Shown: positions 1-64,000 of the stretch, piece by piece
Layout: every line of letters starts with the position of its first letter
Position numbering within the stretch: the stretch's first letter is position 1
Source of the DNA: Burkholderia cenocepacia
Lineage (GTDB): Bacteria; Pseudomonadota; Gammaproteobacteria; Burkholderiales; Burkholderiaceae
DNA length: 64,000 bases
Direction: 5' to 3'
NCBI RefSeq assembly: GCF_900446215.1
Contig: NZ_UAQZ01000007.1
Span: 496,001 to 560,000, forward strand
Made by a program: the position numbers and the translations under genes
Notes under the pieces: generated by a model
Seen by the model: the letters and a program-made list of their open reading frames with translations, nothing else
Told to the model about the DNA's origin: nothing
Databases searched by the model: none

Positions 1-2
1 AT

Positions 3-1019
3 GCGTCGGCGCCGCTGTCGGCGCTCTATGGCGCCGCCGGCGTCCAGCGCGATCCGGCGCTCACCGCGATGCTGCTGGAAGCCGGCGCCGATCCGAACGA
101 CGGCGAATCGCTGTATCACTCGGTGGAGAACCCGGCGTGCACGCGGCTGCTGCTCGAGCACGGCGCGCGGGTGGGCGGGACGAATGCGTTGCGACGCGCG
201 CTCGACGTGCCGGACGCGGCCGCGCTCGAACTGCTGCTCGCGCATGGCGGCGATCCGAACGAACCGGCCGGCGAGGGGCCGACCAGGACGTGGGGCGCGC
301 CGTTGCTGCGCGCGATCGCCGTGCGTTGCCCGGCGCGCCACGTCGCCGCGCTGCTGGCGGCCGGCGCCGATCCCCGCGCGCGGACCGCCGCGGGCGTCAG
401 CGCGTACCGGCTCGCGATGCAGACCGGATCGTCCGATGTCGCGGCGCTGTTGCGCGCGGCCGGCGCGGAGGAGGCGCTCGATGCGCACGACGCGTTCGTG
501 GCGGCGTGCGCGCGCGCCGATGCCGACGACGCACGGCGCATCCAGGCACGTCATCGCGAACTGCCCGGTGCGCTGTCCGACGACCGGCTGCGGTTGCTGC
601 CGGACGCCGCCGCATGGGGTTCGCGCGATGCGGTGAAGGTGATGGTCGAGCTGGGCTGGCCGATCGACGCGCGCGGCGGCGACTGGGACGCGAGCGCGCT
701 GAATCACGCGGTGTTCCGCGGCGATGCGGAACTGCTGGCGTTTCTGCTCGCGCACGGTGCGGGCTGGCGCGACCTGCACGGGTTCGGCAGCGACGCGCTC
801 GGTACGTTGTCGTGGGCGTCGGTCAACGAACCGGAGGGAGCCGGTGAGGCCGACTGGGAGGCATGCGCGCGCGTGCTGCTTGCGCATGGCGTGCCGCCAG
901 CGGTGCGCGATCCGTCGAATCCGGACGGCGTGCTGATCGACGGTCGCGCGATGCGGTTCTCCGAGGCCGTCACCGACGTGTTGCTCGGCAGCGACGGCGG
1001 GCGGCCCGTATCGACGTGA
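3..1019 (+). CDS. Ankyrin-repeat protein, 5'-truncated by the window edge
   Basis: The frame is open from the window edge to a TGA at 1017-1019, so the start lies outside the window. The product holds at least four to five ankyrin-like units, seen as recurring 'LLLEAGADPND', 'LLLEHGARVGG', 'LLLAHGGDPNE' and 'ALLAAGADPRA' ends with the preceding helix pairs. Later units (after about residue 200 of the visible part) are more degenerate, for example 'LLAFLLAHGAG'. Ankyrin stacks mediate protein-protein contacts; no enzymatic domain, signal peptide or membrane segment is visible. The partner cannot be inferred, because the downstream gene (a PEP-mutase-family enzyme) is unrelated and about 150 bp away. 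The first in-frame ATG at 69 lies inside a repeat and is not the true start. Confidence 0.85.
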   Translation, partial: ASAPLSALYGAAGVQRDPALTAMLLEAGADPNDGESLYHSVENPACTRLLLEHGARVGGTNALRRALDVPDAAALELLLAHGGDPNEPAGEGPTRTWGAPLLRAIAVRCPARHVAALLAAGADPRARTAAGVSAYRLAMQTGSSDVAALLRAAGAEEALDAHDAFVAACARADADDARRIQARHRELPGALSDDRLRLLPDAAAWGSRDAVKVMVELGWPIDARGGDWDASALNHAVFRGDAELLAFLLAHGAGWRDLHGFGSDALGTLSWASVNEPEGAGEADWEACARVLLAHGVPPAVRDPSNPDGVLIDGRAMRFSEAVTDVLLGSDGGRPVST

Positions 1020-1165
1020 ACCGACGCGGGCGGCCGCGCGGGGTGGCCTGCATTCGGCGTTGGGCCGCATTCTTCCTGTTGCGCGATGACATTTCGACGA
1101 AAGCTGAAACGTCGCGTGCACGACCGGCGTAAGCTCACCCGTCAACACTGTCCCTGGAGTTCGCG

Positions 1166-2026
1166 ATGATCCGTTCCGACCTGCAAGCCCGCCACGCCGA
1201 AGCTTTCCGTGCGCTGCATACGCGCCCCGGCGCGTTCATCATCCCGAACCCGTGGGACGCCGGCACCGCGCGCCTGCTCGCGATGGCCGGCTTCGAGGCG
1301 CTCGCCACGACCAGCGCCGGCTACGCGTTTTCGAAAGGGCAGCCCGACAACGCGATTGACCGCGACGCGATGCTCGATCACATCGCCGATCTCGTCGCCG
1401 CGGGGGGCCTGCCGGTGAGCGCCGATCTCGAGAACGGCTTCGGCGACGCGCCCGGCACGGTGGCCGAAACGATCCGGCTGGCGGCCGAAGCCGGCGCGGT
1501 CGGTGGCTCGATCGAGGATGCGACCGGTCGCGCCGATACGCCGATCTATGCGCGCGACGCGTCGGTCGAGCGCATCGCGGCGGCCGTCGACGCGGCGCGC
1601 GCGCTGCCGTTTCCGTTCACGCTGACCGCCCGCTGCGAAAACTACCTGCACGGCCGCCGCGACCTCGACGACACGATCGCGCGGCTCGTCGCCTATCGCG
1701 ACGCCGGCGCCGACGTGCTGTACGCGCCCGGCATCACCGACGCCGACGAGATCGCGGCGGTGACGCGGGCGGTCGGCGCGCCGGTCAATGTCGTCATGGG
1801 CCTGCAGGGCGGGCTGCTGAGCCTCGACGAACTGGCGGCGCTCGGCGTGAAGCGTGTCAGCGTCGGCGGCGCGCTGGCGCGGGCCGCGCTCGGCGCGTTC
1901 CTGCGCGCGGCGACGGAGATGAGGCGCGACGGCACCTTCACCTTTACCCAGGCGGCCGTGCCGGGGCGCGATATCAACCGCTGGTTTGCGGCGCCGGATA
2001 ATTCGCCGATTTTGTTCGACGAATGA
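1166..2026 (+). CDS. Isocitrate lyase/PEP mutase family protein
   Basis: A 286-residue cytoplasmic TIM-barrel protein of the short ICL/PEP-mutase family. Visible family signatures are 'FIIPNPWDAGTARLLA' near the N-terminus, 'DLENGFGDAP' with the Mg2+-binding acidic residues at about residues 87-96, and 'LTARCENYL' at about 152-160. Members act on C-C or C-P bonds of 2-oxo or phosphono acids (methylisocitrate, oxaloacetate, PEP). The KKCGH catalytic loop of true isocitrate lyases is not present, so it is not a glyoxylate-cycle enzyme. The exact substrate is unknown. The ATG at 1166 follows a CTGGAG Shine-Dalgarno at about 1152. The gene stands alone, with no phosphonate genes nearby. Confidence 0.88.
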   Translation: MIRSDLQARHAEAFRALHTRPGAFIIPNPWDAGTARLLAMAGFEALATTSAGYAFSKGQPDNAIDRDAMLDHIADLVAAGGLPVSADLENGFGDAPGTVAETIRLAAEAGAVGGSIEDATGRADTPIYARDASVERIAAAVDAARALPFPFTLTARCENYLHGRRDLDDTIARLVAYRDAGADVLYAPGITDADEIAAVTRAVGAPVNVVMGLQGGLLSLDELAALGVKRVSVGGALARAALGAFLRAATEMRRDGTFTFTQAAVPGRDINRWFAAPDNSPILFDE

Positions 2027-2361
2027 GCCCCAATAAAAGCCGGAATCGTTTACGGCGAAACATTGATTGACAATAATCAACCGGTTTCGCGTCCGAATTA
2101 ATCGTCGATGACGACGCGAAAATCATCGTCTATTCTCCGCATTCCGCCTGTTCGGCCACAGCCGGCGCGCCGCGCCTGACGCCCGGCGGGCCGTCAGGCG
2201 TGACGATCCCGCGCATTGTTGCAGGTTATTGTTCAGAGCGTTGCCGCGCGCGGCAGTTGCCGGATGATTTTTTGATTGATAATCTGCGGCACGTTCCAAT
2301 GGCCGGTCAGTGCGCCGCCGGGAATATCAATATATTCAATATATAAAAAGCTGAGAGAGCG
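2027..2361. other. AT-rich intergenic region with one strong inverted repeat
   Basis: This stretch between two same-strand genes holds no convincing ORF. It is clearly more AT-rich than its neighbours, especially the 'atatcaatatattcaatat' tract just before 2345. At 2173-2200 there is a 9-bp perfect inverted repeat (CGCCTGACG / CGTCAGGCG) with a 10-nt loop. It has no T-tract, so a simple intrinsic terminator is not supported. It could be a weak Rho-assisted terminator or a regulatory hairpin. Confidence 0.5.
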
Positions 2362-2628
2362 ATGACGATCCGAGAAAATCACCGCATGAGGTTTCGCGTG
2401 GGCGATGTCGTGACGCTTAAAACGGGCGGCCCGCGCATGACCGTCACGTATGCCGGGCCGGTCGTGTTCGACGACGGCGACTGGCTGATCTGCCAGTGGT
2501 TCGACGAAAGCGGCGAATTCCGGCAGGAAATGTTCCATCACGACACGGTGGTGCCCGAACCGCGCGCGATTTCGGCCGGGCGGGTCCGGCTGCGCATGCA
2601 GTCGCACCGCGACCGATCGGCGGCCTGA
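2362..2628 (+). CDS. YodC family protein (DUF2158)
   Basis: A small 88-residue protein. The core 'FRVGDVVTLKTGGPRMTV' followed by 'WLICQWFD...FRQEMFHHDTVV' is the DUF2158/YodC signature, a small beta-barrel with an SH3-like arrangement. The biochemical role of the family is not established. The ATG at 2362 is preceded by GAGAGAG at a suitable distance; a second in-frame ATG at 2383 would start directly at the domain. It lies behind the AT-rich tract, which is a likely promoter region, and is monocistronic. Confidence in the family is high, with no functional call. Confidence 0.8.
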   Translation: MTIRENHRMRFRVGDVVTLKTGGPRMTVTYAGPVVFDDGDWLICQWFDESGEFRQEMFHHDTVVPEPRAISAGRVRLRMQSHRDRSAA

Positions 2629-2733
2629 CGCCGGCCGCCTCAGCCATGCCGTGACTCGTCGCTCGCCGTCCGTACCGCGACATTTCACGCCATCCCGAAA
2701 CATGCGGCGGCGCACTGCGCCGATACTGAGCGC

Positions 2734-3894
2734 ATGAACCCGACCGATCCCATTGCCGCGGTCACGCACCGCGATCCCTATCCCTATTACGCCGCGCTCG
2801 TCGACGGGCCGCCGCTCGCGTTCGATGCCACGCTCGGCCTGTGGGTCGCGAGCCGCGCGACGGCCGTGACGGCCGTGCTCGGCGACCCGGCCTGCCGCGT
2901 GCGCCCGCTCGACGCGCCGGTGCCGCCCGCGTTGCGCGGCACGACGGCCGGCGCGCTGTTCGGCGAGCTGGTACGCATGAACGAGGGTGCATCGCGACAC
3001 GACGTACCGAAGCAGGTGTTGCGTGCGGCGTTCGCGCCGCTCGACCCGGCCGCGCTGCGCGATCGCGCCGAGGTGATTGCCGCGCGGCGGTTGTCCGCGC
3101 CCGGCGATGCCGACGCGCTGAACGCATGGTGCATGACGGTGCCCGTGTGCGCGGTTGCCGAGCTGCTGGGCTTCGACGAAACCCAGCTCGACGACATCGC
3201 GGCGCGGGTCGTCGAGTTCGTCGCGGCACTGTCGCCGCTGTCGGATGCCGCGGCGCTGGCGCGCGCGAGCGACGCGGCGCGACAACTGCTCGACCGGATG
3301 ACGGAACGCGTCGCGCAGTCGCATGCGCAGGACGGCACGCTGGTCGCCGCGGTGCAGCAAGCGGCCCGCGCGTCGGGCTGGCAGGCGGGCGGCGCGCTGG
3401 TCGCGAATCTCGTCGGGTTGCTGTCGCAAACATGCGAGGCGACCGCCGCATGGCTCGGCAATGCACTCGTGGCGTGGAACGGCGAAGCACGCGAGGTGCC
3501 GGACGCCGCCGCGATCGACGCATTCGTCGCCGAAGTCGGGCGTTTCGATTCACCGGTACAGAACACGCGCCGCTTCGTCGCGGCACGCACGACGATCGAA
3601 GGCGTGAGCGTCGAAGCCGGCGACGCGATCCTCGTCGTGCTGGCAGCGGCGAATCGCGATCCGGCCGTGCATCGCGAGCCGCACCGGCTGATGCCCGGCC
3701 GCACGGCGGGGCCGAATTTCGGCTTCGGCACGGGGCCGCATGGATGTCCGGGCGAGCGAATCGCACGGGCGGTCACGGCGGGGGCATTCGCGGCGCGGTT
3801 GCACGCGGGCGGCTGGCCGCCGCGTGACGCACTGAAGTGGGATTACCGCGCGTCGACCAACGTCAGGATGCCGAAGTTCGACGCGAGTCGGTGA
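2734..3894 (+). CDS. Cytochrome P450
   Basis: A 386-residue soluble bacterial-class P450. The heme-ligand loop 'FGFGTGPHGCPG' places the axial Cys near residue 338, the K-helix ExxR motif reads 'EVGR', followed by the usual 'FDSPVQNTRR', and the meander 'AANRDPAVHREPHRL' is intact. The I-helix carries 'SQTCEATAAW' in place of the canonical AGxxT motif, which may affect proton delivery. It would hydroxylate a small lipophilic substrate using electrons from a ferredoxin and reductase. Neither is adjacent, so the redox partner must lie elsewhere. The length is slightly shorter than the usual 400-420 residues, but all core motifs are present. The substrate cannot be inferred. Confidence 0.92.
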   Translation: MNPTDPIAAVTHRDPYPYYAALVDGPPLAFDATLGLWVASRATAVTAVLGDPACRVRPLDAPVPPALRGTTAGALFGELVRMNEGASRHDVPKQVLRAAFAPLDPAALRDRAEVIAARRLSAPGDADALNAWCMTVPVCAVAELLGFDETQLDDIAARVVEFVAALSPLSDAAALARASDAARQLLDRMTERVAQSHAQDGTLVAAVQQAARASGWQAGGALVANLVGLLSQTCEATAAWLGNALVAWNGEAREVPDAAAIDAFVAEVGRFDSPVQNTRRFVAARTTIEGVSVEAGDAILVVLAAANRDPAVHREPHRLMPGRTAGPNFGFGTGPHGCPGERIARAVTAGAFAARLHAGGWPPRDALKWDYRASTNVRMPKFDASR

Positions 3895-3909
3895 AGGGGA
3901 AAGAGGGAC

Positions 3910-4236
3910 CTACCGGCAGCCTTGTTTTTCCGCCCATTGCTCCTGGGCGGCGACACGGCGTTGCACGCGTTCGACGAGGCCGGTCGAAAAAGTCCGCATG
4001 CTGATACCGCGGCGCTTCGCGAGGATCGTCTGCGCGACGTCGGTGCGCGGGTTCGGCTGGCACGCCCAGTACAGCGTCATCAGCCAGCCGATGCCTGTCC
4101 ACGCGAACAGGGCGTTGAACATCGCGATCGTCAGCTTGTCGTGCCGGCCGCGCCGGTCGGCAATGACGGCCGGCAGGAAATAGAGCGCGATCGCCGCGAC
4201 TGAACCGGCCACTTGAATCAGGACTGCATCATGCAT
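3910..4236 (-). CDS. Superinfection immunity family membrane protein
   Basis: A protein of about 108 residues with two hydrophobic segments: 'VAGSVAAIALYFLPAVIA' and the region around 'FNALFAWTGIGWLMTLYWA'. The order LPAVIADRRGRH - N-LFAWTGIGW - WA matches the Imm_superinfect family (related to phage T4 Imm, which blocks entry of a second phage's DNA). The start is set at the ATG complementary to 4234-4236, which has GGAG 7 nt upstream; an in-frame ATG 24 nt upstream lacks this. The C-terminal 45 residues are polar and basic, presumably cytoplasmic. Chromosomal homologues are common outside prophages and their role is untested, so an antiphage function is inference only. Confidence 0.7.
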   Translation of the reverse strand: MHDAVLIQVAGSVAAIALYFLPAVIADRRGRHDKLTIAMFNALFAWTGIGWLMTLYWACQPNPRTDVAQTILAKRRGISMRTFSTGLVERVQRRVAAQEQWAEKQGCR

Positions 4237-4326
4237 GGTGCTGCTCCGTCCGAACTGCAATGAGGCTGATTGTCGCGCTTTTTCCGTTCGTGTGCAGGCA
4301 ATTGATTGTTGCGCTTTTAGTGACGA

Positions 4327-4746
4327 TCAGGCGGCTTCGACGTCGGTCGGCTGCACGTCGTTGCTCAGTGCGAAACCTTCGTCGAGCCAGCCCGTCACGC
4401 CGCCGATCATCAGCTTGACCGGGCGGCCGAGGCGCGCGAGCCGGATCGCCGCGCGGGCGGCGCCGTTGCAGTGCGGCCCCGCGCAGTAGACGACGAACAG
4501 CGTGTCGGCCGGGTAGCCGGCGAGCTTGCTTTCGACGATCTTGCGGTGCGGCAGGTTGCGCGCGCCGGGCACGTGGCCGGCGGCGAACTGGTCGGGGCCG
4601 CGCACGTCGAGCAGCACGAAATCGGACGTGCCGGATGCGAACGCGTCGTGCACGTCCCAGCAATCGGTCTCGAAGCGCAGCGAGGCCTCGAAATGCGCGA
4701 GGGCGGCGGGGCTGTCGGCGGCGGGGACGTCGGTGACGTGGGACAT
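4327..4746 (-). CDS. Rhodanese-like domain protein
   Basis: A 139-residue single-domain rhodanese. 'FVLLDVRGPDQFAAGHVPGARNLPH' is the typical N-terminal half, and the active loop 'VVYCAGPHCNGAARAA' carries the sulfur-accepting Cys near residue 90, ending with 'GGVTGWLDEGF'. Such proteins transfer sulfane sulfur or serve as thiol-redox carriers. The start at 4746 is chosen because the domain begins soon after; the reading frame stays open far upstream, but that overlaps the divergent regulator gene and is not coding. It is divergently arranged with the FtrA-like regulator at 4861, a pairing that suggests control by that regulator (inference). Confidence 0.88.
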   Translation of the reverse strand: MSHVTDVPAADSPAALAHFEASLRFETDCWDVHDAFASGTSDFVLLDVRGPDQFAAGHVPGARNLPHRKIVESKLAGYPADTLFVVYCAGPHCNGAARAAIRLARLGRPVKLMIGGVTGWLDEGFALSNDVQPTDVEAA

Positions 4747-4860
4747 GGTCAGGCTCTCCGGGTTGAACGGGCACGAAATGCGCCGCAATGAAGGGCAGTA
4801 TCGCGGTTCGGCGCGGGTCGCGGCAGTGGCGCGATCGACAAGTTCCGGTAACATCGCGCC

Positions 4861-5823
4861 ATGCACAATCATCTCGTCGTCGCGCTCGCCTACGATCGGC
4901 TCTGCACGTTCGAATTCGGCTGCGTGGTCGAACTGTTCGCGCTCGAGCGCCCCGAACTCGGCGTCGACTGGTATCGCTTCGCGGTATGCGCGAGCGAGCC
5001 GGGGCCGGTGCGCGCGGCGGGCGGCATTACCGTTGCCGCGCCCTACCGGCTCGCGACGCTCGATCGCGCGGACACCATCGTGATTCCCGGCTGGCGCGAT
5101 CCGGACGAATTGCCACCCGAGCCGTTGCTGAAGAAGCTGCGGGCCGCGCACCGGCGCGGCGCGCGGCTCTGCTCGATCTGTTCGGGCGTGTTCGTGCTCG
5201 CGGCGGCCGGCGTGCTCGACGGCCTCACCGTGACGACTCACTGGCGGTATGCGGAACGTCTGCAGGCCCGTTATCCGGCGCTGCGCGTGAATCCCGATGC
5301 GCTGTACGTCGACGAAGGGCAGATCGTCACGTCGGCCGGCTCGGCGGCGGGACTCGACATGCTGCTGCATCTCGTGCGCCGCGATCATGGCGGCGCGATC
5401 GCGAACCGCGTCGCGCAGCGTCTCGTGCTGCCGCCGCATCGCGACGGCGGCCAGGCGCAGTTCGTGCCGCGTCCGGTCGCACCGGGCGGCACCGACCGGC
5501 TCGCCAAGCTGATCGACTGGATGCGCGCGCATGCGGCCGAGCCGCACACGCTCGCGTCGCTCGCCGCGCAGGCCGCGATGAGCACGCGCACGCTGCAGCG
5601 TCAGTTCTCCGATGCGACGGGGATGTCGCCGCTCGCGTGGTTGATCCGCGAGCGCGTGAACGTCGCGAAGGACATGCTCGAGGCGCAGCCCGCGCTGCCC
5701 CTCGCACAAGTCGCGGCGCGCGCCGGGTTCGGTTCCGAGGAGTCGCTGCGCCGGCATTTCCGGCGCGTCGCGGCGACGAGCCCGGCCGCGTACCGGCGCG
5801 GGATGGATCGCGGCGGCACGTAG
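4861..5823 (+). CDS. ftrA: GlxA/FtrA-like AraC-family transcriptional regulator
   Basis: A 320-residue two-domain regulator. Residues 1-170 form a DJ-1/PfpI-like domain: 'FEFGCVVELFALE' early, and the nucleophile-elbow-like 'LCSICSGVFVLAAAG' with a Cys near residue 107. Residues about 210-315 form a double helix-turn-helix AraC domain: 'TLASLAAQAAMSTRTLQRQF' and 'LAQVAARAGFGSEESLRRHFRR'. GlxA-type proteins sense small metabolites through the first domain and activate neighbouring genes. The ATG at 4861 is separated by about 115 bp from the start of the divergent rhodanese gene, so both promoters share this gap. The inducer is unknown. The symbol is given by resemblance to FtrA; the general GlxA-family call is firmer. 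Confidence 0.88.
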   Translation: MHNHLVVALAYDRLCTFEFGCVVELFALERPELGVDWYRFAVCASEPGPVRAAGGITVAAPYRLATLDRADTIVIPGWRDPDELPPEPLLKKLRAAHRRGARLCSICSGVFVLAAAGVLDGLTVTTHWRYAERLQARYPALRVNPDALYVDEGQIVTSAGSAAGLDMLLHLVRRDHGGAIANRVAQRLVLPPHRDGGQAQFVPRPVAPGGTDRLAKLIDWMRAHAAEPHTLASLAAQAAMSTRTLQRQFSDATGMSPLAWLIRERVNVAKDMLEAQPALPLAQVAARAGFGSEESLRRHFRRVAATSPAAYRRGMDRGGT

Positions 5824-6008
5824 CGGGTGTCGGGCCGGAGCGCTCGCGCGACGATGAAAAGCCGTCCCTGCGGCACGATGCGCTCACCCGCGCGGCCGGG
5901 CTGCGCGACGCATTTCCGAACGCTGTCTGAACGGCCAGGAGGGGCGCCGGTGGGGGCGCATCGGCGTATGATCTGGGTTTTCGTCAGCCCGATCCAGGCA
6001 CCCCCACC

Positions 6009-7463
6009 ATGACTTCCGTCGACACTACCCCCGTCCTCGACCATGACAAGCTCGTTACCTTCATCGAGCGCAAGTGGAACGATGAAATCCTCCACGCCCT
6101 GACCGACTACATCGCGATTCCCGCGAAGAGCCCCGCATTCGACCCCGACTGGGCGAAACGCGGATATCTCGAGCGCGTCGTCACCGATGCCGCGCAGTGG
6201 GCCGAACGGCAGCCGGTGAAGGGCCTGAAGCTCGAAATCGTGCGCCTGCCGGGCCGCACGCCGGTGATCTTCTTCGAGTCCCCGGCCACGCGCTCGGGCA
6301 GCACCGACACGATCCTGCTGTACGGCCACCTCGACAAGCAGCCCGAATTCGACGGCTGGCGCGCGGACCTCGGCCCGTGGACGCCGAAGTTCGAGAACGG
6401 CAAGCTGTACGGCCGCGGCGGCGCGGACGACGGCTATGCGATCTACGCAAGCCTCGCGGCGCTCGGCGCGCTCGACGAGCAGGGCATCGAGCGGCCGCGC
6501 TGCGTCGGCCTGATCGAGACCTGCGAGGAGTCGGGCAGCTACGACCTGCTGCCGTATGTCGACGCATTGCGCGACCGGCTCGGTCAGGTGTCGCTCGTCG
6601 TGTGCCTCGATTCGGGCGCCGGCAATTACGACCAGATGTGGCTCACCACGTCGCTGCGCGGCCTCGTGTCCGGCGACCTGCAGGTCGAGGTGCTGGAAGA
6701 AGGCGTCCACTCGGGTGTCTACGGCGGCATCGCGCCGTCGAGCTTCCGCGTGATGCGCCAGCTGTTCGAGCGCCTCGAAGACGCGAAGAACGGCAACCTG
6801 CTGCCGGGCGTGTTCCATTGCGAGATTCCGTCGAGCCGCGTGCGCGAAGCCGAGGCCGCTGCCGCGATTCTCGGCGACACGGTGTGGAAGGGGCTGCCGT
6901 GGGCGTGCGGCCAGGATGGCAAGCCCGTGCTGCCGACCACGACCGATCCGCGCGAGGCGCTGCTGAATTCGACGTGGCGTCCGTCGCTGTCGGTGACGGG
7001 CGCGGCCGGCATGCCGGCGCTCGCCGATGCGGGCAACGTGCTGCGTCCGCGCACCGCATTCAAGCTGTCGCTGCGGCTGCCGCCGCTCGTCGACGCCGCG
7101 CAGGCCGTCCAGCAGCTCAAGGAATTGCTCGAACTCGATCCGCCGTACAACGCGAAGGTCACGTTCAAGCCGGACGCCGGCGCCGCGACGGGCTGGAGCG
7201 CGCCGGATCTCGCGCCGTGGCTCGCGTCGTCGCTCGACGCCGCGTCGCGCCGCCACTTCGGCGCCGACTGCGCGTACATGGGCCTCGGCGGCACGATCCC
7301 GCTGATGAACGTGCTGCAGGAAGGCTTCCCCGCAGCGCAATTCATGGTGTGCGGCGTGCTCGGGCCGAAGTCGAACGCGCACGGCCCGAACGAGTTCCTG
7401 CACGTACCGTATGCGAAGAAGCTCACCGCGGCCGTTGCCGACGTGATCGCGACCGCGCGCTGA
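6009..7463 (+). CDS. M20 family metallopeptidase/dipeptidase
   Basis: A 484-residue cytoplasmic M20 peptidase without a signal peptide. The di-zinc site is visible in order: His in 'LLYGHLDKQPEFDGW' (about residue 107), bridging Asp in 'GRGGADDGYA' (about 140), the catalytic Glu pair in 'IETCEESGS' (about 173), Asp in 'VCLDSGAGNYDQ', and a late His in 'SNAHGPNEF'. The Q in 'HLDKQP' and the large lid domain fit the carnosinase-like dipeptidase branch. It probably hydrolyses a dipeptide or N-acyl amino acid; specificity is not visible. It is followed closely by the Ldh2-family gene (about 60 bp), so the two may be co-transcribed. Confidence 0.88.
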   Translation: MTSVDTTPVLDHDKLVTFIERKWNDEILHALTDYIAIPAKSPAFDPDWAKRGYLERVVTDAAQWAERQPVKGLKLEIVRLPGRTPVIFFESPATRSGSTDTILLYGHLDKQPEFDGWRADLGPWTPKFENGKLYGRGGADDGYAIYASLAALGALDEQGIERPRCVGLIETCEESGSYDLLPYVDALRDRLGQVSLVVCLDSGAGNYDQMWLTTSLRGLVSGDLQVEVLEEGVHSGVYGGIAPSSFRVMRQLFERLEDAKNGNLLPGVFHCEIPSSRVREAEAAAAILGDTVWKGLPWACGQDGKPVLPTTTDPREALLNSTWRPSLSVTGAAGMPALADAGNVLRPRTAFKLSLRLPPLVDAAQAVQQLKELLELDPPYNAKVTFKPDAGAATGWSAPDLAPWLASSLDAASRRHFGADCAYMGLGGTIPLMNVLQEGFPAAQFMVCGVLGPKSNAHGPNEFLHVPYAKKLTAAVADVIATAR

Positions 7464-7523
7464 TCGGCGCAACGTTCGACGTACCGATTGCCCGACCCGA
7501 ACCGCCTTGATGGAGTGTTGCCG

Positions 7524-8633
7524 ATGACCGCACTGCCGACGCCCGATACCGAACCGCTGCGCATGCGCGCCGAATCGCTGCACGCCTTCGTCGCGGCACT
7601 CTGGGAACGGGCCGGCAGCCACCCGCGCGAGGCGACGCTCGTCGCCGATCACCTGGTCGGCGCGAATCTCGCGGGCCACGATTCGCACGGGATCGGGATG
7701 ATCCCGAATTACGTCGCGTCGTGGCGCGAAGGGCAGTTGCAGTTGAACGGGCACGCGTCGATCGTCCGCGACGGCGGCGCGGTGCTGACGATCGACGGCG
7801 GGCGCGGCTTCGGCCAGGTGATCGCGTTCGAGGCGATGGTCGAAGGAATCGAGCGCGCGCGGCGCATGGGCATCTGCGCGATCGGGCTGCGCGACGTTCA
7901 TCACCTCGGCCGCATCGGGCACTGGGCCGAGCAGTGCGCGCGCGCCGGGCTCGTGTCGTTCCATTTCGTCAACGTGCCGGGCGACCTGCTGGTCGCGCCG
8001 CTGCACGGCACCGATCCGCGTTTCGGCACGAATCCGTTCTGCGCCGCGTATCCGCGGGCGGGCAAGCCGCCGTTGCTGCTCGATTTCGCGACGAGCGCGA
8101 TCGCGTACGGCAAGACGCGTGTCGCGTACAACCAGGGCAAGCGCGTGCCGGCCGGGTCGCTGATCGACCATCGCGGCCAGCCGACCGACGATCCGGCCGT
8201 GATGCACGAGCAGCCGTTCGGCGCGCTGCTGCCGTTCGGGCTGCACAAGGGCTATGCGCTCGCGGCGATGTGCGAGATCTTCGGCGGCGCGCTGGTGGGC
8301 GGGCATACGACGTACGGCGATACGCTGCAGAAGACGAGCGCGATCGTCAACGGGATGCTCTCGGTGCTGATCGATCCGAACGCGTTCGACGCGGCCGATG
8401 CCGAACGCGAAGCCGATGCGTTCGTCGCGTGGGCGAAGGCGTCGCCGCGGGCCGGCGATGCGCCGGTGCAGGTGCCCGGCGAGCCGGAAGAGGCGAGCCG
8501 CGCCGCACGCGGCACGGCCGGGATTCCGGTCGACCGCGCAACGTGGCGGCAGATTCGCGAGAGCGCGGCGGCCGTCGGGGTCGACGCGGCCGAGTTCGAT
8601 GCGTGGACGCAGCGCTGCGAGGCGTCCGCATGA
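7524..8633 (+). CDS. Ldh2 family malate/lactate/ureidoglycolate-type dehydrogenase
   Basis: A 369-residue NAD(P)-dependent 2-hydroxyacid oxidoreductase of the MdhDH/YlbC fold, which is not a Rossmann enzyme. The signature 'LAGHDSHGIGMIPNYV' carries the catalytic His, followed by 'RDVHHLGRIGHWAEQCA' and the strong 'GTNPFCAAYP' and 'GLHKGYALAAMCEIFGGALVGG' blocks. The start at 7524 is preferred over the in-frame start at 7488 because GGAG sits about 10 nt upstream. The stop overlaps the next start (ATGA at 8630-8633), so the TfoX-like gene is translationally coupled. The true substrate within the malate, lactate, ureidoglycolate and sulfolactate family cannot be read from the sequence. Confidence 0.87.
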   Translation: MTALPTPDTEPLRMRAESLHAFVAALWERAGSHPREATLVADHLVGANLAGHDSHGIGMIPNYVASWREGQLQLNGHASIVRDGGAVLTIDGGRGFGQVIAFEAMVEGIERARRMGICAIGLRDVHHLGRIGHWAEQCARAGLVSFHFVNVPGDLLVAPLHGTDPRFGTNPFCAAYPRAGKPPLLLDFATSAIAYGKTRVAYNQGKRVPAGSLIDHRGQPTDDPAVMHEQPFGALLPFGLHKGYALAAMCEIFGGALVGGHTTYGDTLQKTSAIVNGMLSVLIDPNAFDAADAEREADAFVAWAKASPRAGDAPVQVPGEPEEASRAARGTAGIPVDRATWRQIRESAAAVGVDAAEFDAWTQRCEASA

Positions 8634-9169
8634 GCTGGCAGGCGGAGAAGGCGCACGGCGAGGAAATTGCGTATCAGCTTGCGCCGCTCGGTACGGTCGC
8701 CGTAGCACGGTTCTTCAGCGGGGCGGCCTTGCGGCTCGACGGCGTGATGTTCGGCTTCCTGTCGCGCGGGTCGCTGTTCCTGCGTGTCGACGACGTGAAT
8801 CGCCCGGCGTTCGTCGCGGCGGGGATGGGGCCGTTCTCGTATGCGCGGCCCACGCGCACCGTCTCGCTCGAGGGCTATTACGAAACGCCGGCCGACGTGC
8901 TCGAGGATGCGGGCGCGCTGTTCGACTGGTGCCGCAGCGCGTATCGCGCGGCGCTGCTGGCCGGGCCGCCGAAGCGCAAGGCGCGGGCGGTGTCGAAGAC
9001 GGGATCGAGGGCGGCGCCGAAGCCTGCAGCGAAACCGGCGCCCAAAAAGGCATCCACGCCAGCGGCGAAATCCGCATCGAAACCGGCGTCGGCGCAGAAA
9101 GCGAAACCGGCATCGAAATCATCATCCGCGCCGGCACCGAAACCGGCAGCGAAGCGCAAGCAGACGTAA
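8630..9169 (+). CDS. TfoX N-terminal domain protein with a Lys/Ala/Pro-rich tail
   Basis: A 179-residue protein. Residues 1-105 match the TfoX/Sxy N-terminal domain: 'VAVARFFSGAALRLDGVMFGFLSRGSLFLRVDD' followed by 'FSYARPTRTVSLEGYYETPADVL'. From about residue 110 to the end, a low-complexity stretch of Lys, Ala, Pro and Ser ('PKPAAKPAPKKASTPAAKS' and similar) resembles the basic tail of histone H1-like proteins. The TfoX C-terminal domain is absent. TfoX/Sxy of enteric bacteria controls competence genes with CRP, but single-domain relatives have no proven role. A nucleic-acid-binding tail is the simplest reading of the charge pattern. It is coupled to the upstream dehydrogenase gene by an ATGA overlap. 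Confidence 0.82.
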   Translation: MSWQAEKAHGEEIAYQLAPLGTVAVARFFSGAALRLDGVMFGFLSRGSLFLRVDDVNRPAFVAAGMGPFSYARPTRTVSLEGYYETPADVLEDAGALFDWCRSAYRAALLAGPPKRKARAVSKTGSRAAPKPAAKPAPKKASTPAAKSASKPASAQKAKPASKSSSAPAPKPAAKRKQT

Positions 9170-9470
9170 TACCGGCCGCGTGGCGCGACAGCCTCGCAAG
9201 GTTCGCTTTCCTTTCTTTCAGACCGCCTCGTCGCGGCCGACCAGCACGCCGCGCGGGCGACTGGCCCGCGCGATCCGGCGCATGAACGCATCGAGCGTGA
9301 CGCACCGCACATCCTGCGTGCTTCACAACGGCGGCCCCGACGTTTATGATCGGCGCGGGCTGCGCCCGTGCGTCGCGCGACCCGCGCCGGCCTCGCCGCC
9401 GGCCCGCGAACGGCGCACCGTACGCCGCGCGGCACGCTTCCCCACTCATCATTCCAGACGGAGACAGCCG

Positions 9471-10049
9471 ATGCTCGTCCTGATTCTCGGTTTAGCGATC
9501 TTCCTCGGTGTGCACTCGGTCCGGATCGTCGCCGACGGCTGGCGGTCCGCGACGATCGATCGGATCGGCGAGAAAGGCTGGAAGGGCGGCTACGCGATCG
9601 CGTCGATCGTCGGCTTCGTGCTGATCATCTGGGGGTACGGGATCGCCCGCGCCGGCGCGACGTTGCTGTGGGTGTCGCCGGTCGGCGTGCGCCACCTGAC
9701 GGGCATGCTGACCGCGGTCGCGTTCGTGCTGATCGCCGCGTCCTACGTGCCGCGCAACCGGATCAAGACGCTCGTCGGGCATCCGATGCTGGCCGGCGTG
9801 ATGGTGTGGGCGGTGGCGCACCTGCTCGTGAACGGCACCGTGCATGCGGTCGTGCTGTTCGGTGCGTTCTTCGTGTGGTCGATCGTCGATTTCGTCGTGT
9901 CGCGTGCGCGGGATCGCAGCGACGGTGTCCGCTATCCGGCCGGCGGGCTGGCCGGCGACCTCGCAACCGTGGCGGCCGGGCTCGTCGCCTGGGCCGTGTT
10001 CGCGCTGTTCCTGCACGGCCCGCTGATCGGCGTGCGGCCGTTCGGCTGA
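9471..10049 (+). CDS. NnrU family membrane protein
   Basis: A 192-residue integral membrane protein with about six hydrophobic segments, beginning 'MLVLILGLAIFLGVHSVRI' and including 'HPMLAGVMVWAVAHLLVNG', the NnrU hallmark with its conserved His residues. NnrU was first noticed beside nitric-oxide/nitrite reductase genes and is related to the isoprenoid-type membrane methyltransferase/NnrU group; its activity is unproven. The ATG at 9471 follows GGAGAC at 9460-9465. The open frame reaching back to 8841 only shadows the TfoX-like gene. No denitrification genes are nearby. Confidence 0.85.
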   Translation: MLVLILGLAIFLGVHSVRIVADGWRSATIDRIGEKGWKGGYAIASIVGFVLIIWGYGIARAGATLLWVSPVGVRHLTGMLTAVAFVLIAASYVPRNRIKTLVGHPMLAGVMVWAVAHLLVNGTVHAVVLFGAFFVWSIVDFVVSRARDRSDGVRYPAGGLAGDLATVAAGLVAWAVFALFLHGPLIGVRPFG

Positions 10050-10082
10050 ACGGAACGCGCACGCCGGTCGGCCTCCCGCCGG

Positions 10083-11462
10083 TCAACGCCCCTTCGCGCC
10101 GGCGGCCTGCCCGAACGACGGCTGCTTGCGCCGCAGGAAGTACGCCGCGACGATCGCGAGCGCCGTCAGCACCGTGAACCAGAACTGGAAGCGCGAATCC
10201 GGGTTGAACGCCTGCGACCCCAGCACGGCGACCAGCGCCAGCAGCGCGACCCAGTTCGATACTGGATAGAACCACGCGCGGAACGCCGTCGGGTCGCGTT
10301 GCTCGTGCTTCGTCTGCCGGCGCATCGCGAAGTGCGCGACGATGATGAAGATCCACACGATCATCACGAACGCGCCGCTGCTCTTCGCGAGCATCAGGAA
10401 CAGGTCGCCGCCGCTCACGAAGTGAATGCCGAGGATCGACACGCAGATCGCGAGGCACAGCACGAGCGCGTTCATCGGCACGCCCTTCGCGTTGGTGCGG
10501 CCGAACACCGCCGGCGCGTGGCCGCGCTGGCTCAGCGAGAACAGCATGCGCGAGTTCGAGAACAGGAACGAGTTCATCACCGACATGAACGACACGAACA
10601 GCACGATCTTCATCGCGACGGCGGCCTCCGTGAAGCCTGCCATGCCGAACAGCGATACGTACGGCGATTTCAGGTTGGCCTTGTCGGTCCACGGCATGCA
10701 CAGGATCAGGATCGACACCGAGCCGACGTAGAACACCATCACGCGCACGATCACGCTCTTGATCGCGCGGATCACGTTCCTGCTCGGGTTTTCCGATTCG
10801 CCCGCGGCCACTGCCGCGATCTCGCTGCCGCCGAGCGAGAAGATCACGACCATCACGCCGGCGAGCACGGGCGAGATGCCGTTCGGCATGAAGCCGCCGT
10901 GATCCGTGAGGTTCACGAGCCCCGGCGCGGGAATGCGCGGCTGGAAGCCGAGCAGGATCGACGCGCCGAGCGCCATGAACACGATGATCGTCGCGACCTT
11001 CGCGAACGACAGCCAGTATTCGGCTTCGCCGAACGAGCGCACCGAATACGCGTTGCTCGCGATCAGCGTGACGAGCATGAACAGCGCGCCGCCCCAGATC
11101 GGCAGCCACGGCAGGAAATCGTGGAGGATCGCGCCGAGCAGGATCGCTTCGACGGTGATCGTCATCATCGACTTGAACCAGTACAGCCAGCCGACCGCGA
11201 AGCCGGCCCATTCGCCGAGATAGCTGCTCGCATACGTGGAGAACGATCCGCTGTCGGGATTGCGGGACGCCATTTCGCCGAGCATGAACATGACCAGCGT
11301 GACGATCACGCCGCCGATCAGGTACGACAGGATCGCCGCGGGGCCGGCCGTTGCGATGATCGCGCCGGAGCCGACGAACAGGCCCGCGCCGATCACGCCG
11401 CCGAGCGCGATCATCGTGATGTGCCGTTGCTTGAGGCTTTGCCTCAACGAGTTGTCCTGCAT
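10083..11462 (-). CDS. Amino acid permease (APC superfamily, GABA permease-like)
   Basis: A 459-residue protein with 12 predicted transmembrane helices. The APC signature 'IALGGVIGAGLFVGSGAII' lies in helix 1. 'FSLGGSEIAAVAAGESENPSRNVIRAI', which contains the helix 6 unwound segment and the following conserved loop, places it in the amino-acid transporter (AAT) branch with GabP, CycA and AroP. It would be a proton-coupled importer in the inner membrane. GabP-like is a best guess, since substrate residues cannot be assigned by eye. The gene is convergent with nnrU and separated from the TauE gene by about 290 bp of non-coding sequence. Confidence 0.88.
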   Translation of the reverse strand: MQDNSLRQSLKQRHITMIALGGVIGAGLFVGSGAIIATAGPAAILSYLIGGVIVTLVMFMLGEMASRNPDSGSFSTYASSYLGEWAGFAVGWLYWFKSMMTITVEAILLGAILHDFLPWLPIWGGALFMLVTLIASNAYSVRSFGEAEYWLSFAKVATIIVFMALGASILLGFQPRIPAPGLVNLTDHGGFMPNGISPVLAGVMVVIFSLGGSEIAAVAAGESENPSRNVIRAIKSVIVRVMVFYVGSVSILILCMPWTDKANLKSPYVSLFGMAGFTEAAVAMKIVLFVSFMSVMNSFLFSNSRMLFSLSQRGHAPAVFGRTNAKGVPMNALVLCLAICVSILGIHFVSGGDLFLMLAKSSGAFVMIVWIFIIVAHFAMRRQTKHEQRDPTAFRAWFYPVSNWVALLALVAVLGSQAFNPDSRFQFWFTVLTALAIVAAYFLRRKQPSFGQAAGAKGR

Positions 11463-11751
11463 CTCCTACCTCTAGTTATTGTTGGCCGGGAACGTATCGG
11501 GCGGCGCGGCGGCAAGCGTTCTGCCGCTGCGGGGCGCCGATGTCGAGGGAGCGTGTGTGACGCGATGTGCGGGGCCGCCGGCGGTGAATCGAAATGGCGG
11601 CCACGGTGTGCCGGTCGGTGCCCGCGAGAGGGCGATGATGGCGACAAACCGGATTGTCGGCGGACACCGCCGTGACGGCAAACGAGATATGCGAAAGACG
11701 TCTTGCGGTTTGCTCATCAATTACCGCGATCGCGGCAGGCGTGGGCGTGGG

Positions 11752-12489
11752 TCAGATCGGTTTGACGAACAACCCGATGGTCAGCAGCACGCCGATGCAG
11801 ACGATCGCGATTCGCAGCACGCGTTCGTTGACGCGATGCAGCGCCCATGCGCCGAGCAGGCCGCCGACGATGGCGCCGCCGCCGAGTGCGATCGCCGCGC
11901 GCCAGTGAAGGTGCGGCGAGGTGAGGAACAGCACGACCGCCGACGCATTCATCACGCCCGCGAGCGCGTTCTTGGTCGACATCGCGCGACGCGGCGGCAG
12001 GCCGGCCATCGTCAGCGCGGCCATCATCAGGAACCCGATGCCGCCGCCGAAGTAGCCGCCGTAGATCGCGATCAGGAACTGCGAGGCCCCGGCCGCGACA
12101 GGGCCGAGATGTTGCGTGCCCGCGCCCGGCTTGCGAAAGAAGCTGCCCCATGCGAACACGATCGTCGCGAACAGCACGAGCCACGGGACGAGGCGCGAGA
12201 AGATCGACGAAGGCGTCTTCAGCAACAGCAGCCCGCCGAGCGCGCCGCCGACCACGCTGATCGCGAACAGCGCGCGAAACGGCAGCCTGCCCACGCCGCT
12301 CACCATGTTCCGGCTCGCCCAGCCCGTCGTGACCTGGCCGGGGAACAGTGCGACCGTCGACGTGATGTTGGCCGCGAGCGGCGACATCCCCGACACGATC
12401 AGCGCGGGCAGCGTGACGAACGAGCCGCCGCCGGCGAGAGCGTTCTGCAGGCCGGCCCACAGGCCGGCGAGGATGATGAGGGCGAGCAC
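11752..12489 (-). CDS. Sulfite exporter TauE/SafE family transporter
   Basis: A 245-residue protein with about eight hydrophobic helices. The repeat motif 'GLWAGLQNALAGGGSFVTLPALI' near the N-terminus and 'GGYFGGGIGFLMMAAL' in the second half are the duplicated TauE signatures. These proteins move sulfite, sulfoacetate or other small organic anions across the inner membrane. No sulfonate genes are adjacent, so the substrate is open. The start used is the ATG at 12489, directly ahead of the first membrane helix; a longer reading frame upstream is not supported. Confidence 0.85.
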   Translation of the reverse strand: MLALIILAGLWAGLQNALAGGGSFVTLPALIVSGMSPLAANITSTVALFPGQVTTGWASRNMVSGVGRLPFRALFAISVVGGALGGLLLLKTPSSIFSRLVPWLVLFATIVFAWGSFFRKPGAGTQHLGPVAAGASQFLIAIYGGYFGGGIGFLMMAALTMAGLPPRRAMSTKNALAGVMNASAVVLFLTSPHLHWRAAIALGGGAIVGGLLGAWALHRVNERVLRIAIVCIGVLLTIGLFVKPI

Positions 12490-13702
12490 GATCGATGGAT
12501 CCGGGATATTCCGACCTTGAACCGCGAACGGCCAGGCTTGCCGGGCGGGGATGCACGATGGTAATTCAGGACCGCGGCCGATGCACGCACGATACGCGGC
12601 GTGCCGATGGCGGCCAGGACGCGGACGAAATGAGCATCGATTGTCTGCGGCGACGATTCAATTAATAAAGACCAGGTCGTTTATTTCGTTTCTGGATTCA
12701 TCGGGTGTGGTTTTCGGGAGACGGTTTTTTTGGTATGAGCGGACAGGGTTGCGGTGAAGGTTGAATTGGATTCCGGGCATCCATGCAGAAACGGATGCTG
12801 GGGTCGGAAGCGCCCGGATGTCGGAAGTTTTGAGTGAATGTCGGGAAGAGAGAAGCGTCTCGCGAAAATCCTTGTCGTCGAAGAGGTTTTTTGCAGGATC
12901 CGACGCGTCGAAATGCTCGATCTCAATATAGTTGCATGGTGAGGTTCGATTTCATTTTTCACCCTGCAGCGTTGGGTGCGAGCGTGCGTGCATACGCCTT
13001 GTCGCACTGGCTGGGCCGAAAACATTCGGTTTCCAGCGGTGCTTTCGGGGATAACCCGCATCGCGATGACTCATTGCCACGACAGCGAATAAGGTGAACC
13101 AATCCAGACAATTGTTTATGTTTTTATAAGCGGCGGGAAATATGCGAAAGAAAGGCTGAAAATATTTGTAAAAGTGCCAGTGGAGTGCAATCATGTACGT
13201 GAAAGACCGGTGTAATCTAAACGCAGGCACGAGCGGTACATAGAGAGAGTGATGGTGCACCGCGGCAATTCGCCCTGATCAAGCGAATTGTTGATGATTC
13301 GCGATAAAAGGAAATAACTAATATGGCGAGGGCGGTAGAAATGCAGATCCAATATCAAACAAAAAATCGCCGCGTGGACAACACCCGCGGCGCGAGGGCC
13401 ATCAAACACGTATGTCCGTCGGACTGGCGCGTTGTATTGGGCCATTTCCCGGCACGCAGGGCGAACGGCTGTTCCGGCCGTCTGGACTCATCCCTGATTC
13501 CGTAGCAGCCCCGGCTCCATTTTTCCTTTTCCGGCATAGGCCGCCTCGGGCGGGCTAGCGGCTCGTTGCGTCCCGCGCGAGCCGGATACCCGGTTTGCAG
13601 CGGCGCGAATTCGCGTCGTGCTCCGTCGCGCCTGTTTGGTTGAACGTTTGCCTGTCATCGACGGGCCAGGTTTTGTCACATCCATCTACAAGGAGTCGGG
13701 CA
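12490..13702. other. 1.2-kb AT-rich regulatory region ahead of the bapA-like adhesin
   Basis: No convincing protein gene is present. The base composition falls well below the flanking coding DNA, especially at 12650-13330. Short open frames exist on both strands, but none shows coding bias or a recognisable domain. The best is 13323-13505 (+, 60 codons), which has AAAGGAAA about 8 nt ahead of its ATG and could be a small leader ORF. Candidate promoter-like AT tracts lie around 13110-13160 ('tttatgtttttataag') and 13205-13220. The length and AT content fit a heavily regulated biofilm promoter. A minus-strand terminator-like hairpin lies at 13361-13392. Confidence 0.6.
13361..13392 (-). terminator. 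Candidate Rho-independent terminator, minus strand
   Basis: Read on the minus strand, a 7-bp perfect stem (CGCCGCG 13392-13386 and CGCGGCG 13374-13368) with an 11-nt loop is followed at once by ATTTTTT. This is the usual layout of an intrinsic terminator. No minus-strand protein gene ends here, so it would terminate an unannotated transcript, such as an RNA antisense to the adhesin leader. The plus-strand reading is a hairpin without a T-tract. Confidence 0.45.
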
Positions 13703-16700
13703 ATGGTTTCCTCGTCGGTCTTGAGCAATCACGTCGATGTTCCGGTCGCCAACGGGTCGCAGGTCGTCGCGTCGCCAGGAGGCCCGGCCAATTTCCTGCT
13801 GTCGGCCCACAAAGAGGACGTGGCCAACTATGCGCGTTCGGGGAACGACCTGGTCGTCGAATTCAAGGACGGCCGAACAGTGCGCGTTCAGGCGTTCTTC
13901 GAGAACGGCGCGGATTATCACAATCTCGTCTTCGTTCAGGACGACGGGCGATTTCTTGTGCAGTTCGGCCCCGCACTGCAGGCGACCGGCGATGGCATCG
14001 TCGATGCGGCGCTCACTTATGCGCCGATCGGCGACGGGTTGTCGACCGGTGCGCTGCTCGGAATACTCGGCGGCGTCGCCGCGGCCGGCGGCATTGCGGC
14101 AGCCGCGGCCAGCGGCGGCGGTGGGGATGACGGCGGTAGCGGCGCCAGTGGCGGAGGAACGCCGACCGGGCCGGCGCGACTGGCGATCGATTCGATCGAT
14201 GGGCAGTCGACCGACGGCAACGGCAATATCGTCACGGGGCGGGCGTCGCCGACGATCGCGGGTTCGGGCGCTCAGCCGAACACGACGGTGACGATCCAGG
14301 TCGATGGTCAGACGATCGGTGCGGTGACTGCGGACGCGAACGGGCGCTGGTCGTACACGCCCGGTACGTTGCCGGAGGGCGCCCATCAGATCACCGTGAC
14401 GCAGACCGACAGTAGCGGCAATACGAGCGAGCTGAGCACGGTGGGGATCGTGGTGGATACGATCGTGCCGGAAACGCCTGCGATTACGGCCGTCAGCGAC
14501 GATGCACAACATCCGGTGACGATCGGCGGTGCGACGAGCGATACGACGCCGACGCTCGGCGGTACCGCGGAAGCGGGTAGCAGGGTGAGCGTGTATGACG
14601 GCACGACGCTGCTGGGAACGACGACAGCGGATTCGTCCGGGAAGTGGACATTTACGCCGACCACGGGTTTGGGCGAGGGCGCGCACTCGATTACGGTGAC
14701 TGCGACGGATGCGGCCGGCAACGTGAGCACCCCGAGCGCGGCCTTCGAGCTGACGATCGATACGACGGCTCCCGCGCTGCCCACGGTGAACGCGACGGAC
14801 GGTACGTCGCTGTCGGGCACGGCGGAAGCGGGCGCGACGGTCAACATCGATACGAATGGCGACGGTACGCCGGACGCCACCGTGACGGCTGACCCGAGCG
14901 GCGTCTGGACGTACACGCCGTCGACCCCACTGCCGATCGGCACGGTGATCGGCGTGACGGCCACGGACGCGGCGGGCAATACGGGCCCGTCTGCTTCGGT
15001 AACGGTGACGGGCGATACGACGGCACCGGGTGCGCCGGTCATCGGTACGGTGACGGACGATGCGGGCTCTGTTGTTGGTGCGATTGCCTCTGGCGGCAGT
15101 ACTGATGATGCGACGCCGACATTGAGCGGCACAGCGGAAGCGGGCAGCACGGTCAGCGTGTATGACGGCACGACGTTGTTGGGTACGACGACAGCCGACC
15201 CGTCCGGAAACTGGACGTTCACGCCGACCACGGGTTTGGAAGAGGGCGCGCACAGCCTGACCGTCACCGCCACGGACACGGCCGGCAATGTGAGTGTTCC
15301 GAGCACGGCCTTCGACCTGACGATCGATACGACAGCTCCGTCGATTCCGACAGTGAACGCGACCGACGGTACGTCGCTGTCGGGCACGGCGGAAGCGGGC
15401 GCAACGATCAACATCGATACGAACGGCGACGGCACGCCGGATGCCACCGTAACAGCCGACCCCGGCGGCGCGTGGACGTACACGCCCTCGACCCCGCTGC
15501 CGGCTGGCACGGTGATTGGCGTGACGGCTACCGACGCGGCGGGCAATACGGGCCCGTCTGCTTCGGTAACGGTGACGGGCGATACGACGGCGCCGGGTGC
15601 GCCGGTCATCGGTACGGTGACGGACGATGCGGGCTCTGTTGTTGGTGCGATTGCCTCTGGCGGCAGTACTGATGATGCGACGCCGACATTGAGCGGCACA
15701 GCGGAAGCAGGCAGCACGGTGAGCGTGTATGACGGCACGACGTTGCTCGGCACGACGACAGCGGACCCATCCGGAAACTGGACGTTCACGCCGACTACTG
15801 CACTGGGTGAGGGTGCACACAGCCTGACCGTCACCGCAACGGATACGGCCGGCAACGTGAGTGTTCCGAGCACGGCCTTCGATCTGACGATCGATACGAC
15901 GGCTCCGGCGATTCCGACAGTGAACGCGACGGACGGTACGTCGTTGTCGGGCACGGCCGAAGCGGGTGCGACGGTCAACATCGATACGAATGGCGACGGC
16001 ACGCCGGACGCCACCGTAACAGCCGACCCCAGCGGCGCGTGGACGTACACGCCCTCGACCCCGCTGCCGGCTGGTACGGTGATCGGCGTGACGGCCACCG
16101 ATGCGGCAGGCAACACGGGCCCGTCTGCCTCGGTAACGGTGACGGGTGACACGACGGCACCGGGTGCGCCGGTCATCGGCACCGTGACGGATGACGTGGG
16201 TTCTGTTGTTGGTGCGATCATTTCCGGCGGCAGTACTGATGACGCGACGCCGACATTGAGCGGTACAGCGGAGGCAGGCAGCACAGTGAGCGTGTATGAC
16301 GGCACGACGTTGTTGGGTACGACGACGGCCGACCCGTCCGGAAATTGGACGTTCACGCCGACCACGGGTTTGGGAGAGGGCGCGCACAGCCTGACCGTCA
16401 CCGCCACGGACACGGCAGGCAATGTGAGTGTTCCGAGCACGGCTTTCGAGCTGACGATCGATACGACGGCTCCTGCATTACCGACGGTGAACGCGACCGA
16501 CGGTACGTCGCTGTCGGGTACGGCCGAAGCGGGTGCGACGGTCAACATCGACACGAACGGCGACGGCACGCCGGACGCCACCGTAACAGCCGACCCGAGC
16601 GGCGCGTGGACGTACACGCCCTCGACCCCGCTGCCGGCTGGTACGGTGATCGGCGTGACGGCCACCGATGCGGCGGGCAATACGGGCCCGTCTGCTTCGG

Positions 16701-19700
16701 TAACGGTGACGGGGGATACGACGGCACCGGGTGCGCCGGTCATCGGTACGGTGACGGACGACGTAGGCTCTGTTGTTGGTGCGATCATTTCCGGAGGCAG
16801 TACTGATGACGCGACGCCGACATTGAGCGGCACAGCGGAAGCGGGCAGCACGGTGAGCGTGTATGACGGCACGACGTTGTTGGGTACGACGACGGCAGAT
16901 CCGTCCGGAAACTGGACGTTCACGCCGACCACGGGTTTGGGTGAGGGCGCACACAGCCTGACCGTCACCGCAACGGATGCGGCCGGCAATGTGAGCACCC
17001 CGAGCACGGCCTTTGACCTGACGATCGATACGACGGCTCCTGCATTACCGACTGTGAACGCGACCGACGGTACATCGCTGTCGGGCACGGCCGAAGCGGG
17101 CGCAACGGTCAACATCGATACGAACGGCGACGGCACGCCGGACGCCACCGTAACAGCCGACCCCAGCGGCGCGTGGACGTACACGCCGTCAACCCCGCTG
17201 CCGGCTGGTACGGTGATTGGCGTGACGGCTACCGATGCGGCGGGCAATACGGGCCCGTCTGCCTCGGTGACGGTGACGGGCGACACGACGGCGCCTGCGG
17301 CACCGATCGTTGTTAGTGTCACGGACGACGTTGGCTCGATCGTCGGGCTGCTGACGACTGGCGCGACGACGGACGACACGACCCCGACGCTTGCCGGTAC
17401 GGCGGAAGCAGGGAGCACAGTGAACGTGTATGACAGCACGACGTTGCTGGGCACGACGACAGCAGACCCGTCCGGAAACTGGACGTTCACGCCGACTACC
17501 GCACTGGGTGAGGGCGCGCACAGCCTGACCGTCACCGCCACGGACACGGCCGGCAATGTGAGTGTTCCGAGCACGGCCTTCAACCTGACGATCGATACGA
17601 CGGCTCCTGCATTACCGACTGTGAACGCGACCGACGGTACATCGCTGTCGGGCACGGCCGAAGCGGGCGCAACGGTCAACATCGATACGAACGGCGACGG
17701 CACGCCGGACGCCACCGTGACAGCCGACCCGAGCGGTGCGTGGACGTACACGCCGTCAACCCCGCTGCCGGCTGGTACGGTGATTGGCGTGACGGCTACC
17801 GATGCGGCCGGCAATACGGGCCCGTCTGCTTCGGTAACGGTGACGGGTGACACGACGGCGCCTGCGGCACCGATCATCGGCACCGTGACGGACGACGTGG
17901 GCTCTGTTGTTGGTGCGATCATTTCCGGCGGCAGTACTGACGATGCGACGCCGACATTGAGCGGCACAGCGGAAGCAGGCAGCACGGTGAGCGTGTATGA
18001 CGGCACGACGTTGCTCGGCACGACGACAGCGGACCCATCCGGAAACTGGACGTTCACGCCGACTACTGCACTGGGCGAGGGTGCACACAGCCTGACCGTC
18101 ACCGCAACGGATACGGCAGGCAACGTGAGTGTTCCGAGCACGGCCTTCAACGTGACGATCGATACGACGGCTCCGGCGATTCCGACAGTGAACGCGACGG
18201 ACGGTACGTCGTTGTCGGGCACGGCCGAAGCGGGTGCGACGGTCAACATCGATACGAATGGCGACGGCACGCCGGACGCCACCGTGACAGCCGACCCGAG
18301 CGGCGTGTGGACGTACACGCCGTCGACCCCGCTGCCGATCGGGACGGTGATCGGCGTGACGGCTACCGATGCGGCGGGCAATACGGGCCCGTCTGCTTCG
18401 GTAACGGTGACGGGTGACACGACGGCGCCGGCCGCACCGATCGTTGTTAGCGTCACGGACGACGTTGGTTCGACCGTCGGCCTGCTGACGACTGGCGCAA
18501 CGACGGACGACACGACCCCGACGCTTGCCGGTACAGCGGAAGCAGGGAGCACGGTGAGCGTGTATGACGGCACGACGTTGCTGGGTACGACGACGGCAGA
18601 TCCGTCCGGAAACTGGACGTTCACGCCGACCACGGGTTTGGGAGAGGGCGCGCACAGCCTGACCGTCACCGCAACGGATACGGCCGGCAATGTGAGTGTT
18701 CCGAGTACGGCCTTCAACCTGACGATCGATACGACAGCTCCGTCGATTCCGACAGTGAACGCGACCGACGGTACGTCACTGTCGGGTACGGCCGAAGCGG
18801 GTGCGACGGTCAACATCGATACGAATGGCGACGGCACGCCGGACGCCACCGTGACAGCCGACCCGAGCGGCGCGTGGACGTACACGCCGTCGACCCCGCT
18901 GCCGGCTGGTACGGTGATCGGCGTGACTGCTACCGATGCGGCAGGCAACACGGGCCCGTCTGCCTCGGTAACGGTGACGGGAGACACGACGGCGCCGGCC
19001 GCACCGATCGTTGTTAGTGTCACGGACGACGTTGGCTCGATCGTTGGCCTGCTGACGACTGGCGCGACGACGGACGACACGACCCCGACGCTTGCCGGTA
19101 CAGCGGAAGCAGGGAGCACGGTGAGCGTGTATGACGGCACGACGTTGCTGGGTACGACGACGGCAGACCCGTCCGGAAACTGGACGTTCACGCCGGCCAC
19201 AGGCTTGGGTGAAGGCGCGCATTCGATCACGGTGACTGCCACGGACACGGCCGGCAACGTGAGCACCCCGAGCACGGCTTTCGAGCTGACGGTCGATACG
19301 ACGGCTCCTGCATTACCGACGGTGAATGCGACCGACGGTACGTCGTTGTCGGGCACGGCGGAAGCTGGCGCGACGGTCAATATCGATACGAATGGCGACG
19401 GCACGCCGGACGCCACCGTAACAGCCGACCCCAGCGGCGCGTGGACGTACACACCATCGACCCCGCTGCCGATCGGCACGGTGATCGGCGTGACGGCTAC
19501 CGATGCGGCAGGCAACACGGGCCCGTCTGGCTCGGTAACGGTTTCAGACCTGACGGCGCCGGCCGCACCGATCGTTGTTAGCGTCACGGACGACGTTGGC
19601 TCGATCGTCGGGCTGCTGACGACTGGCGCGACGACGGACGACACGACCCCGACGCTTGCCGGTACGGCGGAAGCAGGCAGCACGGTGAGCGTCTATGACG

Positions 19701-22369
19701 GCACGACGTTGTTGGGTACGACGACAGCAGACCCGTCCGGAAACTGGACGTTCACGCCGACCACGGGTTTGGGAGAGGGCGCGCACTCGATTACGGTGAC
19801 TGCCACGGACACGGCCGGCAACGTGAGCACCCCGAGCACGGCTTTCGAGCTGACGGTCGATACGACGGCTCCTGCATTACCGACGGTGAATGCGACCGAC
19901 GGTACGTCGTTGTCGGGCACGGCGGAAGCGGGCGCGACGGTCAATATCGATACGAATGGCGACGGCACGCCGGACGCCACCGTAACAGCCGACCCCAGCG
20001 GCGCGTGGACGTACACACCATCGACCCCGCTGCCGATCGGCACGGTGATCGGCGTGACTGCCACGGACGCGGCTGGCAACACCGGCCCGTCCGCGTCGGT
20101 AACGGTTTCAGACCTGACGGCGCCGGCCGCGCCGATCATCGGCACCGTGACCGACGACGTTGGCTCGATCGTTGGCCTGCTGACGACTGGCGCGACGACG
20201 GACGACACGACCCCGACGCTTGCCGGTACAGCGGAAGCAGGCAGCACGGTGAGCGTCTATGACGGCACGACGTTGTTGGGTACGACGACAGCAGACCCGT
20301 CCGGAAACTGGACGTTCACGCCGACCACGGGTTTGGGAGAGGGCGCGCACTCGATTACGGTGACTGCCACGGACACGGCCGGCAACGTGAGCCCCCCGAG
20401 CACGACCTTCGATCTGACGATCGATACGACGGCTCCTGCATTACCGACTGTGAACGCGACCGATGGTACGTCGCTGTCGGGTACGGCGGAAGCGGGCGCG
20501 ACGGTCAATATCGATACGAACGGCGACGGCACGCCGGACGCCATCGTAACAGCCGACCCGGGCGGCGCGTGGACGTACACACCATCGAGCCCGCTGCCGA
20601 TCGGCACGGTGATCGGCGTGACCGCCACGGACGCGGCTGGCAACACCGGCCCGTCCGCGTCGGTAACGGTTTCAGACCTGACGGCGCCGGCCGCGCCGAT
20701 CATCGGCACCGTGACCGACGACGTTGGCTCGATCGTTGGCCTGCTGACGACTGGCGCGACGACGGACGACACGACCCCGACGCTTGCCGGTACGGCGGAA
20801 GCAGGCAGCACGGTGAGCGTCTATGACGGCACGACGTTGCTGGGTACGACGACGGCAGATCCGTCCGGAAACTGGACGTTCACGCCGGCCACAGGCTTGG
20901 GTGAAGGCGCGCATTCGATCACGGTGACTGCCACGGACACGGCCGGCAACGTGAGCCCCCCGAGCGCGGCATTCGCGATCACGGTCGATACGACCGCACC
21001 GACTGCGACGGCCACGCTGACGACCCTGACCGACAACACCGGCGTGCCCAACGACTGGATCACCGGCGACACGACCCCGACCCTGAGCGGCACGCTGAAT
21101 GCTGCGCTCGGTGCGGGCGAGGTCGTCCAGGTCAGCCTCGACGGCGGCGCCCACTGGACCAACGCGACCGTCAATGGCACGAACTGGACCTGGTACACGC
21201 CGGGCGTGTTGTCCGCGGCGAACTACACGGCGACGGTGCGCGTGGTCGATGCCGCCGGCAACCTCGGCCCGACGACGTCGCAGCTTTTCACGATCGATCC
21301 GAATGTCGCACCGGTCGTATCGGCGCAGGCATCGGGGAACCTGCTCGGGATCATCGGCGCGAACCTGCTCAACCTGATCGATTTCAGCACGCAGCAGGCG
21401 TTCTCCGCATCGGACTACAACAACAACCTCGATCACGTGACGCTGCACTACGGCGGATTGCTCGGCCTCGGCGCGCTGCAATTCAACGCGAACCAGGCGC
21501 TGGCGAACGAACTGGGGCTGCACTTCAACGTCGTCAACAACCCCGGAATCCTCGGCATCATCGGGCCGTCGTCCGACCTGACGATCACGGCGACCGACGG
21601 CGGCCCGATCGACAACCTGAGGCTCAACGAGTTTCTCGGTTCGATCACGCTGAACGGCGGGCTGATCAGCATCAGCGCGCTCGACAGCGTGACGATCTCC
21701 GCGACCGACAAGACAGGGCTGTCCGCATCGGCCACCGCCGGTCAGTTGCTGAACGCGAGCCTGCTCGGCTCGACGCAGTCGGCGTCGATCATCGAGGGGA
21801 CGTCGGGCAGCGACACCGTCACGGGCACGTCCGGCAACGACCGACTGTACGGCTATGGCGGCGACGACGTGCTGAACGGCGGCGACGGCAATGACCTGCT
21901 GCGCGGCGGCGCCGGCAACGACACGCTGAACGGTGGCAACGGCAACGATATCCTGATCGGCGGCACCGGTAACGACACGCTGACGGGCGGCGCCGGCACC
22001 GACGTGTTCCTGTGGGAAGTCGTCGGCGCGGACAACACCGGCGGCAACGGCCACGACGTCATCACCGACTTCCAGCTGGCAAGCGGCCCCACCGATACGA
22101 GCGGCGACAAGATCGATCTGTCGAAGCTGCTGGTCGGCTACACGGCCGACGCGGACGGGCCCGCGCACTACGTGGACGGCGTGCCCACGATCGATGCGGG
22201 CGACACGATCGGGCAGTTCCTGTCGGTGACGAACGTCGGCGCCGATACGGTGATCAGCATCGACCGCGACGGCGCCGGGACGGCGTTCGGTTCCGAAACC
22301 CTCGTCACGCTGAACAACGTGACGACCAACCTGGAGAGCCTGCTCGCGAACCATCAGATCATCGTCTGA
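13703..22369 (+). CDS. bapA: BapA-type giant RTX/Ig-repeat adhesin, type I secreted
   Basis: A 2,888-residue surface adhesin for biofilm formation. Order: a BapA prefix-like domain (about 1-112, including '[18 protein letters not shown]'); a Gly/Ala-rich segment (113-155); one unique Ig-like domain (to about 252); 12 A-type (about 100 residues) and 11 B-type (about 85 residues) Ig-like domains alternating to about 2429; one further Ig-like domain (to about 2534); a non-repeat region (to about 2697); about seven RTX nonapeptides of the GGxGND type (2698-2770) for Ca2+ binding; and a C-terminal type I secretion target domain. There is no Sec signal, as expected for this route. The start at 13703 has AAGGAG 8 nt upstream; the in-frame start at 13595 lacks a comparable site. 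The exporter genes follow directly. BapA of B. cenocepacia and Salmonella are the nearest known parallels. Confidence 0.92.
14461..20988 (+). repeat. Tandem 567-bp Ig-domain repeat array inside bapA
   Basis: Eleven successive B-module landmarks ('acagccgacc' or its variant) lie at 14891, 15458, 16025, 16592, 17159, 17726, 18293, 18860, 19427, 19991 and 20555. The spacing is 567 bp for eight steps and 564 bp for the last two. Each unit is one A domain plus one B domain (189 residues). The 3-bp loss in the last units comes from the linker change from 'VTVTGD' to 'VTVSDL'. Units are nearly identical at DNA level and differ by interchangeable blocks ('GSVVGAI' versus 'GSIVGLL'), a mosaic pattern typical of recombination or gene conversion. 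Copy number is therefore expected to vary between strains and to be error-prone in short-read assemblies. Confidence 0.95.
21796..22008 (+). repeat. RTX nonapeptide repeats
   Basis: Seven or so consecutive glycine/aspartate-rich nonapeptides follow the pattern GGxGNDxLx, such as 'GGDGNDLLR', 'GGAGNDTLN', 'GGNGNDILI' and 'GGTGNDTLT'. They form the Ca2+-induced beta-roll that folds after type I export. They sit just ahead of the C-terminal secretion signal, the usual order for RTX proteins. Confidence 0.92.
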
Positions 22370-22380
22370 CCGCAGCGCCC

Positions 22381-22404
22381 CGGGGAGGCCGGCCTGCCTC
22401 CCCG
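22381..22404 (+). terminator. Intercistronic hairpin between bapA and bapB
   Basis: A 9-bp perfect stem (CGGGGAGGC / GCCTCCCCG) with a 6-nt loop begins 11 bp after the bapA stop and 62 bp before the next start. It has no T-tract, so it may act as a partial terminator or as a 3'-end stabiliser. Either would let the giant adhesin message accumulate above that of the exporter genes. Confidence 0.55.
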
Positions 22405-22465
22405 ACACGGCAGGCCCGTTCGCATCGCGACGCGGGCCCGCCCGACGCATATCCGTTCCCGCGTC

Positions 22466-24313
22466 ATGCGCGGGGCCAGCTTTGCCGGACGGCTCGCCGC
22501 CGGCGTCCCGATGATGCTCAAGACAACCGCTTGCTCCAGATTCACAGTGCGTCGCGCCGCTCGCGCGGCGCGTGCCGTTTTTCATCCAGGCCATGTGTTG
22601 TTCGCGATCGCGCTGTTCGATACCGCCTCGGTGGCGTTCGCGTCATCGTCGTCGCCGCTGCCGAGCGGCCGACTGACCGATTCGTTCGAGACCGCGGTCC
22701 GCGTGCCGGCTCCTGCGGCCCAGGCTGCCGCGGCATCTCCCCCGCGTTCGTTGCCGCCGGGGTCTCCCCGGGGTGCCGCTCCGGCGATGCACACCGCGAT
22801 GGCGCCGTCGTTCGTGCCGTTGCCGGCCGGCATGCCCGCCGCCGCCGCTGCCGCCCCGCGCCGGCACCTGGCGCCGCCATTGCCGCCTGCGGACCCGGCA
22901 CGGCGCATCGTCCTCGCGAACCTGTCCCGTGCGATGGCGCCGGGCGACCTGCCATCACCGGTGCCGTTGCCGCACGACGGGGTGACGACGATCACGCCGG
23001 ATCTGCCGGACGCATTCGACACGCCCGCCGCCGCGCACGCAGCGGATCCCGAGGATGCAGAGGATTCCGCCGGCGCATCGGGCGAAACGCTGCGCATCGC
23101 GCTCGATCGCCTGACGCTGCGCGACGCGGTCGGCGTCGCGATCGCGCGCCATCCGGACATCGGTCGCGCGCATGCGGAAGTGGCGCAAAGCCTGTCGGAG
23201 GTCGAGGTCGCGAAAGCGGCCTGGTACCCGAAGATCGACTATGGCGTGCGCCCCGGCTATGGCGGCAGTTTCGGCAGCAACGGCAACCGTACCGGCACGC
23301 GCGCCTCGATCGGCGTGTCGCAGTTGCTGTACGACTTCGGCCGTACGTCGGGCCGGATTTCCGCGGCGGACTCGACGCGCAGCCAGAAGCAGTACCAGTT
23401 GGCCGACACGATCGAGACGGTCGCGTATCAGACGGCGTCGACGTTCATCGAACTGGCCGCGAGCCAGGACGTCGTCGCCGCCGCGCGGCGCCAGGTCGCC
23501 GCGCTGAGCGACACGCGCACGAAGATTCTCGATCGCGTGCGGGCCGGACTGTCGGTTTCGTCGGACCGCAATCTGGTCGAACTGGCGATCCTGCATGCAC
23601 AGGCGGAAGTGCTGAAGGCCAACACGCGCTTCGACGTCGCCGCCGCGAAGCTCACCGAACTGATCGGCGCCCGCCCGCGGCGCGTGGCGCCCCTCGGCGG
23701 CACGGTCGATTTCGTCGGCGATCTCGGCCACGCCGGCGGCGACATCGAACGCACGCCGTCGGTGCTTGCCGCGGCGGCGGCCGTCGATGCGGCCGATGCG
23801 CGCGTGCGGGTCGCGCAGGCGGAACGCTTTCCGTCGATCGGTATCGGCGCGAGCCGTTCGATATCGAGCGGCCGCCCGAACGCGACCAATGACACATGGA
23901 TCGGTTTCGCGGTGAGCGGCAACTACTCGCTCGGCGGCCTGGCGAAACACCAGATCGCGGCCGCCGAAGCCGAACTGCGCGCGAACCGCGAAAGCCTCGA
24001 GAACCGGCGGCTCGTCACGCGCAGCGCGCTCAAGTCGGCGGAAATCGAAGCGTCCGGCGCGGCCGCGCGCCTGAACAGCTACGAGAAAGTGACCGCGCTG
24101 TCGCGCGCGTCGCGCGACCTGTACTGGCAGGAATACATCCTGAACAAGCGTACGTTGACCGACGTCGTGAATCCGGAGCGCGACATCTTCGAATCGGAAG
24201 TCGAGGCGATCAACGCACTGGCCGACGGCGCGATCGCGCGCATCAAGGCATACGTGGCAGTCGGCAAATTCGTCGAATTGCTGCGCGAACACGAGGGGAG
24301 TCGTCATGAATGA
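22466..24313 (+). CDS. bapB: TolC-family outer-membrane channel of the adhesin type I exporter
   Basis: A 615-residue protein. A hydrophobic export signal lies at about residues 30-55 ('HVLFAIALFDTASVAFAS'). Residues about 60-200 are low-complexity, rich in Pro and Ala. The TolC/OEP domain covers about 205-605, starting 'LRIALDRLTLRDAVGVAIARHPDIG', with the duplicated helical-hairpin pattern ('LRANRESLENRRLVTRSALKSAEIEA') typical of type I efflux channels. It forms the outer-membrane duct for BapA. The start at 22466 is the most upstream; the ATG at 22511 is an equally possible start nearer the signal sequence. It overlaps the ABC gene by 8 bp. The long Pro/Ala linker before the TolC domain is unusual. 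Confidence 0.88.
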   Translation: MRGASFAGRLAAGVPMMLKTTACSRFTVRRAARAARAVFHPGHVLFAIALFDTASVAFASSSSPLPSGRLTDSFETAVRVPAPAAQAAAASPPRSLPPGSPRGAAPAMHTAMAPSFVPLPAGMPAAAAAAPRRHLAPPLPPADPARRIVLANLSRAMAPGDLPSPVPLPHDGVTTITPDLPDAFDTPAAAHAADPEDAEDSAGASGETLRIALDRLTLRDAVGVAIARHPDIGRAHAEVAQSLSEVEVAKAAWYPKIDYGVRPGYGGSFGSNGNRTGTRASIGVSQLLYDFGRTSGRISAADSTRSQKQYQLADTIETVAYQTASTFIELAASQDVVAAARRQVAALSDTRTKILDRVRAGLSVSSDRNLVELAILHAQAEVLKANTRFDVAAAKLTELIGARPRRVAPLGGTVDFVGDLGHAGGDIERTPSVLAAAAAVDAADARVRVAQAERFPSIGIGASRSISSGRPNATNDTWIGFAVSGNYSLGGLAKHQIAAAEAELRANRESLENRRLVTRSALKSAEIEASGAAARLNSYEKVTALSRASRDLYWQEYILNKRTLTDVVNPERDIFESEVEAINALADGAIARIKAYVAVGKFVELLREHEGSRHE

Positions 24314-26525
24314 TGCGTTTCGCGCCGGGCGCGATGCCGGCGCCGATATCGCGCGCTGGACCGACCCGCTGATTTTCGCGGCACGGCATCTCGGTCTCGC
24401 CGTTTCGCCCGAGCAGGTCCGTGGCGCGGCGTCGTGGGCGAGCGTCGCGGAGCCGGACGCCGCCGTCATCGAAGTCGCCGCGTCCGCGGGCCTGGCCGCG
24501 CAGTTCGTCGCGTTGCCGCCGGCACGGCTCACGCCGGCGATGCTGCCGGCGCTCGCCGTGTTCGACGATGCGCATGTCGGCGTGATCGTATCGGTCGCGG
24601 CGGGGCGTGCGGTCGTCCAGTTCGTCTTCGACGGCAAGCCGGTCGAACGCGCGATCGATCTGGACGCGCCGGCGCCGGCGTGGCCGGCCCGCATGTTGAT
24701 CGTCCACGAGCGGGTCGCGCGGCGTGACGAACGCGTCGACGGCTACCTGTCCGCCAAACCCGACACCTGGCTGCACGATCTGTTCTCGGCGCAATGGAAG
24801 GTATTGCTCGATCTCGGCGCCGGCTCGCTGTTTGGCAATCTGCTCGCGATCGCGACGTCGCTGTTCGCGATGCAGGTGTGGGATCGTGTGGTCCCGGCGC
24901 GGGCGACGCACACGCTGTGGGTGCTGGCTTCAGGCGTCGTGCTCGCGCTCGCGCTGGAACTGCTGCTGCGTACCGCCCGCGTATCGATCGCCGATCATTT
25001 CGGCAAGCAGGCGGACCTCAAGCTGTCCGCGATGTTCTTCGCGCGCGTGCTCGATATCCGCAACGACGCGCGGCCGCGCTCGCCGGGCACGCTGGTCGCC
25101 CAGCTTCGCGACCTCGAACAGCTGCGCGAGCTGCTGACGTCGAGCACGATGGGCGTGCTGATCGACATCCCGTTCGTCATCACGTTCCTGTTCATCATCT
25201 GGCTGCTCGGCGGGCCGCTCGCGTTCGTGCCGCTCGCGGCGATCCCGCTGCTGATCCTGCCGGGCGTGCTCGCGCAAATCCCGCTGGCGAAGCTGTCGAA
25301 CCAGGGGCTCGAGGAATCGGCGCTGCGCAACGCGATCCTGATGGAGGCCATCTATCGCGCGGAGGACATCAAGGCGTTGCAGGCGGAGCCGCGATTCCGG
25401 CAGCTGTGGGCGCGGACGAATCGCGTGAATGCCGATATCGGCTTGCAACAACGCCGGCTGGCCGGTCTGCTGGTCAATCTCGCGCAGACGGTGCAGCAGC
25501 TTGCGTACGCCGGCGTACTGGTCGCCGGCGTGTACGGCATCCTGGACGCGAGCCTGTCGTTCGGCGCCGTGCTGGCCTGTTCCATCCTGACGAGCCGCAC
25601 GATCGCCCCGCTGGGCCAGATTCCCGCCGTGCTGTCGCGCATCCAGAACGTACGCGCGGGCAAGAAGGGGCTCGACAACCTGCTCGCGCTGCCGGTCGAT
25701 CATGATCCGGCGGTCGATGCGTATCACAAGCCGGCGCTCGTCGGCCGATATCGCTTCGAGCAGGTCGGATACAGCTTCGATCCGCAGGCAAAGCCGGTGC
25801 TCGGTATTCCGAATCTGTCGATCGAGCCGGGCGAGCGGATCGCGATTCTCGGCCGGGTCGGTGCGGGCAAATCGACGCTGCTGCGGCTGCTCGGCGGACT
25901 CGCGACGCCGGTGCAGGGGCGCATCCTGTTCAACGACACGCCACTGCCGCTGATCGACGTCGCTGACGTCCGTCGCGACGTCGGGATGCTGCTGCAGGAA
26001 TCGAGTCTCTTCTACGGCACGCTGCGAGAGAACCTGCTGATCGCGAATCCGCTCGCTACCGACGATGCGATGCTCGCGGCGATGAAGGTCGCCTGCGCGG
26101 ACCAGTTGCTGTTGCGGCAGCCGCACGGCCTCGACCTGAAACTGCGCGAAAGCGGCCTCGGCCTGTCCGGCGGCCAGAAGCAGGCGCTGATGCTGGCCCG
26201 CGTGATTCTGCGTGCACCGAACGTGTTGCTGCTCGACGAGCCGACCGCGTCGCTCGACGAGGCGACCGAGCGCGCGATCGTCGAGCGCCTGCGGCAGTGG
26301 CTCGGCCATCGCACGTTGATCGTCGCGACGCATCGTTATCCGGTGCTGTCGATCGTCGATCGCATCATCGTGCTCGATGGCGGGCGCGTGGTGCGTGACG
26401 GTCCGAAAGACGAGGTGCTGGCAGCGTTACGCGGTGCCGGCACGCCGGAGCCGGCGGCGGCTTCGCGCGCGCCGGCTGGCGAGTCGAGCCCGTTGCCGGC
26501 GCAGATGGCGGGAGAGGCACGATGA
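24306..26525 (+). CDS. bapC: Type I secretion ABC transporter (LapB/HlyB-like) with degenerate C39-like domain
   Basis: A 739-residue inner-membrane half-transporter. Residues 1-140 form a C39-peptidase-like domain lacking the catalytic Cys, as in RTX exporters, where it docks the unfolded substrate. About 160-450 form the six-helix membrane domain ('LFGNLLAIATSLFAMQVWDRVVPARATHTLWVLA'). About 490-715 form the ATPase, with Walker A 'GRVGAGKSTLL' (near 517), signature 'LSGGQKQALMLARVIL' (near 621), Walker B 'VLLLDEPTASLDEAT' (near 645) and the H-loop 'VATHRYP'. It powers BapA export. The start overlaps the bapB end by 8 bp and the stop overlaps the next start (ATGA), so the three exporter genes are translationally coupled. 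Confidence 0.93.
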   Translation: MNDAFRAGRDAGADIARWTDPLIFAARHLGLAVSPEQVRGAASWASVAEPDAAVIEVAASAGLAAQFVALPPARLTPAMLPALAVFDDAHVGVIVSVAAGRAVVQFVFDGKPVERAIDLDAPAPAWPARMLIVHERVARRDERVDGYLSAKPDTWLHDLFSAQWKVLLDLGAGSLFGNLLAIATSLFAMQVWDRVVPARATHTLWVLASGVVLALALELLLRTARVSIADHFGKQADLKLSAMFFARVLDIRNDARPRSPGTLVAQLRDLEQLRELLTSSTMGVLIDIPFVITFLFIIWLLGGPLAFVPLAAIPLLILPGVLAQIPLAKLSNQGLEESALRNAILMEAIYRAEDIKALQAEPRFRQLWARTNRVNADIGLQQRRLAGLLVNLAQTVQQLAYAGVLVAGVYGILDASLSFGAVLACSILTSRTIAPLGQIPAVLSRIQNVRAGKKGLDNLLALPVDHDPAVDAYHKPALVGRYRFEQVGYSFDPQAKPVLGIPNLSIEPGERIAILGRVGAGKSTLLRLLGGLATPVQGRILFNDTPLPLIDVADVRRDVGMLLQESSLFYGTLRENLLIANPLATDDAMLAAMKVACADQLLLRQPHGLDLKLRESGLGLSGGQKQALMLARVILRAPNVLLLDEPTASLDEATERAIVERLRQWLGHRTLIVATHRYPVLSIVDRIIVLDGGRVVRDGPKDEVLAALRGAGTPEPAAASRAPAGESSPLPAQMAGEAR

Positions 26526-27694
26526 GCGATTTTCCGTGGTCGGCGCATCGCGCACGCGAAGCGGCACCCGCCCGGCGAATGCTGTGGCTGATCGTTGCTG
26601 CGCTGGCGATCTTCCTCGTGTGGTCCGTGTTCGCGAACCTCGACGAAGTCGCGGTCGGCGAAGCCAAGGTCACGCCGGCATCGAAAGGGCAGGTCATCCA
26701 GAGTCTCGAAGGCGGCATCCTGCTGGAACTGGCGGTGCGCGAAGGCGATGTCGTCGACGCGGGCCAGCGGCTCGCGACGCTCGATCCGGTGCTCGCGCGC
26801 TCGTCGATGGAGGAAACGCTGGAACGGATCACCGCATTGCAGGGCCGTGCCGCGCGGCTGTATGCGGAGATGAACGACCTGCCCGGCATCGAATTCCCGG
26901 CGGAACTGGCGAACGAGAAGGCCGTGACCGGGCGTGAGCGTCAGCTGTTCGTCGCAAACCGGCGCGCGTTTCGCGAGAACGTCGCCAACCTGCGCGAACA
27001 GTTGCGGCTCGCCGAGGACGAGCTCCGGATTGCGTTGCCGCTGTTGAAAACCGGCGCGACCAACGAGGTCGAGGTGCTCCGGTTGCGTCAGAAGGCCGCC
27101 GAATTCTCGACGAAGCTCGCAGCGGCGCAGAGCGAATACTACGTCGCGCTGAAAGCCGACTATTCGAAGACGATGGCCGATCTCGAGCCGCTGCTCAAGG
27201 TTCGCGAAGGGCGTGCCGATCAATTGCGGCGAACCGTGATTCGCGCGCCGGCGCGCGGCATCGTGAAAGACATCCGGGTGTCGACGGTCGGCGGGGTGAT
27301 TCCGCCGGGCGGCATGCTGATGGAGATCGTGCCGCTCGACGACCAGTTGTTGATCGAGGCGCGCCTCAGCCCGCGCGACATCGCATTCATTCATCCGGGG
27401 CAGGAGGCGACCGTGAAGATCACGGCGTTCGAGTCGTCGATCTACGGGTCGCTGCCGGCGAAGGTCGAGCGGATTTCGCCCGACACGATCGAAGACCAGG
27501 TCGACCGGCGCGTGTATTACTACCGTGTTTACGTGCTCACGCAGCACGCGTATCTGGAAACCCGCGACGGCAAGCGGCATCCGATCCTGCCGGGCATGGT
27601 CGCCACCGCGGAGATCCGCACCGGGCGCCGCACCGTGTTCGACTACCTGGTCAAGCCGCTGAACCGCGCAGCCGAGGCGTTGCGCGAACGCTAA
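26522..27694 (+). CDS. bapD: HlyD-family periplasmic adaptor of the adhesin exporter
   Basis: A 390-residue membrane-fusion protein. One N-terminal transmembrane helix ('MLWLIVAALAIFLVWSVFA', about residues 20-38) is followed by a lipoyl-like half ('GEAKVTPASKGQVIQSLEGG'), a long alpha-helical coiled-coil region (about 95-235) and the second lipoyl/beta-barrel part ('TVIRAPARGIVKDIRVSTVGGVIPPGG'). It ends with the HlyD 'VYVLT...ILPGMVATAEIRTGRRTVFDYLVKPL' block. It bridges the ABC protein and the TolC-like channel. It is the last gene of the operon and converges with the DUF488 gene. No dedicated LapG/LapD-like release genes follow. Confidence 0.92.
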   Translation: MSDFPWSAHRAREAAPARRMLWLIVAALAIFLVWSVFANLDEVAVGEAKVTPASKGQVIQSLEGGILLELAVREGDVVDAGQRLATLDPVLARSSMEETLERITALQGRAARLYAEMNDLPGIEFPAELANEKAVTGRERQLFVANRRAFRENVANLREQLRLAEDELRIALPLLKTGATNEVEVLRLRQKAAEFSTKLAAAQSEYYVALKADYSKTMADLEPLLKVREGRADQLRRTVIRAPARGIVKDIRVSTVGGVIPPGGMLMEIVPLDDQLLIEARLSPRDIAFIHPGQEATVKITAFESSIYGSLPAKVERISPDTIEDQVDRRVYYYRVYVLTQHAYLETRDGKRHPILPGMVATAEIRTGRRTVFDYLVKPLNRAAEALRER

Positions 27695-27712
27695 CGCGCC
27701 GGCGCGGCACGA

Positions 27713-28273
27713 TCATGGGTGCGACGCCGAGTCGTTGCGTTCGGCATCCGGATACACGATCGTGCCGTCGTCCCGGATCGCGGCGCCGGCCGTGAGCCGC
27801 GCGGGCTCCACGCGGTTGCGGTCCATGATGTGCAGCACCGTTTCGCCGCGCGCGATCAGGTAATCGGACACGATGCGCCGGTGGCAGCGCCACCACACGG
27901 CTTCCGAACACATGATCGCGCAGCGCTGCTCGTGCCCCTGCGCGATCAGCCGGTCGAGGCCCGCATGAAACGCCGGCGACAGCGCATAGTCCGCGTAGCG
28001 GTGAAAGCTGCGGTTGGTCCAGAAACCGTTGACGTCGTCGGGTACGCCGCGCGACTTGCCGCGCAGGCCGCCGAGCTCGGCGATGTGTTCGTACGCGATG
28101 TCGGCGGCGGCGAGCGCGTCCGGCAGCGTCGCTTCGTTGAATTGCGGATTGGTGCGCGAACGCGTCATCTTGCGGATGTCCGCGAGCAGCGTGATCTCGA
28201 CCGCATCGAGCAGGTCGACGAATGCGTCGAGCGTGCGGTTCGAATGGCCGATCGTGTAGAACGGGAGCGTCAT
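27713..28273 (-). CDS. DUF488 domain-containing protein
   Basis: A 186-residue protein. 'YTIGHSNRTLDAFVDLL' at the N-terminus, 'LLADIRKMTRSRTNPQFN', and the Cys/His-containing 'AIMCSEAVWWRCHRRIVSDYL' are the DUF488 hallmarks. The family is of unknown biochemical function. The start at 28273 overlaps the stop of the upstream DUF2945 gene (ATGA), so the two are a coupled pair; the frame remains open upstream but overlaps that gene. It converges with bapD, with a gap of only 18 bp. Confidence 0.85.
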   Translation of the reverse strand: MTLPFYTIGHSNRTLDAFVDLLDAVEITLLADIRKMTRSRTNPQFNEATLPDALAAADIAYEHIAELGGLRGKSRGVPDDVNGFWTNRSFHRYADYALSPAFHAGLDRLIAQGHEQRCAIMCSEAVWWRCHRRIVSDYLIARGETVLHIMDRNRVEPARLTAGAAIRDDGTIVYPDAERNDSASHP

Positions 28274-28497
28274 GCGTCGTCCTTGCCGGCGATGCGTTCG
28301 AGCACGCGGCCGCGATGCGCGGCGATGTGGTCGGTCCGGTCGCTCTTGATCTCGTACTGCGGATCGTCGGGCGACGCGCGATGGCGATGCCCCTTGTAGT
28401 CGAAGTCGGCGGTATGGATCGCGATGATCGTGCCGGTCACGTAGCCGGCCTCGGAATTCCAGCGGACGTGGTCGCCCAGCCTGAATGGGGTGGTCAT
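28270..28497 (-). CDS. DUF2945/HVA1 family small protein
   Basis: A 75-residue protein. 'FRLGDHVRWNSEAGYVTGTII' followed by 'DYKGHRHRASPDDPQYEIKSDRTDHIAAH' matches the HVA1/DUF2945 family, a small Tudor-like beta-barrel of unknown function found in bacteria and fungi. The start at 28497 fits the start of the domain. It is translationally coupled to DUF488 by ATGA, a pairing that suggests a shared task, possibly a general stress role (inference). Confidence 0.82.
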   Translation of the reverse strand: MTTPFRLGDHVRWNSEAGYVTGTIIAIHTADFDYKGHRHRASPDDPQYEIKSDRTDHIAAHRGRVLERIAGKDDA

Positions 28498-28884
28498 GCC
28501 GGGTGTGCCTCCTCGTGTCGATACACGGTGGGTCGGTCCGCGGCCTTGGCGGTGCGCGTCGGAGGCCGCGAGACAGAACATCGATGAATTCAGGACAAAC
28601 TGGATGCGTGAACGAGAGTAGCGCGATTTCCGCCACCCGGGCGAATGTGCTTGAGCGGAAGCCGGCGTGTCTTGTGTAACGCCATATATCCGACGAGGCG
28701 CCGGCAAAAAGTTCACGTCCGTTGCCCGTACGGTGGTAGCTGGGTTCGGAACAGCAATGTGTGGGAGGAATCGGGGTGATATCCCGGGACGAAATGACTC
28801 GATCAGCGCCTGGCCCAGCTGGCTATCGCGGCAATGACGCGGGTGGTCGACCCGGCTGAAGCGACGAACAATTTCGATGCGGAG
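28498..28884. other. Intergenic region without a recognised gene
   Basis: This stretch lies between the start of the DUF2945 gene and the end of the LysR gene. No open frame with coding character, no clear remnant of a known family and no strong terminator were found. Codon usage of the short frames here does not match the neighbours. Confidence 0.5.
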
Positions 28885-29793
28885 TCAACCGCGATGCAGC
28901 GTCTCGATGACGAGCTCGCGGAGCCAACAGATTCCTTCGTCATTGTCGAAGTTGCGATGCCAATGAACGGTGGATTCAATGTCGGGAATTTCCGCAGGTA
29001 TCGGATAGATCGAGAACTGGCCCGTTTCATTGAACATGAGCGCCGCGCCTTTATGGAGCGTCACCATCCAGTCCGTGCGCTGCAGAATCTGTGGAACAAC
29101 CGTGAAATGGGGTACGCGTAATGCAATACGCCGGTGCAAACCCTGCGTGCGCAAAATATCGTCGATCGCAAGATGGCTGCTGTCGCTGGTTGTGACGCTC
29201 ACATGCAGAAATTCCAGAAACTTCTGTCGTGACAACTTCCGGGCCGGTAGCCCGGCGCGTTTTCGCGTCATGCACACGAACTCGTCGCGAAACAACAGCG
29301 CGTGGTTTGTGACCGGCATGAGCGACGGAAGGTTGCCGATAGCGAGATCGATCTGCCCAAGTCGCAGTTTCTCCTCGACCTCGCGCAGCGGCACTTGCTC
29401 GGCCGCTAGCCGCACCTCCGGTGCAACGCGTTGCAATTTCTCGCAAATGCGCGGCAAGAAAACGTGTTCCCCAATGTCGGACATTGCCAGGCGAAACTCG
29501 CGCGTACTCGTCGCAGGGTCGAACTCTTCGCTTTGCCGCAAGGCTTCGCGGATCGACGCGATGGCGTTGCTGAGCGGGACAGCCAATCTTTCCGCGGTCG
29601 CCGTGGGCAACATTCCATCCGGCGTGCGAACGAAAAGAGGATCGTCGAACAGCGAGCGCAGACGTCCCAGCGAATAACTGATCGTGGGCTGTGACAAGTG
29701 CAGCCGCTGCGCTGCACGCGTGAGGCTGCGCTCTTCGAGAATCACCTGGAACACGCGCAGCAGGTTGAGATCGATGCTATGGAAATTGATCAC
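28885..29793 (-). CDS. LysR-type regulator of the 3-hydroxyanthranilate cluster
   Basis: A 302-residue LysR protein of the NodD/NahR/LinR-like branch. The N-terminal helix-turn-helix reads 'IDLNLLRVFQVILEERSLTRAAQRLHLSQPTISYSL', and the co-inducer domain follows from about residue 90. The GTG at 29793 is chosen as start because it has an AGGGGG Shine-Dalgarno 9 nt upstream and begins just before the HTH; longer starts run into the divergent promoter. It is divergent from the acyl-CoA ligase gene with an 80-bp gap that contains an AT-N11-AT LysR box at 29816-29830. It very likely activates the cluster in response to a pathway intermediate. It is clearly paralogous to the LysR at 49403. Confidence 0.9.
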   Translation of the reverse strand: MINFHSIDLNLLRVFQVILEERSLTRAAQRLHLSQPTISYSLGRLRSLFDDPLFVRTPDGMLPTATAERLAVPLSNAIASIREALRQSEEFDPATSTREFRLAMSDIGEHVFLPRICEKLQRVAPEVRLAAEQVPLREVEEKLRLGQIDLAIGNLPSLMPVTNHALLFRDEFVCMTRKRAGLPARKLSRQKFLEFLHVSVTTSDSSHLAIDDILRTQGLHRRIALRVPHFTVVPQILQRTDWMVTLHKGAALMFNETGQFSIYPIPAEIPDIESTVHWHRNFDNDEGICWLRELVIETLHRG

Positions 29794-29815
29794 GTCTATG
29801 TACCCCCTAAAATTG

Positions 29816-29830
29816 ATCGATTTGACCGAT
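29816..29830. promoter_or_regulatory. LysR box (AT-N11-AT) between regulator and catabolic cluster
   Basis: ATCGATTTGACCGAT is an interrupted inverted repeat (ATCG-N7-CGAT) fitting the canonical T-N11-A LysR site. It lies in the 80-bp gap between the divergent LysR and ligase genes, where a LysR recognition site is expected. An upstream-activator role is inferred from position. Confidence 0.6.
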
Positions 29831-29847
29831 ATCTTAGCGGAACCTAG

Positions 29848-29875
29848 ACTGGCCTCACACATAGGAGAGGCCAGT
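29848..29875 (+). promoter_or_regulatory. Hairpin enclosing the ribosome-binding site of the acyl-CoA ligase gene
   Basis: A 9-bp perfect inverted repeat (ACTGGCCTC / GAGGCCAGT, 29848-29856 and 29867-29875) with a 10-nt loop. The Shine-Dalgarno AGGAGAGG (29863-29870) lies across the loop and the 3' arm, and the GTG at 29874 is partly in the stem. In mRNA this would hide the initiation region and could limit translation of the first cluster gene. The ATG at 29880 lies just outside. Confidence 0.5.
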
Positions 29876-31502
29876 GTTTATGGAACTGACAGATACGATC
29901 GTCGAACAGCGTGCAGACGAACCAGCGGTTGTTTCGTCGCGCACGCTGCCGGCCTTGCTGGCAGCGCGCGTTGCCCGAAACGCCGAGGGACCGCTATTTT
30001 CGGACGGAACCACGGTATGGAGCGGCGCCGATGCCATCGAGATCGCGGCGCGCCGAGCCGGTACACTGGCCGCGCATGGCATCAAGCGCGGTGATCGCGT
30101 CGCATTGCTCTGCGGAAACCGTGCCGAATTCATGGAAGTCGTCCTCGGCTGCGGCTGGCTCGGCGCGGTGGTCGTGCCGATCAACACCGCCTCGCGCGGT
30201 CCGCAACTCGAGCATATCCTGCGTAACTCGGGCGCGCGCTTGCTGGTCGCCGAAGCGCATCTTGTAGACGTCGTGCACGCGCTCGACGCGCGAGATCTTC
30301 CCCTCGAGCACATCTGGCTGATCGACGAACCGGTGGCGAATTCGCTTGCGCCCCGTTACAGCACGACACCGCTCCCCCCGGCAGCAGAGTCGGTTCCGGC
30401 CGCGAACGTCCAAGACGGCGATGCTTTTGCCGTGCTCTATACCTCCGGTACGTCGGGGTTGTCCAAAGGGGTGATCTGTCCGCATGCCCAGTTCTACTGG
30501 TGGGGATACAACACGGCGCATGATCTCGGCGTTGTCGCAGGCGACGTTCTGTACACGTGCTTGCCGCTGTTTCATACAAACGCACTCAACAGCTTTTTCC
30601 AGGCCATGTTGCACGATGCTCAACTCGTCGTGGGCCGGCGTTTCTCCGCGAGCGGCTTCTTCGACGCGTTGGTGGCCACGCAAGCAACCGTTACGTTCGT
30701 TCTCGGTGCGATGGTGCCCATTCTGCTGGGCAGGCCGGCAACTGCGAGCGAGCGTGGACATCGGGTACGCGTCGCGCTCGCGCCGGGCGTGCCGGGACAT
30801 TTCCAGGAAGAATTCACGGCTCGCTGCGGCATTGCCCTGATCGACGGGTACGGCTCGACGGAAACCAATGCAGTGATCGGCGGCGTCGCGAGCGCTCGAC
30901 GCCCGGGATATATGGGCCGGCTGGCTCGAGGCTTCGAAGCGCGTGTCGTCGACGAGCACGATCGGCCGGTACCTGACGGCCAGCCGGGCGAACTGATCCT
31001 GCGCGCCAACGAGCCGTTTTCCTTTGCGAACGGCTATCTGGGCATGGCGGCCGAAACGGTGAAGGCCTGGCGCAATCTGTGGTTTCACACGGGTGACCGC
31101 GTCATACGCGAGGCCGACGGCTATTTCCGTTTCGTCGATCGTCAGAAGGATGCGATCCGCCGCCGCGGCGAGAACATCTCGTCATATGAGGTCGAGCAAG
31201 TGCTGTTGAGCCATCCTTCGGTCGAGACGGCAGCGGTGTTTGCCGTGAAGTCGACGCTCGCTGAAGACGAGGTGATGGCAGTCATCGGCCTGCGAGACGG
31301 CGAGGCGTTGGAGCCACTCGATCTGATCCGCTACTGCGAACCGCGATTGCCATACTTCGCCGTGCCGCGCTATCTGGACTTCCAGCAAGAACTGCCGAAG
31401 ACGGAAAACGGAAAGATCCAGAAGTTCAAGTTACGGGAGACCGGCGTGACTGCCACGACGTGGGATCTGGAAATGTCTGGATACCAGCTCAAGCGTCGAT
31501 GA
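29874..31502 (+). CDS. ATP-dependent acyl-CoA ligase (CaiC-like, AMP-forming)
   Basis: A 542-residue ANL-superfamily enzyme that adenylates a carboxylic acid and transfers it to CoA. Motifs: P-loop 'AVLYTSGTSGLSKGV', A5 'DGYGSTETN', A7 'WFHTGDRV', A8 'RFVDRQKDAIRRRGENISSYEVE' and the C-terminal lysine region 'PKTENGKIQK'. It resembles crotonobetaine/carnitine-CoA ligases, but the acyl substrate cannot be read. The start may be GTG 29874 or ATG 29880, two codons apart. It is the first gene of the plus-strand cluster, with the transporter next. Its presence implies a CoA-activated intermediate that the plain 3-hydroxyanthranilate route does not need. Confidence 0.87.
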   Translation: MFMELTDTIVEQRADEPAVVSSRTLPALLAARVARNAEGPLFSDGTTVWSGADAIEIAARRAGTLAAHGIKRGDRVALLCGNRAEFMEVVLGCGWLGAVVVPINTASRGPQLEHILRNSGARLLVAEAHLVDVVHALDARDLPLEHIWLIDEPVANSLAPRYSTTPLPPAAESVPAANVQDGDAFAVLYTSGTSGLSKGVICPHAQFYWWGYNTAHDLGVVAGDVLYTCLPLFHTNALNSFFQAMLHDAQLVVGRRFSASGFFDALVATQATVTFVLGAMVPILLGRPATASERGHRVRVALAPGVPGHFQEEFTARCGIALIDGYGSTETNAVIGGVASARRPGYMGRLARGFEARVVDEHDRPVPDGQPGELILRANEPFSFANGYLGMAAETVKAWRNLWFHTGDRVIREADGYFRFVDRQKDAIRRRGENISSYEVEQVLLSHPSVETAAVFAVKSTLAEDEVMAVIGLRDGEALEPLDLIRYCEPRLPYFAVPRYLDFQQELPKTENGKIQKFKLRETGVTATTWDLEMSGYQLKRR

Positions 31503-31623
31503 CGCGACGGTCACTATTTTCCGGAAGGCGCGGCGGACAAGTTCGCGACAGGGCGATTCGTCGACGCTTGGCAACTGAGACAGCAGCAATCAGTACATCT
31601 CGAATGTACACATGGAGCCTCCC

Positions 31624-32967
31624 ATGGCCAGCATGAGAACGTTTTCTGCCGCGAGCACGCCCCCTCAAGTGGCGCCCGAGCCCGCAGCGGTCTCTGTCGA
31701 CGAAAGGTCCCTGCGGCGAATCGTGTTCGCGTCCGTCGCGGGGAACGCGCTCGAGTGGTATGACTTTTTCCTGTATAGCACTGCCGCAGCGCTCGTTTTT
31801 GGCGAGCTGTTCTTTCCGAAAGGAACCGATCCGCTCGTGGGCACGCTTGTCGCATTCGCGGGCTTCTCCGTCGGGTTCGCCGCTCGTCCGTTGGGTGGCG
31901 CGCTGTTTGGGCATATCGGCGACCGCTATGGTCGAAAGAGTGCGCTCGTGTGGACCCTGTCGATCATGGGCGGTGCGACGTTCCTGATCGGCTTCCTGCC
32001 GACTTACCCGCAGGTCGGGCTGTGGGCACCGGTGCTGCTGATGGTCCTGCGCATATTGCAAGGCGTCGCGGCTGGCGGGGAATGGGGTGGCGCAGTGCTG
32101 ATGATCAGCGAGTCTGCGCCGCCTGAACGGCGCGGATTTTACGCGTCCATGAGCCAGATCGGCGTCGGCGGCGGTTTCGTGCTGTCGGCTAGTGTTTTCT
32201 TCCTCGTGCAGATGTTGCCGAAGGACGCGTTCATGTCGTGGGGCTGGCGGATTCCGTTCTTGCTGTCGATCGCGATTTTCGGAGTGGGCGTTTATATCCG
32301 TTCGAAGTTGCCTGAAAGCGCCGAATTCGCGAAGGCCGAGGCCGAGGGAAGAAGAGCCCGGATGCCGGTACTCGACGTGATCCGCAAGCATCCGAAGGAA
32401 GTGCTGATGGCAATGGGGCTGCGCGTGGCGGAAAACGGCGCTTCATACATCGTCATTGCGTTTGCGCTCGTTTATGGGAAATTCATCGGCGTACCGAACC
32501 AGATCATGCTCGCTGGCGTGATCGTCTCGATGGCCGTGGAACTGGTCACGCTGATGTTGTGGGGCCGCCTGTCCGACCGGTTGGGCCGCAAGCCCGTGTA
32601 CATGATCGGCGCTGTCGGCGTCGTGATCATCGCGTTTCCGTTTTTCTGGCTCCTCGATACGAAGGTCCCGGCGCTCATCTGGCTGGCCTTCCTGCTCGGT
32701 AATGCCGTGTGTCACGGCGCGATGCTCGGCACGCAACCCGCGTTGATGGGCGAGCTGTTCAGCACGGAAGTGCGTTACTCGGGTATGGCGCTCGGTCACG
32801 AGGTCTCGTCGGTCTTCGCAGGCGGCTTGTCACCGATGCTGGCGACGGCGCTGCTTGCGCACTACCACGCAGCCTGGCCGGTGGCATTGCTGATGGCGGC
32901 CCTCGGGATGATCACCGTGATCTCGCTGTTGTTCACCCACGAGACGGTTGCCCGTCGCGAGCGTTGA
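31624..32967 (+). CDS. MHS-family MFS transporter (metabolite:H+ symporter)
   Basis: A 447-residue, 12-helix transporter. Signatures of the MHS branch are 'AGNALEWYDFFLYSTAAALVFG', 'GHIGDRYGRKSALV', 'RILQGVAAGGEWGGAVLM' and 'HEVSSVFAGGLSPMLATALL'. Members import aromatic acids, citrate, proline or shikimate with protons. The ATG at 31624 has GGAG 6 nt upstream; the in-frame ATG at 31612 lacks one. A 17-bp palindrome (GTACATCTCGAATGTAC, 31593-31609) lies just ahead and may be an operator. It is paralogous to the transporter at 53922. It most likely imports the cluster's substrate acid. Confidence 0.9.
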   Translation: MASMRTFSAASTPPQVAPEPAAVSVDERSLRRIVFASVAGNALEWYDFFLYSTAAALVFGELFFPKGTDPLVGTLVAFAGFSVGFAARPLGGALFGHIGDRYGRKSALVWTLSIMGGATFLIGFLPTYPQVGLWAPVLLMVLRILQGVAAGGEWGGAVLMISESAPPERRGFYASMSQIGVGGGFVLSASVFFLVQMLPKDAFMSWGWRIPFLLSIAIFGVGVYIRSKLPESAEFAKAEAEGRRARMPVLDVIRKHPKEVLMAMGLRVAENGASYIVIAFALVYGKFIGVPNQIMLAGVIVSMAVELVTLMLWGRLSDRLGRKPVYMIGAVGVVIIAFPFFWLLDTKVPALIWLAFLLGNAVCHGAMLGTQPALMGELFSTEVRYSGMALGHEVSSVFAGGLSPMLATALLAHYHAAWPVALLMAALGMITVISLLFTHETVARRER

Positions 32968-32991
32968 TCGTCGCGCTCAAGGAGATCGAAT

Positions 32992-34158
32992 ATGACACTC
33001 GAGAAATGCGACGAAGTCCTGCTGACAGCCGGGGTGGAAGTACCGTATAGGCGACACGCTCCGTCGGATTCCACTGGCGACCTGCTTGCCCGGGCGTTCG
33101 CCGCTGCCCTCGACGAGTCGGGGTTCTCGGCGAAGGACGTCGACGGACTCGGCGTCGCGTCTTTTACGCTGGCTCCGGACCATGCCATCGACCTCGCGTG
33201 GCGGCTCGGGCTGAGCCCGCGCTGGAGCATGGACGATTGTCACGGTGGAGCAAGCGCCATCAACATGCTGCAGCACGCGATACGCGCGATTCAGCATGGC
33301 GACGCGAACGTGATTGCGCTGGTGTCCGGCGATCGATTCGAGCCGGCTGACTTCAAGCAACTGGTCGATCACTACAACCTGACGACGCGCACCTGGTTAC
33401 GGCCGCTCGACCTCGGTGGACCGAACGGACTGTTCGCGATGCTCACGCAACGTCACGCGAAGCGTCACGACCTGACCCGCCGCGACTATGGGGCGCTGTG
33501 CGTGGCGCAACGGGCGTGGGCGGCGCTGAACCCGAACGCAGTCTATCGAACGCCGCTGACGATCGAAGACTATCTCGAAGCACCGATCATCGCCGATCCG
33601 TTGGGACGATTCGATTGCGTCCCCGTTGTGAGCGGCGCCAATGCCGTGATCATCGCGCGCGCCGATCTCGTGCGTCAGGCCAGGAACGTCCGTGTGCGCT
33701 CCTTGCAATGCCGCTACAACAGCGATCACCAGACGGGGGATGGCACTCGGACTTCATTGTCCGCGATTGCCGGCGAATTGTGGCGACAGGCAGGTGTCGC
33801 GCCCGACGACATCGACATGGTTTCGGTCTACGACGACTATCCCGTGATGGCGATTGCGCAACTGGACGATCTCGGCTTCGCGCCCGACGGCGACTTGCGC
33901 GCAATGATCGCGCGCGTCGAATCGCGCGCCCTGCCGGTGAATACATCCGGTGGTCAACTGTCCGCCGGGCAGGCGGGAGCCGCGGGCGGCATGCATGGGC
34001 TCGTGGAGGCGTTGACCCAGTTGCGCGGACGTGCGGGGGAGCGGCAGGTGCCGAATGCTCGGCTCGCGGTCGTGAGTGGCTATGGAATGGTCGAGTATCG
34101 CTACGGCATGTGTGCGAATGCCGTCGTGCTGGAAGCGGTTGAGCGGGGTGTGCAATGA
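32992..34158 (+). CDS. Thiolase-like protein (SCP2/Ltp2 type), probable retro-aldolase subunit
   Basis: A 388-residue thiolase-superfamily protein. The N-terminal Cys region is 'SMDDCHGGASAIN' (Cys83), and the fold-typical 'NTSGGQLSAGQAGAAGG' lies near residues 318-334. Two catalytic histidines of thiolases are missing: the NEAF/HDCF-type motif reads 'YDDYP' (about 280), and the GHP motif reads 'GQAG'. The final CxG motif is also not recognisable ('GYGMVEYRYGMCANAV'). This residue pattern resembles Ltp2-type aldolases, which work with a DUF35 partner to cleave beta-hydroxyacyl-CoA. The DUF35 gene overlaps by ATGA at 34155-34158, which supports a two-subunit enzyme. The reaction is inferred, not shown. 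Confidence 0.82.
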   Translation: MTLEKCDEVLLTAGVEVPYRRHAPSDSTGDLLARAFAAALDESGFSAKDVDGLGVASFTLAPDHAIDLAWRLGLSPRWSMDDCHGGASAINMLQHAIRAIQHGDANVIALVSGDRFEPADFKQLVDHYNLTTRTWLRPLDLGGPNGLFAMLTQRHAKRHDLTRRDYGALCVAQRAWAALNPNAVYRTPLTIEDYLEAPIIADPLGRFDCVPVVSGANAVIIARADLVRQARNVRVRSLQCRYNSDHQTGDGTRTSLSAIAGELWRQAGVAPDDIDMVSVYDDYPVMAIAQLDDLGFAPDGDLRAMIARVESRALPVNTSGGQLSAGQAGAAGGMHGLVEALTQLRGRAGERQVPNARLAVVSGYGMVEYRYGMCANAVVLEAVERGVQ

Positions 34159-34460
34159 AACTCGAGGTATTCCAGTGCACGCAGTGCGGTTCGACGGTGT
34201 TTCCTGCGCGCTATTTCTGTTTCGAATGCGGCGGCGCCGATTGGCGCGAGCGAGTGGTCGAACACGGCCGCGTCGGCGAATTGACGACCGTGCGCCGGCG
34301 CGTCGGCGCGCAAGACGGCGGCGACGTGCTTCTTGCAAGCGTGACGACGGATGCTGGCCCGACCGTCATCGCGCGACTCGAATGCGCGGTGCGGACTGGC
34401 GACTGCGTCCGCCTTGCAGTCGACGAACAGAACGGTGTTCTTGCGCTGCCCGTCGCGTGA
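34155..34460 (+). CDS. Zn-ribbon/OB-fold protein (DUF35), partner of the thiolase-like protein
   Basis: A 101-residue protein. An N-terminal rubredoxin-like zinc ribbon, 'CTQCGSTVFPARYFCFECGG' (two CxxC pairs), is followed by an OB-fold ('GELTTVRRRVG...VLLASVTTDAGPTVIARLE'). DUF35 proteins bind thiolase-like partners and complete acyl-CoA binding, for example in steroid side-chain retro-aldolases. The start overlaps the stop of the thiolase-like gene by ATGA, so the two are made in a coupled way. It is shorter than typical DUF35 proteins (about 130 residues) because its C-terminus is compact. Confidence 0.87.
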   Translation: MKLEVFQCTQCGSTVFPARYFCFECGGADWRERVVEHGRVGELTTVRRRVGAQDGGDVLLASVTTDAGPTVIARLECAVRTGDCVRLAVDEQNGVLALPVA

Positions 34461-34577
34461 CCCAGGTGGAAATCGGTTCGTTGAACGATGCCGGTGGCGC
34501 CGGCGGGAAGGCGTCAGGATCCATGCGCGCTCGGACATGTGCACGGAACGGCAAAATTAATCAAGCAGGAGAAGGGT

Positions 34578-36068
34578 GTGACAACTCAATTGAATTCGAC
34601 CTCGCGCGACCGGCAGTTGTTGCGCCATTACATCAACGGTGAGTTTGTGGCGAGCGGCACAACCTTTCCAAACCTCAGTCCGGTCGACGGTCGCAAGCTT
34701 GCCGACGTTTGCGAAGCAGATGCGGCGCTCGTGGATAGCGCCGTACAGGCGGCTCACGCGGCGCAGAAGGCCGGCTGGCGCGACACGACGCCCGCGCAAC
34801 GGGCGGCATGGCTGCATAAGATCGCGGACGGCATCGAGGCCCGCTTCGACGAATTCGTGGCGGCGGAAGTCGCCGATACCGGTCGGCCTGTCGCGCAGGC
34901 CCGCACCCTCGACATCGCACGTGGCATTGCCAATTTCCGGACCTTTGCCGACCTTGTCCGCACCGCGAGCGGTGAGTACTTCGAAACGCATGCGGCGGAC
35001 GGCAGCGAGCTGATCAACTACGTGACGCGCAAGCCGCTCGGCGTGATCGGCATCATATCGCCGTGGAACCTGCCTCTGCTGTTGTTCACGTGGAAGGTGG
35101 CGCCGGCGCTGGCAATGGGCAACTGTGTGGTCGCCAAGCCCTCCGAGGAGACACCCAGCTCCGCAACGTTGCTCGCCGAAGTCATGCACGACGTCGGCTT
35201 GCCACCCGGCGTCTTCAATCTGATTCATGGGCACGGCCAGAACGCGGCCGGCGAATTCCTGACGCGTCATCCGGATATCAGTGCAATCACGTTCACGGGC
35301 GAGTCGCGCACCGGCAGCACGATCATGAAGGCCGTTGCGGACGGCGTGAAAGAGGTTTCGTTCGAGCTGGGCGGCAAGAACGCGGCCGTCGTGTTCGCGG
35401 ACGCGGACTTCGATGCCGCGGTTGCCGGCGTCCTTCGGTCCAGTTTCACGAACGCCGGCCAGGTCTGCCTGTGCAGTGAGCGGGTGTATGTGGAGCGGCC
35501 GATCTTCGAGCGCTTCGTCGCGGCGCTCAAGGAACAGGCGCAAGCATTGCGCGTTGGCGCGCCGGAAGATCCCGCCACGACGATGGGACCGCTCATTTCG
35601 CGCGGCCATCGCGACAAGGTGCTGTCGTATTTTCGTCTTGCCGTCGAAGAAGGCGCGACGGTCGTGACCGGTGGTGGCGCCCCGAGCTTCGGCGATGCAC
35701 GGGACGACGGCGCGTTTGTGATGCCGACGATCTGGACGGGCTTGCCGGATTCCGCCCGATGCGTACGGGAAGAGATTTTCGGACCGGTGTGCCACATCGC
35801 GCCGTTCGACGACGAAGCGGAGGTCGTGAAGCGCGTCAACGACAGTGCTTATGGTCTTGCCGCAAGCATCTGGACGACGCAGCTTGCGCGCGGCCATCGC
35901 GTCGCGAAGCAGATCGAGACGGGCATCGTGTGGGTCAATGCGTGGTTCGTGCGCGATCTGCGCACACCCTTCGGTGGCACCAAACTGTCAGGACTGGGAC
36001 GCGAGGGGGGCCGCCATTCGCTCGACTTCTATTCCGAATTGACGAACGTTTGCGTGAGGATTGCATGA
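34578..36068 (+). CDS. 2-aminomuconate/2-hydroxymuconate semialdehyde dehydrogenase
   Basis: A 496-residue NAD+-dependent aldehyde dehydrogenase. '[12 protein letters not shown]' opens the protein; the NAD-site '[22 protein letters not shown]', the general-base Glu in '[13 protein letters not shown]' and the nucleophilic Cys in '[14 protein letters not shown]' are intact. By context it oxidises 2-aminomuconate-6-semialdehyde, formed by the ACMS decarboxylase encoded downstream, to 2-aminomuconate. The start is assigned to GTG 34578, which has AGGAGAAGG 4-5 nt upstream; the frame is open further back to 34488 but without a good site. The stop overlaps the deaminase start (ATGA). Confidence 0.87.
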
Positions 36069-36490
36069 ATCCGACGACTTCAGCGCGTGTCGTGCCGGGC
36101 AAGGCCACGCCGCGTGGGCGCTTCCCGCATATCACGCGAGCCGGCGATTTTCTGTTCGTCTCCGGCACCAGTTCACGACGCCCGGACAACACGATAGATG
36201 GCGCGTCAGCCGACGAATTCGGCACTGCCGCGCTCGATATTCGCCGACAGACGCGCGCCGTCATCGAAAACATGCGCGACATACTGAAAAGCGAGGGCGC
36301 GGACCTGTCGAATCTCGTCGAAATCTCGGCGTTCCTCGTGAACATGAGCGATTTTGGTGGCTACAACGAAGTGTACGCGGAGTATTTCGACGAGTCGGGG
36401 CCCGCACGAACGACTGTCGCCGTTCATCAGTTACCTCATCCGCACCTGCTCATCGAGATGAAGGCAGTTGCATACGTACCCGCGCGCTGA
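36065..36490 (+). CDS. amnD: 2-aminomuconate deaminase (RidA family)
   Basis: A 141-residue RidA/YjgF-fold protein. '[21 protein letters not shown]', '[20 protein letters not shown]' and '[22 protein letters not shown]' follow the AmnD/NbaF subgroup closely rather than generic RidA. It removes ammonia from 2-aminomuconate to give 4-oxalocrotonate (2-hydroxymuconate). It is coupled to the dehydrogenase gene by ATGA and is followed by the ring-cleavage dioxygenase gene. This makes it diagnostic for the modified meta pathway of 3-hydroxyanthranilate or 2-aminophenol. Confidence 0.9.
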
Positions 36491-37072
<582 letters not shown>

Positions 37073-37097
37073 CCGAACCTGTCCAAAGCGAACCAAC

Positions 37098-38132
37098 ATG
37101 ACAGTGCGAATCGATATGCATTCCCACTTTTTTCCGCGTATTACGCGGGAAGAAGCAAGGACGCTCGATCCCGAGCATGCGCCGTGGCTCCGGGTCGATC
37201 CGGACGGCGCCACCGGGACGATCATGACCGGAGAGCGTGATTTCCGGCCCGTCTATCGTGCGTTGTGGGACCCTGCCACGCGCATTGCCGAAATGGATCG
37301 ATGCGGCGTGGACATCCAGCTGATGTGCGCGACGCCCGTGATGTTCGGCTACCGGTACGACGCGGTCGCGGCGCATGAATGGGCCACGCGAATGAACGAT
37401 CGCGCGCTGGAATTTTGCTCGCACGCACCGCAGCGCCTGATGCCGCTGGCTCAAGTGCCGCTGCAGGACGTCGAACTGGCCTGTCGGGAAGCTTCGCGTG
37501 CGCGCCGTGCCGGTCATCGTGGCGTGCAGATCGGCAATCACCTGGGCCCGCGCGATCTCGACGACGATCAACTGGTGACGTTTCTTACGCATTGCGCACA
37601 TGACGACATACCGGTTCTGGTGCATCCGTGGGACATGATGACGGATGGCCGCATGAAAAAGTGGATGTTGCCCTGGCTGGTCGCCATGCCGGCCGAAACA
37701 CAGTTGAGCATCGTGTCGCTGATTCTCTCGGGCGCGTTCGAGCGCATTCCCAGGACGCTCAAACTTTGCTTCGCCCATGGCGGCGGCAGCTTTGCGTTCC
37801 TGTTGGGGCGCGTGCAGAACGCGTGGGAGCAACGAGACATCGTACGCGAGAATTGTCCGAATCCACCCGCTTCGTATGTCGATCGTTTCCATGTCGATAG
37901 CGCCGTTTTCAGCGATGGTGCGTTGCAGTTGCTCGTGGAGACGATGGGCGAAGACCGCGTGTTGCTCGGCTCGGACTATCCGTTCCCGCTCGGAGAGAAG
38001 GTCGTGGGCGATCTGGTTGCGAATCATCCGCAATTGAGCGACGCGGCGAAGGAGAAAATCCTCGGCGTGAATGCGCAACGCTTTTTCAATCTGGCGCCCG
38101 AGCCCGGTTCGGGAGGTCGTCATGCAAATTGA
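37098..38132 (+). CDS. nbaD: 2-amino-3-carboxymuconate-6-semialdehyde decarboxylase (ACMSD)
   Basis: A 344-residue zinc amidohydrolase-fold decarboxylase that removes CO2 from ACMS to give 2-aminomuconate semialdehyde. The metal site is visible as HxH in '[12 protein letters not shown]', His in '[11 protein letters not shown]', His in '[10 protein letters not shown]' and Asp in '[12 protein letters not shown]'. The length is close to the known bacterial ACMSD (about 334). It follows the dioxygenase with 25 bp spacing, and its 3' end overlaps the next gene by 11 bp. By removing ACMS it keeps the route from cyclising to quinolinate. Confidence 0.92.
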
Positions 38133-38835
38133 AGGCTGCGTGGCATGTGTGACGGGTGCCGACCGTGGGCTAGGTGCGGGCTTGCTTGAAGCGTTGCTGG
38201 AGCGGGGCGCGCGCAAGGTCTATGCGGGCGTCCGGAAAAAGGAATGTCTTTCGGACGTTGGTCCGCGCGTCGTGCCGGTTGAAATAGACATCACGAACGT
38301 CGAGCAGGTGGCGAGGGCGGCGTCGCGTGCCAAGGACATCACGCTCCTGATCAACAACGCGGGGCTGAACCGGATGCAACCGGTACTGGAAGCGCATGAC
38401 CCGGAAGCGGCGCGTGCCGAAATGGAAGTGAACTACTTCGGGACGTTGAACATGATGCGTGCATTTTCACCGGCACTCAAATCGAATGGCGGCGCCATCA
38501 TCAACGTTCTTTCGATACTCGCGCGCGTCGCGCTGCCGTCCATGGCGTCGTTGAGTGCATCGAAGGCTGCGGCGCTTCGAATGACGGAAGGCGCACGCGC
38601 CGAACTCGCGCCGCATCGCGTTCGGGTCATCTCCGTGCTGCCCGGACCGATCGACACGGAAATGAGCCGGAACGTTCCCCCTCCGAAGATTGCGGTCCGA
38701 GAAGCAGTCGACGCCGTGCTGGCCGCATTGGAAGGCGGAGCGGACGAGGTCTACATGGGCGCGATGGCACAAGAAATCGCGCAGGGACTCGCCGCGGATC
38801 GCCAGGCGCTGCACGCGCGCCTTTTGACGCCTTGA
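38122..38835 (+). CDS. Short-chain dehydrogenase-like protein lacking the catalytic Tyr
   Basis: A 237-residue classical-SDR-fold protein. The cofactor motif '[10 protein letters not shown]', 'INNAG' and '[14 protein letters not shown]' are present. The catalytic YxxxK motif reads 'LSASK': codon TTG (38551-38553, residue 144) encodes Leu where Tyr is expected, while Lys148 is kept. An ordinary dehydrogenase reaction is therefore doubtful. It could be a non-redox homologue, a binding protein, or an enzyme using another acid. The start at 38122 has GGGAGG upstream and overlaps the ACMSD gene. Its place in the pathway is unknown. Confidence 0.8.
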
Positions 38836-38883
38836 GCGACTCCGAGAATCGCAACGACATTGCATTGAGCAAAGGACGAAGAG

Positions 38884-40125
38884 ATGATGAACGGTGAATA
38901 CATTGACATTGACGCCGGCAATGGCGAAGCCTTTTCCGCGTACCTCGCGCGGCCCCGACAAGGTTCCGGCCCCGGCTTGGTCCTGTTGCAGGAAATCTTC
39001 GGCATCAACGACTACATGAAGGAAACGGCCGATCGGTTTGCCGAGGAAGGGTATGTCGTGCTGGTGCCCGATCTGTTCTGGCGCATGAAGCATGGTGTCG
39101 ACCTCGGCTACACCGGCGAGGACTTCGCCACGGCGCTGCGATATAACGACGAGTTCGATGTCGACAGGGCAATCACCGACATCGCATCGACGATCAAGAC
39201 CCTCCGCTCGCTCGAGCAGCACGCCGGAAAGGTCGGCGCCGTCGGCTATTGCCTGGGCGGCAAACTCGCGATGCTGGCGGCCGCTCGCACGGACATCGAC
39301 TGCGCCGTGAGTTACTACGGTGTGGGGCTCGATGCATATCTGGAAGAGGTGCCGTCGATTCGATGCCCGATGGTTTTTCATTTCGCCGGTGAAGACGCGC
39401 TGTGCCCCGAGGCAACACGCGAGCCGATCCAGTCGGCGCTTTCCGCGCTGCCTGCGGTCGAGCAATACGTGTATCCCGGGTGCGATCACGCTTTCGCGAC
39501 CCCGAAACGCGAGCATTTCGACAAGCCGGCGGCGATGATGGCTTATTCGCGTACCATCGCGCTGTTGCGTAAAGTGCTCGGACCCGTCTATGACCTGAAC
39601 GCGCTGTGGGAGCTGCACTGCTATCACGAATTCGATTCGCGCGACGTCGATTCGATCTTGCCGACCATGGTTCCCGCGCCATACGTCAACCATGTGCCGA
39701 CCATGACGGGAGGCGTTGGCTACGACGATCTCAAACGGTTCTACAAGTATCACTTCGTTCACGCCAATCCGAAGGACACGCATTTCATTCCGATCTCGCG
39801 CACCATCGGCGCGGACCGTATCGTCGATGAATTCATTTTCTGTGCCACCCACGACCGCGAGATCGACTGGATGCTGCCCGGACTCGCGCCGACCGGCAAG
39901 TACATCGAGATTCCGATGCTGGCAGTCATCTGCTTCCGTGGCGACAAGCTGTACAACGAGCACATTTACTGGGACCAGGCTTCGGTGCTCGTCCAGATCG
40001 GTGTTCTGGATCCCACGGGACTGCCGGTTGCCGGCATCCGTACCGCGAAGAAATTGATAGACGAGACATTGCCGAGCAACGAGCTGATGACGAAGTGGGC
40101 GTCGAGCGAAGGCAAGCCGATCTGA
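38884..40125 (+). CDS. Dienelactone hydrolase-NTF2-like (SnoaL-like) fusion protein
   Basis: A 413-residue two-domain protein. Residues 1-235 form a dienelactone hydrolase-type alpha/beta hydrolase with nucleophile Cys123 in 'AVGYCLGGKLAM', Asp near 170 ('GEDALCPE') and His near 201 ('GCDHAFATP'). Residues about 240-400 resemble an NTF2/SnoaL-like cone ('LWELHCYHEFDSRDVDSILPTMV...YDDLKRFYKYHF...LAVICFRGDKLYNEHIYWDQASVLVQIG'), a fold used for binding or cyclase/hydratase chemistry. The DLH half would open a lactone or enol ester. No lactone occurs in the 3-hydroxyanthranilate route, so this gene points to an upstream substrate. The ATG at 38884 has AAGGA upstream. Confidence 0.83.
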   Translation: MMNGEYIDIDAGNGEAFSAYLARPRQGSGPGLVLLQEIFGINDYMKETADRFAEEGYVVLVPDLFWRMKHGVDLGYTGEDFATALRYNDEFDVDRAITDIASTIKTLRSLEQHAGKVGAVGYCLGGKLAMLAAARTDIDCAVSYYGVGLDAYLEEVPSIRCPMVFHFAGEDALCPEATREPIQSALSALPAVEQYVYPGCDHAFATPKREHFDKPAAMMAYSRTIALLRKVLGPVYDLNALWELHCYHEFDSRDVDSILPTMVPAPYVNHVPTMTGGVGYDDLKRFYKYHFVHANPKDTHFIPISRTIGADRIVDEFIFCATHDREIDWMLPGLAPTGKYIEIPMLAVICFRGDKLYNEHIYWDQASVLVQIGVLDPTGLPVAGIRTAKKLIDETLPSNELMTKWASSEGKPI

Positions 40126-40240
40126 GGTTCCGTAGACAGCGGGGCGCGTAATCGCGGGCGCAGCAGGATCCGCTGGTCGAGCCTGGTTTTAGAAGGAAAA
40201 TCGCGCCGCGTGGCGGCGCATCAACCACACGGGTTCCATC

Positions 40241-41362
40241 ATGAAACTAAAGTCAGGACTACTGGCGGTTATGGCGGTTGCGTCAACCTCGGCATCGGCG
40301 CAAAGCTCGGTGACCCTATACGGAATCATCTCGAACGGGCTCGGTTATGTCAGCAATCAGGGCGGGCACAGCAACTGGACAATGATTAGCGGAGCCAATC
40401 AGAACAATCGCCTGGGATTCAGATTGACCGAAGATCTGGGCGGCGGTCTGTCCGCTATCGGAGTCCTGGAGAACGGCTTCGATAGCAACAGCGGCAAACT
40501 GGGGCAAGGCGGCCGGATGTTCGGGCGGCAGGCGTTTGTCGGGCTGTCGAGTCCGACGTACGGGAAAATTACTTTCGGTCGACAGTACGACGTGCTGTGG
40601 GATTACCTGGATCGTATCGAACCACAGGCCATGGGTCCAGGCCTTGGCGTCAGTGTCGGCAGCAACGACAATATCGAAGGCAACTTCCGCTACAGCAACG
40701 CCGTCAAGTATACGAGCCCGGTCTGGGGCGGCTTCGGATTCGAATCCCTGTACGCGTTCAGCAACAAGGCCGGCAGCTTCCAGCAGAACCGTGCGTTCAG
40801 CGCAGGCGTCAATTTCGACCAGCATACGCAACGATATGCGCTGGTCTACGTCGAAATCGACCATCCGGGCACGGGCAATCCAAATGGCGCGGTGAGCGAC
40901 GACTACGCAGGTGCTCCGTTCCAGCTGTTCCATACCAGCCCGCTCAGTTCGTCGGTGGGCGTACGGAAACAGCGCGTGATTGCCGGGGGGGCCGAGTACG
41001 AGTCCGAAAAACTCAGCCTCGGCGCCATCGTTTCCGACGTGCGCTACAACTATCTCGATAGCACGAGCCTGCATCTGGACAACCTTAGCGTCGTCGGCGT
41101 GTACAAGCTGACGCCAGCCTTGTTCGCCTCGGCTGCCTACCTGTACACGCACGGCAGCTACGGTGGCGTCGTCTCGAATCCGCACTGGAACCAGGGACAA
41201 GTGAGCGTCGACTATTTCCTTTCGAAGCGAACGGACGTCTATGCGTACGTCAACTACATCCGTGCCTCCGGATCCAACGCCCCCGCCGTGTTGTTCCTCT
41301 CTTCAAAATCGAGCACGAATGCGCAAACGGCCGTGGTGGTAGGGGTGCGTCACAAGTTTTGA
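40241..41362 (+). CDS. Gram-negative porin (OmpC/Burkholderia type)
   Basis: A 373-residue outer-membrane trimeric porin. The signal peptide 'MKLKSGLLAVMAVASTSASA' is cut before 'QSSVTLYGIISNGLGY', the classic first strand of Burkholderia porins. 'RQAFVGLSSPTYGKITFGRQYD' and the C-terminal 'VVVGVRHKF', ending in Phe, complete the signature. It likely admits the pathway substrate across the outer membrane. It sits inside the catabolic cluster, 115 bp after the DLH fusion gene, and is followed by a small hairpin at 41385-41406. Confidence 0.92.
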   Translation: MKLKSGLLAVMAVASTSASAQSSVTLYGIISNGLGYVSNQGGHSNWTMISGANQNNRLGFRLTEDLGGGLSAIGVLENGFDSNSGKLGQGGRMFGRQAFVGLSSPTYGKITFGRQYDVLWDYLDRIEPQAMGPGLGVSVGSNDNIEGNFRYSNAVKYTSPVWGGFGFESLYAFSNKAGSFQQNRAFSAGVNFDQHTQRYALVYVEIDHPGTGNPNGAVSDDYAGAPFQLFHTSPLSSSVGVRKQRVIAGGAEYESEKLSLGAIVSDVRYNYLDSTSLHLDNLSVVGVYKLTPALFASAAYLYTHGSYGGVVSNPHWNQGQVSVDYFLSKRTDVYAYVNYIRASGSNAPAVLFLSSKSSTNAQTAVVVGVRHKF

Positions 41363-41384
41363 GTCGGGATCAGGCTGATTGAGC

Positions 41385-41406
41385 GCCGGGCCATAACGGT
41401 CCCGGC
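41385..41406 (+). terminator. Small hairpin after the porin gene
   Basis: A 6-bp stem (GCCGGG / CCCGGC) with a 10-nt loop lies 23 bp after the porin stop and just before the indole-glycerol-phosphate synthase gene. It has no T-tract. It could stabilise the porin message or weaken read-through. Confidence 0.35.
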
Positions 41407-41424
41407 AATGATTTGGACAACAGG

Positions 41425-42210
41425 ATGAATACGATTCTCGACCGGATTGTCGATCGCAAGACTCGTGAAGTCCGGCTGGCAGCCGAGTGCATGCCGCAAG
41501 CCGAGCTTCGCGAGATCGCGGCGACTGTCGACTCAAGGGATTTTATCGCCGCGCTTCGCAACAAGGCCAGGCAAGGCTTGACCGGCGTCATCGCCGAGGT
41601 GAAGAAGGCGAGCCCGTCCGAGGGGATTTTGCGGCCGGACTTCGACCCTGCGGCTATCGCGGCATCGTACGAGGAAGCCGGCGCCGCCTGCCTCTCCGTG
41701 CTCACCGATCAGGTGTTCTTCCACGGAAGTGCATCGGATCTTCGCGCTGCGCGCGATGCGTCAAGCGTGCCGGTGCTTCGCAAGGATTTCATCGTGGACG
41801 CCTATCAGGTTTGGGAGGCGCGTGCGATGGGGGCCGATTGCATCTTGCTCATAGCGGCGGTCCTCGATGGCGGCGCGATGCGGGAACTCGAATGCCTCGC
41901 GTCCGAACTGGGCATGGCAGTGATCGTAGAGATTCACGGCGCTCATGAGCTCGACGCGGCACTCACGTTGAAGACCCCGCTGATCGGCGTGAACAACCGC
42001 GATCTTGCGACTTTCGCAACGAATATCGAAACAACCGTCGCGATGCGCCGGCTCATCCCCGGCGACAGGATGGTCATTTCGGAGTCTGGAATTCGGAATG
42101 CGGACGATGCACGAAGGCTTCGTTCAGCAGGCGTGGAGCATTTCCTCGTCGGCGAAGCGCTGCTTCGCGCCGAGAACCCGGGTGCCGCGCTCAAGCAGAT
42201 CTTCTATTAG
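41425..42210 (+). CDS. trpC: Indole-3-glycerol-phosphate synthase (TrpC-like) within the catabolic cluster
   Basis: A 261-residue TIM-barrel enzyme with all IGPS active-site blocks: 'VIAEVKKASPSEG' (catalytic Glu and Lys), 'VLTDQVFFHGSASDL', 'VLRKDFIVDAYQVWEARAMGADCILL' (catalytic Lys), 'IVEIHGAHELDAAL', 'IGVNNRDLATFATNIETT' (Asn) and 'VISESGIRNADDA' (Glu-Ser). The known reaction closes the indole ring of carboxyphenylamino-deoxyribulose phosphate with loss of CO2. No other trp gene is nearby, so this is a paralogue recruited to, or travelling with, an aminobenzoate catabolic cluster. The start is the ATG at 41425; an in-frame TTG at 41413 is an alternative. Its role here is unexplained. Confidence 0.85.
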   Translation: MNTILDRIVDRKTREVRLAAECMPQAELREIAATVDSRDFIAALRNKARQGLTGVIAEVKKASPSEGILRPDFDPAAIAASYEEAGAACLSVLTDQVFFHGSASDLRAARDASSVPVLRKDFIVDAYQVWEARAMGADCILLIAAVLDGGAMRELECLASELGMAVIVEIHGAHELDAALTLKTPLIGVNNRDLATFATNIETTVAMRRLIPGDRMVISESGIRNADDARRLRSAGVEHFLVGEALLRAENPGAALKQIFY

Positions 42211-42231
42211 GCACTGACAGCTGAGAGGTCC

Positions 42232-43020
42232 ATGAAAGCCATGCGAATTCAAGAGGCGGCGGCCGCGCTGCGTGACGCGGCAAAGACACGCAAATACATC
42301 GCGCCGTTGCGCGAGACATACGAGCAACTGAGCATCGCCGACGCGTATGCGATTCAGCGGATCAACACGGACCAGCATCTGGCGGATGGTCGGCGCCTCG
42401 TTGGTTGCAAGATCGGCCTGACCTCCGTGGCGGTGCAGAAGCAGCTCGGGGTCGATCAGCCGGACTTCGGCATGTTGTTTGATCACATGGGCTACGGCGA
42501 CGGCGAACCCATTCCGGCTGAAATCCTTACCCAGCCGAAAATCGAAGCCGAAATCGCATTCGTCATCGGTCGCGATATCGTGGTAAGCGATCCAGGCCAC
42601 GTGGATGTGCTCGGTGCCATCGAGTACGCGCTGCCGGCACTTGAAATTGTCGGCAGCCGCATCGCCGACTGGGATATTCGCATCGCCGACACGATCGCCG
42701 ATAACGCATCGTCGTGCGCGTACGTGCTGGGCTCCCGTCCGCGCCAGCTGTCGGGTATCGACCTGCGTCTTTGCGGCATGGCGATGGAGCGGTGCGGGGA
42801 ACTCGTATCGGTGGGCGCGGGAGCCGCATGTCTGGGCAACCCGCTCAACGCTGTCGTATGGCTCGCGCGAACGATGCATGCGCTCGGCACGCCGCTCAAG
42901 GCCGGCGACCTGGTCTTGTCCGGCGCCTTGGGTCCGATGGTTGCCGTCAGCCCCGGCGACGTATTCGAGACGCGCATCAACGGGCTCGGCTCCGTCCGTG
43001 CGGTTTTTGACCACGATTGA
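42232..43020 (+). CDS. 2-oxopent-4-enoate (2-keto-4-pentenoate) hydratase
   Basis: A 262-residue MhpD/XylJ-type hydratase. '[30 protein letters not shown]' and '[16 protein letters not shown]' carry the metal-binding Glu residues, and '[13 protein letters not shown]' is the family block. It adds water to 2-oxopent-4-enoate to give 4-hydroxy-2-oxovalerate. It is homologous to the next gene; 'GMLFDHM' and 'GEPIPAE' favour hydratase here and decarboxylase for the neighbour. It is 21 bp from the IGPS gene and followed after 14 bp by its paralogue. Confidence 0.86.
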
Positions 43021-43034
43021 AGCGAGGCACGCCA

Positions 43035-43802
43035 ATGATCACCACCATGGAATACGCCAGGCTGCTCGACGAGGCAGCAGTCCATGCGACCGAAGTGGCC
43101 CAATTCGACCCGGAAAGCCAGCTCCCGCTCGATATGGCTTATGCGATTCAGGCAGCGTCGATACAACGCCGTGTCGAACGCGGCCATCGACGCGTGGGTG
43201 TCAAGATGGGCTTTACCAGCCGCGCGAAGATGCTTCAAATGGGTCTGTCAGACGTGATCTGGGGACGTTTGACGGCCGACATGCAGATCGAGGAAGGCAC
43301 GGCGATCGATGTCGCGCGATTCGTGCATCCGCGCGTCGAGCCCGAAATTGCGTTTGTTCTGAAGCGATCGCTCGACGGCGACGTGACGGGGCCGCAAGCG
43401 TTGGCCGCTGTCGAGGCCATCGCGCCTGCGCTCGAGATCATCGACTCTCGCTACAAGGACTTCAAGTTCACGTTGCCGGAAGTGATAGCGGACAACGCGT
43501 CGTCGAGCGGCTTCGTCCTCGGTCCCTGGTGCGATCCTCGTGTCGACGTTTCGAATCTCGGCCTCACGCTGAATATCGATGGACGTGCCGTGCAGGTTGG
43601 ATCGACCGCGGCGTTGCTGGGCCATCCGTTACGTTCGCTCGTAGCCGCCGCTCGGCTTTCAGCTCGAGCGGGCGAACCTTTGCAGGCTGGCTGGATCGTG
43701 ATGGCCGGCGGTGCGACTCCGGCCGAATGGATCAGGCCCGGACAGCACGTGTCAGTCGATATCGAACAATTGGGCAGTGCGTGCTTCTACACCAGGAAGT
43801 AA
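43035..43802 (+). CDS. 4-oxalocrotonate decarboxylase
   Basis: A 255-residue protein of the same fold as the hydratase. 'VGVKMGFTSRAKMLQMGLSDVIWGRL' with 'ARFVHPRVEPEIAFVL' is the decarboxylase (DmpH/NahK/NbaG) version of the motif. It converts 4-oxalocrotonate to 2-oxopent-4-enoate plus CO2. DmpH and DmpE homologues form a complex that channels the unstable dienol, and the adjacent genes here fit that arrangement. The start is the ATG at 43035 with GAGG about 7 nt upstream; an earlier in-frame start at 43017 overlaps the hydratase stop. It is followed by 230 bp without a recognisable gene. Confidence 0.86.
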   Translation: MITTMEYARLLDEAAVHATEVAQFDPESQLPLDMAYAIQAASIQRRVERGHRRVGVKMGFTSRAKMLQMGLSDVIWGRLTADMQIEEGTAIDVARFVHPRVEPEIAFVLKRSLDGDVTGPQALAAVEAIAPALEIIDSRYKDFKFTLPEVIADNASSSGFVLGPWCDPRVDVSNLGLTLNIDGRAVQVGSTAALLGHPLRSLVAAARLSARAGEPLQAGWIVMAGGATPAEWIRPGQHVSVDIEQLGSACFYTRK

Positions 43803-44032
43803 TGCGGCGCAGGTCTTCTCGACGCAAAGGTACCGGTCATGTTTTCCGGAAGGCAGGATGGGGGGCGCCAACTTCGGCGCGAAGCGCTGAAGGCGCCTGC
43901 GTCGCGATTGCGGGCGCGCACGCTCGCGGATAGACGAATCGAGCATCACGGGTGCGGCAGGCTCGTTGCCGTCCGCATCAGCGGCGGACAGCGTAGTCTG
44001 GTTGGCCGTACCGTCACATTTGGGAGTCGCAC

Positions 44033-44995
44033 ATGAATGACAGGGTGAAGGTCGCCATCATCGGTCCCGGCAATATCGGCACCGATCTGATGATCAAGAT
44101 AATGCGAAACGGCAGGCATCTGAAAATGGGTGCCATGGTTGGCGTCGATCCGAATTCGGAAGGGTTGGCGCGTGCGGCACGCATGGATGTCGCGACGACG
44201 GCAGAAGGAATCGACGGCTTGCTACGGCTGGACGTATTCAAGGAGATCGATATCGTCTTCGATGCGACGTCAGCGGGCGCGCACGGACGTCACAATGAAT
44301 TGCTGCAGGCGCATGGGGTTCAGGTGATTGACCTCACGCCTGCCGCGATCGGGCCGTATGTGATTCCATCGATCAATCTGGAAGAAGAAAACGCGACAAA
44401 CATGAATATGGTCACGTGCGGCGGGCAGGCCACCATTCCGATCGTCGCCGCTGTTTCACGCATCGCCAAAGTCCACTATGCGGAGATCGTCGCGTCGATC
44501 TCCAGCCGGTCCGCCGGGCCGGGAACGCGCGCGAATATTGACGAATTCACCGAGACGACGCGAGCCGCGATTGAAAAGCTTGGCGGCGCCGAGCGCGGTA
44601 AGGCGATCATCGTTCTCAATCCCGCGGAGCCGCCGTTGATCATGCGCGACACCGTATTCGTGCTGTCGGAAAACGCGGAGCCGGCGGCTATCGAGGCGAG
44701 TATCGCCGAAATGGTGAGCAGCGTGCAGGAATACGTTCCGGGCTACCGCCTGAAGCAGTCGGTTCAATTCGACGCGGTGCCGCCGGACATGCCGCTCAAC
44801 GTGCCGGGCATCGGGCCGCGGCACGGCTTGAAAACCTCGGTATTTCTCGAAGTGGAAGGCGCAGCCCACTATTTGCCTTCCTATGCCGGCAACCTCGACA
44901 TCATGACGTCGGCGGCACTCGCGTGCGGAGACATGATGGCCCGGCGCCGGATGGCCGCCGGCATCGCTCGCGGCTTCAAGGAGACGGCGCGATGA
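44033..44995 (+). CDS. mhpF: Acetaldehyde dehydrogenase (acylating)
   Basis: A 320-residue CoA-dependent acetaldehyde dehydrogenase. '[18 protein letters not shown]' is the NAD-binding start, '[17 protein letters not shown]' carries the nucleophilic Cys, and '[22 protein letters not shown]' is the family block. It oxidises the acetaldehyde released by the aldolase to acetyl-CoA within a channelled complex. The start has GGGAG upstream. The stop overlaps the aldolase start (ATGA), as is usual for this bifunctional pair. The symbol is used by family convention (MhpF/DmpF/BphJ). Confidence 0.94.
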
Positions 44996-46035
44996 ATTCA
45001 GCAGAAAAGAAGCTTTACATCTCGGACGTCACGTTGCGCGATGGCAGCCATGCGATCCGTCATCAATACAGCGTCGACCATGTCAGGGCGATTGCCGCGG
45101 CGCTCGACGATGCCGGCGTCGACAGCATCGAGGTTGCTCATGGGGACGGGCTCCAGGGATCGAGCTTCAACTACGGATTCGGCGCTCACACCGATGTCGA
45201 ATGGATTGCGGCGGCGGCGCAAAGCGTCAAGAAGGCGAAGATCGCGACGCTGCTGATTCCCGGCATCGGCACGACCCATGATCTCCGGCATGCGTTCGAT
45301 GCCGGCGCACGGGTCGTACGCGTGGCTACGCATTGCACGGAAGCCGATGTATCCCGCCAGCATCTCGATTTTGCTCGTGAGCTGGGTATGGATGCGGTGG
45401 GGTTCCTCATGATGAGCCACATGACCACCCCGCAGAAGCTGGCTGAGCAGGCGAAGATGATGGAAACGTTCGGCGCCACCTGTGTTTATGTGGTTGATTC
45501 GGGTGGTGCGCTCGGCATGAATGAGGTACGGGACAGGTTTCGCGCGCTTAAGGCGGTGTTGAAATCCGACACTCAAACCGGGATGCACGCACACCATAAC
45601 CTGAGCCTCGGCGTGGCCAACTCGCTGGTTGCCGTGGAGGAGGGGTGCGATCGCATCGATGCGAGCTTGGCCGGCATGGGTGCGGGCGCCGGCAATGCGC
45701 CGCTCGAAGTGTTCATTGCGGCGGCACAGCGACAGGGCTGGAATCACGGCTGCGATTTGTACCGGCTCATGGACGCGGCTGACGATCTTGTGCGACCGCT
45801 TCAGGATCGGCCGGTACGCGTCGACCGCGAAACGCTTGCGCTCGGTTTCGCCGGCGTTTATTCGAGCTTCCTGCGTCATGCGGAAGTTGCCGCCGGCAAA
45901 TATGGGCTGAAGACCGTCGACATTCTGGTCGAACTCGGCAGGCGGAAGATGGTCGGCGGCCAGGAAGACATGATCGTCGACGTCGCGCTGGATCTGTTAA
46001 AGCGCCAACAGCCGATCATGAGCGACGCGCATTGA
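44992..46035 (+). CDS. mhpE: 4-hydroxy-2-oxovalerate aldolase
   Basis: A 347-residue class II pyruvate aldolase. '[22 protein letters not shown]' carries the metal-binding Asp and catalytic Arg, '[16 protein letters not shown]' the general base His, and '[22 protein letters not shown]' the metal His pair. It splits 4-hydroxy-2-oxovalerate to pyruvate and acetaldehyde and hands the latter to the partner dehydrogenase encoded immediately upstream. The true start is the ATG at 44992. This is the last pathway step and completes the route from 3-hydroxyanthranilate to central metabolism. Confidence 0.94.
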
Positions 46036-46112
46036 GCTGCCGTGGGCGGCGTTGCCTCGTGTTTCTTCGACAGTCGCAGCGAATGGCTGCGACTCGATTC
46101 TGGTGAACCAAC

Positions 46113-47051
46113 ATGCGAACCTTGTCGGCTTCCCGTCAGCATCAGCCGTTTGTCTATCAATTGAATGTCGGTGCTGTCAAAGTGACCGTGATCGCCGAGT
46201 CGGTCGCGCCGCTCCTCCGATGGCAGGAACTCTATCCCGACGCGACGGAGCGGTCCGTGTCGGCATCCATCGCGACCGCGGATCCCAAACTCTACGACGT
46301 CGGCAGCGGGCGGCTCGTCATCGCTATCCAGGGTTTTCTCATTGAAAGCGAGGGGACGACGCTGATGGTCGACACTTGCGTCGGGGACTGCAAGGCCCGA
46401 GCGCGAGGCGAATTCAATGAAGCCCGTTTCGGCTGGCTGAGCCGGTTGCAGGCGGCGGGCATCCGCGTCGAGGATGTCGACCTGGTGCTTTCCACGCATC
46501 TGCATGTCGATCATGTCGGCTGTAACACCTACTACGCTGACGGCTGGTGGCGCCCCACGTTTCCCAACGCGCGCTATCTGTTTGTCAGCGAGGAATTCGG
46601 GTTTTGGTCGAGCGAGCTGGCGAGATCACCGCTGGAAAGGACCGGCGACTACATCGGGGACAGCGTCATGCCGCTTTTCGAGGCTGGACTCGCCGATATG
46701 ATCGACTCCCGGCATGTCATCGATTCGTCCATTCGCGTCATTCCGCTGCCCGGACACACACCGGGGCACGTCGGCGTTTGCATTGAAAGCAATCGGAGGC
46801 GGGCGATTATATCCGGCGACCTGTTTCACACAGCGCTTCAATTGGAAAATCCGGACTGGAGCACGAGGTTTTGTGTCGATCCCGATCAGTCCCGCCAAGC
46901 CAGGCGAGCGTTCTTTGACGCACATGCCGACACGGATACGCTGATTTTGCCAGCGCACTTTCCCTATCCGTGTGCGGGGTTCATTTGTCGCATGGGGACT
47001 GCCTACGCCTTTCGATTCATGAGTTCGGAGAAGATTCTGAATATGTCCTAG
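46113..47051 (+). CDS. Metallo-beta-lactamase-fold hydrolase
   Basis: A 312-residue MBL-fold protein. The di-metal site reads 'STHLHVDHVG' (HxHxDH), 'PLPGHTPGHVGV' and 'IISGDLFH'. 'AIQGFLIESEGTTLMVDTCVGD' is typical of the N-acyl-homoserine-lactonase/aryl-hydrolase branch. No signal peptide is present, so it is cytoplasmic. Possible roles are lactone, thioester or amide hydrolysis. It is the last gene of the plus-strand cluster and converges with the carboxylesterase gene. The substrate is unknown, and quorum quenching would be a guess. Confidence 0.83.
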   Translation: MRTLSASRQHQPFVYQLNVGAVKVTVIAESVAPLLRWQELYPDATERSVSASIATADPKLYDVGSGRLVIAIQGFLIESEGTTLMVDTCVGDCKARARGEFNEARFGWLSRLQAAGIRVEDVDLVLSTHLHVDHVGCNTYYADGWWRPTFPNARYLFVSEEFGFWSSELARSPLERTGDYIGDSVMPLFEAGLADMIDSRHVIDSSIRVIPLPGHTPGHVGVCIESNRRRAIISGDLFHTALQLENPDWSTRFCVDPDQSRQARRAFFDAHADTDTLILPAHFPYPCAGFICRMGTAYAFRFMSSEKILNMS

Positions 47052-47233
47052 CACATCGGGGCGTTGTTCGATAAATTGCGCGCGGACCGGTGATGTCGAC
47101 GCGCAACGGCCGACATGGTTGACTGGTTCCGTCAATCCGAACCCACACATCATGCGCAGGATGATGCAGGACGTCGATGGCGCATCCGGTGCCTGGCCGC
47201 GACCATCGACCCGCATTTCCGCGAGTCGTGCGG

Positions 47234-48946
47234 CTACGGCTGGTACTGACGATTCGCTGTTTGGTCGGTGTCGTTGAGCGGCTCGACGAGATCGATCTGC
47301 GCTTTCAGTGGATTCGGCTGGTCAACGCTCAAGGTGCCCGCCGACGTGAACGCCAGTTGATTGTCGAGATCGGCGTTATACATCGGCCACGCAATCAGAC
47401 CGGCGTCGGAAGGATTCCCCGTTCTGGCGAATGCCGTCCAGTAGGCGATCATGTCGTGCGCGACCTGTTCGTCCTGACTGGCCACGGCTGTGCCGTACGC
47501 GGCGGAGAGCGTGTCGAACACATAGGGAATCTCGGCCGCATGCGTCGCGCCGCTGACCTTGCCGCGTATCGACTGGGCAACGTACGAGAAGCGATACAGA
47601 TAAGTCGGCACACCCCGCGCGGTAAAGGTTCGTGCAACGAACCGTGCGGGTTCGTCCATGGTGATGACACGGGCGATCTGGTTCTCCACTGTCGAAACGG
47701 ACGCCGTGCCCGTCGGGTCGAACGCCGCGGCAGCCGCGCTCAGGTTTTGCTGACCGAAGATCGCATAGGCCTGCTCCTTGGTCGTGAGTCCGCGCGTGGC
47801 AAATCCGAGGTCCGCATTGTTGACGCCGAGCAGGAGCGGAACCTTCGCGAACTGGCCGGCCTTGTACTGATTCTCGGGTTCGTCGACCACGAGTTTGCCG
47901 TCGATGATGGAACTGCCGGAGAACGTCGCGAGGCTATGTGCGGTATTCAGCGTCGTAGTGTCCAGCCCGTCGAGAACCTGATCGGCCGAGAGCGCGCGCA
48001 AGGCGTGCAAGGAACGGACGTCGCTGCCGGTGATGCCGAATCCTGCAGCAAACGCGGAACCCTGTTCCTCCGCGGACGCGCCGACTGTTTTCGCGTTGCG
48101 CGAGAGCGTGCGCCCGAAGTACTGGTTGACGCGTCCATTGCCGGACTCGACGATCGCCTTTGCAAACAGTCCCGATGCCTGTGGTGAAGTCAGCAGGTTG
48201 TGAACCGATTCTCCTCCAGCGGATTCCCCGAAGAGCGTGACGTTTGCCGGGTCGCCGCCGAAGTTCGCGATGTTGCGCTGTACCCATTTGAGCGCGGCGA
48301 TCTGATCCATGTAGCCGTAGTTGGCCAACATCTCGCCGGATTGCGCGGCGACCGCCGTCACGGCCGGATGTGCGAAGAAACCGAACCGGCCGAGACGGTA
48401 GTTCACGGTGACGATGACGACGCCTTGCCTGGCGAACTGCGTGCCGTCATATGTCGGCATCGACGTGCCGCCAATGACGTATGCACCACCGTAAATCCAG
48501 ACCATGACGGGCAGATTCTTGCCGTTGCCGCTTAGCGGGCGCCATACATTCAGGTACAGGCAATCTTCAGACGGTGTGACCGTCAGCGTCGCGTTCGGGC
48601 CGCTCGTCTGCATGCAGTCATGAACGAAAGACGTGGCCTGGCGCACGCCGCTCCATGCGGCCACGGGCTGCGGCGGTCTCCAGCGCAAGTCGCCGACTGG
48701 CGGAGCCGCGAACGGAATACCCTTGAATGCGATCACGCCGTTGTTCAGGGTGCCTTGTACGGCGCCGTCGGCGGTCACGGCGATCGTGGGGTCCGAAGTG
48801 ACGGAGGAGCCGTCGCCGCCGCAACCTGACAGCAAGACGGCGAGCGTTGACGAAACGAACAGCACGGGCAAACGCCTTCCGCTATCGTGCATCGGTGAAG
48901 CGCAGGCTTTGGCTTTTTTCAACGGGTTGTGTTTCCGTGAAATCAT
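47234..48946 (-). CDS. Exported type B carboxylesterase, lipoprotein-like
   Basis: A protein of about 570 residues from the carboxylesterase/para-nitrobenzyl-esterase family. The lipobox-like 'LAVLLSGCGG' after a basic N-terminus suggests a lipoprotein facing the periplasm or outside. Catalytic Ser is in 'TLFGESAGGESV', His in 'SGATHAAEIPYVF', and the oxyanion block is 'WIYGGAYVIGG'. It hydrolyses esters of small acids or alcohols. An AAGGAGAG site lies 9-16 nt before the ATG at 48946; the ATG at 48955 is nearly on top of it. A strong promoter with an upstream LysR box lies at 49046-49113, matching the one before the MFS operon at 55.4 kb. Confidence 0.87.
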   Translation of the reverse strand: MISRKHNPLKKAKACASPMHDSGRRLPVLFVSSTLAVLLSGCGGDGSSVTSDPTIAVTADGAVQGTLNNGVIAFKGIPFAAPPVGDLRWRPPQPVAAWSGVRQATSFVHDCMQTSGPNATLTVTPSEDCLYLNVWRPLSGNGKNLPVMVWIYGGAYVIGGTSMPTYDGTQFARQGVVIVTVNYRLGRFGFFAHPAVTAVAAQSGEMLANYGYMDQIAALKWVQRNIANFGGDPANVTLFGESAGGESVHNLLTSPQASGLFAKAIVESGNGRVNQYFGRTLSRNAKTVGASAEEQGSAFAAGFGITGSDVRSLHALRALSADQVLDGLDTTTLNTAHSLATFSGSSIIDGKLVVDEPENQYKAGQFAKVPLLLGVNNADLGFATRGLTTKEQAYAIFGQQNLSAAAAAFDPTGTASVSTVENQIARVITMDEPARFVARTFTARGVPTYLYRFSYVAQSIRGKVSGATHAAEIPYVFDTLSAAYGTAVASQDEQVAHDMIAYWTAFARTGNPSDAGLIAWPMYNADLDNQLAFTSAGTLSVDQPNPLKAQIDLVEPLNDTDQTANRQYQP

Positions 48947-49045
48947 GGCTGTCATCTCTCCTTGAATCCATCGTTCAAGCGTGGAACGTTTTAATTGTCA
49001 CCATGGTTCTTGTGTCGGCGAGCGCTGCGGCGCAGAGCGGAATCG

Positions 49046-49074
49046 AGTATCGAAGGACGACTTTATGCCGTCAA
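49046..49074 (-). promoter_or_regulatory. Sigma70-type promoter of the carboxylesterase gene
   Basis: On the minus strand, -35 TTGACG and -10 GATACT are separated by 17 bp, giving a predicted start near 49039, about 90 nt ahead of the gene. The layout is the same as that at 55357-55385, and the flanking sequence is conserved. Confidence 0.6.
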
Positions 49075-49094
49075 ATTCCGGCCAATAATGGCCG

Positions 49095-49113
49095 GCATGA
49101 ATCGGGTTCATGC
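49095..49113. promoter_or_regulatory. LysR box upstream of the carboxylesterase gene
   Basis: GCATGAATCGGGTTCATGC is a 7-bp palindrome with a 5-nt centre and fits AT-N11-AT. Its centre is about 65 bp upstream of the predicted transcription start, the usual LysR recognition position. A near copy occurs at 55406-55424. Confidence 0.65.
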
Positions 49114-49402
49114 ACGTGCGCCGTGAGCAATGCCGATCGGACGTGACGAAGCGGGCGTCCCGTCATCAGGCCGGAAGCCCCGCTGAGACGTTGTGCAAGC
49201 CCGCGAGTTAGCCCGCGTCGCTCACGAGCACGACTCTCTTTGACATGATGTCCGCTCGGGTTGACGGGCGAGTCACGCGAGCCTGGCGATGCGCTCGGCG
49301 AATCCTCTCGTTGACACCGGTCTCGCTTTTCGATGACCATGCGTCAAATCGCTTCACCGCGCGCCGTCAAATCAGTTCGGCCCATGTATCAAGCTGTCCG
49401 TC

Positions 49403-50323
49403 ATGACATCCATCGACCATATCGATCTGAATCTTTTGCGCGTTTTCCAGGCTATCGTGGAAGAGCACAGTCTGACGCGCGCGGGCGAGCGTCTGGCACT
49501 GTCTCAACCGGCGGTCAGCTATTCGCTTGGGCGATTGCGCACTTTGTTCGACGACACGCTGTTCGTCCGGACCCGCACGGGCATGCAGCCCACGCCCGTC
49601 GCACTCGAGCTGGCCGAAATCGTCGGGAGCGCGCTCGACACCGTGCGGCAAGCGTTGCGTCACGCCGAGCGCTTCGATCCGGCTACCAGCACGCGAACAT
49701 TTCGCCTGTCGCTGTCGGATGCGGGGGAGATGGCGTATCTGCCAGCGATCTGCGCCGTGCTGCATGACGCCGCGCCGCGCGTGAAACTTGTTGTAGCGCC
49801 ATTGCCGGTCGAAGAAATCGAAGAAGCGTTGCGCGCGAGTCGGCTGGATTTCGCAATCGGCAACCTGCCGTCGCTACTGCCACGCACGCGCCATTGCGTG
49901 CTCTTCGAGGAATCGTATGTGTGCATGACGCGCAAACGCGACGATCTGCCCGACGGCAAAAAACTGAAACTGGAGCAGTTTCTTGCCGCGTCGCACGTTC
50001 AGGTTCGCTCGCTCGAACACAGCCATGACGCGCTGGATGATGCGCTGCGCGCACAGGGCGTCGGGCGCAATATTGCGCTGGTGTTGCCGCATTTCGTGGC
50101 GGCGCCCGGCGTGCTGGCTGCCACGGATCTGTTCGCCACGCTGCCGGAAAAACTCGCGCGTATTCTCAACAAAGGCGACGCGTTCAACATCTACGCGCTG
50201 CCGGTGCCGTTGCCGAAAGTCGCGGTGACGATGCACTGGCACGAACACTTTCACGACGATGAAGGCAACGCGTGGATGCGCGACCTGATGACCGACACCC
50301 TCGCGAGTTTCAAAACGATGTGA
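49403..50323 (+). CDS. LysR-type transcriptional regulator
   Basis: A 306-residue LysR protein. The HTH reads 'IDLNLLRVFQAIVEEHSLTRAGERLALSQPAVSYSL', and the ligand domain follows ('FRLSLSDAGEMAYLPAICAVL', 'LDFAIGNLPSLLP'). It is strongly similar along its length to the regulator at 28885, including 'YVCMTRKR' and 'PHFVAAP', so the two are paralogues. The divergent carboxylesterase gene, with its LysR box in between, is the likely target. The start at 49403 sits immediately before the HTH. Its 3' end abuts, and slightly overlaps, a ferredoxin-domain remnant on the other strand. Confidence 0.9.
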   Translation: MTSIDHIDLNLLRVFQAIVEEHSLTRAGERLALSQPAVSYSLGRLRTLFDDTLFVRTRTGMQPTPVALELAEIVGSALDTVRQALRHAERFDPATSTRTFRLSLSDAGEMAYLPAICAVLHDAAPRVKLVVAPLPVEEIEEALRASRLDFAIGNLPSLLPRTRHCVLFEESYVCMTRKRDDLPDGKKLKLEQFLAASHVQVRSLEHSHDALDDALRAQGVGRNIALVLPHFVAAPGVLAATDLFATLPEKLARILNKGDAFNIYALPVPLPKVAVTMHWHEHFHDDEGNAWMRDLMTDTLASFKTM

Positions 50324-50435
50324 TCCCGGTCGGAGCTGGAGCGTTCCGCTTGACTCGGACCTGATCGCGATGTTCCGGCTCGCCGCTCACGACGTCCACC
50401 ATGCAGGAGCCGCAAACGCCTTCGCATGACGAACA
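50320..50435 (-). pseudogene. Remnant of a VanB/phthalate-dioxygenase-reductase type [2Fe-2S] domain
   Basis: Read on the minus strand from 50435, the frame gives 'CSSCEGVCGSCMVDVVSGEPEHRDQ', the [2Fe-2S] cluster block that ends phthalate-dioxygenase-reductase-type proteins (CxxxxGVCGSC, then HRD). After this a one-base frame change gives 'SQAERSSSDRDHIVL', which matches the next conserved stretch (LSEAER.. family ending). Nothing upstream encodes the FMN or NAD domains. This is therefore a frameshifted 3' fragment of an oxygenase reductase gene, lying at the end of the minus-strand monooxygenase operon. Confidence 0.7.
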
Positions 50436-50506
50436 GTGTCAAGGTGACAGTCGGCGCGGTCGAATTCGCCGAAAGGATGGCCTGATATCGACGCAGCCAA
50501 TGCGCG

Positions 50507-51427
50507 TCAGCCGTCGGGTTGACGAAACATCGAATAGATCGTGTCGCGCAACCATGCGACGCCCGGGTCGCTCGTGAATTGCGTGTGTGAGTGCACCTGG
50601 ATCTCGATGGGCGGCAGGGTGAATGGCAATGGCAGAATGCGAAAGGCCCTCCCGCGATTGAAGCGCTGCGCAAGGCTCTTGGGGAAGATCACCGCCAGGT
50701 CCGAGTTCATCACGATTTCGGGCGCCACGACGAAGTGCGGCAGCCGTACCACGACATCGCGTTTGAAGTTCAGCTCGTCGAGCCATTGCTCGACCATGCG
50801 ATGGCCCGTGGCGTTGGTGCTCGCGTAGACGTAGCGCAAGGCGGTCAGATCGTCGCGTGTCGGCCGCGCCTTGCCTAGCGGATGATTGGCGCGCACCACG
50901 CAGACATGCTCGTCGACGAATAGGGTCTCGCTGACGCATCCCGCGTCGAGGCCCGGCACGTAGCCGAGCGCCAGATCGATTTCGCCGGCGCGCATGGCGG
51001 CGCTGACGGATTCCACCGGAACATTGACCGCTTCGATTCGAATGCCGCGCGCGTCGCGTTCCAGCAGCGCGACCAGCGGCGGCAGAAAATAGAATTCCGA
51101 CATGTCCGACATCGAAATGCGAAACACGCGCCGGGCGGTCGCGGGATCGAACTTGGCGAGTTGCTGGACCGCCTCGTTGATGATCGACAACGCCTGCGCG
51201 AGCGGCGGATACAGCCGATGCGCGGCATCGGTCGGCACCATGCCGGTGGGCGTGCGCACGAAAAGCGGATCGTCGAAGATGGTGCGCAAGCGCCGCAGGG
51301 CATGGCTCACCGCGGGCTGGGTCAATTCCAGACGGTCGCCGGCAGCGGTCAGGCTGCGCAGATCCCAGATGGCAAGGAACACGCGCAGCAGGTTCAGATC
51401 GGCGATACCGGAGTTGGGCTTCGTCAT
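50507..51427 (-). CDS. LysR-type transcriptional regulator (monooxygenase operon)
   Basis: A 306-residue LysR protein. The HTH reads 'ADLNLLRVFLAIWDLRSLTAAGDRLELTQPAVSHAL', and the effector domain starts about residue 90 ('FRISMSDMSEFYFLPPLVALL'). It is the last intact gene of the minus-strand operon, 43 bp after the EthD-like gene and in the same orientation, which suggests autoregulation with the operon. The start at 51427 is taken because the HTH begins at residue 8; longer frames run into the intergenic gap. It is less similar to the two other LysR proteins in the window than they are to each other. Confidence 0.9.
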   Translation of the reverse strand: MTKPNSGIADLNLLRVFLAIWDLRSLTAAGDRLELTQPAVSHALRRLRTIFDDPLFVRTPTGMVPTDAAHRLYPPLAQALSIINEAVQQLAKFDPATARRVFRISMSDMSEFYFLPPLVALLERDARGIRIEAVNVPVESVSAAMRAGEIDLALGYVPGLDAGCVSETLFVDEHVCVVRANHPLGKARPTRDDLTALRYVYASTNATGHRMVEQWLDELNFKRDVVVRLPHFVVAPEIVMNSDLAVIFPKSLAQRFNRGRAFRILPLPFTLPPIEIQVHSHTQFTSDPGVAWLRDTIYSMFRQPDG

Positions 51428-51470
51428 ACGGGTTGACTCACGAACGAGCGCTGGTCGCGCCATGCGGCCA

Positions 51471-52145
51471 TCAATGTGTGGCGAGATTACCGTATGTGCT
51501 GCGCATTGCAAAATGCGGCGTACCACCTCGATAGGGCGGCAAGGTGTGGAAGTCCCTGCGCATCAGGTCGCGCACCGGCGAAGCGAGCGCGTCGGCGAGC
51601 GCCGACGCATCGTCGAAGACGACCTTGTTGCGCTGCATCGCTTCCGCGCGCGCGCACGGCAGGCCGATGGTGCAGTCGATGCGCGTATAGATCTCCAGCT
51701 CGCGCAGTGCGGGCAAGGTCGACATCAGCGGCGCGTGATGCTGCAGGTAATGCGCGAGCCATGTGTCGAAGTCATCCGCCGGGCCGTCGTAAGCGACGAG
51801 ATAGGTGCACCGCTGCACGCGTGCTTCGCCCCCCGGCGTGGATGGTGCCAGGGTGCGTACCGCCATGGCCTGCTGCGTGAAGTGCTCGACTGTCGATTGC
51901 GCCTGCAGAGCGTGGTGAATCGGACCGTCGCAGGCCGCGGCCGCCTCGAGCGTCGCCAGTTCGTCGAAATAGAGTTGCAGCACGCTCGACGGCGCATCGG
52001 CAGTTGGTGCGATGCGCGGGTCGACCCGTTGGCTTATCGGTTCATGCACGACCAGGCCGCGTAATCCTTCAATGCGCTGCAGGGGCGCGACATCCAGTAG
52101 GGATGGCTGTCCACTCCCCCCGATCAGAAACAGGCAGACTTGCAT
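51471..52145 (-). CDS. EthD-like dimeric alpha/beta-barrel protein
   Basis: A 224-residue protein. The second half, 'CTYLVAYDGPADDFDTWLAHYLQHHAPLMSTLPALRELEIYTR', is an EthD/YCII-type ferredoxin-like barrel block. The first half may be a degenerate second copy ('LQLYFDELATLEAAAACDGPIH'). EthD proteins accompany oxygenase systems, but their function is poorly known. The start at 52145 (GAGGTGG upstream) lies 3 bp after the flavin reductase stop, so translation is linked. It probably supports the neighbouring two-component monooxygenase by binding its substrate or product (inference). Confidence 0.75.
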   Translation of the reverse strand: MQVCLFLIGGSGQPSLLDVAPLQRIEGLRGLVVHEPISQRVDPRIAPTADAPSSVLQLYFDELATLEAAAACDGPIHHALQAQSTVEHFTQQAMAVRTLAPSTPGGEARVQRCTYLVAYDGPADDFDTWLAHYLQHHAPLMSTLPALRELEIYTRIDCTIGLPCARAEAMQRNKVVFDDASALADALASPVRDLMRRDFHTLPPYRGGTPHFAMRSTYGNLATH

Positions 52146-52147
52146 GA

Positions 52148-52666
52148 TCACGCCACCTCGCATGGAGCGGCCACGCGCGCGAGCCGATGAAACTGCCGGG
52201 CGAAGTACACGAGGCCGTCGCCGTCTTCGTGCGAGGCGATGTGTTCGACCTGTACGAAAAGCACCGAATGCGAGCCAACCTGCTTGCTGTCTACGATGCG
52301 GCCTTCAAGACTCGCGATCGCATCGTCGAGCACGGGGAGCTGCAGGGCGCCCGGGCGCGAGCCGCAGCGCGCAAAGCGCTCTTCCATCGAGCATCCGTCC
52401 ATGCCCGCGAAAACACGCGCCAGCGCTTGCGCGTGCGCGCCCAGCACATTGATGCACGCGCGGCCATTGCCGAGCAGTACGTCGTGAACATAACTCGACT
52501 GGTTGATGCAGACGAGCATCGTTGGTGGCGTGTCGGTCACGGAGCATACGGCGCTTGCGGTGATACCGCAGCGCCCGTGCGGGCCGTCCGTGGTGATGAC
52601 GTTGACGGCCGCGCCGAGCGAGGCCATTGCGTTGCGAAACTGTGCACGCGCTTGATCGTGGGTCAT
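52148..52666 (-). CDS. Flavin reductase (HpaC-like) of a two-component monooxygenase
   Basis: A 172-residue flavin:NAD(P)H reductase. 'FRNAMASLGAAVNVITTDGPHGRCGITASAVCSVTDTPPTMLVCIN' is the family core for flavin binding, with 'INVLGAHAQALARVFAG' and 'HSVLFVQVEHI' following. It supplies reduced FAD or FMN to the oxygenase encoded just upstream (31 bp away). The start at 52666 is the ATG directly before the conserved block; the frame is open upstream but overlaps the oxygenase gene region. Confidence 0.88.
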   Translation of the reverse strand: MTHDQARAQFRNAMASLGAAVNVITTDGPHGRCGITASAVCSVTDTPPTMLVCINQSSYVHDVLLGNGRACINVLGAHAQALARVFAGMDGCSMEERFARCGSRPGALQLPVLDDAIASLEGRIVDSKQVGSHSVLFVQVEHIASHEDGDGLVYFARQFHRLARVAAPCEVA

Positions 52667-52697
52667 GGCTGCTGTCCTTTCGGGGAGAGGCGCATAT

Positions 52698-53888
52698 TCA
52701 GGGATACGGCGTGACGGGAGGAATACCCACGAAAACCGCACCCGATGCATCGTAGTTGCCTTCGCCGAGGAAAGCGTGTTGGGTGACGACGATCGAGTCC
52801 CGTACAAGACGCTGCATGCGGTTCTCGCGATAGATCGCGCCGATGCCCGCCATCTTGTACGCCTGCATCACGATATCCGCACAGGTGTGAGCCGCGTGGG
52901 TGGCAGACAGACGCAGCAAATTTGCTTCCGCGGGCAGCACCGGATCGCCAGCCAGCACCGTTTGCCACGATGTTTCCGCGGACTCGAAGAAGAATGCCCG
53001 CGCGCTGCGCAACTGGGCTTCCGCCTGCGCGAGCCCTGAACGATAGTACGCGCGATCGGCAAGACGTGGCGCGCCCGTGGTGGTCTTCGTCACGCCAGAC
53101 ATCCCCGCCAGCAGATCGAGTGCGGCACGCGCCAGGCCAAGGTTGACTGCCGCATGCACCTGCGCCTGGTAGGCGATGGCGGGATACCGATACAGAGGCT
53201 CATCGATCAGCGGCGTGCCGCCGCGCACGAAGGTCCATTGTTCGTCGACGTATTTGTCTTTCAGGCGCAGATCGTGGCTGCCCGTGCCTTGCATGCCGAC
53301 CACGTTCCAGTTGTCGACGATCTCGACTTCGCTTGCCGGAAAGACCGCCGTGAACGGCTTGCCGGCGTTCTTGTCGTCCGCGCCAGCAGGCACACCGCCG
53401 ATTCCTACGCCGATCCAGTCCGCACCTTTACAGCCGCTGGCGAAGCGCCATTGTCCCGACACGAGAAAGCCGCCGGGTGCGCGCTCGGCCTTTTGCAGCG
53501 GATACAAGCCCCCTGAGAAGACCTGGTCGGGTCCCGATGCGTAGATCTGCGCTTGCGTTTCAACCGGCAATGACGCAAGGTAGGTATTGGCGGAGCCGAA
53601 CGCCGCGACCCACGCGGTCGAGCCGTCGGCAATCGCGATGCGTTCGAGCATCTGGAGGAAGCGCGCCGGCGGCAGCGCATCGCCGCCGAAACGTTTCGGC
53701 GTGCTCGCGCGAAAAATGCCCGCGCGTTTCATCTTGCCGATCATATCGCGCGGCACATGAGATACCTTGTCGAATTCGTCACGGCGACGCTCGACTTCTT
53801 CAATCAGCGCATCGAGCGATAGCGGCGCGGCATACTGCGGATAGTCGTTATGCGATTCGATGATGGCTTCGCTTTGAAGGTCTTGCAT
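52698..53888 (-). CDS. Acyl-CoA-dehydrogenase-fold flavin monooxygenase (oxygenase component)
   Basis: A 396-residue protein of the ACAD fold. Like HpaH-C2, HsaA, IacA and indole-oxygenase-type enzymes it uses reduced flavin from a separate reductase. Visible features are 'VERRRDEFDKVSHVPRDMIGKMKRAGIFRASTPKRFGG', 'GSTAWVAAFGSANTYLASLP' and 'GGFLVSGQWRFASGCKGADW', plus a C-terminal helical block ending 'VTQHAFLGEGNYDASG'. The pattern is hydroxylase-like rather than acyl-CoA-oxidising, and the adjacent flavin reductase supports this. Likely substrates are aromatic acids, phenols or indoles. Anthranilate-type 3-hydroxylation is an attractive but unproven link to the nearby 3-hydroxyanthranilate genes. 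Confidence 0.84.
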   Translation of the reverse strand: MQDLQSEAIIESHNDYPQYAAPLSLDALIEEVERRRDEFDKVSHVPRDMIGKMKRAGIFRASTPKRFGGDALPPARFLQMLERIAIADGSTAWVAAFGSANTYLASLPVETQAQIYASGPDQVFSGGLYPLQKAERAPGGFLVSGQWRFASGCKGADWIGVGIGGVPAGADDKNAGKPFTAVFPASEVEIVDNWNVVGMQGTGSHDLRLKDKYVDEQWTFVRGGTPLIDEPLYRYPAIAYQAQVHAAVNLGLARAALDLLAGMSGVTKTTTGAPRLADRAYYRSGLAQAEAQLRSARAFFFESAETSWQTVLAGDPVLPAEANLLRLSATHAAHTCADIVMQAYKMAGIGAIYRENRMQRLVRDSIVVTQHAFLGEGNYDASGAVFVGIPPVTPYP

Positions 53889-53921
53889 GAGTGATACCTC
53901 GCGGTTGCTGGTGTGGGGATG

Positions 53922-55289
53922 TCATTCGGGCTGCTGACGAACAGCAGCGCGCATCGCTTTCGGAAATGTCTCGCGTGCGAGCAACGTGGCGACGACGGTC
54001 ACGAGTCCGAGTACGCCCAGATAGATGGCGACCGGCACGGCGCTGTGATAGTGCGCGAGCAGCGCGGTCGCGATCATCGGCGAGAGGCCGCCACCGAGCA
54101 CGGACGAGACTTCGCGGCCGATGCCGAGTCCCGAAAAGCGCAGGTGCACCGGCAACATCTCGCTGATGAACGCGGGCTGTGCGCCCTGGAGAATGCCGAG
54201 CGTGACGCTGTTGGCGAGGATAAGCGCGGCCACTACCTTCCAATACTCGCCCGAACCCAACAGCACGAAGTAGGGCCATGCCACCAGCATGATCGCGATC
54301 GCGCCGGCGAGATAGACCGGCTTGCGTCCGACCTTGTCGGTCACCCAGCCGAAGAACAGGGAGACGGGTATCATCAGCAGCATGGAGATGCACAGACCGC
54401 CGAGAATCCAGCTCGACGTGATGCCGAGAAACTGCGCGTAGGTGATCGAGAAAGCGAAGAAGAGGTAGGATGCCGCGCCCTCGCCAAACCGCAGGCCGAA
54501 CACAGTGAGCACTTCGCGCGGACATTGGCGCAACACTTCGATGACAGGCATCCGGCTTTCATGGCGCGTCGCCTTCACTTCGGCGAACGCGGCGCTTTCT
54601 CCAATCGAGCGGCGCATCCAGAGGCCGAGGACGACGAGTGCGGCGCTGGCCAGAAACGGAAGGCGCCATCCCCAGCTGTGGAAGTCGTCCGCCGGAACGT
54701 TTTTCGCCAGCAGGAACGCGCCCGTGGACAATACGAAGCCCAGTGCGGCGCCACAGGGGCTCCAGGCGGCGAGTGCACCGCGCCTGGATCGCGGCGCGTT
54801 CTCGTGGATCAGTAAAATACTGCCGCTCCATTCACCGCCGGCGGCAAGCCCCTGAAGAATGCGCAACAGCACCAGCATGACGGGTGCCGCGATGCCGACC
54901 TGCCGATACGTTGGCAGAACGCCCATCAGGACGGTGGCCGTACCCATCGTGAGCAGCGTAAGTGTCATGACGGCCTTGCGGCCGTACCGGTCGCCGATAT
55001 GGCCACATAGCACGCCACCGATCGGCCGGGCGATAAAGCCGACCGTGAACCCGCCGAATGCAGCGATGGTGCCCGTCAGCGGATCGGTGCCGACCGGAAA
55101 GAACAGCTTGCCGAAGACGAGCGCGGCCGCGGTGCCGTACAAGAAGAAGTCGTACCACTCGAGGATTTGGCCGAGTACGGCCGTGGTAACGGCACGACGC
55201 ACGTTGCTCGCGGACCGCGCGGATCGGGGATGAGCGAGCGCGCCCAGATCGGAGTTCAGAGCTTCAGGGTTCATGGTGGGGGAAGACAT
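53922..55289 (-). CDS. MHS-family MFS transporter, second copy
   Basis: A 455-residue 12-helix transporter. 'GQILEWYDFFLYGTAAALVFGKLFFPVGTDPL', 'GHIGDRYGRKAVM', 'RILQGLAAGGEWSGSILL' and 'GREVSSVLGGGLSPMIATALLAHYH' align closely with the transporter at 31624, so they are paralogues. It probably imports the acid metabolised by the operon's monooxygenase. It is the first gene of the minus-strand operon, 33 bp from the oxygenase gene, and is preceded by a promoter and a LysR box at 55357-55424. The start is the ATG at 55289; an alternative lies at 55274. Confidence 0.9.
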   Translation of the reverse strand: MSSPTMNPEALNSDLGALAHPRSARSASNVRRAVTTAVLGQILEWYDFFLYGTAAALVFGKLFFPVGTDPLTGTIAAFGGFTVGFIARPIGGVLCGHIGDRYGRKAVMTLTLLTMGTATVLMGVLPTYRQVGIAAPVMLVLLRILQGLAAGGEWSGSILLIHENAPRSRRGALAAWSPCGAALGFVLSTGAFLLAKNVPADDFHSWGWRLPFLASAALVVLGLWMRRSIGESAAFAEVKATRHESRMPVIEVLRQCPREVLTVFGLRFGEGAASYLFFAFSITYAQFLGITSSWILGGLCISMLLMIPVSLFFGWVTDKVGRKPVYLAGAIAIMLVAWPYFVLLGSGEYWKVVAALILANSVTLGILQGAQPAFISEMLPVHLRFSGLGIGREVSSVLGGGLSPMIATALLAHYHSAVPVAIYLGVLGLVTVVATLLARETFPKAMRAAVRQQPE

Positions 55290-55356
55290 GAAGTGATGGT
55301 TCCCGCTTCCCTGATGCTCCAGAAGCGGCGCGAGTCGTATCGATTCGATGTGCCCC

Positions 55357-55385
55357 ACGATATGAGCGTCCATAATCGCGGTCAA
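55357..55385 (-). promoter_or_regulatory. Sigma70-type promoter of the MFS/monooxygenase operon
   Basis: On the minus strand, -35 TTGACC and -10 TATCGT are 17 bp apart, with a predicted start near 55350, about 60 nt ahead of the MFS gene. The geometry matches the carboxylesterase promoter. Confidence 0.6.
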
Positions 55386-55405
55386 ATTCGAGACAAAAAT
55401 GGACG

Positions 55406-55424
55406 ACATGAATCTGGTGCATGT
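55406..55424. promoter_or_regulatory. LysR box upstream of the MFS/monooxygenase operon
   Basis: ACATGAATCTGGTGCATGT fits AT-N11-AT and differs from the box at 49095-49113 at only 4 of 19 positions. Its distance to the -35 element is identical in both places. The surrounding block (55381-55423) matches 49070-49112 at 35 of 43 positions. Confidence 0.65.
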
Positions 55425-55562
55425 CGCGCTCGCCGCCGTACGTACTAACCCTTGCTTTACATGGCGTATCAACTGCGCTTGTTGACCGTCACCTTTTCGG
55501 TCGATTTGCCGCGTGCAATGAGCAACCGCGGACCGCACTCAAGCCCGCGCACGTATTTCCGG

Positions 55563-55823
55563 CGCGCCGGTATGAGTGACCGACTGCTGCACCGCACTGG
55601 GCACGGTATGGACGTGACCGGGCGCGAAGCGCCGTTTTTCGCTGACGGTTACGAACGCATCATCGAGCCAGGCATGTGCCTGACCATCGAGCCCGGAATT
55701 TATGTTGAAGGCATCGGTGGCTTTCGCCATTCCGACACCGTGTTGATCGGCGACGATGGCCCTGTCATGCTGACCGGTGGCCCGGTGAGCATCGGTGCGC
55801 TGACGCTTCCGATGCATTCTTGA
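55563..55823 (+). pseudogene. 3' fragment of an M24 family peptidase (Xaa-Pro aminopeptidase-like)
   Basis: The frame gives 'LLHRTGHGMDVTGREAPFF', 'IIEPGMCLTIEPGIYVEGIGGFRHSDTVLIGDDGP', the C-terminal half of the M24 pita-bread catalytic domain, including the metal His of 'GHG' and the Glu of 'TIEPGIY'. The N-terminal domain and the first metal ligands are missing. Codons 5' of position 55563 in this frame do not resemble the family. It is a decayed fragment next to the co-regulated LysR box region. Confidence 0.75.
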
Positions 55824-56122
55824 AGAACGCTCGGCGGTCGCCGTCGGGCAGGCGCAGACGAACCGCATCCGGCCGGCGGCGAGATATCTTGCCAGCCCGA
55901 AGGACTGGGAGTGGGTGGCAGGGGCGACGAGGTTGGGGGCGGGTCGGTCGATGTCACGCCTGTCGCGACTGCCCGATGATCGGCGCATCGCTGAATCGCG
56001 TCATCGTTGACGTTCCTTTATTGAGGCGGGTGTGACGCTGCCCCACGACTAAGCCCGGTGAGCCCGCCAAGCCCGCTGGATCGCGCAACGAGGGGGTGAC
56101 GGTGTCCGCGTGCCCCAAACGT

Positions 56123-57046
56123 TTAGAATTCCCGTCGAATCAGTTCAAGGCCCTGTCGATAAGTTGTCACCTCAAACTCGGGGAATCGGCGCTTGAACTT
56201 CGTGGAATCGAAGAGATTGTCCTGCTCGTAGCGAGGCAGAAGCTCCCGGATCTCACGTACCTGCGGGGAGAAGAGGCCCGCGATCCAAAACGCCCCTTTC
56301 CCGATGATCGAATAGGCGGGCGGTCGTCCAAACGCGGCGCTGGCCATGTCGACGAACTCCCGGTAGGTCGGCCGGTCGTCGCAGCACGGCAAATGCCAGG
56401 TCTGCCCGAACGCGTCCGGCGAGTTGCCGAGCGTCGCGAGCGCACGGCTCGCGTCGGGCGTCCAGATGAGCGTGCGCCGCGTGTCGTCACGCAACGGCAC
56501 CTTCGGCTTCTTGCCTTCCTTCAGCTTGTCGATGACCAACGCATTCGTGAAGCTCTGCGTCTTGCCGGGGCCATAGAACTCGGGTGCCCGGCCGATCAGC
56601 ACCGGGATGTCGCTACGCGCCATCTCTTCGAGCACCATCGACGCCATTGCCGCGCGCACCTTGCCCTTGCGGCCTACCGGCGCGAACTGTGTCGACTCCG
56701 TCTGCAGCCGGTTGTTCTGCGGGTACATGTAGGTGTTGTCGAAATAGGCGAATCGAGCACCTTCCGCGCGGCACGCATCCAGCGCGTTCTTCAACATCAC
56801 CGGAAACTGCGTTTCCCACAGCTCCGTGTCCGGGGGCAGGCCCGCCGTGAAGTAGACGATGTCACTGCCTTTCACCGCCTGGGCGGTCTGTCGCGCATCA
56901 AGCAGATTGGCCGACACCAAGCTATCGGTGTCGTTGACCTTGCGCGGATTGCGGCTGACGAGGCGGATTTCGCCGGTGTTGAGGCGGCGCAATTCCCGCG
57001 CCAGTTCCGTGGCGATCTGACCGTTCGCTCCCAGTATCGTTTGCAT
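56123..57046 (-). CDS. Atypical NAD(P)-dependent epimerase/reductase behind a MerR-type promoter
   Basis: A 307-residue extended or atypical SDR. The cofactor loop 'ILGANGQIATELARELRR' (GxxGxxG), 'IRLVSRNPRKV' and 'YFTAGLPPDTELWETQFPVMLKNALDACRAEGARFAYFDNTYMY' fit NmrA/atypical SDR proteins, with 'RKGKVRAAMASMVLEEMARSDIPVLIGRAPEFYGPG' after. The catalytic YxxxK is not evident. It may be a quinone- or redox-sensing reductase. The start at 57046 is preceded by a well-formed MerR-type promoter (57090-57120). Its neighbours are redox and stress genes, which suggests an electrophile or oxidant response (inference). Confidence 0.82.
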   Translation of the reverse strand: MQTILGANGQIATELARELRRLNTGEIRLVSRNPRKVNDTDSLVSANLLDARQTAQAVKGSDIVYFTAGLPPDTELWETQFPVMLKNALDACRAEGARFAYFDNTYMYPQNNRLQTESTQFAPVGRKGKVRAAMASMVLEEMARSDIPVLIGRAPEFYGPGKTQSFTNALVIDKLKEGKKPKVPLRDDTRRTLIWTPDASRALATLGNSPDAFGQTWHLPCCDDRPTYREFVDMASAAFGRPPAYSIIGKGAFWIAGLFSPQVREIRELLPRYEQDNLFDSTKFKRRFPEFEVTTYRQGLELIRREF

Positions 57047-57089
57047 GTCGGATACCTTCGTGACCTTGTGTCGAATGACGATGGACACT

Positions 57090-57120
57090 AGGCTAACCTT
57101 GAAGGCAAGTTCAAAGTCAA
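57090..57120 (-). promoter_or_regulatory. MerR-type promoter (19-bp spacer) of the atypical SDR gene
   Basis: On the minus strand, -35 TTGACT and -10 TAGCCT are separated by 19 bp, the overlong spacer that MerR proteins untwist. The spacer contains TTGAA-N6-TTCAA, an inverted repeat centred between the two elements. The gene starts about 37 nt after the predicted transcription start. Confidence 0.7.
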
Positions 57121-57144
57121 GCGGTTACGGCAACGATCGCAACG

Positions 57145-57336
57145 TTACATCCGCACTCGGTGCGGAGCCAACCTTTTCGAGCGCGGCAACCGTGCGTCGT
57201 TGCCTTGCAGGATCACGTTCTGTAGCGCGGTACAACCGAGCGCATCGACGTGATCCGGGTTCGCGCCATGTGCGACGAGTACCGGCAGCAGGTCGAGGCG
57301 GCCGAACAGCGCGGCGAACGACAGCGCTGTTCTGAC
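57145..57336 (-). pseudogene. Ankyrin-repeat gene remnant
   Basis: On the minus strand the frame reads 'RTALSFAALFGRLDLLPVLVAHGANPDHVDALGCTALQNVI' and ends at a TAA complementary to 57145-57147. This is one and a half ankyrin repeats with no start. It follows the catalase fragment in the order katB-ankB known from Pseudomonas, so both look like the two ends of a deleted catalase-ankyrin operon. Confidence 0.72.
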
Positions 57337-57569
57337 TTGTCACGCGGGTTCTGCGCGAGTTCGTTCAGCGTTGACGACTCGTAGTTCGCTTCGCCCTTGC
57401 GGTCGCCGAAGTTCAGCGCACCGTCCTGGTTGTTGTTCGTGACGCGCACGCGCGGACGGTTGATCGGCGGCTGATTGAAGTTCGCGCCGAGGCGGTACAT
57501 CTGCGTATCGGTGTGCGAGAACATCCGACCCTGCAGTATTCGGTCTCCCGACGGCTCGATGCCCGGCAC
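57337..57569 (-). pseudogene. Internal fragment of a KatB-type catalase gene
   Basis: The frame gives 'PGIEPSGDRILQGRMFSHTDTQMYRLGANFNQPPINRPRVRV' followed by 'NNNQDGALN', a highly conserved internal segment of monofunctional heme catalases (including the RxFSYxDTQxxRxG-like heme region). The N-terminal active site and the C-terminus are absent, and the frame runs directly into the ankyrin remnant. A large deletion has fused the two genes. Confidence 0.78.
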
Positions 57570-57853
57570 TGTTCGCGACTGGGAAAGGCATTCCTCGTTC
57601 TCGCCGGAAATGTATTTAGCTAAGCTAAATTAATAAAAATTATGTCGGTGAGGCACCTGCCTGCATCAGCTAACGCGATCCACGGCCATGGATGCTCAGT
57701 CGGTTCGAGGCCGGGTTGGTGCGGGCATGCGACCGGATCGGTGACACGACAACGTCGTATCGATCGGTGGCGATGCTGATTCTCGAGACGGACGCCGCCG
57801 AGCGCCACGGCATCCGGACGCGTGGCGGTGTGGCGATGGCGCACCGTGATCAC

Positions 57854-57884
57854 TTGACATTCAACTTAACTTCAATCCTAGGAT
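57854..57884 (+). promoter_or_regulatory. MerR-type promoter (19-bp spacer) of the DJ-1/PfpI gene
   Basis: -35 TTGACA (57854-57859) and -10 TAGGAT (57879-57884) are exactly 19 bp apart, with the motif TTCAACTTAACTTCAA between them. The related MerR-type promoter at 57090-57120 points the other way. No MerR gene is present in the window. Confidence 0.7.
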
Positions 57885-57972
57885 TTCGTCTGCATCCTTT
57901 CACGTCGTTGCTTCAGTGCGGTGCGATCGAGTCATGACCCGAAGTCGCGCCGACTTATATGAGGAATCGAGA

Positions 57973-58779
57973 ATGTTCAAGCGTTGGCTTTTGAGGCATT
58001 GGCTCCTGGCCATCATGATTTCCGTGCTGACGGGCGGATACGCCTATGCAGCCGACGTTGCGCGGAACGAGGGCGTGCCACAGCTGAACGGCAAGGTTCT
58101 GGTCGTGATGACCAATCACTCGAAGTATCCGTCTCGATCGGATACGACCGGCCTCTGGTTCACCGAGTTGACTCATTTCTATGACGTCGCCCAGGCAGCC
58201 GGGCTGCAAATGGATTTTGCGAGTCCGGCGGGGGGTGAAGTCCCGATCGACGAGCGCAGCCTGAAGTCTTTCTACCTGGATGATTCGGCACGCGCACATT
58301 TGGCCGATCCTGCTTTCATGGCGCGATTGAAGGCGACTTTGCCGGCCGCGGCCGTCGATCCCGCCGACTACAAGGCGATCTACTTCACTGGCGGGCACGG
58401 TACGTTGTGGGACTTTCCCGACAACGCGGCGCTGAAGGCCGTCAGCGAGCAGATTTATCGTCAGGGGGGTGTCGTCTCGGCCGTTTGCCATGGCGTATCC
58501 GCGTTGTTGCCGCTCCAGGACGCCGAAGGCAAGTCTCTCCTCGCGGGCGTGCCGGTGACGGGCTTCTCCGACATGGAGGAGACGCTGTCCGGCATGAAGT
58601 CACAGGTTCCGCTCTTCTTGCAGGATGCACTTGTGAGCCGTGGTGCGCGCTACAAGAAGGCGTTTCTTCCCTTTACATCCTATGTCGTCAGTGACGACCG
58701 GATCATCACCGGGCAAAACCCGCAATCGAGCAAGGAAATTGCCGAGGCGGTCGTCAAGCGGCTCAGGGAAACGAATTGA
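57973..58779 (+). CDS. DJ-1/PfpI family protein with an N-terminal export or membrane signal
   Basis: A 268-residue protein. A hydrophobic N-terminus ('LLRHWLLAIMISVLTGGYAYAAD') suggests export to the periplasm. The rest is a DJ-1/PfpI (HchA/Hsp31-like) domain: 'KAIYFTGGHGTLWDFPDN', nucleophile Cys in 'GGVVSAVCHGVSALLPL', and 'VTGFSDMEETLSGM'. Such proteins act as glyoxalase-III- or chaperone-like detoxifiers of carbonyl stress. The start at 57973 has GAGG upstream; the longer frame from 57916 has no support. The gene is controlled by the MerR-type promoter at 57854. It likely belongs to an electrophile or oxidative stress response. Confidence 0.85.
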   Translation: MFKRWLLRHWLLAIMISVLTGGYAYAADVARNEGVPQLNGKVLVVMTNHSKYPSRSDTTGLWFTELTHFYDVAQAAGLQMDFASPAGGEVPIDERSLKSFYLDDSARAHLADPAFMARLKATLPAAAVDPADYKAIYFTGGHGTLWDFPDNAALKAVSEQIYRQGGVVSAVCHGVSALLPLQDAEGKSLLAGVPVTGFSDMEETLSGMKSQVPLFLQDALVSRGARYKKAFLPFTSYVVSDDRIITGQNPQSSKEIAEAVVKRLRETN

Positions 58780-58929
58780 CTGGCTGCCGATGCCGGCAGA
58801 GCAAGTAGCAGGAAACGGGGCGCGTGGTCATCGAGTTTGCGCAACGGGGGTACCGGGAGCGTGATCGTACGCGGTTCGGGTATCGGGTGGTCAGATGTAG
58901 CCGCTTTTCGATTACCAAAGGAGGCTGTC

Positions 58930-59928
58930 ATGATCGGTAAGGATGAAGTCGACGTCATCAGCAAATCTCGTCGCGAACTGATGATCGGAGCGGGTGCAGT
59001 AGCGGCTGCCTCGATGGCGCTGCCCTTGTTTTCTTCGAGTGGCACGGCCGGTGCCGCATCAGCCAAGCATCCGATTTATCCGTCGGCAGGAGAGGCTGAC
59101 CGTGGTAACAAGATCGTGACGAAGGACGGCGTCGAGATCTTCTACAAGGATTGGGGCAAAGGCCAGCCGATCGTCTTCAGTCACGGTTGGCCGCTGTCGG
59201 CGGATGACTGGGACGCTCAAATGCTGTTCTTCGTCGAGCATGGTTATCGCGTCATCGCCCATGATCGTCGTGGGCATGGGCGATCCACGCAAACAGCCGA
59301 CGGCAATGACATGAATCACTACGCTGCCGATCTCGCGGACCTGACCGAGGCGCTCGATATCAGGAATGCCGTCCACATCGGGCACTCGACCGGGGGCGGG
59401 GAAGTTGCTGCCTACGTAGCGCGTCATGGCATGAAGCGGACTTCAAAGATCGTTCTGGTCAGCGCAGTGCCACCGGTCATGGTGAAGAGCGAGCGCAACC
59501 CCGGCGGAACGCCGATTGAAGTCTTCGACGGCTTCAGGAAGCAGCTTGCCGCCAACCGGGCGCAGTTCTACCTCGACGTGCCGTCGGGACCGTTTTACGG
59601 CTTCAACCGGGCGGGCGCGAAGGTGTCCGAAGGCGTCATCCGCAATTGGTGGCGTCAGGGCATGATGGGTGGAATCAAGGCTCAATACGACTGCATCAAG
59701 GCCTTCTCGGAAACGGATTTCACCGAAGACTTGAAGAAGATCACGCAACCGGCGCTGGTCCTGCATGGTGACGACGACCAGGTCGTGCCATACAAGGATG
59801 CCGGCGTGCTGTCCGCAAAGCTGCTCAAGAACGCGAGGTTGAGAATCTATCCGGGCTACCCGCACGGGATGCTGACGACCAATGCGGATGTCATCAACGC
59901 GGACATTCTGAAGTTCATCAAGAGCTAA
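58930..59928 (+). CDS. Alpha/beta hydrolase (non-heme chloroperoxidase-like) with Tat-type signal
   Basis: A 332-residue protein. Residues 15-50 form a twin-arginine-like signal ('[21 protein letters not shown]'). The catalytic triad is Ser153 in '[12 protein letters not shown]', Asp in '[12 protein letters not shown]' and His in 'GYPHGM'. '[17 protein letters not shown]' and '[10 protein letters not shown]' are typical of cofactor-free haloperoxidases and esterases. The start at 58930 has AAAGGAGG 5 nt upstream. A perfect terminator hairpin follows. A close paralogue lacking the visible N-terminus lies at the window's right edge (63663). The natural substrate is unknown. Confidence 0.88.
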
Positions 59929-59935
59929 AGGTCAA

Positions 59936-59961
59936 GGCGGCCTCTCCAGCAAGAGGCCGCC
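59936..59961. terminator. Hairpin terminator, probably bidirectional
   Basis: A 10-bp perfect stem (GGCGGCCTCT / AGAGGCCGCC) with a 6-nt loop lies 8 bp after the hydrolase stop and 35 bp after the end of the convergent quinone oxidoreductase gene. It is followed by TGTTT on the plus strand. Confidence 0.7.
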
Positions 59962-59995
59962 TGTTTCCGATACCGCGCCGATCTGTCGATCGGGC

Positions 59996-61027
59996 TCACT
60001 CTGCCGGGAGCGCGTCGGTGACGAGAACGATCTTGCCAATGTGCACGCCGGAATCGATCAACTCGTGAGCCCCGCGCGCGTCCTTCAACGGGAAGGTCTT
60101 GTAAACCTGGGGTTTGACCATTCCCGCCTGGATCAACGGCCAGACATGCATCTCCAGTTCACGAATAATTTCCGCTTTCTCGTTGGGTGTTCGTGAGCGC
60201 AGCGTCGAACCGATATGCGTCAGGCGTTTCGTCATCATCGGCCACAGATCGAGGTCTTTGGCGGGGCCTTTCAATACACTCACCTGCAGGATGCGGCCGT
60301 TCATTGCAGCGATCGTGTAATTACGTGCGACGTAGTCTCCGGCAATGATGTCGAGAATGACGTCGACACCGTTTCCATTCGTGAACTCGTTCACCTTTTC
60401 GACGAAATCCTCGTCCCGGTAATTGATCGCGTGATTGGCCCCAAGACGCAGGCTGGCCTCGCGATGAACCTCCGATCCGACGGTGGTCATGACCTTCGAC
60501 GCACCGAATGCTTTGGCTAGCATTGTCGCCGTGGTGCCGATACCTGAAGCGCCGCCATGGATGAGAACCGACTCGCCGGCTTGTAATTTGCCGCGCTGAA
60601 AAAGATTGAGCCAGACCGTCATGAACGTTTCCGGCATTGCCGCGGCTTCGACGACACCAAGTCCCTTCGGGAGCGTCATGGTGACCCGGTGATCGGCCAC
60701 TGCATATTCGGCATAACCACCACCGGTAACGAGCGCGCACACGACATCGCCGCGCTTGAAGCGCTTCACTGCGCTCCCCACGTCGATGACCTCGCCCGCG
60801 ATCTCGAGGCCCGGGATGTCCGATGCGCCCGGTGGCGGATTGTAGAAGCCCTTGCGCTGGAAGACATCGGGACCGTTGACGCCAGCGGCGTGAACGCGGA
60901 TCAGGACCTGTTCGTCGGTGGGGCGCGGCACCGGACGTCGGGCTGGAACGAGTACGTCGGGACCGCCGGGATGGACGATTTCGATCGCGGTCATTTCGGT
61001 AGGAGGTGTGAAAGCGTCAGCAGGCAT
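59996..61027 (-). CDS. NAD(P)H-quinone oxidoreductase (zeta-crystallin-like, zinc-free MDR)
   Basis: A 343-residue medium-chain dehydrogenase/reductase. 'VLIRVHAAGVNGPDVFQRKGFYNPPPGASDIPGLEIAGEVIDVG' and 'GGGYAEYAV' are quinone-oxidoreductase blocks; 'SVLIHGGASGIGTTATMLAKAFG' is the nucleotide site (GxxGxG-like). No catalytic zinc Cys/His set is visible. It reduces quinones or alpha,beta-unsaturated carbonyls. The start at 61027 is the ATG nearest the fold start; an upstream in-frame ATG exists at 61156. It converges with the chloroperoxidase-like gene across the terminator hairpin. Confidence 0.9.
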   Translation of the reverse strand: MPADAFTPPTEMTAIEIVHPGGPDVLVPARRPVPRPTDEQVLIRVHAAGVNGPDVFQRKGFYNPPPGASDIPGLEIAGEVIDVGSAVKRFKRGDVVCALVTGGGYAEYAVADHRVTMTLPKGLGVVEAAAMPETFMTVWLNLFQRGKLQAGESVLIHGGASGIGTTATMLAKAFGASKVMTTVGSEVHREASLRLGANHAINYRDEDFVEKVNEFTNGNGVDVILDIIAGDYVARNYTIAAMNGRILQVSVLKGPAKDLDLWPMMTKRLTHIGSTLRSRTPNEKAEIIRELEMHVWPLIQAGMVKPQVYKTFPLKDARGAHELIDSGVHIGKIVLVTDALPAE

Positions 61028-61259
61028 TGCGTTTCTCGGATAGATTTGGAGTGACGACTGCGTGCCGGCCCGACTCCGGGCCGGAAGCAGTAGTACGATT
61101 CGGAACAGCGGCATTGTCGCGTCGTACCTCCGCGTACGAGCTTCACGGCCCGGCACTTGCCATGTCGGGCCGAACAGCGATAGTCATCGCCACTGGATGC
61201 GAGCGGACAGGGCCGGTTCCCCCGGCAGCCCGCTCGCATCGATGTACCACCGCTTTTTG

Positions 61260-63662
<2,403 letters not shown>

Positions 63663-64000
63663 TTACCCTCGCAGGAACGCGAGCAGATCGGCGTTGATCG
63701 TGTCGGCGTTGGACGTAGGCATGCCGTGCGGGAAGCCCTTGTAGGTCTTCAGCGTGCTGTTCCGAGCGAGCTTCGCCGACAGCAAGCCGGAATCGGCATA
63801 GGGGACGATCTGATCGTCATCACCATGCATCACGAGCACGGGAATCGTGGTGCTCTTCAGGTCCTCGGTAAAGTCGGTCTGCGAGAACGCGACGATGCCG
63901 TCGTAATGCGCCTTGGCGCTGCCCATCATGCCTTGGCGCCACCAGTTCCAGATCACGCCTTGCGACGGTTTCGCGCCGGCACGGTTGTAGCCGTAGAACG
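63663..64000 (-). CDS. Alpha/beta hydrolase (chloroperoxidase-like), cut by the window edge
   Basis: The C-terminal 112 residues of a hydrolase are visible; the gene continues past 64000. '[35 protein letters not shown]' and the triad residues Asp in 'VMHGDDDQIVP' and His in 'GFPHGM' align closely with the protein at 58930, so they are paralogues. The catalytic Ser lies outside the window. Whether it also carries a Tat signal cannot be seen. A terminator hairpin lies just beyond its stop. Confidence 0.88.
   Translation of the reverse strand, partial: FYGYNRAGAKPSQGVIWNWWRQGMMGSAKAHYDGIVAFSQTDFTEDLKSTTIPVLVMHGDDDQIVPYADSGLLSAKLARNSTLKTYKGFPHGMPTSNADTINADLLAFLRG

Follow-up and report, generated by a model that had tools for sequence, protein, structure and literature searches.

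The window analysed here is a stretch of 64,000 nucleotides from Burkholderia cenocepacia. It carries a cluster of 26 kb (about 28.9–55.3 kb), probably acquired, which we read with a probability of roughly 0.6 as a gene set for the breakdown of an acid of the indole-3-acetate type. The acetate side chain would be removed by a CoA-dependent retro-aldol reaction, and the remainder would be degraded via 3-hydroxyanthranilate (3-HAA). All steps of this route were assigned from homology and gene context. The parts of the cluster are of known kinds, yet no account of this particular combination was found in the literature.

Gene content and extent of the cluster

The initial annotation described a 3-HAA route with interleaved genes at 28,885–47,051, and every gene that it named was located there (Table 1). 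From the ligase to the MBL-fold hydrolase all genes lie on the plus strand, and the sixteen junctions measure −11 to 230 bp. The annotation stopped at this point and overlooked a second block (51.5–55.3 kb) that begins 4.4 kb past the MBL gene; the catabolic unit probably reaches to about 55.3 kb. Promoter and terminator scans did no better than shuffled sequences (5 found and 5.6 expected; 18 found and 16.0 expected).

Table 1. Features of the cluster, their positions in the window and the basis of each assignment
Feature	Position	Strand	Basis
LysR-type regulator	28885..29862	-	Pfam PF00126/PF03466; divergent from operon
Acyl-CoA ligase (AMP-forming)	29880..31502	+	NF004808/PRK06155 equivalog, 906.9 bits, cut-off 722
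MHS-family metabolite/H+ symporter	31612..32967	+	TIGR00883 409.8 bits, under its cut-off 443
Thiolase-fold retro-aldolase (predicted)	32992..34158	+	Gly86, Y280-D281-D282-Y283, Q322, Q327
DUF35/ChsH2-type zinc-ribbon protein	34155..34460	+	PF12172; Cys8, 11, 22, 25
2-Aminomuconate/2-hydroxymuconate semialdehyde dehydrogenase	34578..36068	+	TIGR03216, 874 bits, cut-off 693
RidA-family protein	36065..36490	+	PF01042
3-Hydroxyanthranilate 3,4-dioxygenase (NbaC)	36539..37072	+	TIGR03037 and PRK13264 above cut-off
ACMS decarboxylase-type amidohydrolase	37098..38132	+	PF04909 alone, no NCBIfam model; name from context
SDR with Leu replacing catalytic Tyr	38122..38835	+	PF00106
IifA-like two-domain protein (DLH + SnoaL)	38884..40125	+	PF01738 + PF07366 (latter under cut-off)
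Outer-membrane porin	40241..41362	+	PF13609
Indole-3-glycerol-phosphate synthase (IGPS; second, TrpC paralogue)	41425..42210	+	PRK00278.1-6 above cut-off
2-Oxopent-4-enoate hydratase (FAH-fold)	42232..43020	+	NF008461 353.5, cut-off 350
4-Oxalocrotonate decarboxylase (FAH-fold)	43035..43802	+	Best NCBIfam TIGR03218 218 bits, under cut-off 351
Acetaldehyde dehydrogenase (acylating)	44033..44995	+	TIGR03215 above cut-off
4-Hydroxy-2-oxovalerate (HOA) aldolase	44992..46035	+	TIGR03217 above cut-off
MBL-fold hydrolase (lactonase-like)	46113..47051	+	PF00753; AidB model 94 bits, far under cut-off 360
Carboxylesterase	47234..48955	-	PF00135
LysR regulator 2	49403..50323	+	Relatives have homologues (77-93%) next to iac-type genes
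LysR regulator 3	50507..51526	-	Translation read by eye and place in relatives; start codon uncertain
EthD-like protein	51471..52163	-	TIGR02118 40.0, cut-off 30.5
Flavin reductase of two-component oxygenase	52148..52666	-	PF01613; TIGR02296 203.8, just under cut-off 205.95
IacA-type FADH2-dependent oxygenase (acyl-CoA dehydrogenase (ACAD) fold)	52698..53888	-	PF08028
Second MHS-type transporter (MHS2)	53922..55289	-	Translation; start codon uncertain

The 3-HAA module is complete by family assignment from NbaC to HOA aldolase, as in the nba meta-cleavage pathway. The best PDB match of NbaC was 1yfu (E 1.3e-108 over 172 residues), and the RidA-family protein is, from its context, likely the 2-aminomuconate deaminase. 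The nba pathway is fed by 2-nitrobenzoate or kynurenine, whereas the module in the window would be fed by the CoA-dependent genes. The annotated genes include no NbaA/NbaB nitroreductase or mutase. Among the other members, the MHS symporter likely serves substrate uptake, and homologues of the first LysR-type regulator adjoin the core genes in many relatives. Caballeronia sp. Sq4a has a homologue of the carboxylesterase close to the cluster (79%), and in B. multivorans L008 a homologue (57%) adjoins the core. Membership of the IGPS is less certain: the genome holds another copy on contig C9 (56% identical), and an IGPS occurred in 5/80 named loci of the predicted retro-aldolase, all five from one close group.

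The thiolase-fold protein and its neighbours

When the thiolase-fold protein was compared with the PDB (profile A1), the best match was the Sal aldolase CtSal (9myr, E 1.8e-46) and the third was Ltp2 (6ok1, 4.3e-37); 9myr was also the top match in Foldseek. When aligned by profile with 7yvy and 9myr, the window protein has Gly86 at the position where a biosynthetic/SCP2 ketothiolase carries its nucleophilic Cys. The available text of PMC12329534 gives for CtSal a catalytic Tyr302 (YDCY), Gln347/352 and a Gly at the thiolytic Cys position. In our alignment Tyr302 corresponds to Y280 of the YDDY motif and the two Gln to Q322 and Q327. This Gly, the YDDY motif and both Gln were invariant in 80/80 homologous loci.

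The gene of the DUF35 protein, the likely partner of the aldolase, shares 4 bp with the aldolase gene. The pair resembles the steroid side-chain aldolases Sal-Shy and Ltp2-ChsH2, in which Shy and ChsH2 are DUF35 proteins: the thiolase fold, the DUF35 partner alongside, the Tyr base of the YDxx motif and the missing thiolytic Cys are common to them, although the cluster stands in a non-steroid context. The catalytic acid is a Cys in Sal and a second Tyr in Ltp2, and the window protein has Asp282 and Gln327 aligned there. Since these acid residues are not matched, we describe the enzyme as working like, rather than being, a Sal. The initial annotation had recorded a thiolase-like/DUF35 pair; both genes are present, and the absence of the nucleophilic Cys makes a Sal/Ltp2-type retro-aldolase the predicted function instead. 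The pair could also catalyse another thiolase-superfamily reaction, either as a 2-aminobenzoylacetyl-CoA ketothiolase or in a PhlABC-like Friedel-Crafts-type C-acylation/deacylation, since the fold and the DUF35 partner would be the same, benzoylsuccinyl-CoA thiolase and PhlC are among the further PDB matches, and a 2025 preprint names IadG a ketothiolase. We consider this improbable, because the Gly stands at the thiolytic position in all loci and a Sal aldolase is the closest match by both searches.

The dienelactone hydrolase-NTF2 fusion of the initial annotation exists and is better named IifA-like (DLH-SnoaL). It is 55.7% identical over 415 aa to the protein that takes the place of IifA in an iif-type operon of Acinetobacter, and 58% and 60% identical to two others. 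IifA converts 3-hydroxyindolin-2-one to anthranilate, according to the available texts of PMC6221969 and PMC7225977, and the window protein is predicted to be an oxygenase leading from a dioxindole-type to an anthranilate-type compound. The SDR indeed lacks the catalytic Tyr: its motif reads LSASK, the relatives have LSASK, LCASK or LCAAK, and the Tyr was also missing in 20/21 named relatives that gave a match. It might conceivably convert isatin to dioxindole. The iif/ind/dho indole pathway of Acinetobacter, Cupriavidus and Pseudomonas savastanoi shares the IifA-like protein over nearly its full length. In contrast, the window SDR is just 28-33% identical to the SDRs compared, the window oxygenase is of a different family, and CoA steps are absent from that pathway as described. 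The annotated cluster genes include no IifC styrene/indole-monooxygenase-type oxygenase.

Neighbourhoods of the aldolase in other genomes

The aldolase was present in 55/398 family genomes, and its neighbours were counted in 80 named loci carrying the thiolase-like gene. A ligase lay nearby in 69 (at least 48% identity in 56 of those), DUF35 in 55 and NbaC in 6. The initial annotation would have taken the upper genes for passengers if most orthologous clusters lacked them. The counts inverted this test, the upper genes being the constant part. Its proposal that a CoA-activated side chain is cleaved before 3-HAA is supported, in that most of the comparative evidence fits it.

An isatin hydrolase type (query protein against 5nmp, E 7e-141) was found in 10/80 loci, an IadD-like Rieske alpha subunit (L112 protein against 9o71/7yls, E below 1e-200) in 10/80, an IacA-type oxygenase in 7/80 and a nitrilase in 3/80; an M20-type amidohydrolase occurred in two loci outside the 80 (L056 and L059). 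These neighbours point to indole-3-acetate chemistry. Nine of the ten Rieske loci were of the L112 type, with aldolases 74-76% identical to that of the window. The cluster was compared through these Paraburkholderia loci with the iad locus of Variovorax CL14 (IadC-K), where a CoA ligase and a thiolase-fold protein take part in acetate side-chain removal to an anthranilate-type product; both kinds of gene are present in the window. The available text of PMC12633357 reports that the ligase IadF and the protein IadG, annotated as a ketothiolase, are required en route to anthranilate, and that C8H7NO2 lies downstream of them. The iad locus has a Rieske entry oxygenase, a MarR regulator and an isatin hydrolase, whereas the window product would enter 3-HAA cleavage. 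The genes annotated between 28.9 and 55.3 kb include no IadCDE Rieske oxygenase, and neither MarR nor isatin hydrolase was found among the annotated cluster genes. DLH-SnoaL (22 loci) and isatin hydrolase/IorA (13 loci) co-occurred in 0/80 (Fisher p 0.01, with loci that are not independent), which suggests alternative routes from one intermediate.

The 3-HAA module with NbaC was joined to the core in 7/8 genomes with an aldolase of at least 90% identity. NbaC was also joined to the core in Caballeronia Sq4a and, separately, in three actinobacterial loci (L141, L170, L199), in which no ring hydroxylase was recognised. L093 lacks the module, and none of the 20 more distant loci examined has NbaC. 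In Leekyejoonella (L166) a gentisate-type dioxygenase adjoins the core. In P. sejongensis, a close relative, the upper part occurs but the 3-HAA module does not; this and a kynureninase elsewhere in the window's genome count against the CoA-side-chain reading. That enzyme is, as the initial annotation had stated, not seen among the annotated cluster genes, but it is encoded on contig C5, so a kynurenine source is conceivable at the genome level. The 3-HAA module could then be a passenger, accidentally inserted in an auxin operon and serving exogenous 3-hydroxykynurenine or 3-HAA by way of the chromosomal kynureninase; C. temeraria, P. sejongensis and Nonomuraea also have this enzyme (3/4 genomes), and the loci without the module fit. 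However, the module lies as two pieces interleaved with the upper genes, and the junctions are short or overlap. In Actinobacteria, NbaC adjoins this core as well, and no kynureninase match came from the assembly of Rhodococcus JCM 9791 (completeness not stated). We consider the passenger reading quite improbable.

The second block and the proposed route

The PDB relatives of the IacA-type oxygenase are Rv3094c, 3-HSA hydroxylase and p-hydroxyphenylacetate hydroxylase C2, and it is likely the entry enzyme. MHS2 is 87% identical to a Caballeronia Sq4a protein annotated as an MFS transporter. A block of IacA-type ACAD, flavin reductase and MFS carrier is shared with the iac loci of P. putida 1290, P. 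phytofirmans PsJN and C. glathei. The iac pathway has the IacCD Rieske oxygenase and ends in catechol; no IacC or IacD was found among the annotated window genes. Contig C7 carries genes for a Rieske alpha subunit and reductase, and the organism's own iac-type cluster on another contig (L173) holds a second ACAD (63%). The available text of PMC11676955 gives iacT2-iacA-iacG of P. xenovorans, the same layout as the window block.

The block could instead act late: plain indole-3-acetate would yield anthranilate, which the ACAD/flavin reductase or another enzyme would hydroxylate to 3-HAA for opening by NbaC. Hydroxylation of anthranilate to 3-HAA is a known route (available text of PMC6221969), and 6/9 close loci (window, L005, G197, G262, G132, G238) have a two-component oxygenase of the ACAD type in the vicinity of the cluster. 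However, the block also adjoins iac-type genes in 8/10 further ACAD regions (L174-L179, L181, L182; L180 has it without them). ACAD homologues of at least 81% identity occur in 28 family genomes, of which 10 have NbaC; with the 6 that carry NbaC in this cluster left out, a hand count gave NbaC in 4/22 ACAD genomes against 70/370 others. NbaC also occurs in two close loci (G073, G384) and in the actinobacterial ones, where no ACAD gene was recognised in the stretch fetched. We regard late hydroxylation as unlikely.

In the preferred route, the porin and MHS carriers would import the substrate, and the IacA-type two-component flavin monooxygenase would form an acid of the dioxindole-3-acetic acid type (3-hydroxy-2-oxindole-3-acetate, DOAA), helped by the EthD-like protein and possibly by IacE encoded elsewhere. 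The predicted role of the ligase is to attach CoA to the acetate side chain, giving a tertiary beta-hydroxyacyl-CoA. The thiolase-fold/DUF35 pair would split dioxindole-3-acetyl-CoA into an isatin-type ketone and acetyl-CoA, the SDR and IifA-like oxygenase would carry isatin/dioxindole to an anthranilate-type acid, here 3-HAA, and NbaC with the meta-cleavage enzymes would yield pyruvate and acetyl-CoA. This side-chain chemistry seems likely from homology and context. The larger aromatic amine of the initial annotation agrees with it; the substrate class, retro-aldol cleavage and IacA-type block had not been named.

Less certain than the side-chain chemistry is the origin of the 3-hydroxyl; the leading possibility is that the substrate already carries it as a 7-hydroxyindole group. 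CoA loading and the YDDY retro-aldolase would then give 7-hydroxyisatin and acetyl-CoA, and onward 3-HAA, with no ring hydroxylase required. 7-Hydroxy-(di)oxindole-3-acetate is known from maize as 7-O-glucosides. We tentatively suggest that the window cluster and the separately assembled Rhodococcus and Nonomuraea-order operons degrade this plant-inactivated auxin. If so, the gentisate-type dioxygenase of L166 would serve 5-hydroxy forms by the same logic, and the iad side-chain cleavage would be retro-aldol and not ketothiolytic.

If the proposed route is true, one type of auxin degradation in bacteria gains an assayable mechanism for its C-C bond step, the retro-aldol cleavage of dioxindole-3-acetyl-CoA by a thiolase-fold/DUF35 enzyme, and the 'thiolase' and 'acetyl-CoA acetyltransferase' annotations in such loci need correcting. 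It would also suggest what the DLH-SnoaL fusion does and how bacteria dispose of the oxidised auxins that plants form as inactive products, with a bearing on hormone balance around roots.

The CoA core and the genes around it

The genes listed by the initial annotation were all found in place on a single strand, and the 16 junctions from the ligase to the MBL hydrolase gene measure -11 to 230 bp; the one between DUF35 and ALDH is 117 bp, and the one between the oxalocrotonate decarboxylase and acetaldehyde dehydrogenase (AcalDH) genes 230 bp. A promoter and terminator scan of the cluster performed no better than on shuffled sequence. Curated models support the lower route from 3-hydroxyanthranilate (3-HAA) convincingly. 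TIGR03216 (ALDH), two NbaC models, NF008461 (OPH), TIGR03215 and TIGR03217 scored over cut-off, and NbaC matched 1yfu at E 1.3e-108. RidA, the ACMSD-type amidohydrolase and oxalocrotonate decarboxylase (OCD) were named from family and context, their curated cut-offs being absent or not reached.

To see how the acyl-CoA ligase, the thiolase-like protein (a predicted retro-aldolase, hereafter aldolase) and its DUF35 partner occur elsewhere, related genomes were compared. The aldolase was detected at E 1e-60 or better in 55 of 398 family genomes (59 places), and 8 genomes carried it at 90-100% identity. Of these 8 genomes (the window's own included), 7 have the 3-HAA module interleaved in identical order. 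Of the 51 other places, 20 (66-82% identity) were examined with flanks of up to 10 kb, and none of the 20 has NbaC. The eighth close genome, P. sejongensis, keeps the ligase, MHS carrier, aldolase, DUF35, SDR, DLH-SnoaL fusion, porin and IGPS without the 3-HAA module. A separate NbaC homologue in this genome (76%) contains one in-frame stop.

A scan of named genomes gave 144 relatives, 80 of which were analysed as named loci (with flanks no longer than 10 kb, some ending at contig ends; genes called by identity thresholds). The ligase was present at 69 loci (56 at no less than 48%), DUF35 at 55, the first MHS carrier at 49, the DLH-SnoaL fusion at 22 and the SDR at 21. Other genes were less frequent: isatin-hydrolase type 10, IadD-like Rieske 10, IorA 8, ACAD-fold oxygenase 7, NbaC 6, IGPS 5, nitrilase 3 and MBL 2, the last undercounted because in the close group it lies beyond the examined stretch. 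The CoA genes are therefore the conserved core, and the idea that they are passengers was rejected. A plain kynurenine/nba cluster was also rejected by comparison with a B. arboris locus, which has ALDH, RidA, ACMSD, OPH, AcalDH and HOA aldolase homologues and a kynureninase-like ORF (by eye), and in which neither ligase nor aldolase was matched. The IGPS is a TrpC paralogue, 56% identical to the other genome copy on contig C9. The close group retains it, as does P. sejongensis, a member whose cluster has no nbaC.

The GC content is mostly 66-73% to the left of the low-GC stretch (a single dip to 59.5% at 12-14 kb) and 66-69% to its right. The low GC together with a nearby IS21-like pair suggested that the region is probably an acquired island.

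Positions of features in the window, beyond its right end (in window numbering) and in compared loci
Feature	Position	Remark
Large adhesin	13595-22369	2924-aa repetitive surface protein; 24 Big_13/Big_6 bacterial Ig-like stretches, BapA_N, hemolysin-type calcium-binding repeats
Low-GC stretch	~28 to ~68 kb	~60-64% per 2-4 kb
SDR	38122-38835	
DLH-SnoaL fusion	38884-40125	
IGPS	41425-42210	
EthD-like protein, flavin reductase, ACAD-fold oxygenase, second MHS carrier (ACAD block)	51.5-55.3 kb	minus strand; absent from the initial annotation
IS21-like istA/istB pair	~66136-67934 (L189:2136-3934)	by eye; near end of low-GC stretch
B. multivorans IorA/IorB-like pair and isatin hydrolase	L008:15758-21657	behind CoA core
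Leekyejoonella antrihumi core and associated genes	L166:5213-8572, 14480-16120	
iac-type cluster of the window's genome	contig C7 (L173), ~5400-17400	
P. sejongensis separate NbaC homologue	G397:C5:159636-160163	
Caballeronia sp. Sq4a plasmid copy	L005:17340-19177, 23315-24465, 27993-29056	ALDH, porin and HOA aldolase, each in two frames

The thiolase-like protein as a predicted retro-aldolase

When profile A1 (10 sequences) was searched against the PDB, the first match was 9myr (E 1.8e-46), which is CtSal in complex with the DUF35 domain of CtShy, followed by 4u4e and then by the Ltp2-DUF35 aldolase 6ok1 (4.3e-37). The single-sequence search placed 4u4e first and 9myr second. A ColabFold model from a 20-sequence alignment (A2) reached a mean pLDDT of 84.2 and a pTM of 0.89, with residues 320-330, including both Gln, below 50, and its first Foldseek match was again 9myr (E 3.5e-30). 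The VIA-align Z scores were 42.5 for benzoylsuccinyl-CoA thiolase, 42.4 for acetoacetyl-CoA thiolase, 41.9 for SCP2 thiolase, 41.8 for Sal and 41.2 for Ltp2. Because SCP2-type thiolases and aldolases lie within about 1.3 Z units, the fold is not decisive.

The active site was more informative. CtSal is reported to use Tyr302 and Cys304 (in YDCY) together with Gln347/Gln352, and to carry Gly at the position of the thiolase nucleophilic Cys (PMC12329534). The aligned places in the window protein are Y280-D-D282-Y283, Q322, Q327 and Gly86, so that Asp282 stands where CtSal has Cys304. All 80 named loci, which range from Burkholderiaceae to Actinobacteria, share these residues. On this basis the thiolase-like protein should be a retro-aldolase with a variant active site, in which Asp replaces the acid Cys. 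A ketothiolase role was rejected, the thiolytic Cys being absent. The DUF35 partner is a small zinc ribbon whose gene overlaps that of the aldolase by 4 bp. An Ltp2-like retro-aldolase would need a tertiary beta-hydroxyacyl-CoA, such as dioxindole-3-acetyl-CoA, and would release isatin and acetyl-CoA.

Probable indole-3-acetate context and a proposed step from isatin to anthranilate

The neighbours of the core in other genomes point to auxin. In B. multivorans (CP143551), a cyclase adjoins the core, and its close homology to 5nmp (E 7e-141) identifies it as an isatin hydrolase; with the IorA/IorB-like pair, oxidative decarboxylation of isatinate is possible there as an alternative to the IifA-like route. 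At loci L112-L118, L122 and L123, an aldolase 74-76% identical to that of the window adjoins a Rieske alpha subunit that, among PDB entries, matches 9o71 and 7yls best (searched for L112). We take 7yls to be IadD, as it is a Rieske protein of 437 aa, the length given for IadD; the PLoS Biol article text does not mention 7YLS, 7YLR or 8H2T. The aldolase also occurs with a related Rieske enzyme (searched for L070) and a nitrilase at L070 and L126, with a luciferase-type monooxygenase at L163, and near an M20-type amidohydrolase, a family including auxin-amino-acid hydrolases, at L056 and L059.

We read four formulae reported for Variovorax, C10H9NO4, C8H7NO2, C8H7NO3 and C7H7NO, as dioxindole-3-acetic acid (DOAA), dioxindole, isatinate and aminobenzaldehyde. 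The first accumulates, and anthranilate is lowered, when iadF (acyl-CoA synthase) or iadG (termed ketothiolase from annotation) is deleted, and the other three lie on the route to anthranilate, as the preprint describes (PMC12633357). In its authors' view, which departs from an earlier proposal, 2-oxindole-3-acetate is not an intermediate of this route.

Over 415 aa, the DLH-SnoaL fusion shares 56% identity with the protein encoded first in an Acinetobacter operon. That operon lies near Rieske-type genes in an unannotated part of the record, and by eye it also encodes an SDR, a monooxygenase, a flavin reductase and one more protein. The fusion is 58% identical to a B. pyrrocinia protein and 60% to a pCAR1 protein in related settings, and the Acinetobacter and B. 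pyrrocinia operons have the iif layout. IifA is described as a cofactor-independent oxygenase converting 3-hydroxyindolin-2-one to anthranilate (PMC6221969, PMC7225977). If the aldolase releases isatin, a reduction would have to precede an IifA-like step. The SDR is the obvious candidate, though Leu replaces the catalytic Tyr; the initial annotation had correctly noticed the missing Tyr, and the same Leu occurs in 20 of the 21 named loci with a match (exception L126). At none of the 80 loci does the fusion occur together with an isatin hydrolase or with IorA (Fisher p 0.01, the loci being related), and 45 of the 80, the Achromobacter group among them, have neither in the examined stretch. A search of the window's genome for isatin hydrolase at E 1e-20 gave no match, which by itself does not establish absence, though the same query matches ten named loci.

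The ACAD block has a layout identical to that of iacT2-iacA-iacG, which form a separate cluster in P. xenovorans (PMC11676955). IacA with IacE is reported to yield oxIAA and then DOAA (PMC7225977). In Caballeronia sp. Sq4a the block is divergent and adjoins the first LysR gene, its ACAD is 93% identical, and the rest of the cluster is syntenic. In other Burkholderiaceae the block adjoins iac-like genes, including Rieske alpha/beta and reductase; several of these loci also have a second ACAD (~65%), an amidase, a SnoaL-like protein and an SDR (these four partly by eye).

Proposed sources of 3-hydroxyanthranilate

One explanation is that the ACAD hydroxylates anthranilate to 3-HAA. NbaC is present in 10 of 28 genomes with a close ACAD (counted from search listings). 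When the cluster's own NbaC was left out, 4 of 22 close-ACAD genomes had NbaC versus 70 of 370 of the rest. The block is thus uncoupled from NbaC outside this cluster, and a dedicated anthranilate 3-hydroxylase was rejected; the activity itself is retained as an unlikely rival.

NbaC occurs in the aldolase-ligase neighbourhood in the Burkholderiaceae group, Rhodococcus JCM 9791, Nonomuraea soli and one more genome of the Nonomuraea order. The Rhodococcus order of genes is isatin hydrolase-TPP enzyme-MHS-aldolase-DUF35-ligase-ALDH-OCD-RidA-NbaC-ACMSD, in a draft assembly that interrupts some of these genes. The two genomes of the Nonomuraea order have ALDH and NbaC, with no RidA or ACMSD match in the stretch. 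The aldolase is rare in these orders (1 of 348 and 2 of 297 genomes, respectively, starting genomes included). The window's NbaC is at most 87% identical to Burkholderiaceae NbaC outside the close group and 54% to actinobacterial NbaC, which suggests that the 3-HAA module and the core probably came together on more than one occasion.

No kynureninase match was found in the Rhodococcus JCM 9791 assembly, and no ring hydroxylase was recognised in the three actinobacterial stretches, where some reading frames are unassigned. Most simply, the hydroxyl would enter with the substrate. C7 of indole becomes C3 of anthranilate. Plants are reported to make such compounds, with dioxIAA-7-O-glucoside and oxIAA-7-O-glucoside in maize and 5-O forms in rice bran (PMC11936858, PMC9458244). 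In Leekyejoonella antrihumi, the same CoA core stands with isatin hydrolase, a gentisate/5-aminosalicylate-type dioxygenase (E 2e-152 to 3bu7, but under the cut-offs of the NCBIfam models), an FAH enzyme and a nitrilase, without NbaC; this gene set would fit a 5-hydroxyanthranilate product.

Against a linked 3-HAA route, the upper part persists in P. sejongensis without the 3-HAA module, and outside the cluster the window's genome encodes a kynureninase and has an iac-type cluster. The searched literature, with subscription journals mostly outside its scope, contained no 3-HAA-linked auxin route, and none of the ten titles listed for bacterial use of 7-hydroxy auxins dealt with it. The earlier proposal that a CoA-activated side chain is lost before 3-HAA was supported and made specific by homology and neighbourhood comparison. 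From its genes, the cluster appears to combine parts of the iac, iad, iif and nba systems in a mosaic, with a predicted retro-aldolase and, as a bolder claim, a 7-hydroxylated auxin as putative substrate. The iac-type cluster on contig C7 has Rieske alpha, reductase, an IacA-like ACAD (63%), an amidase (by eye) and flavin reductase; as this is a second auxin-type cluster, two auxin routes are probable in this organism.
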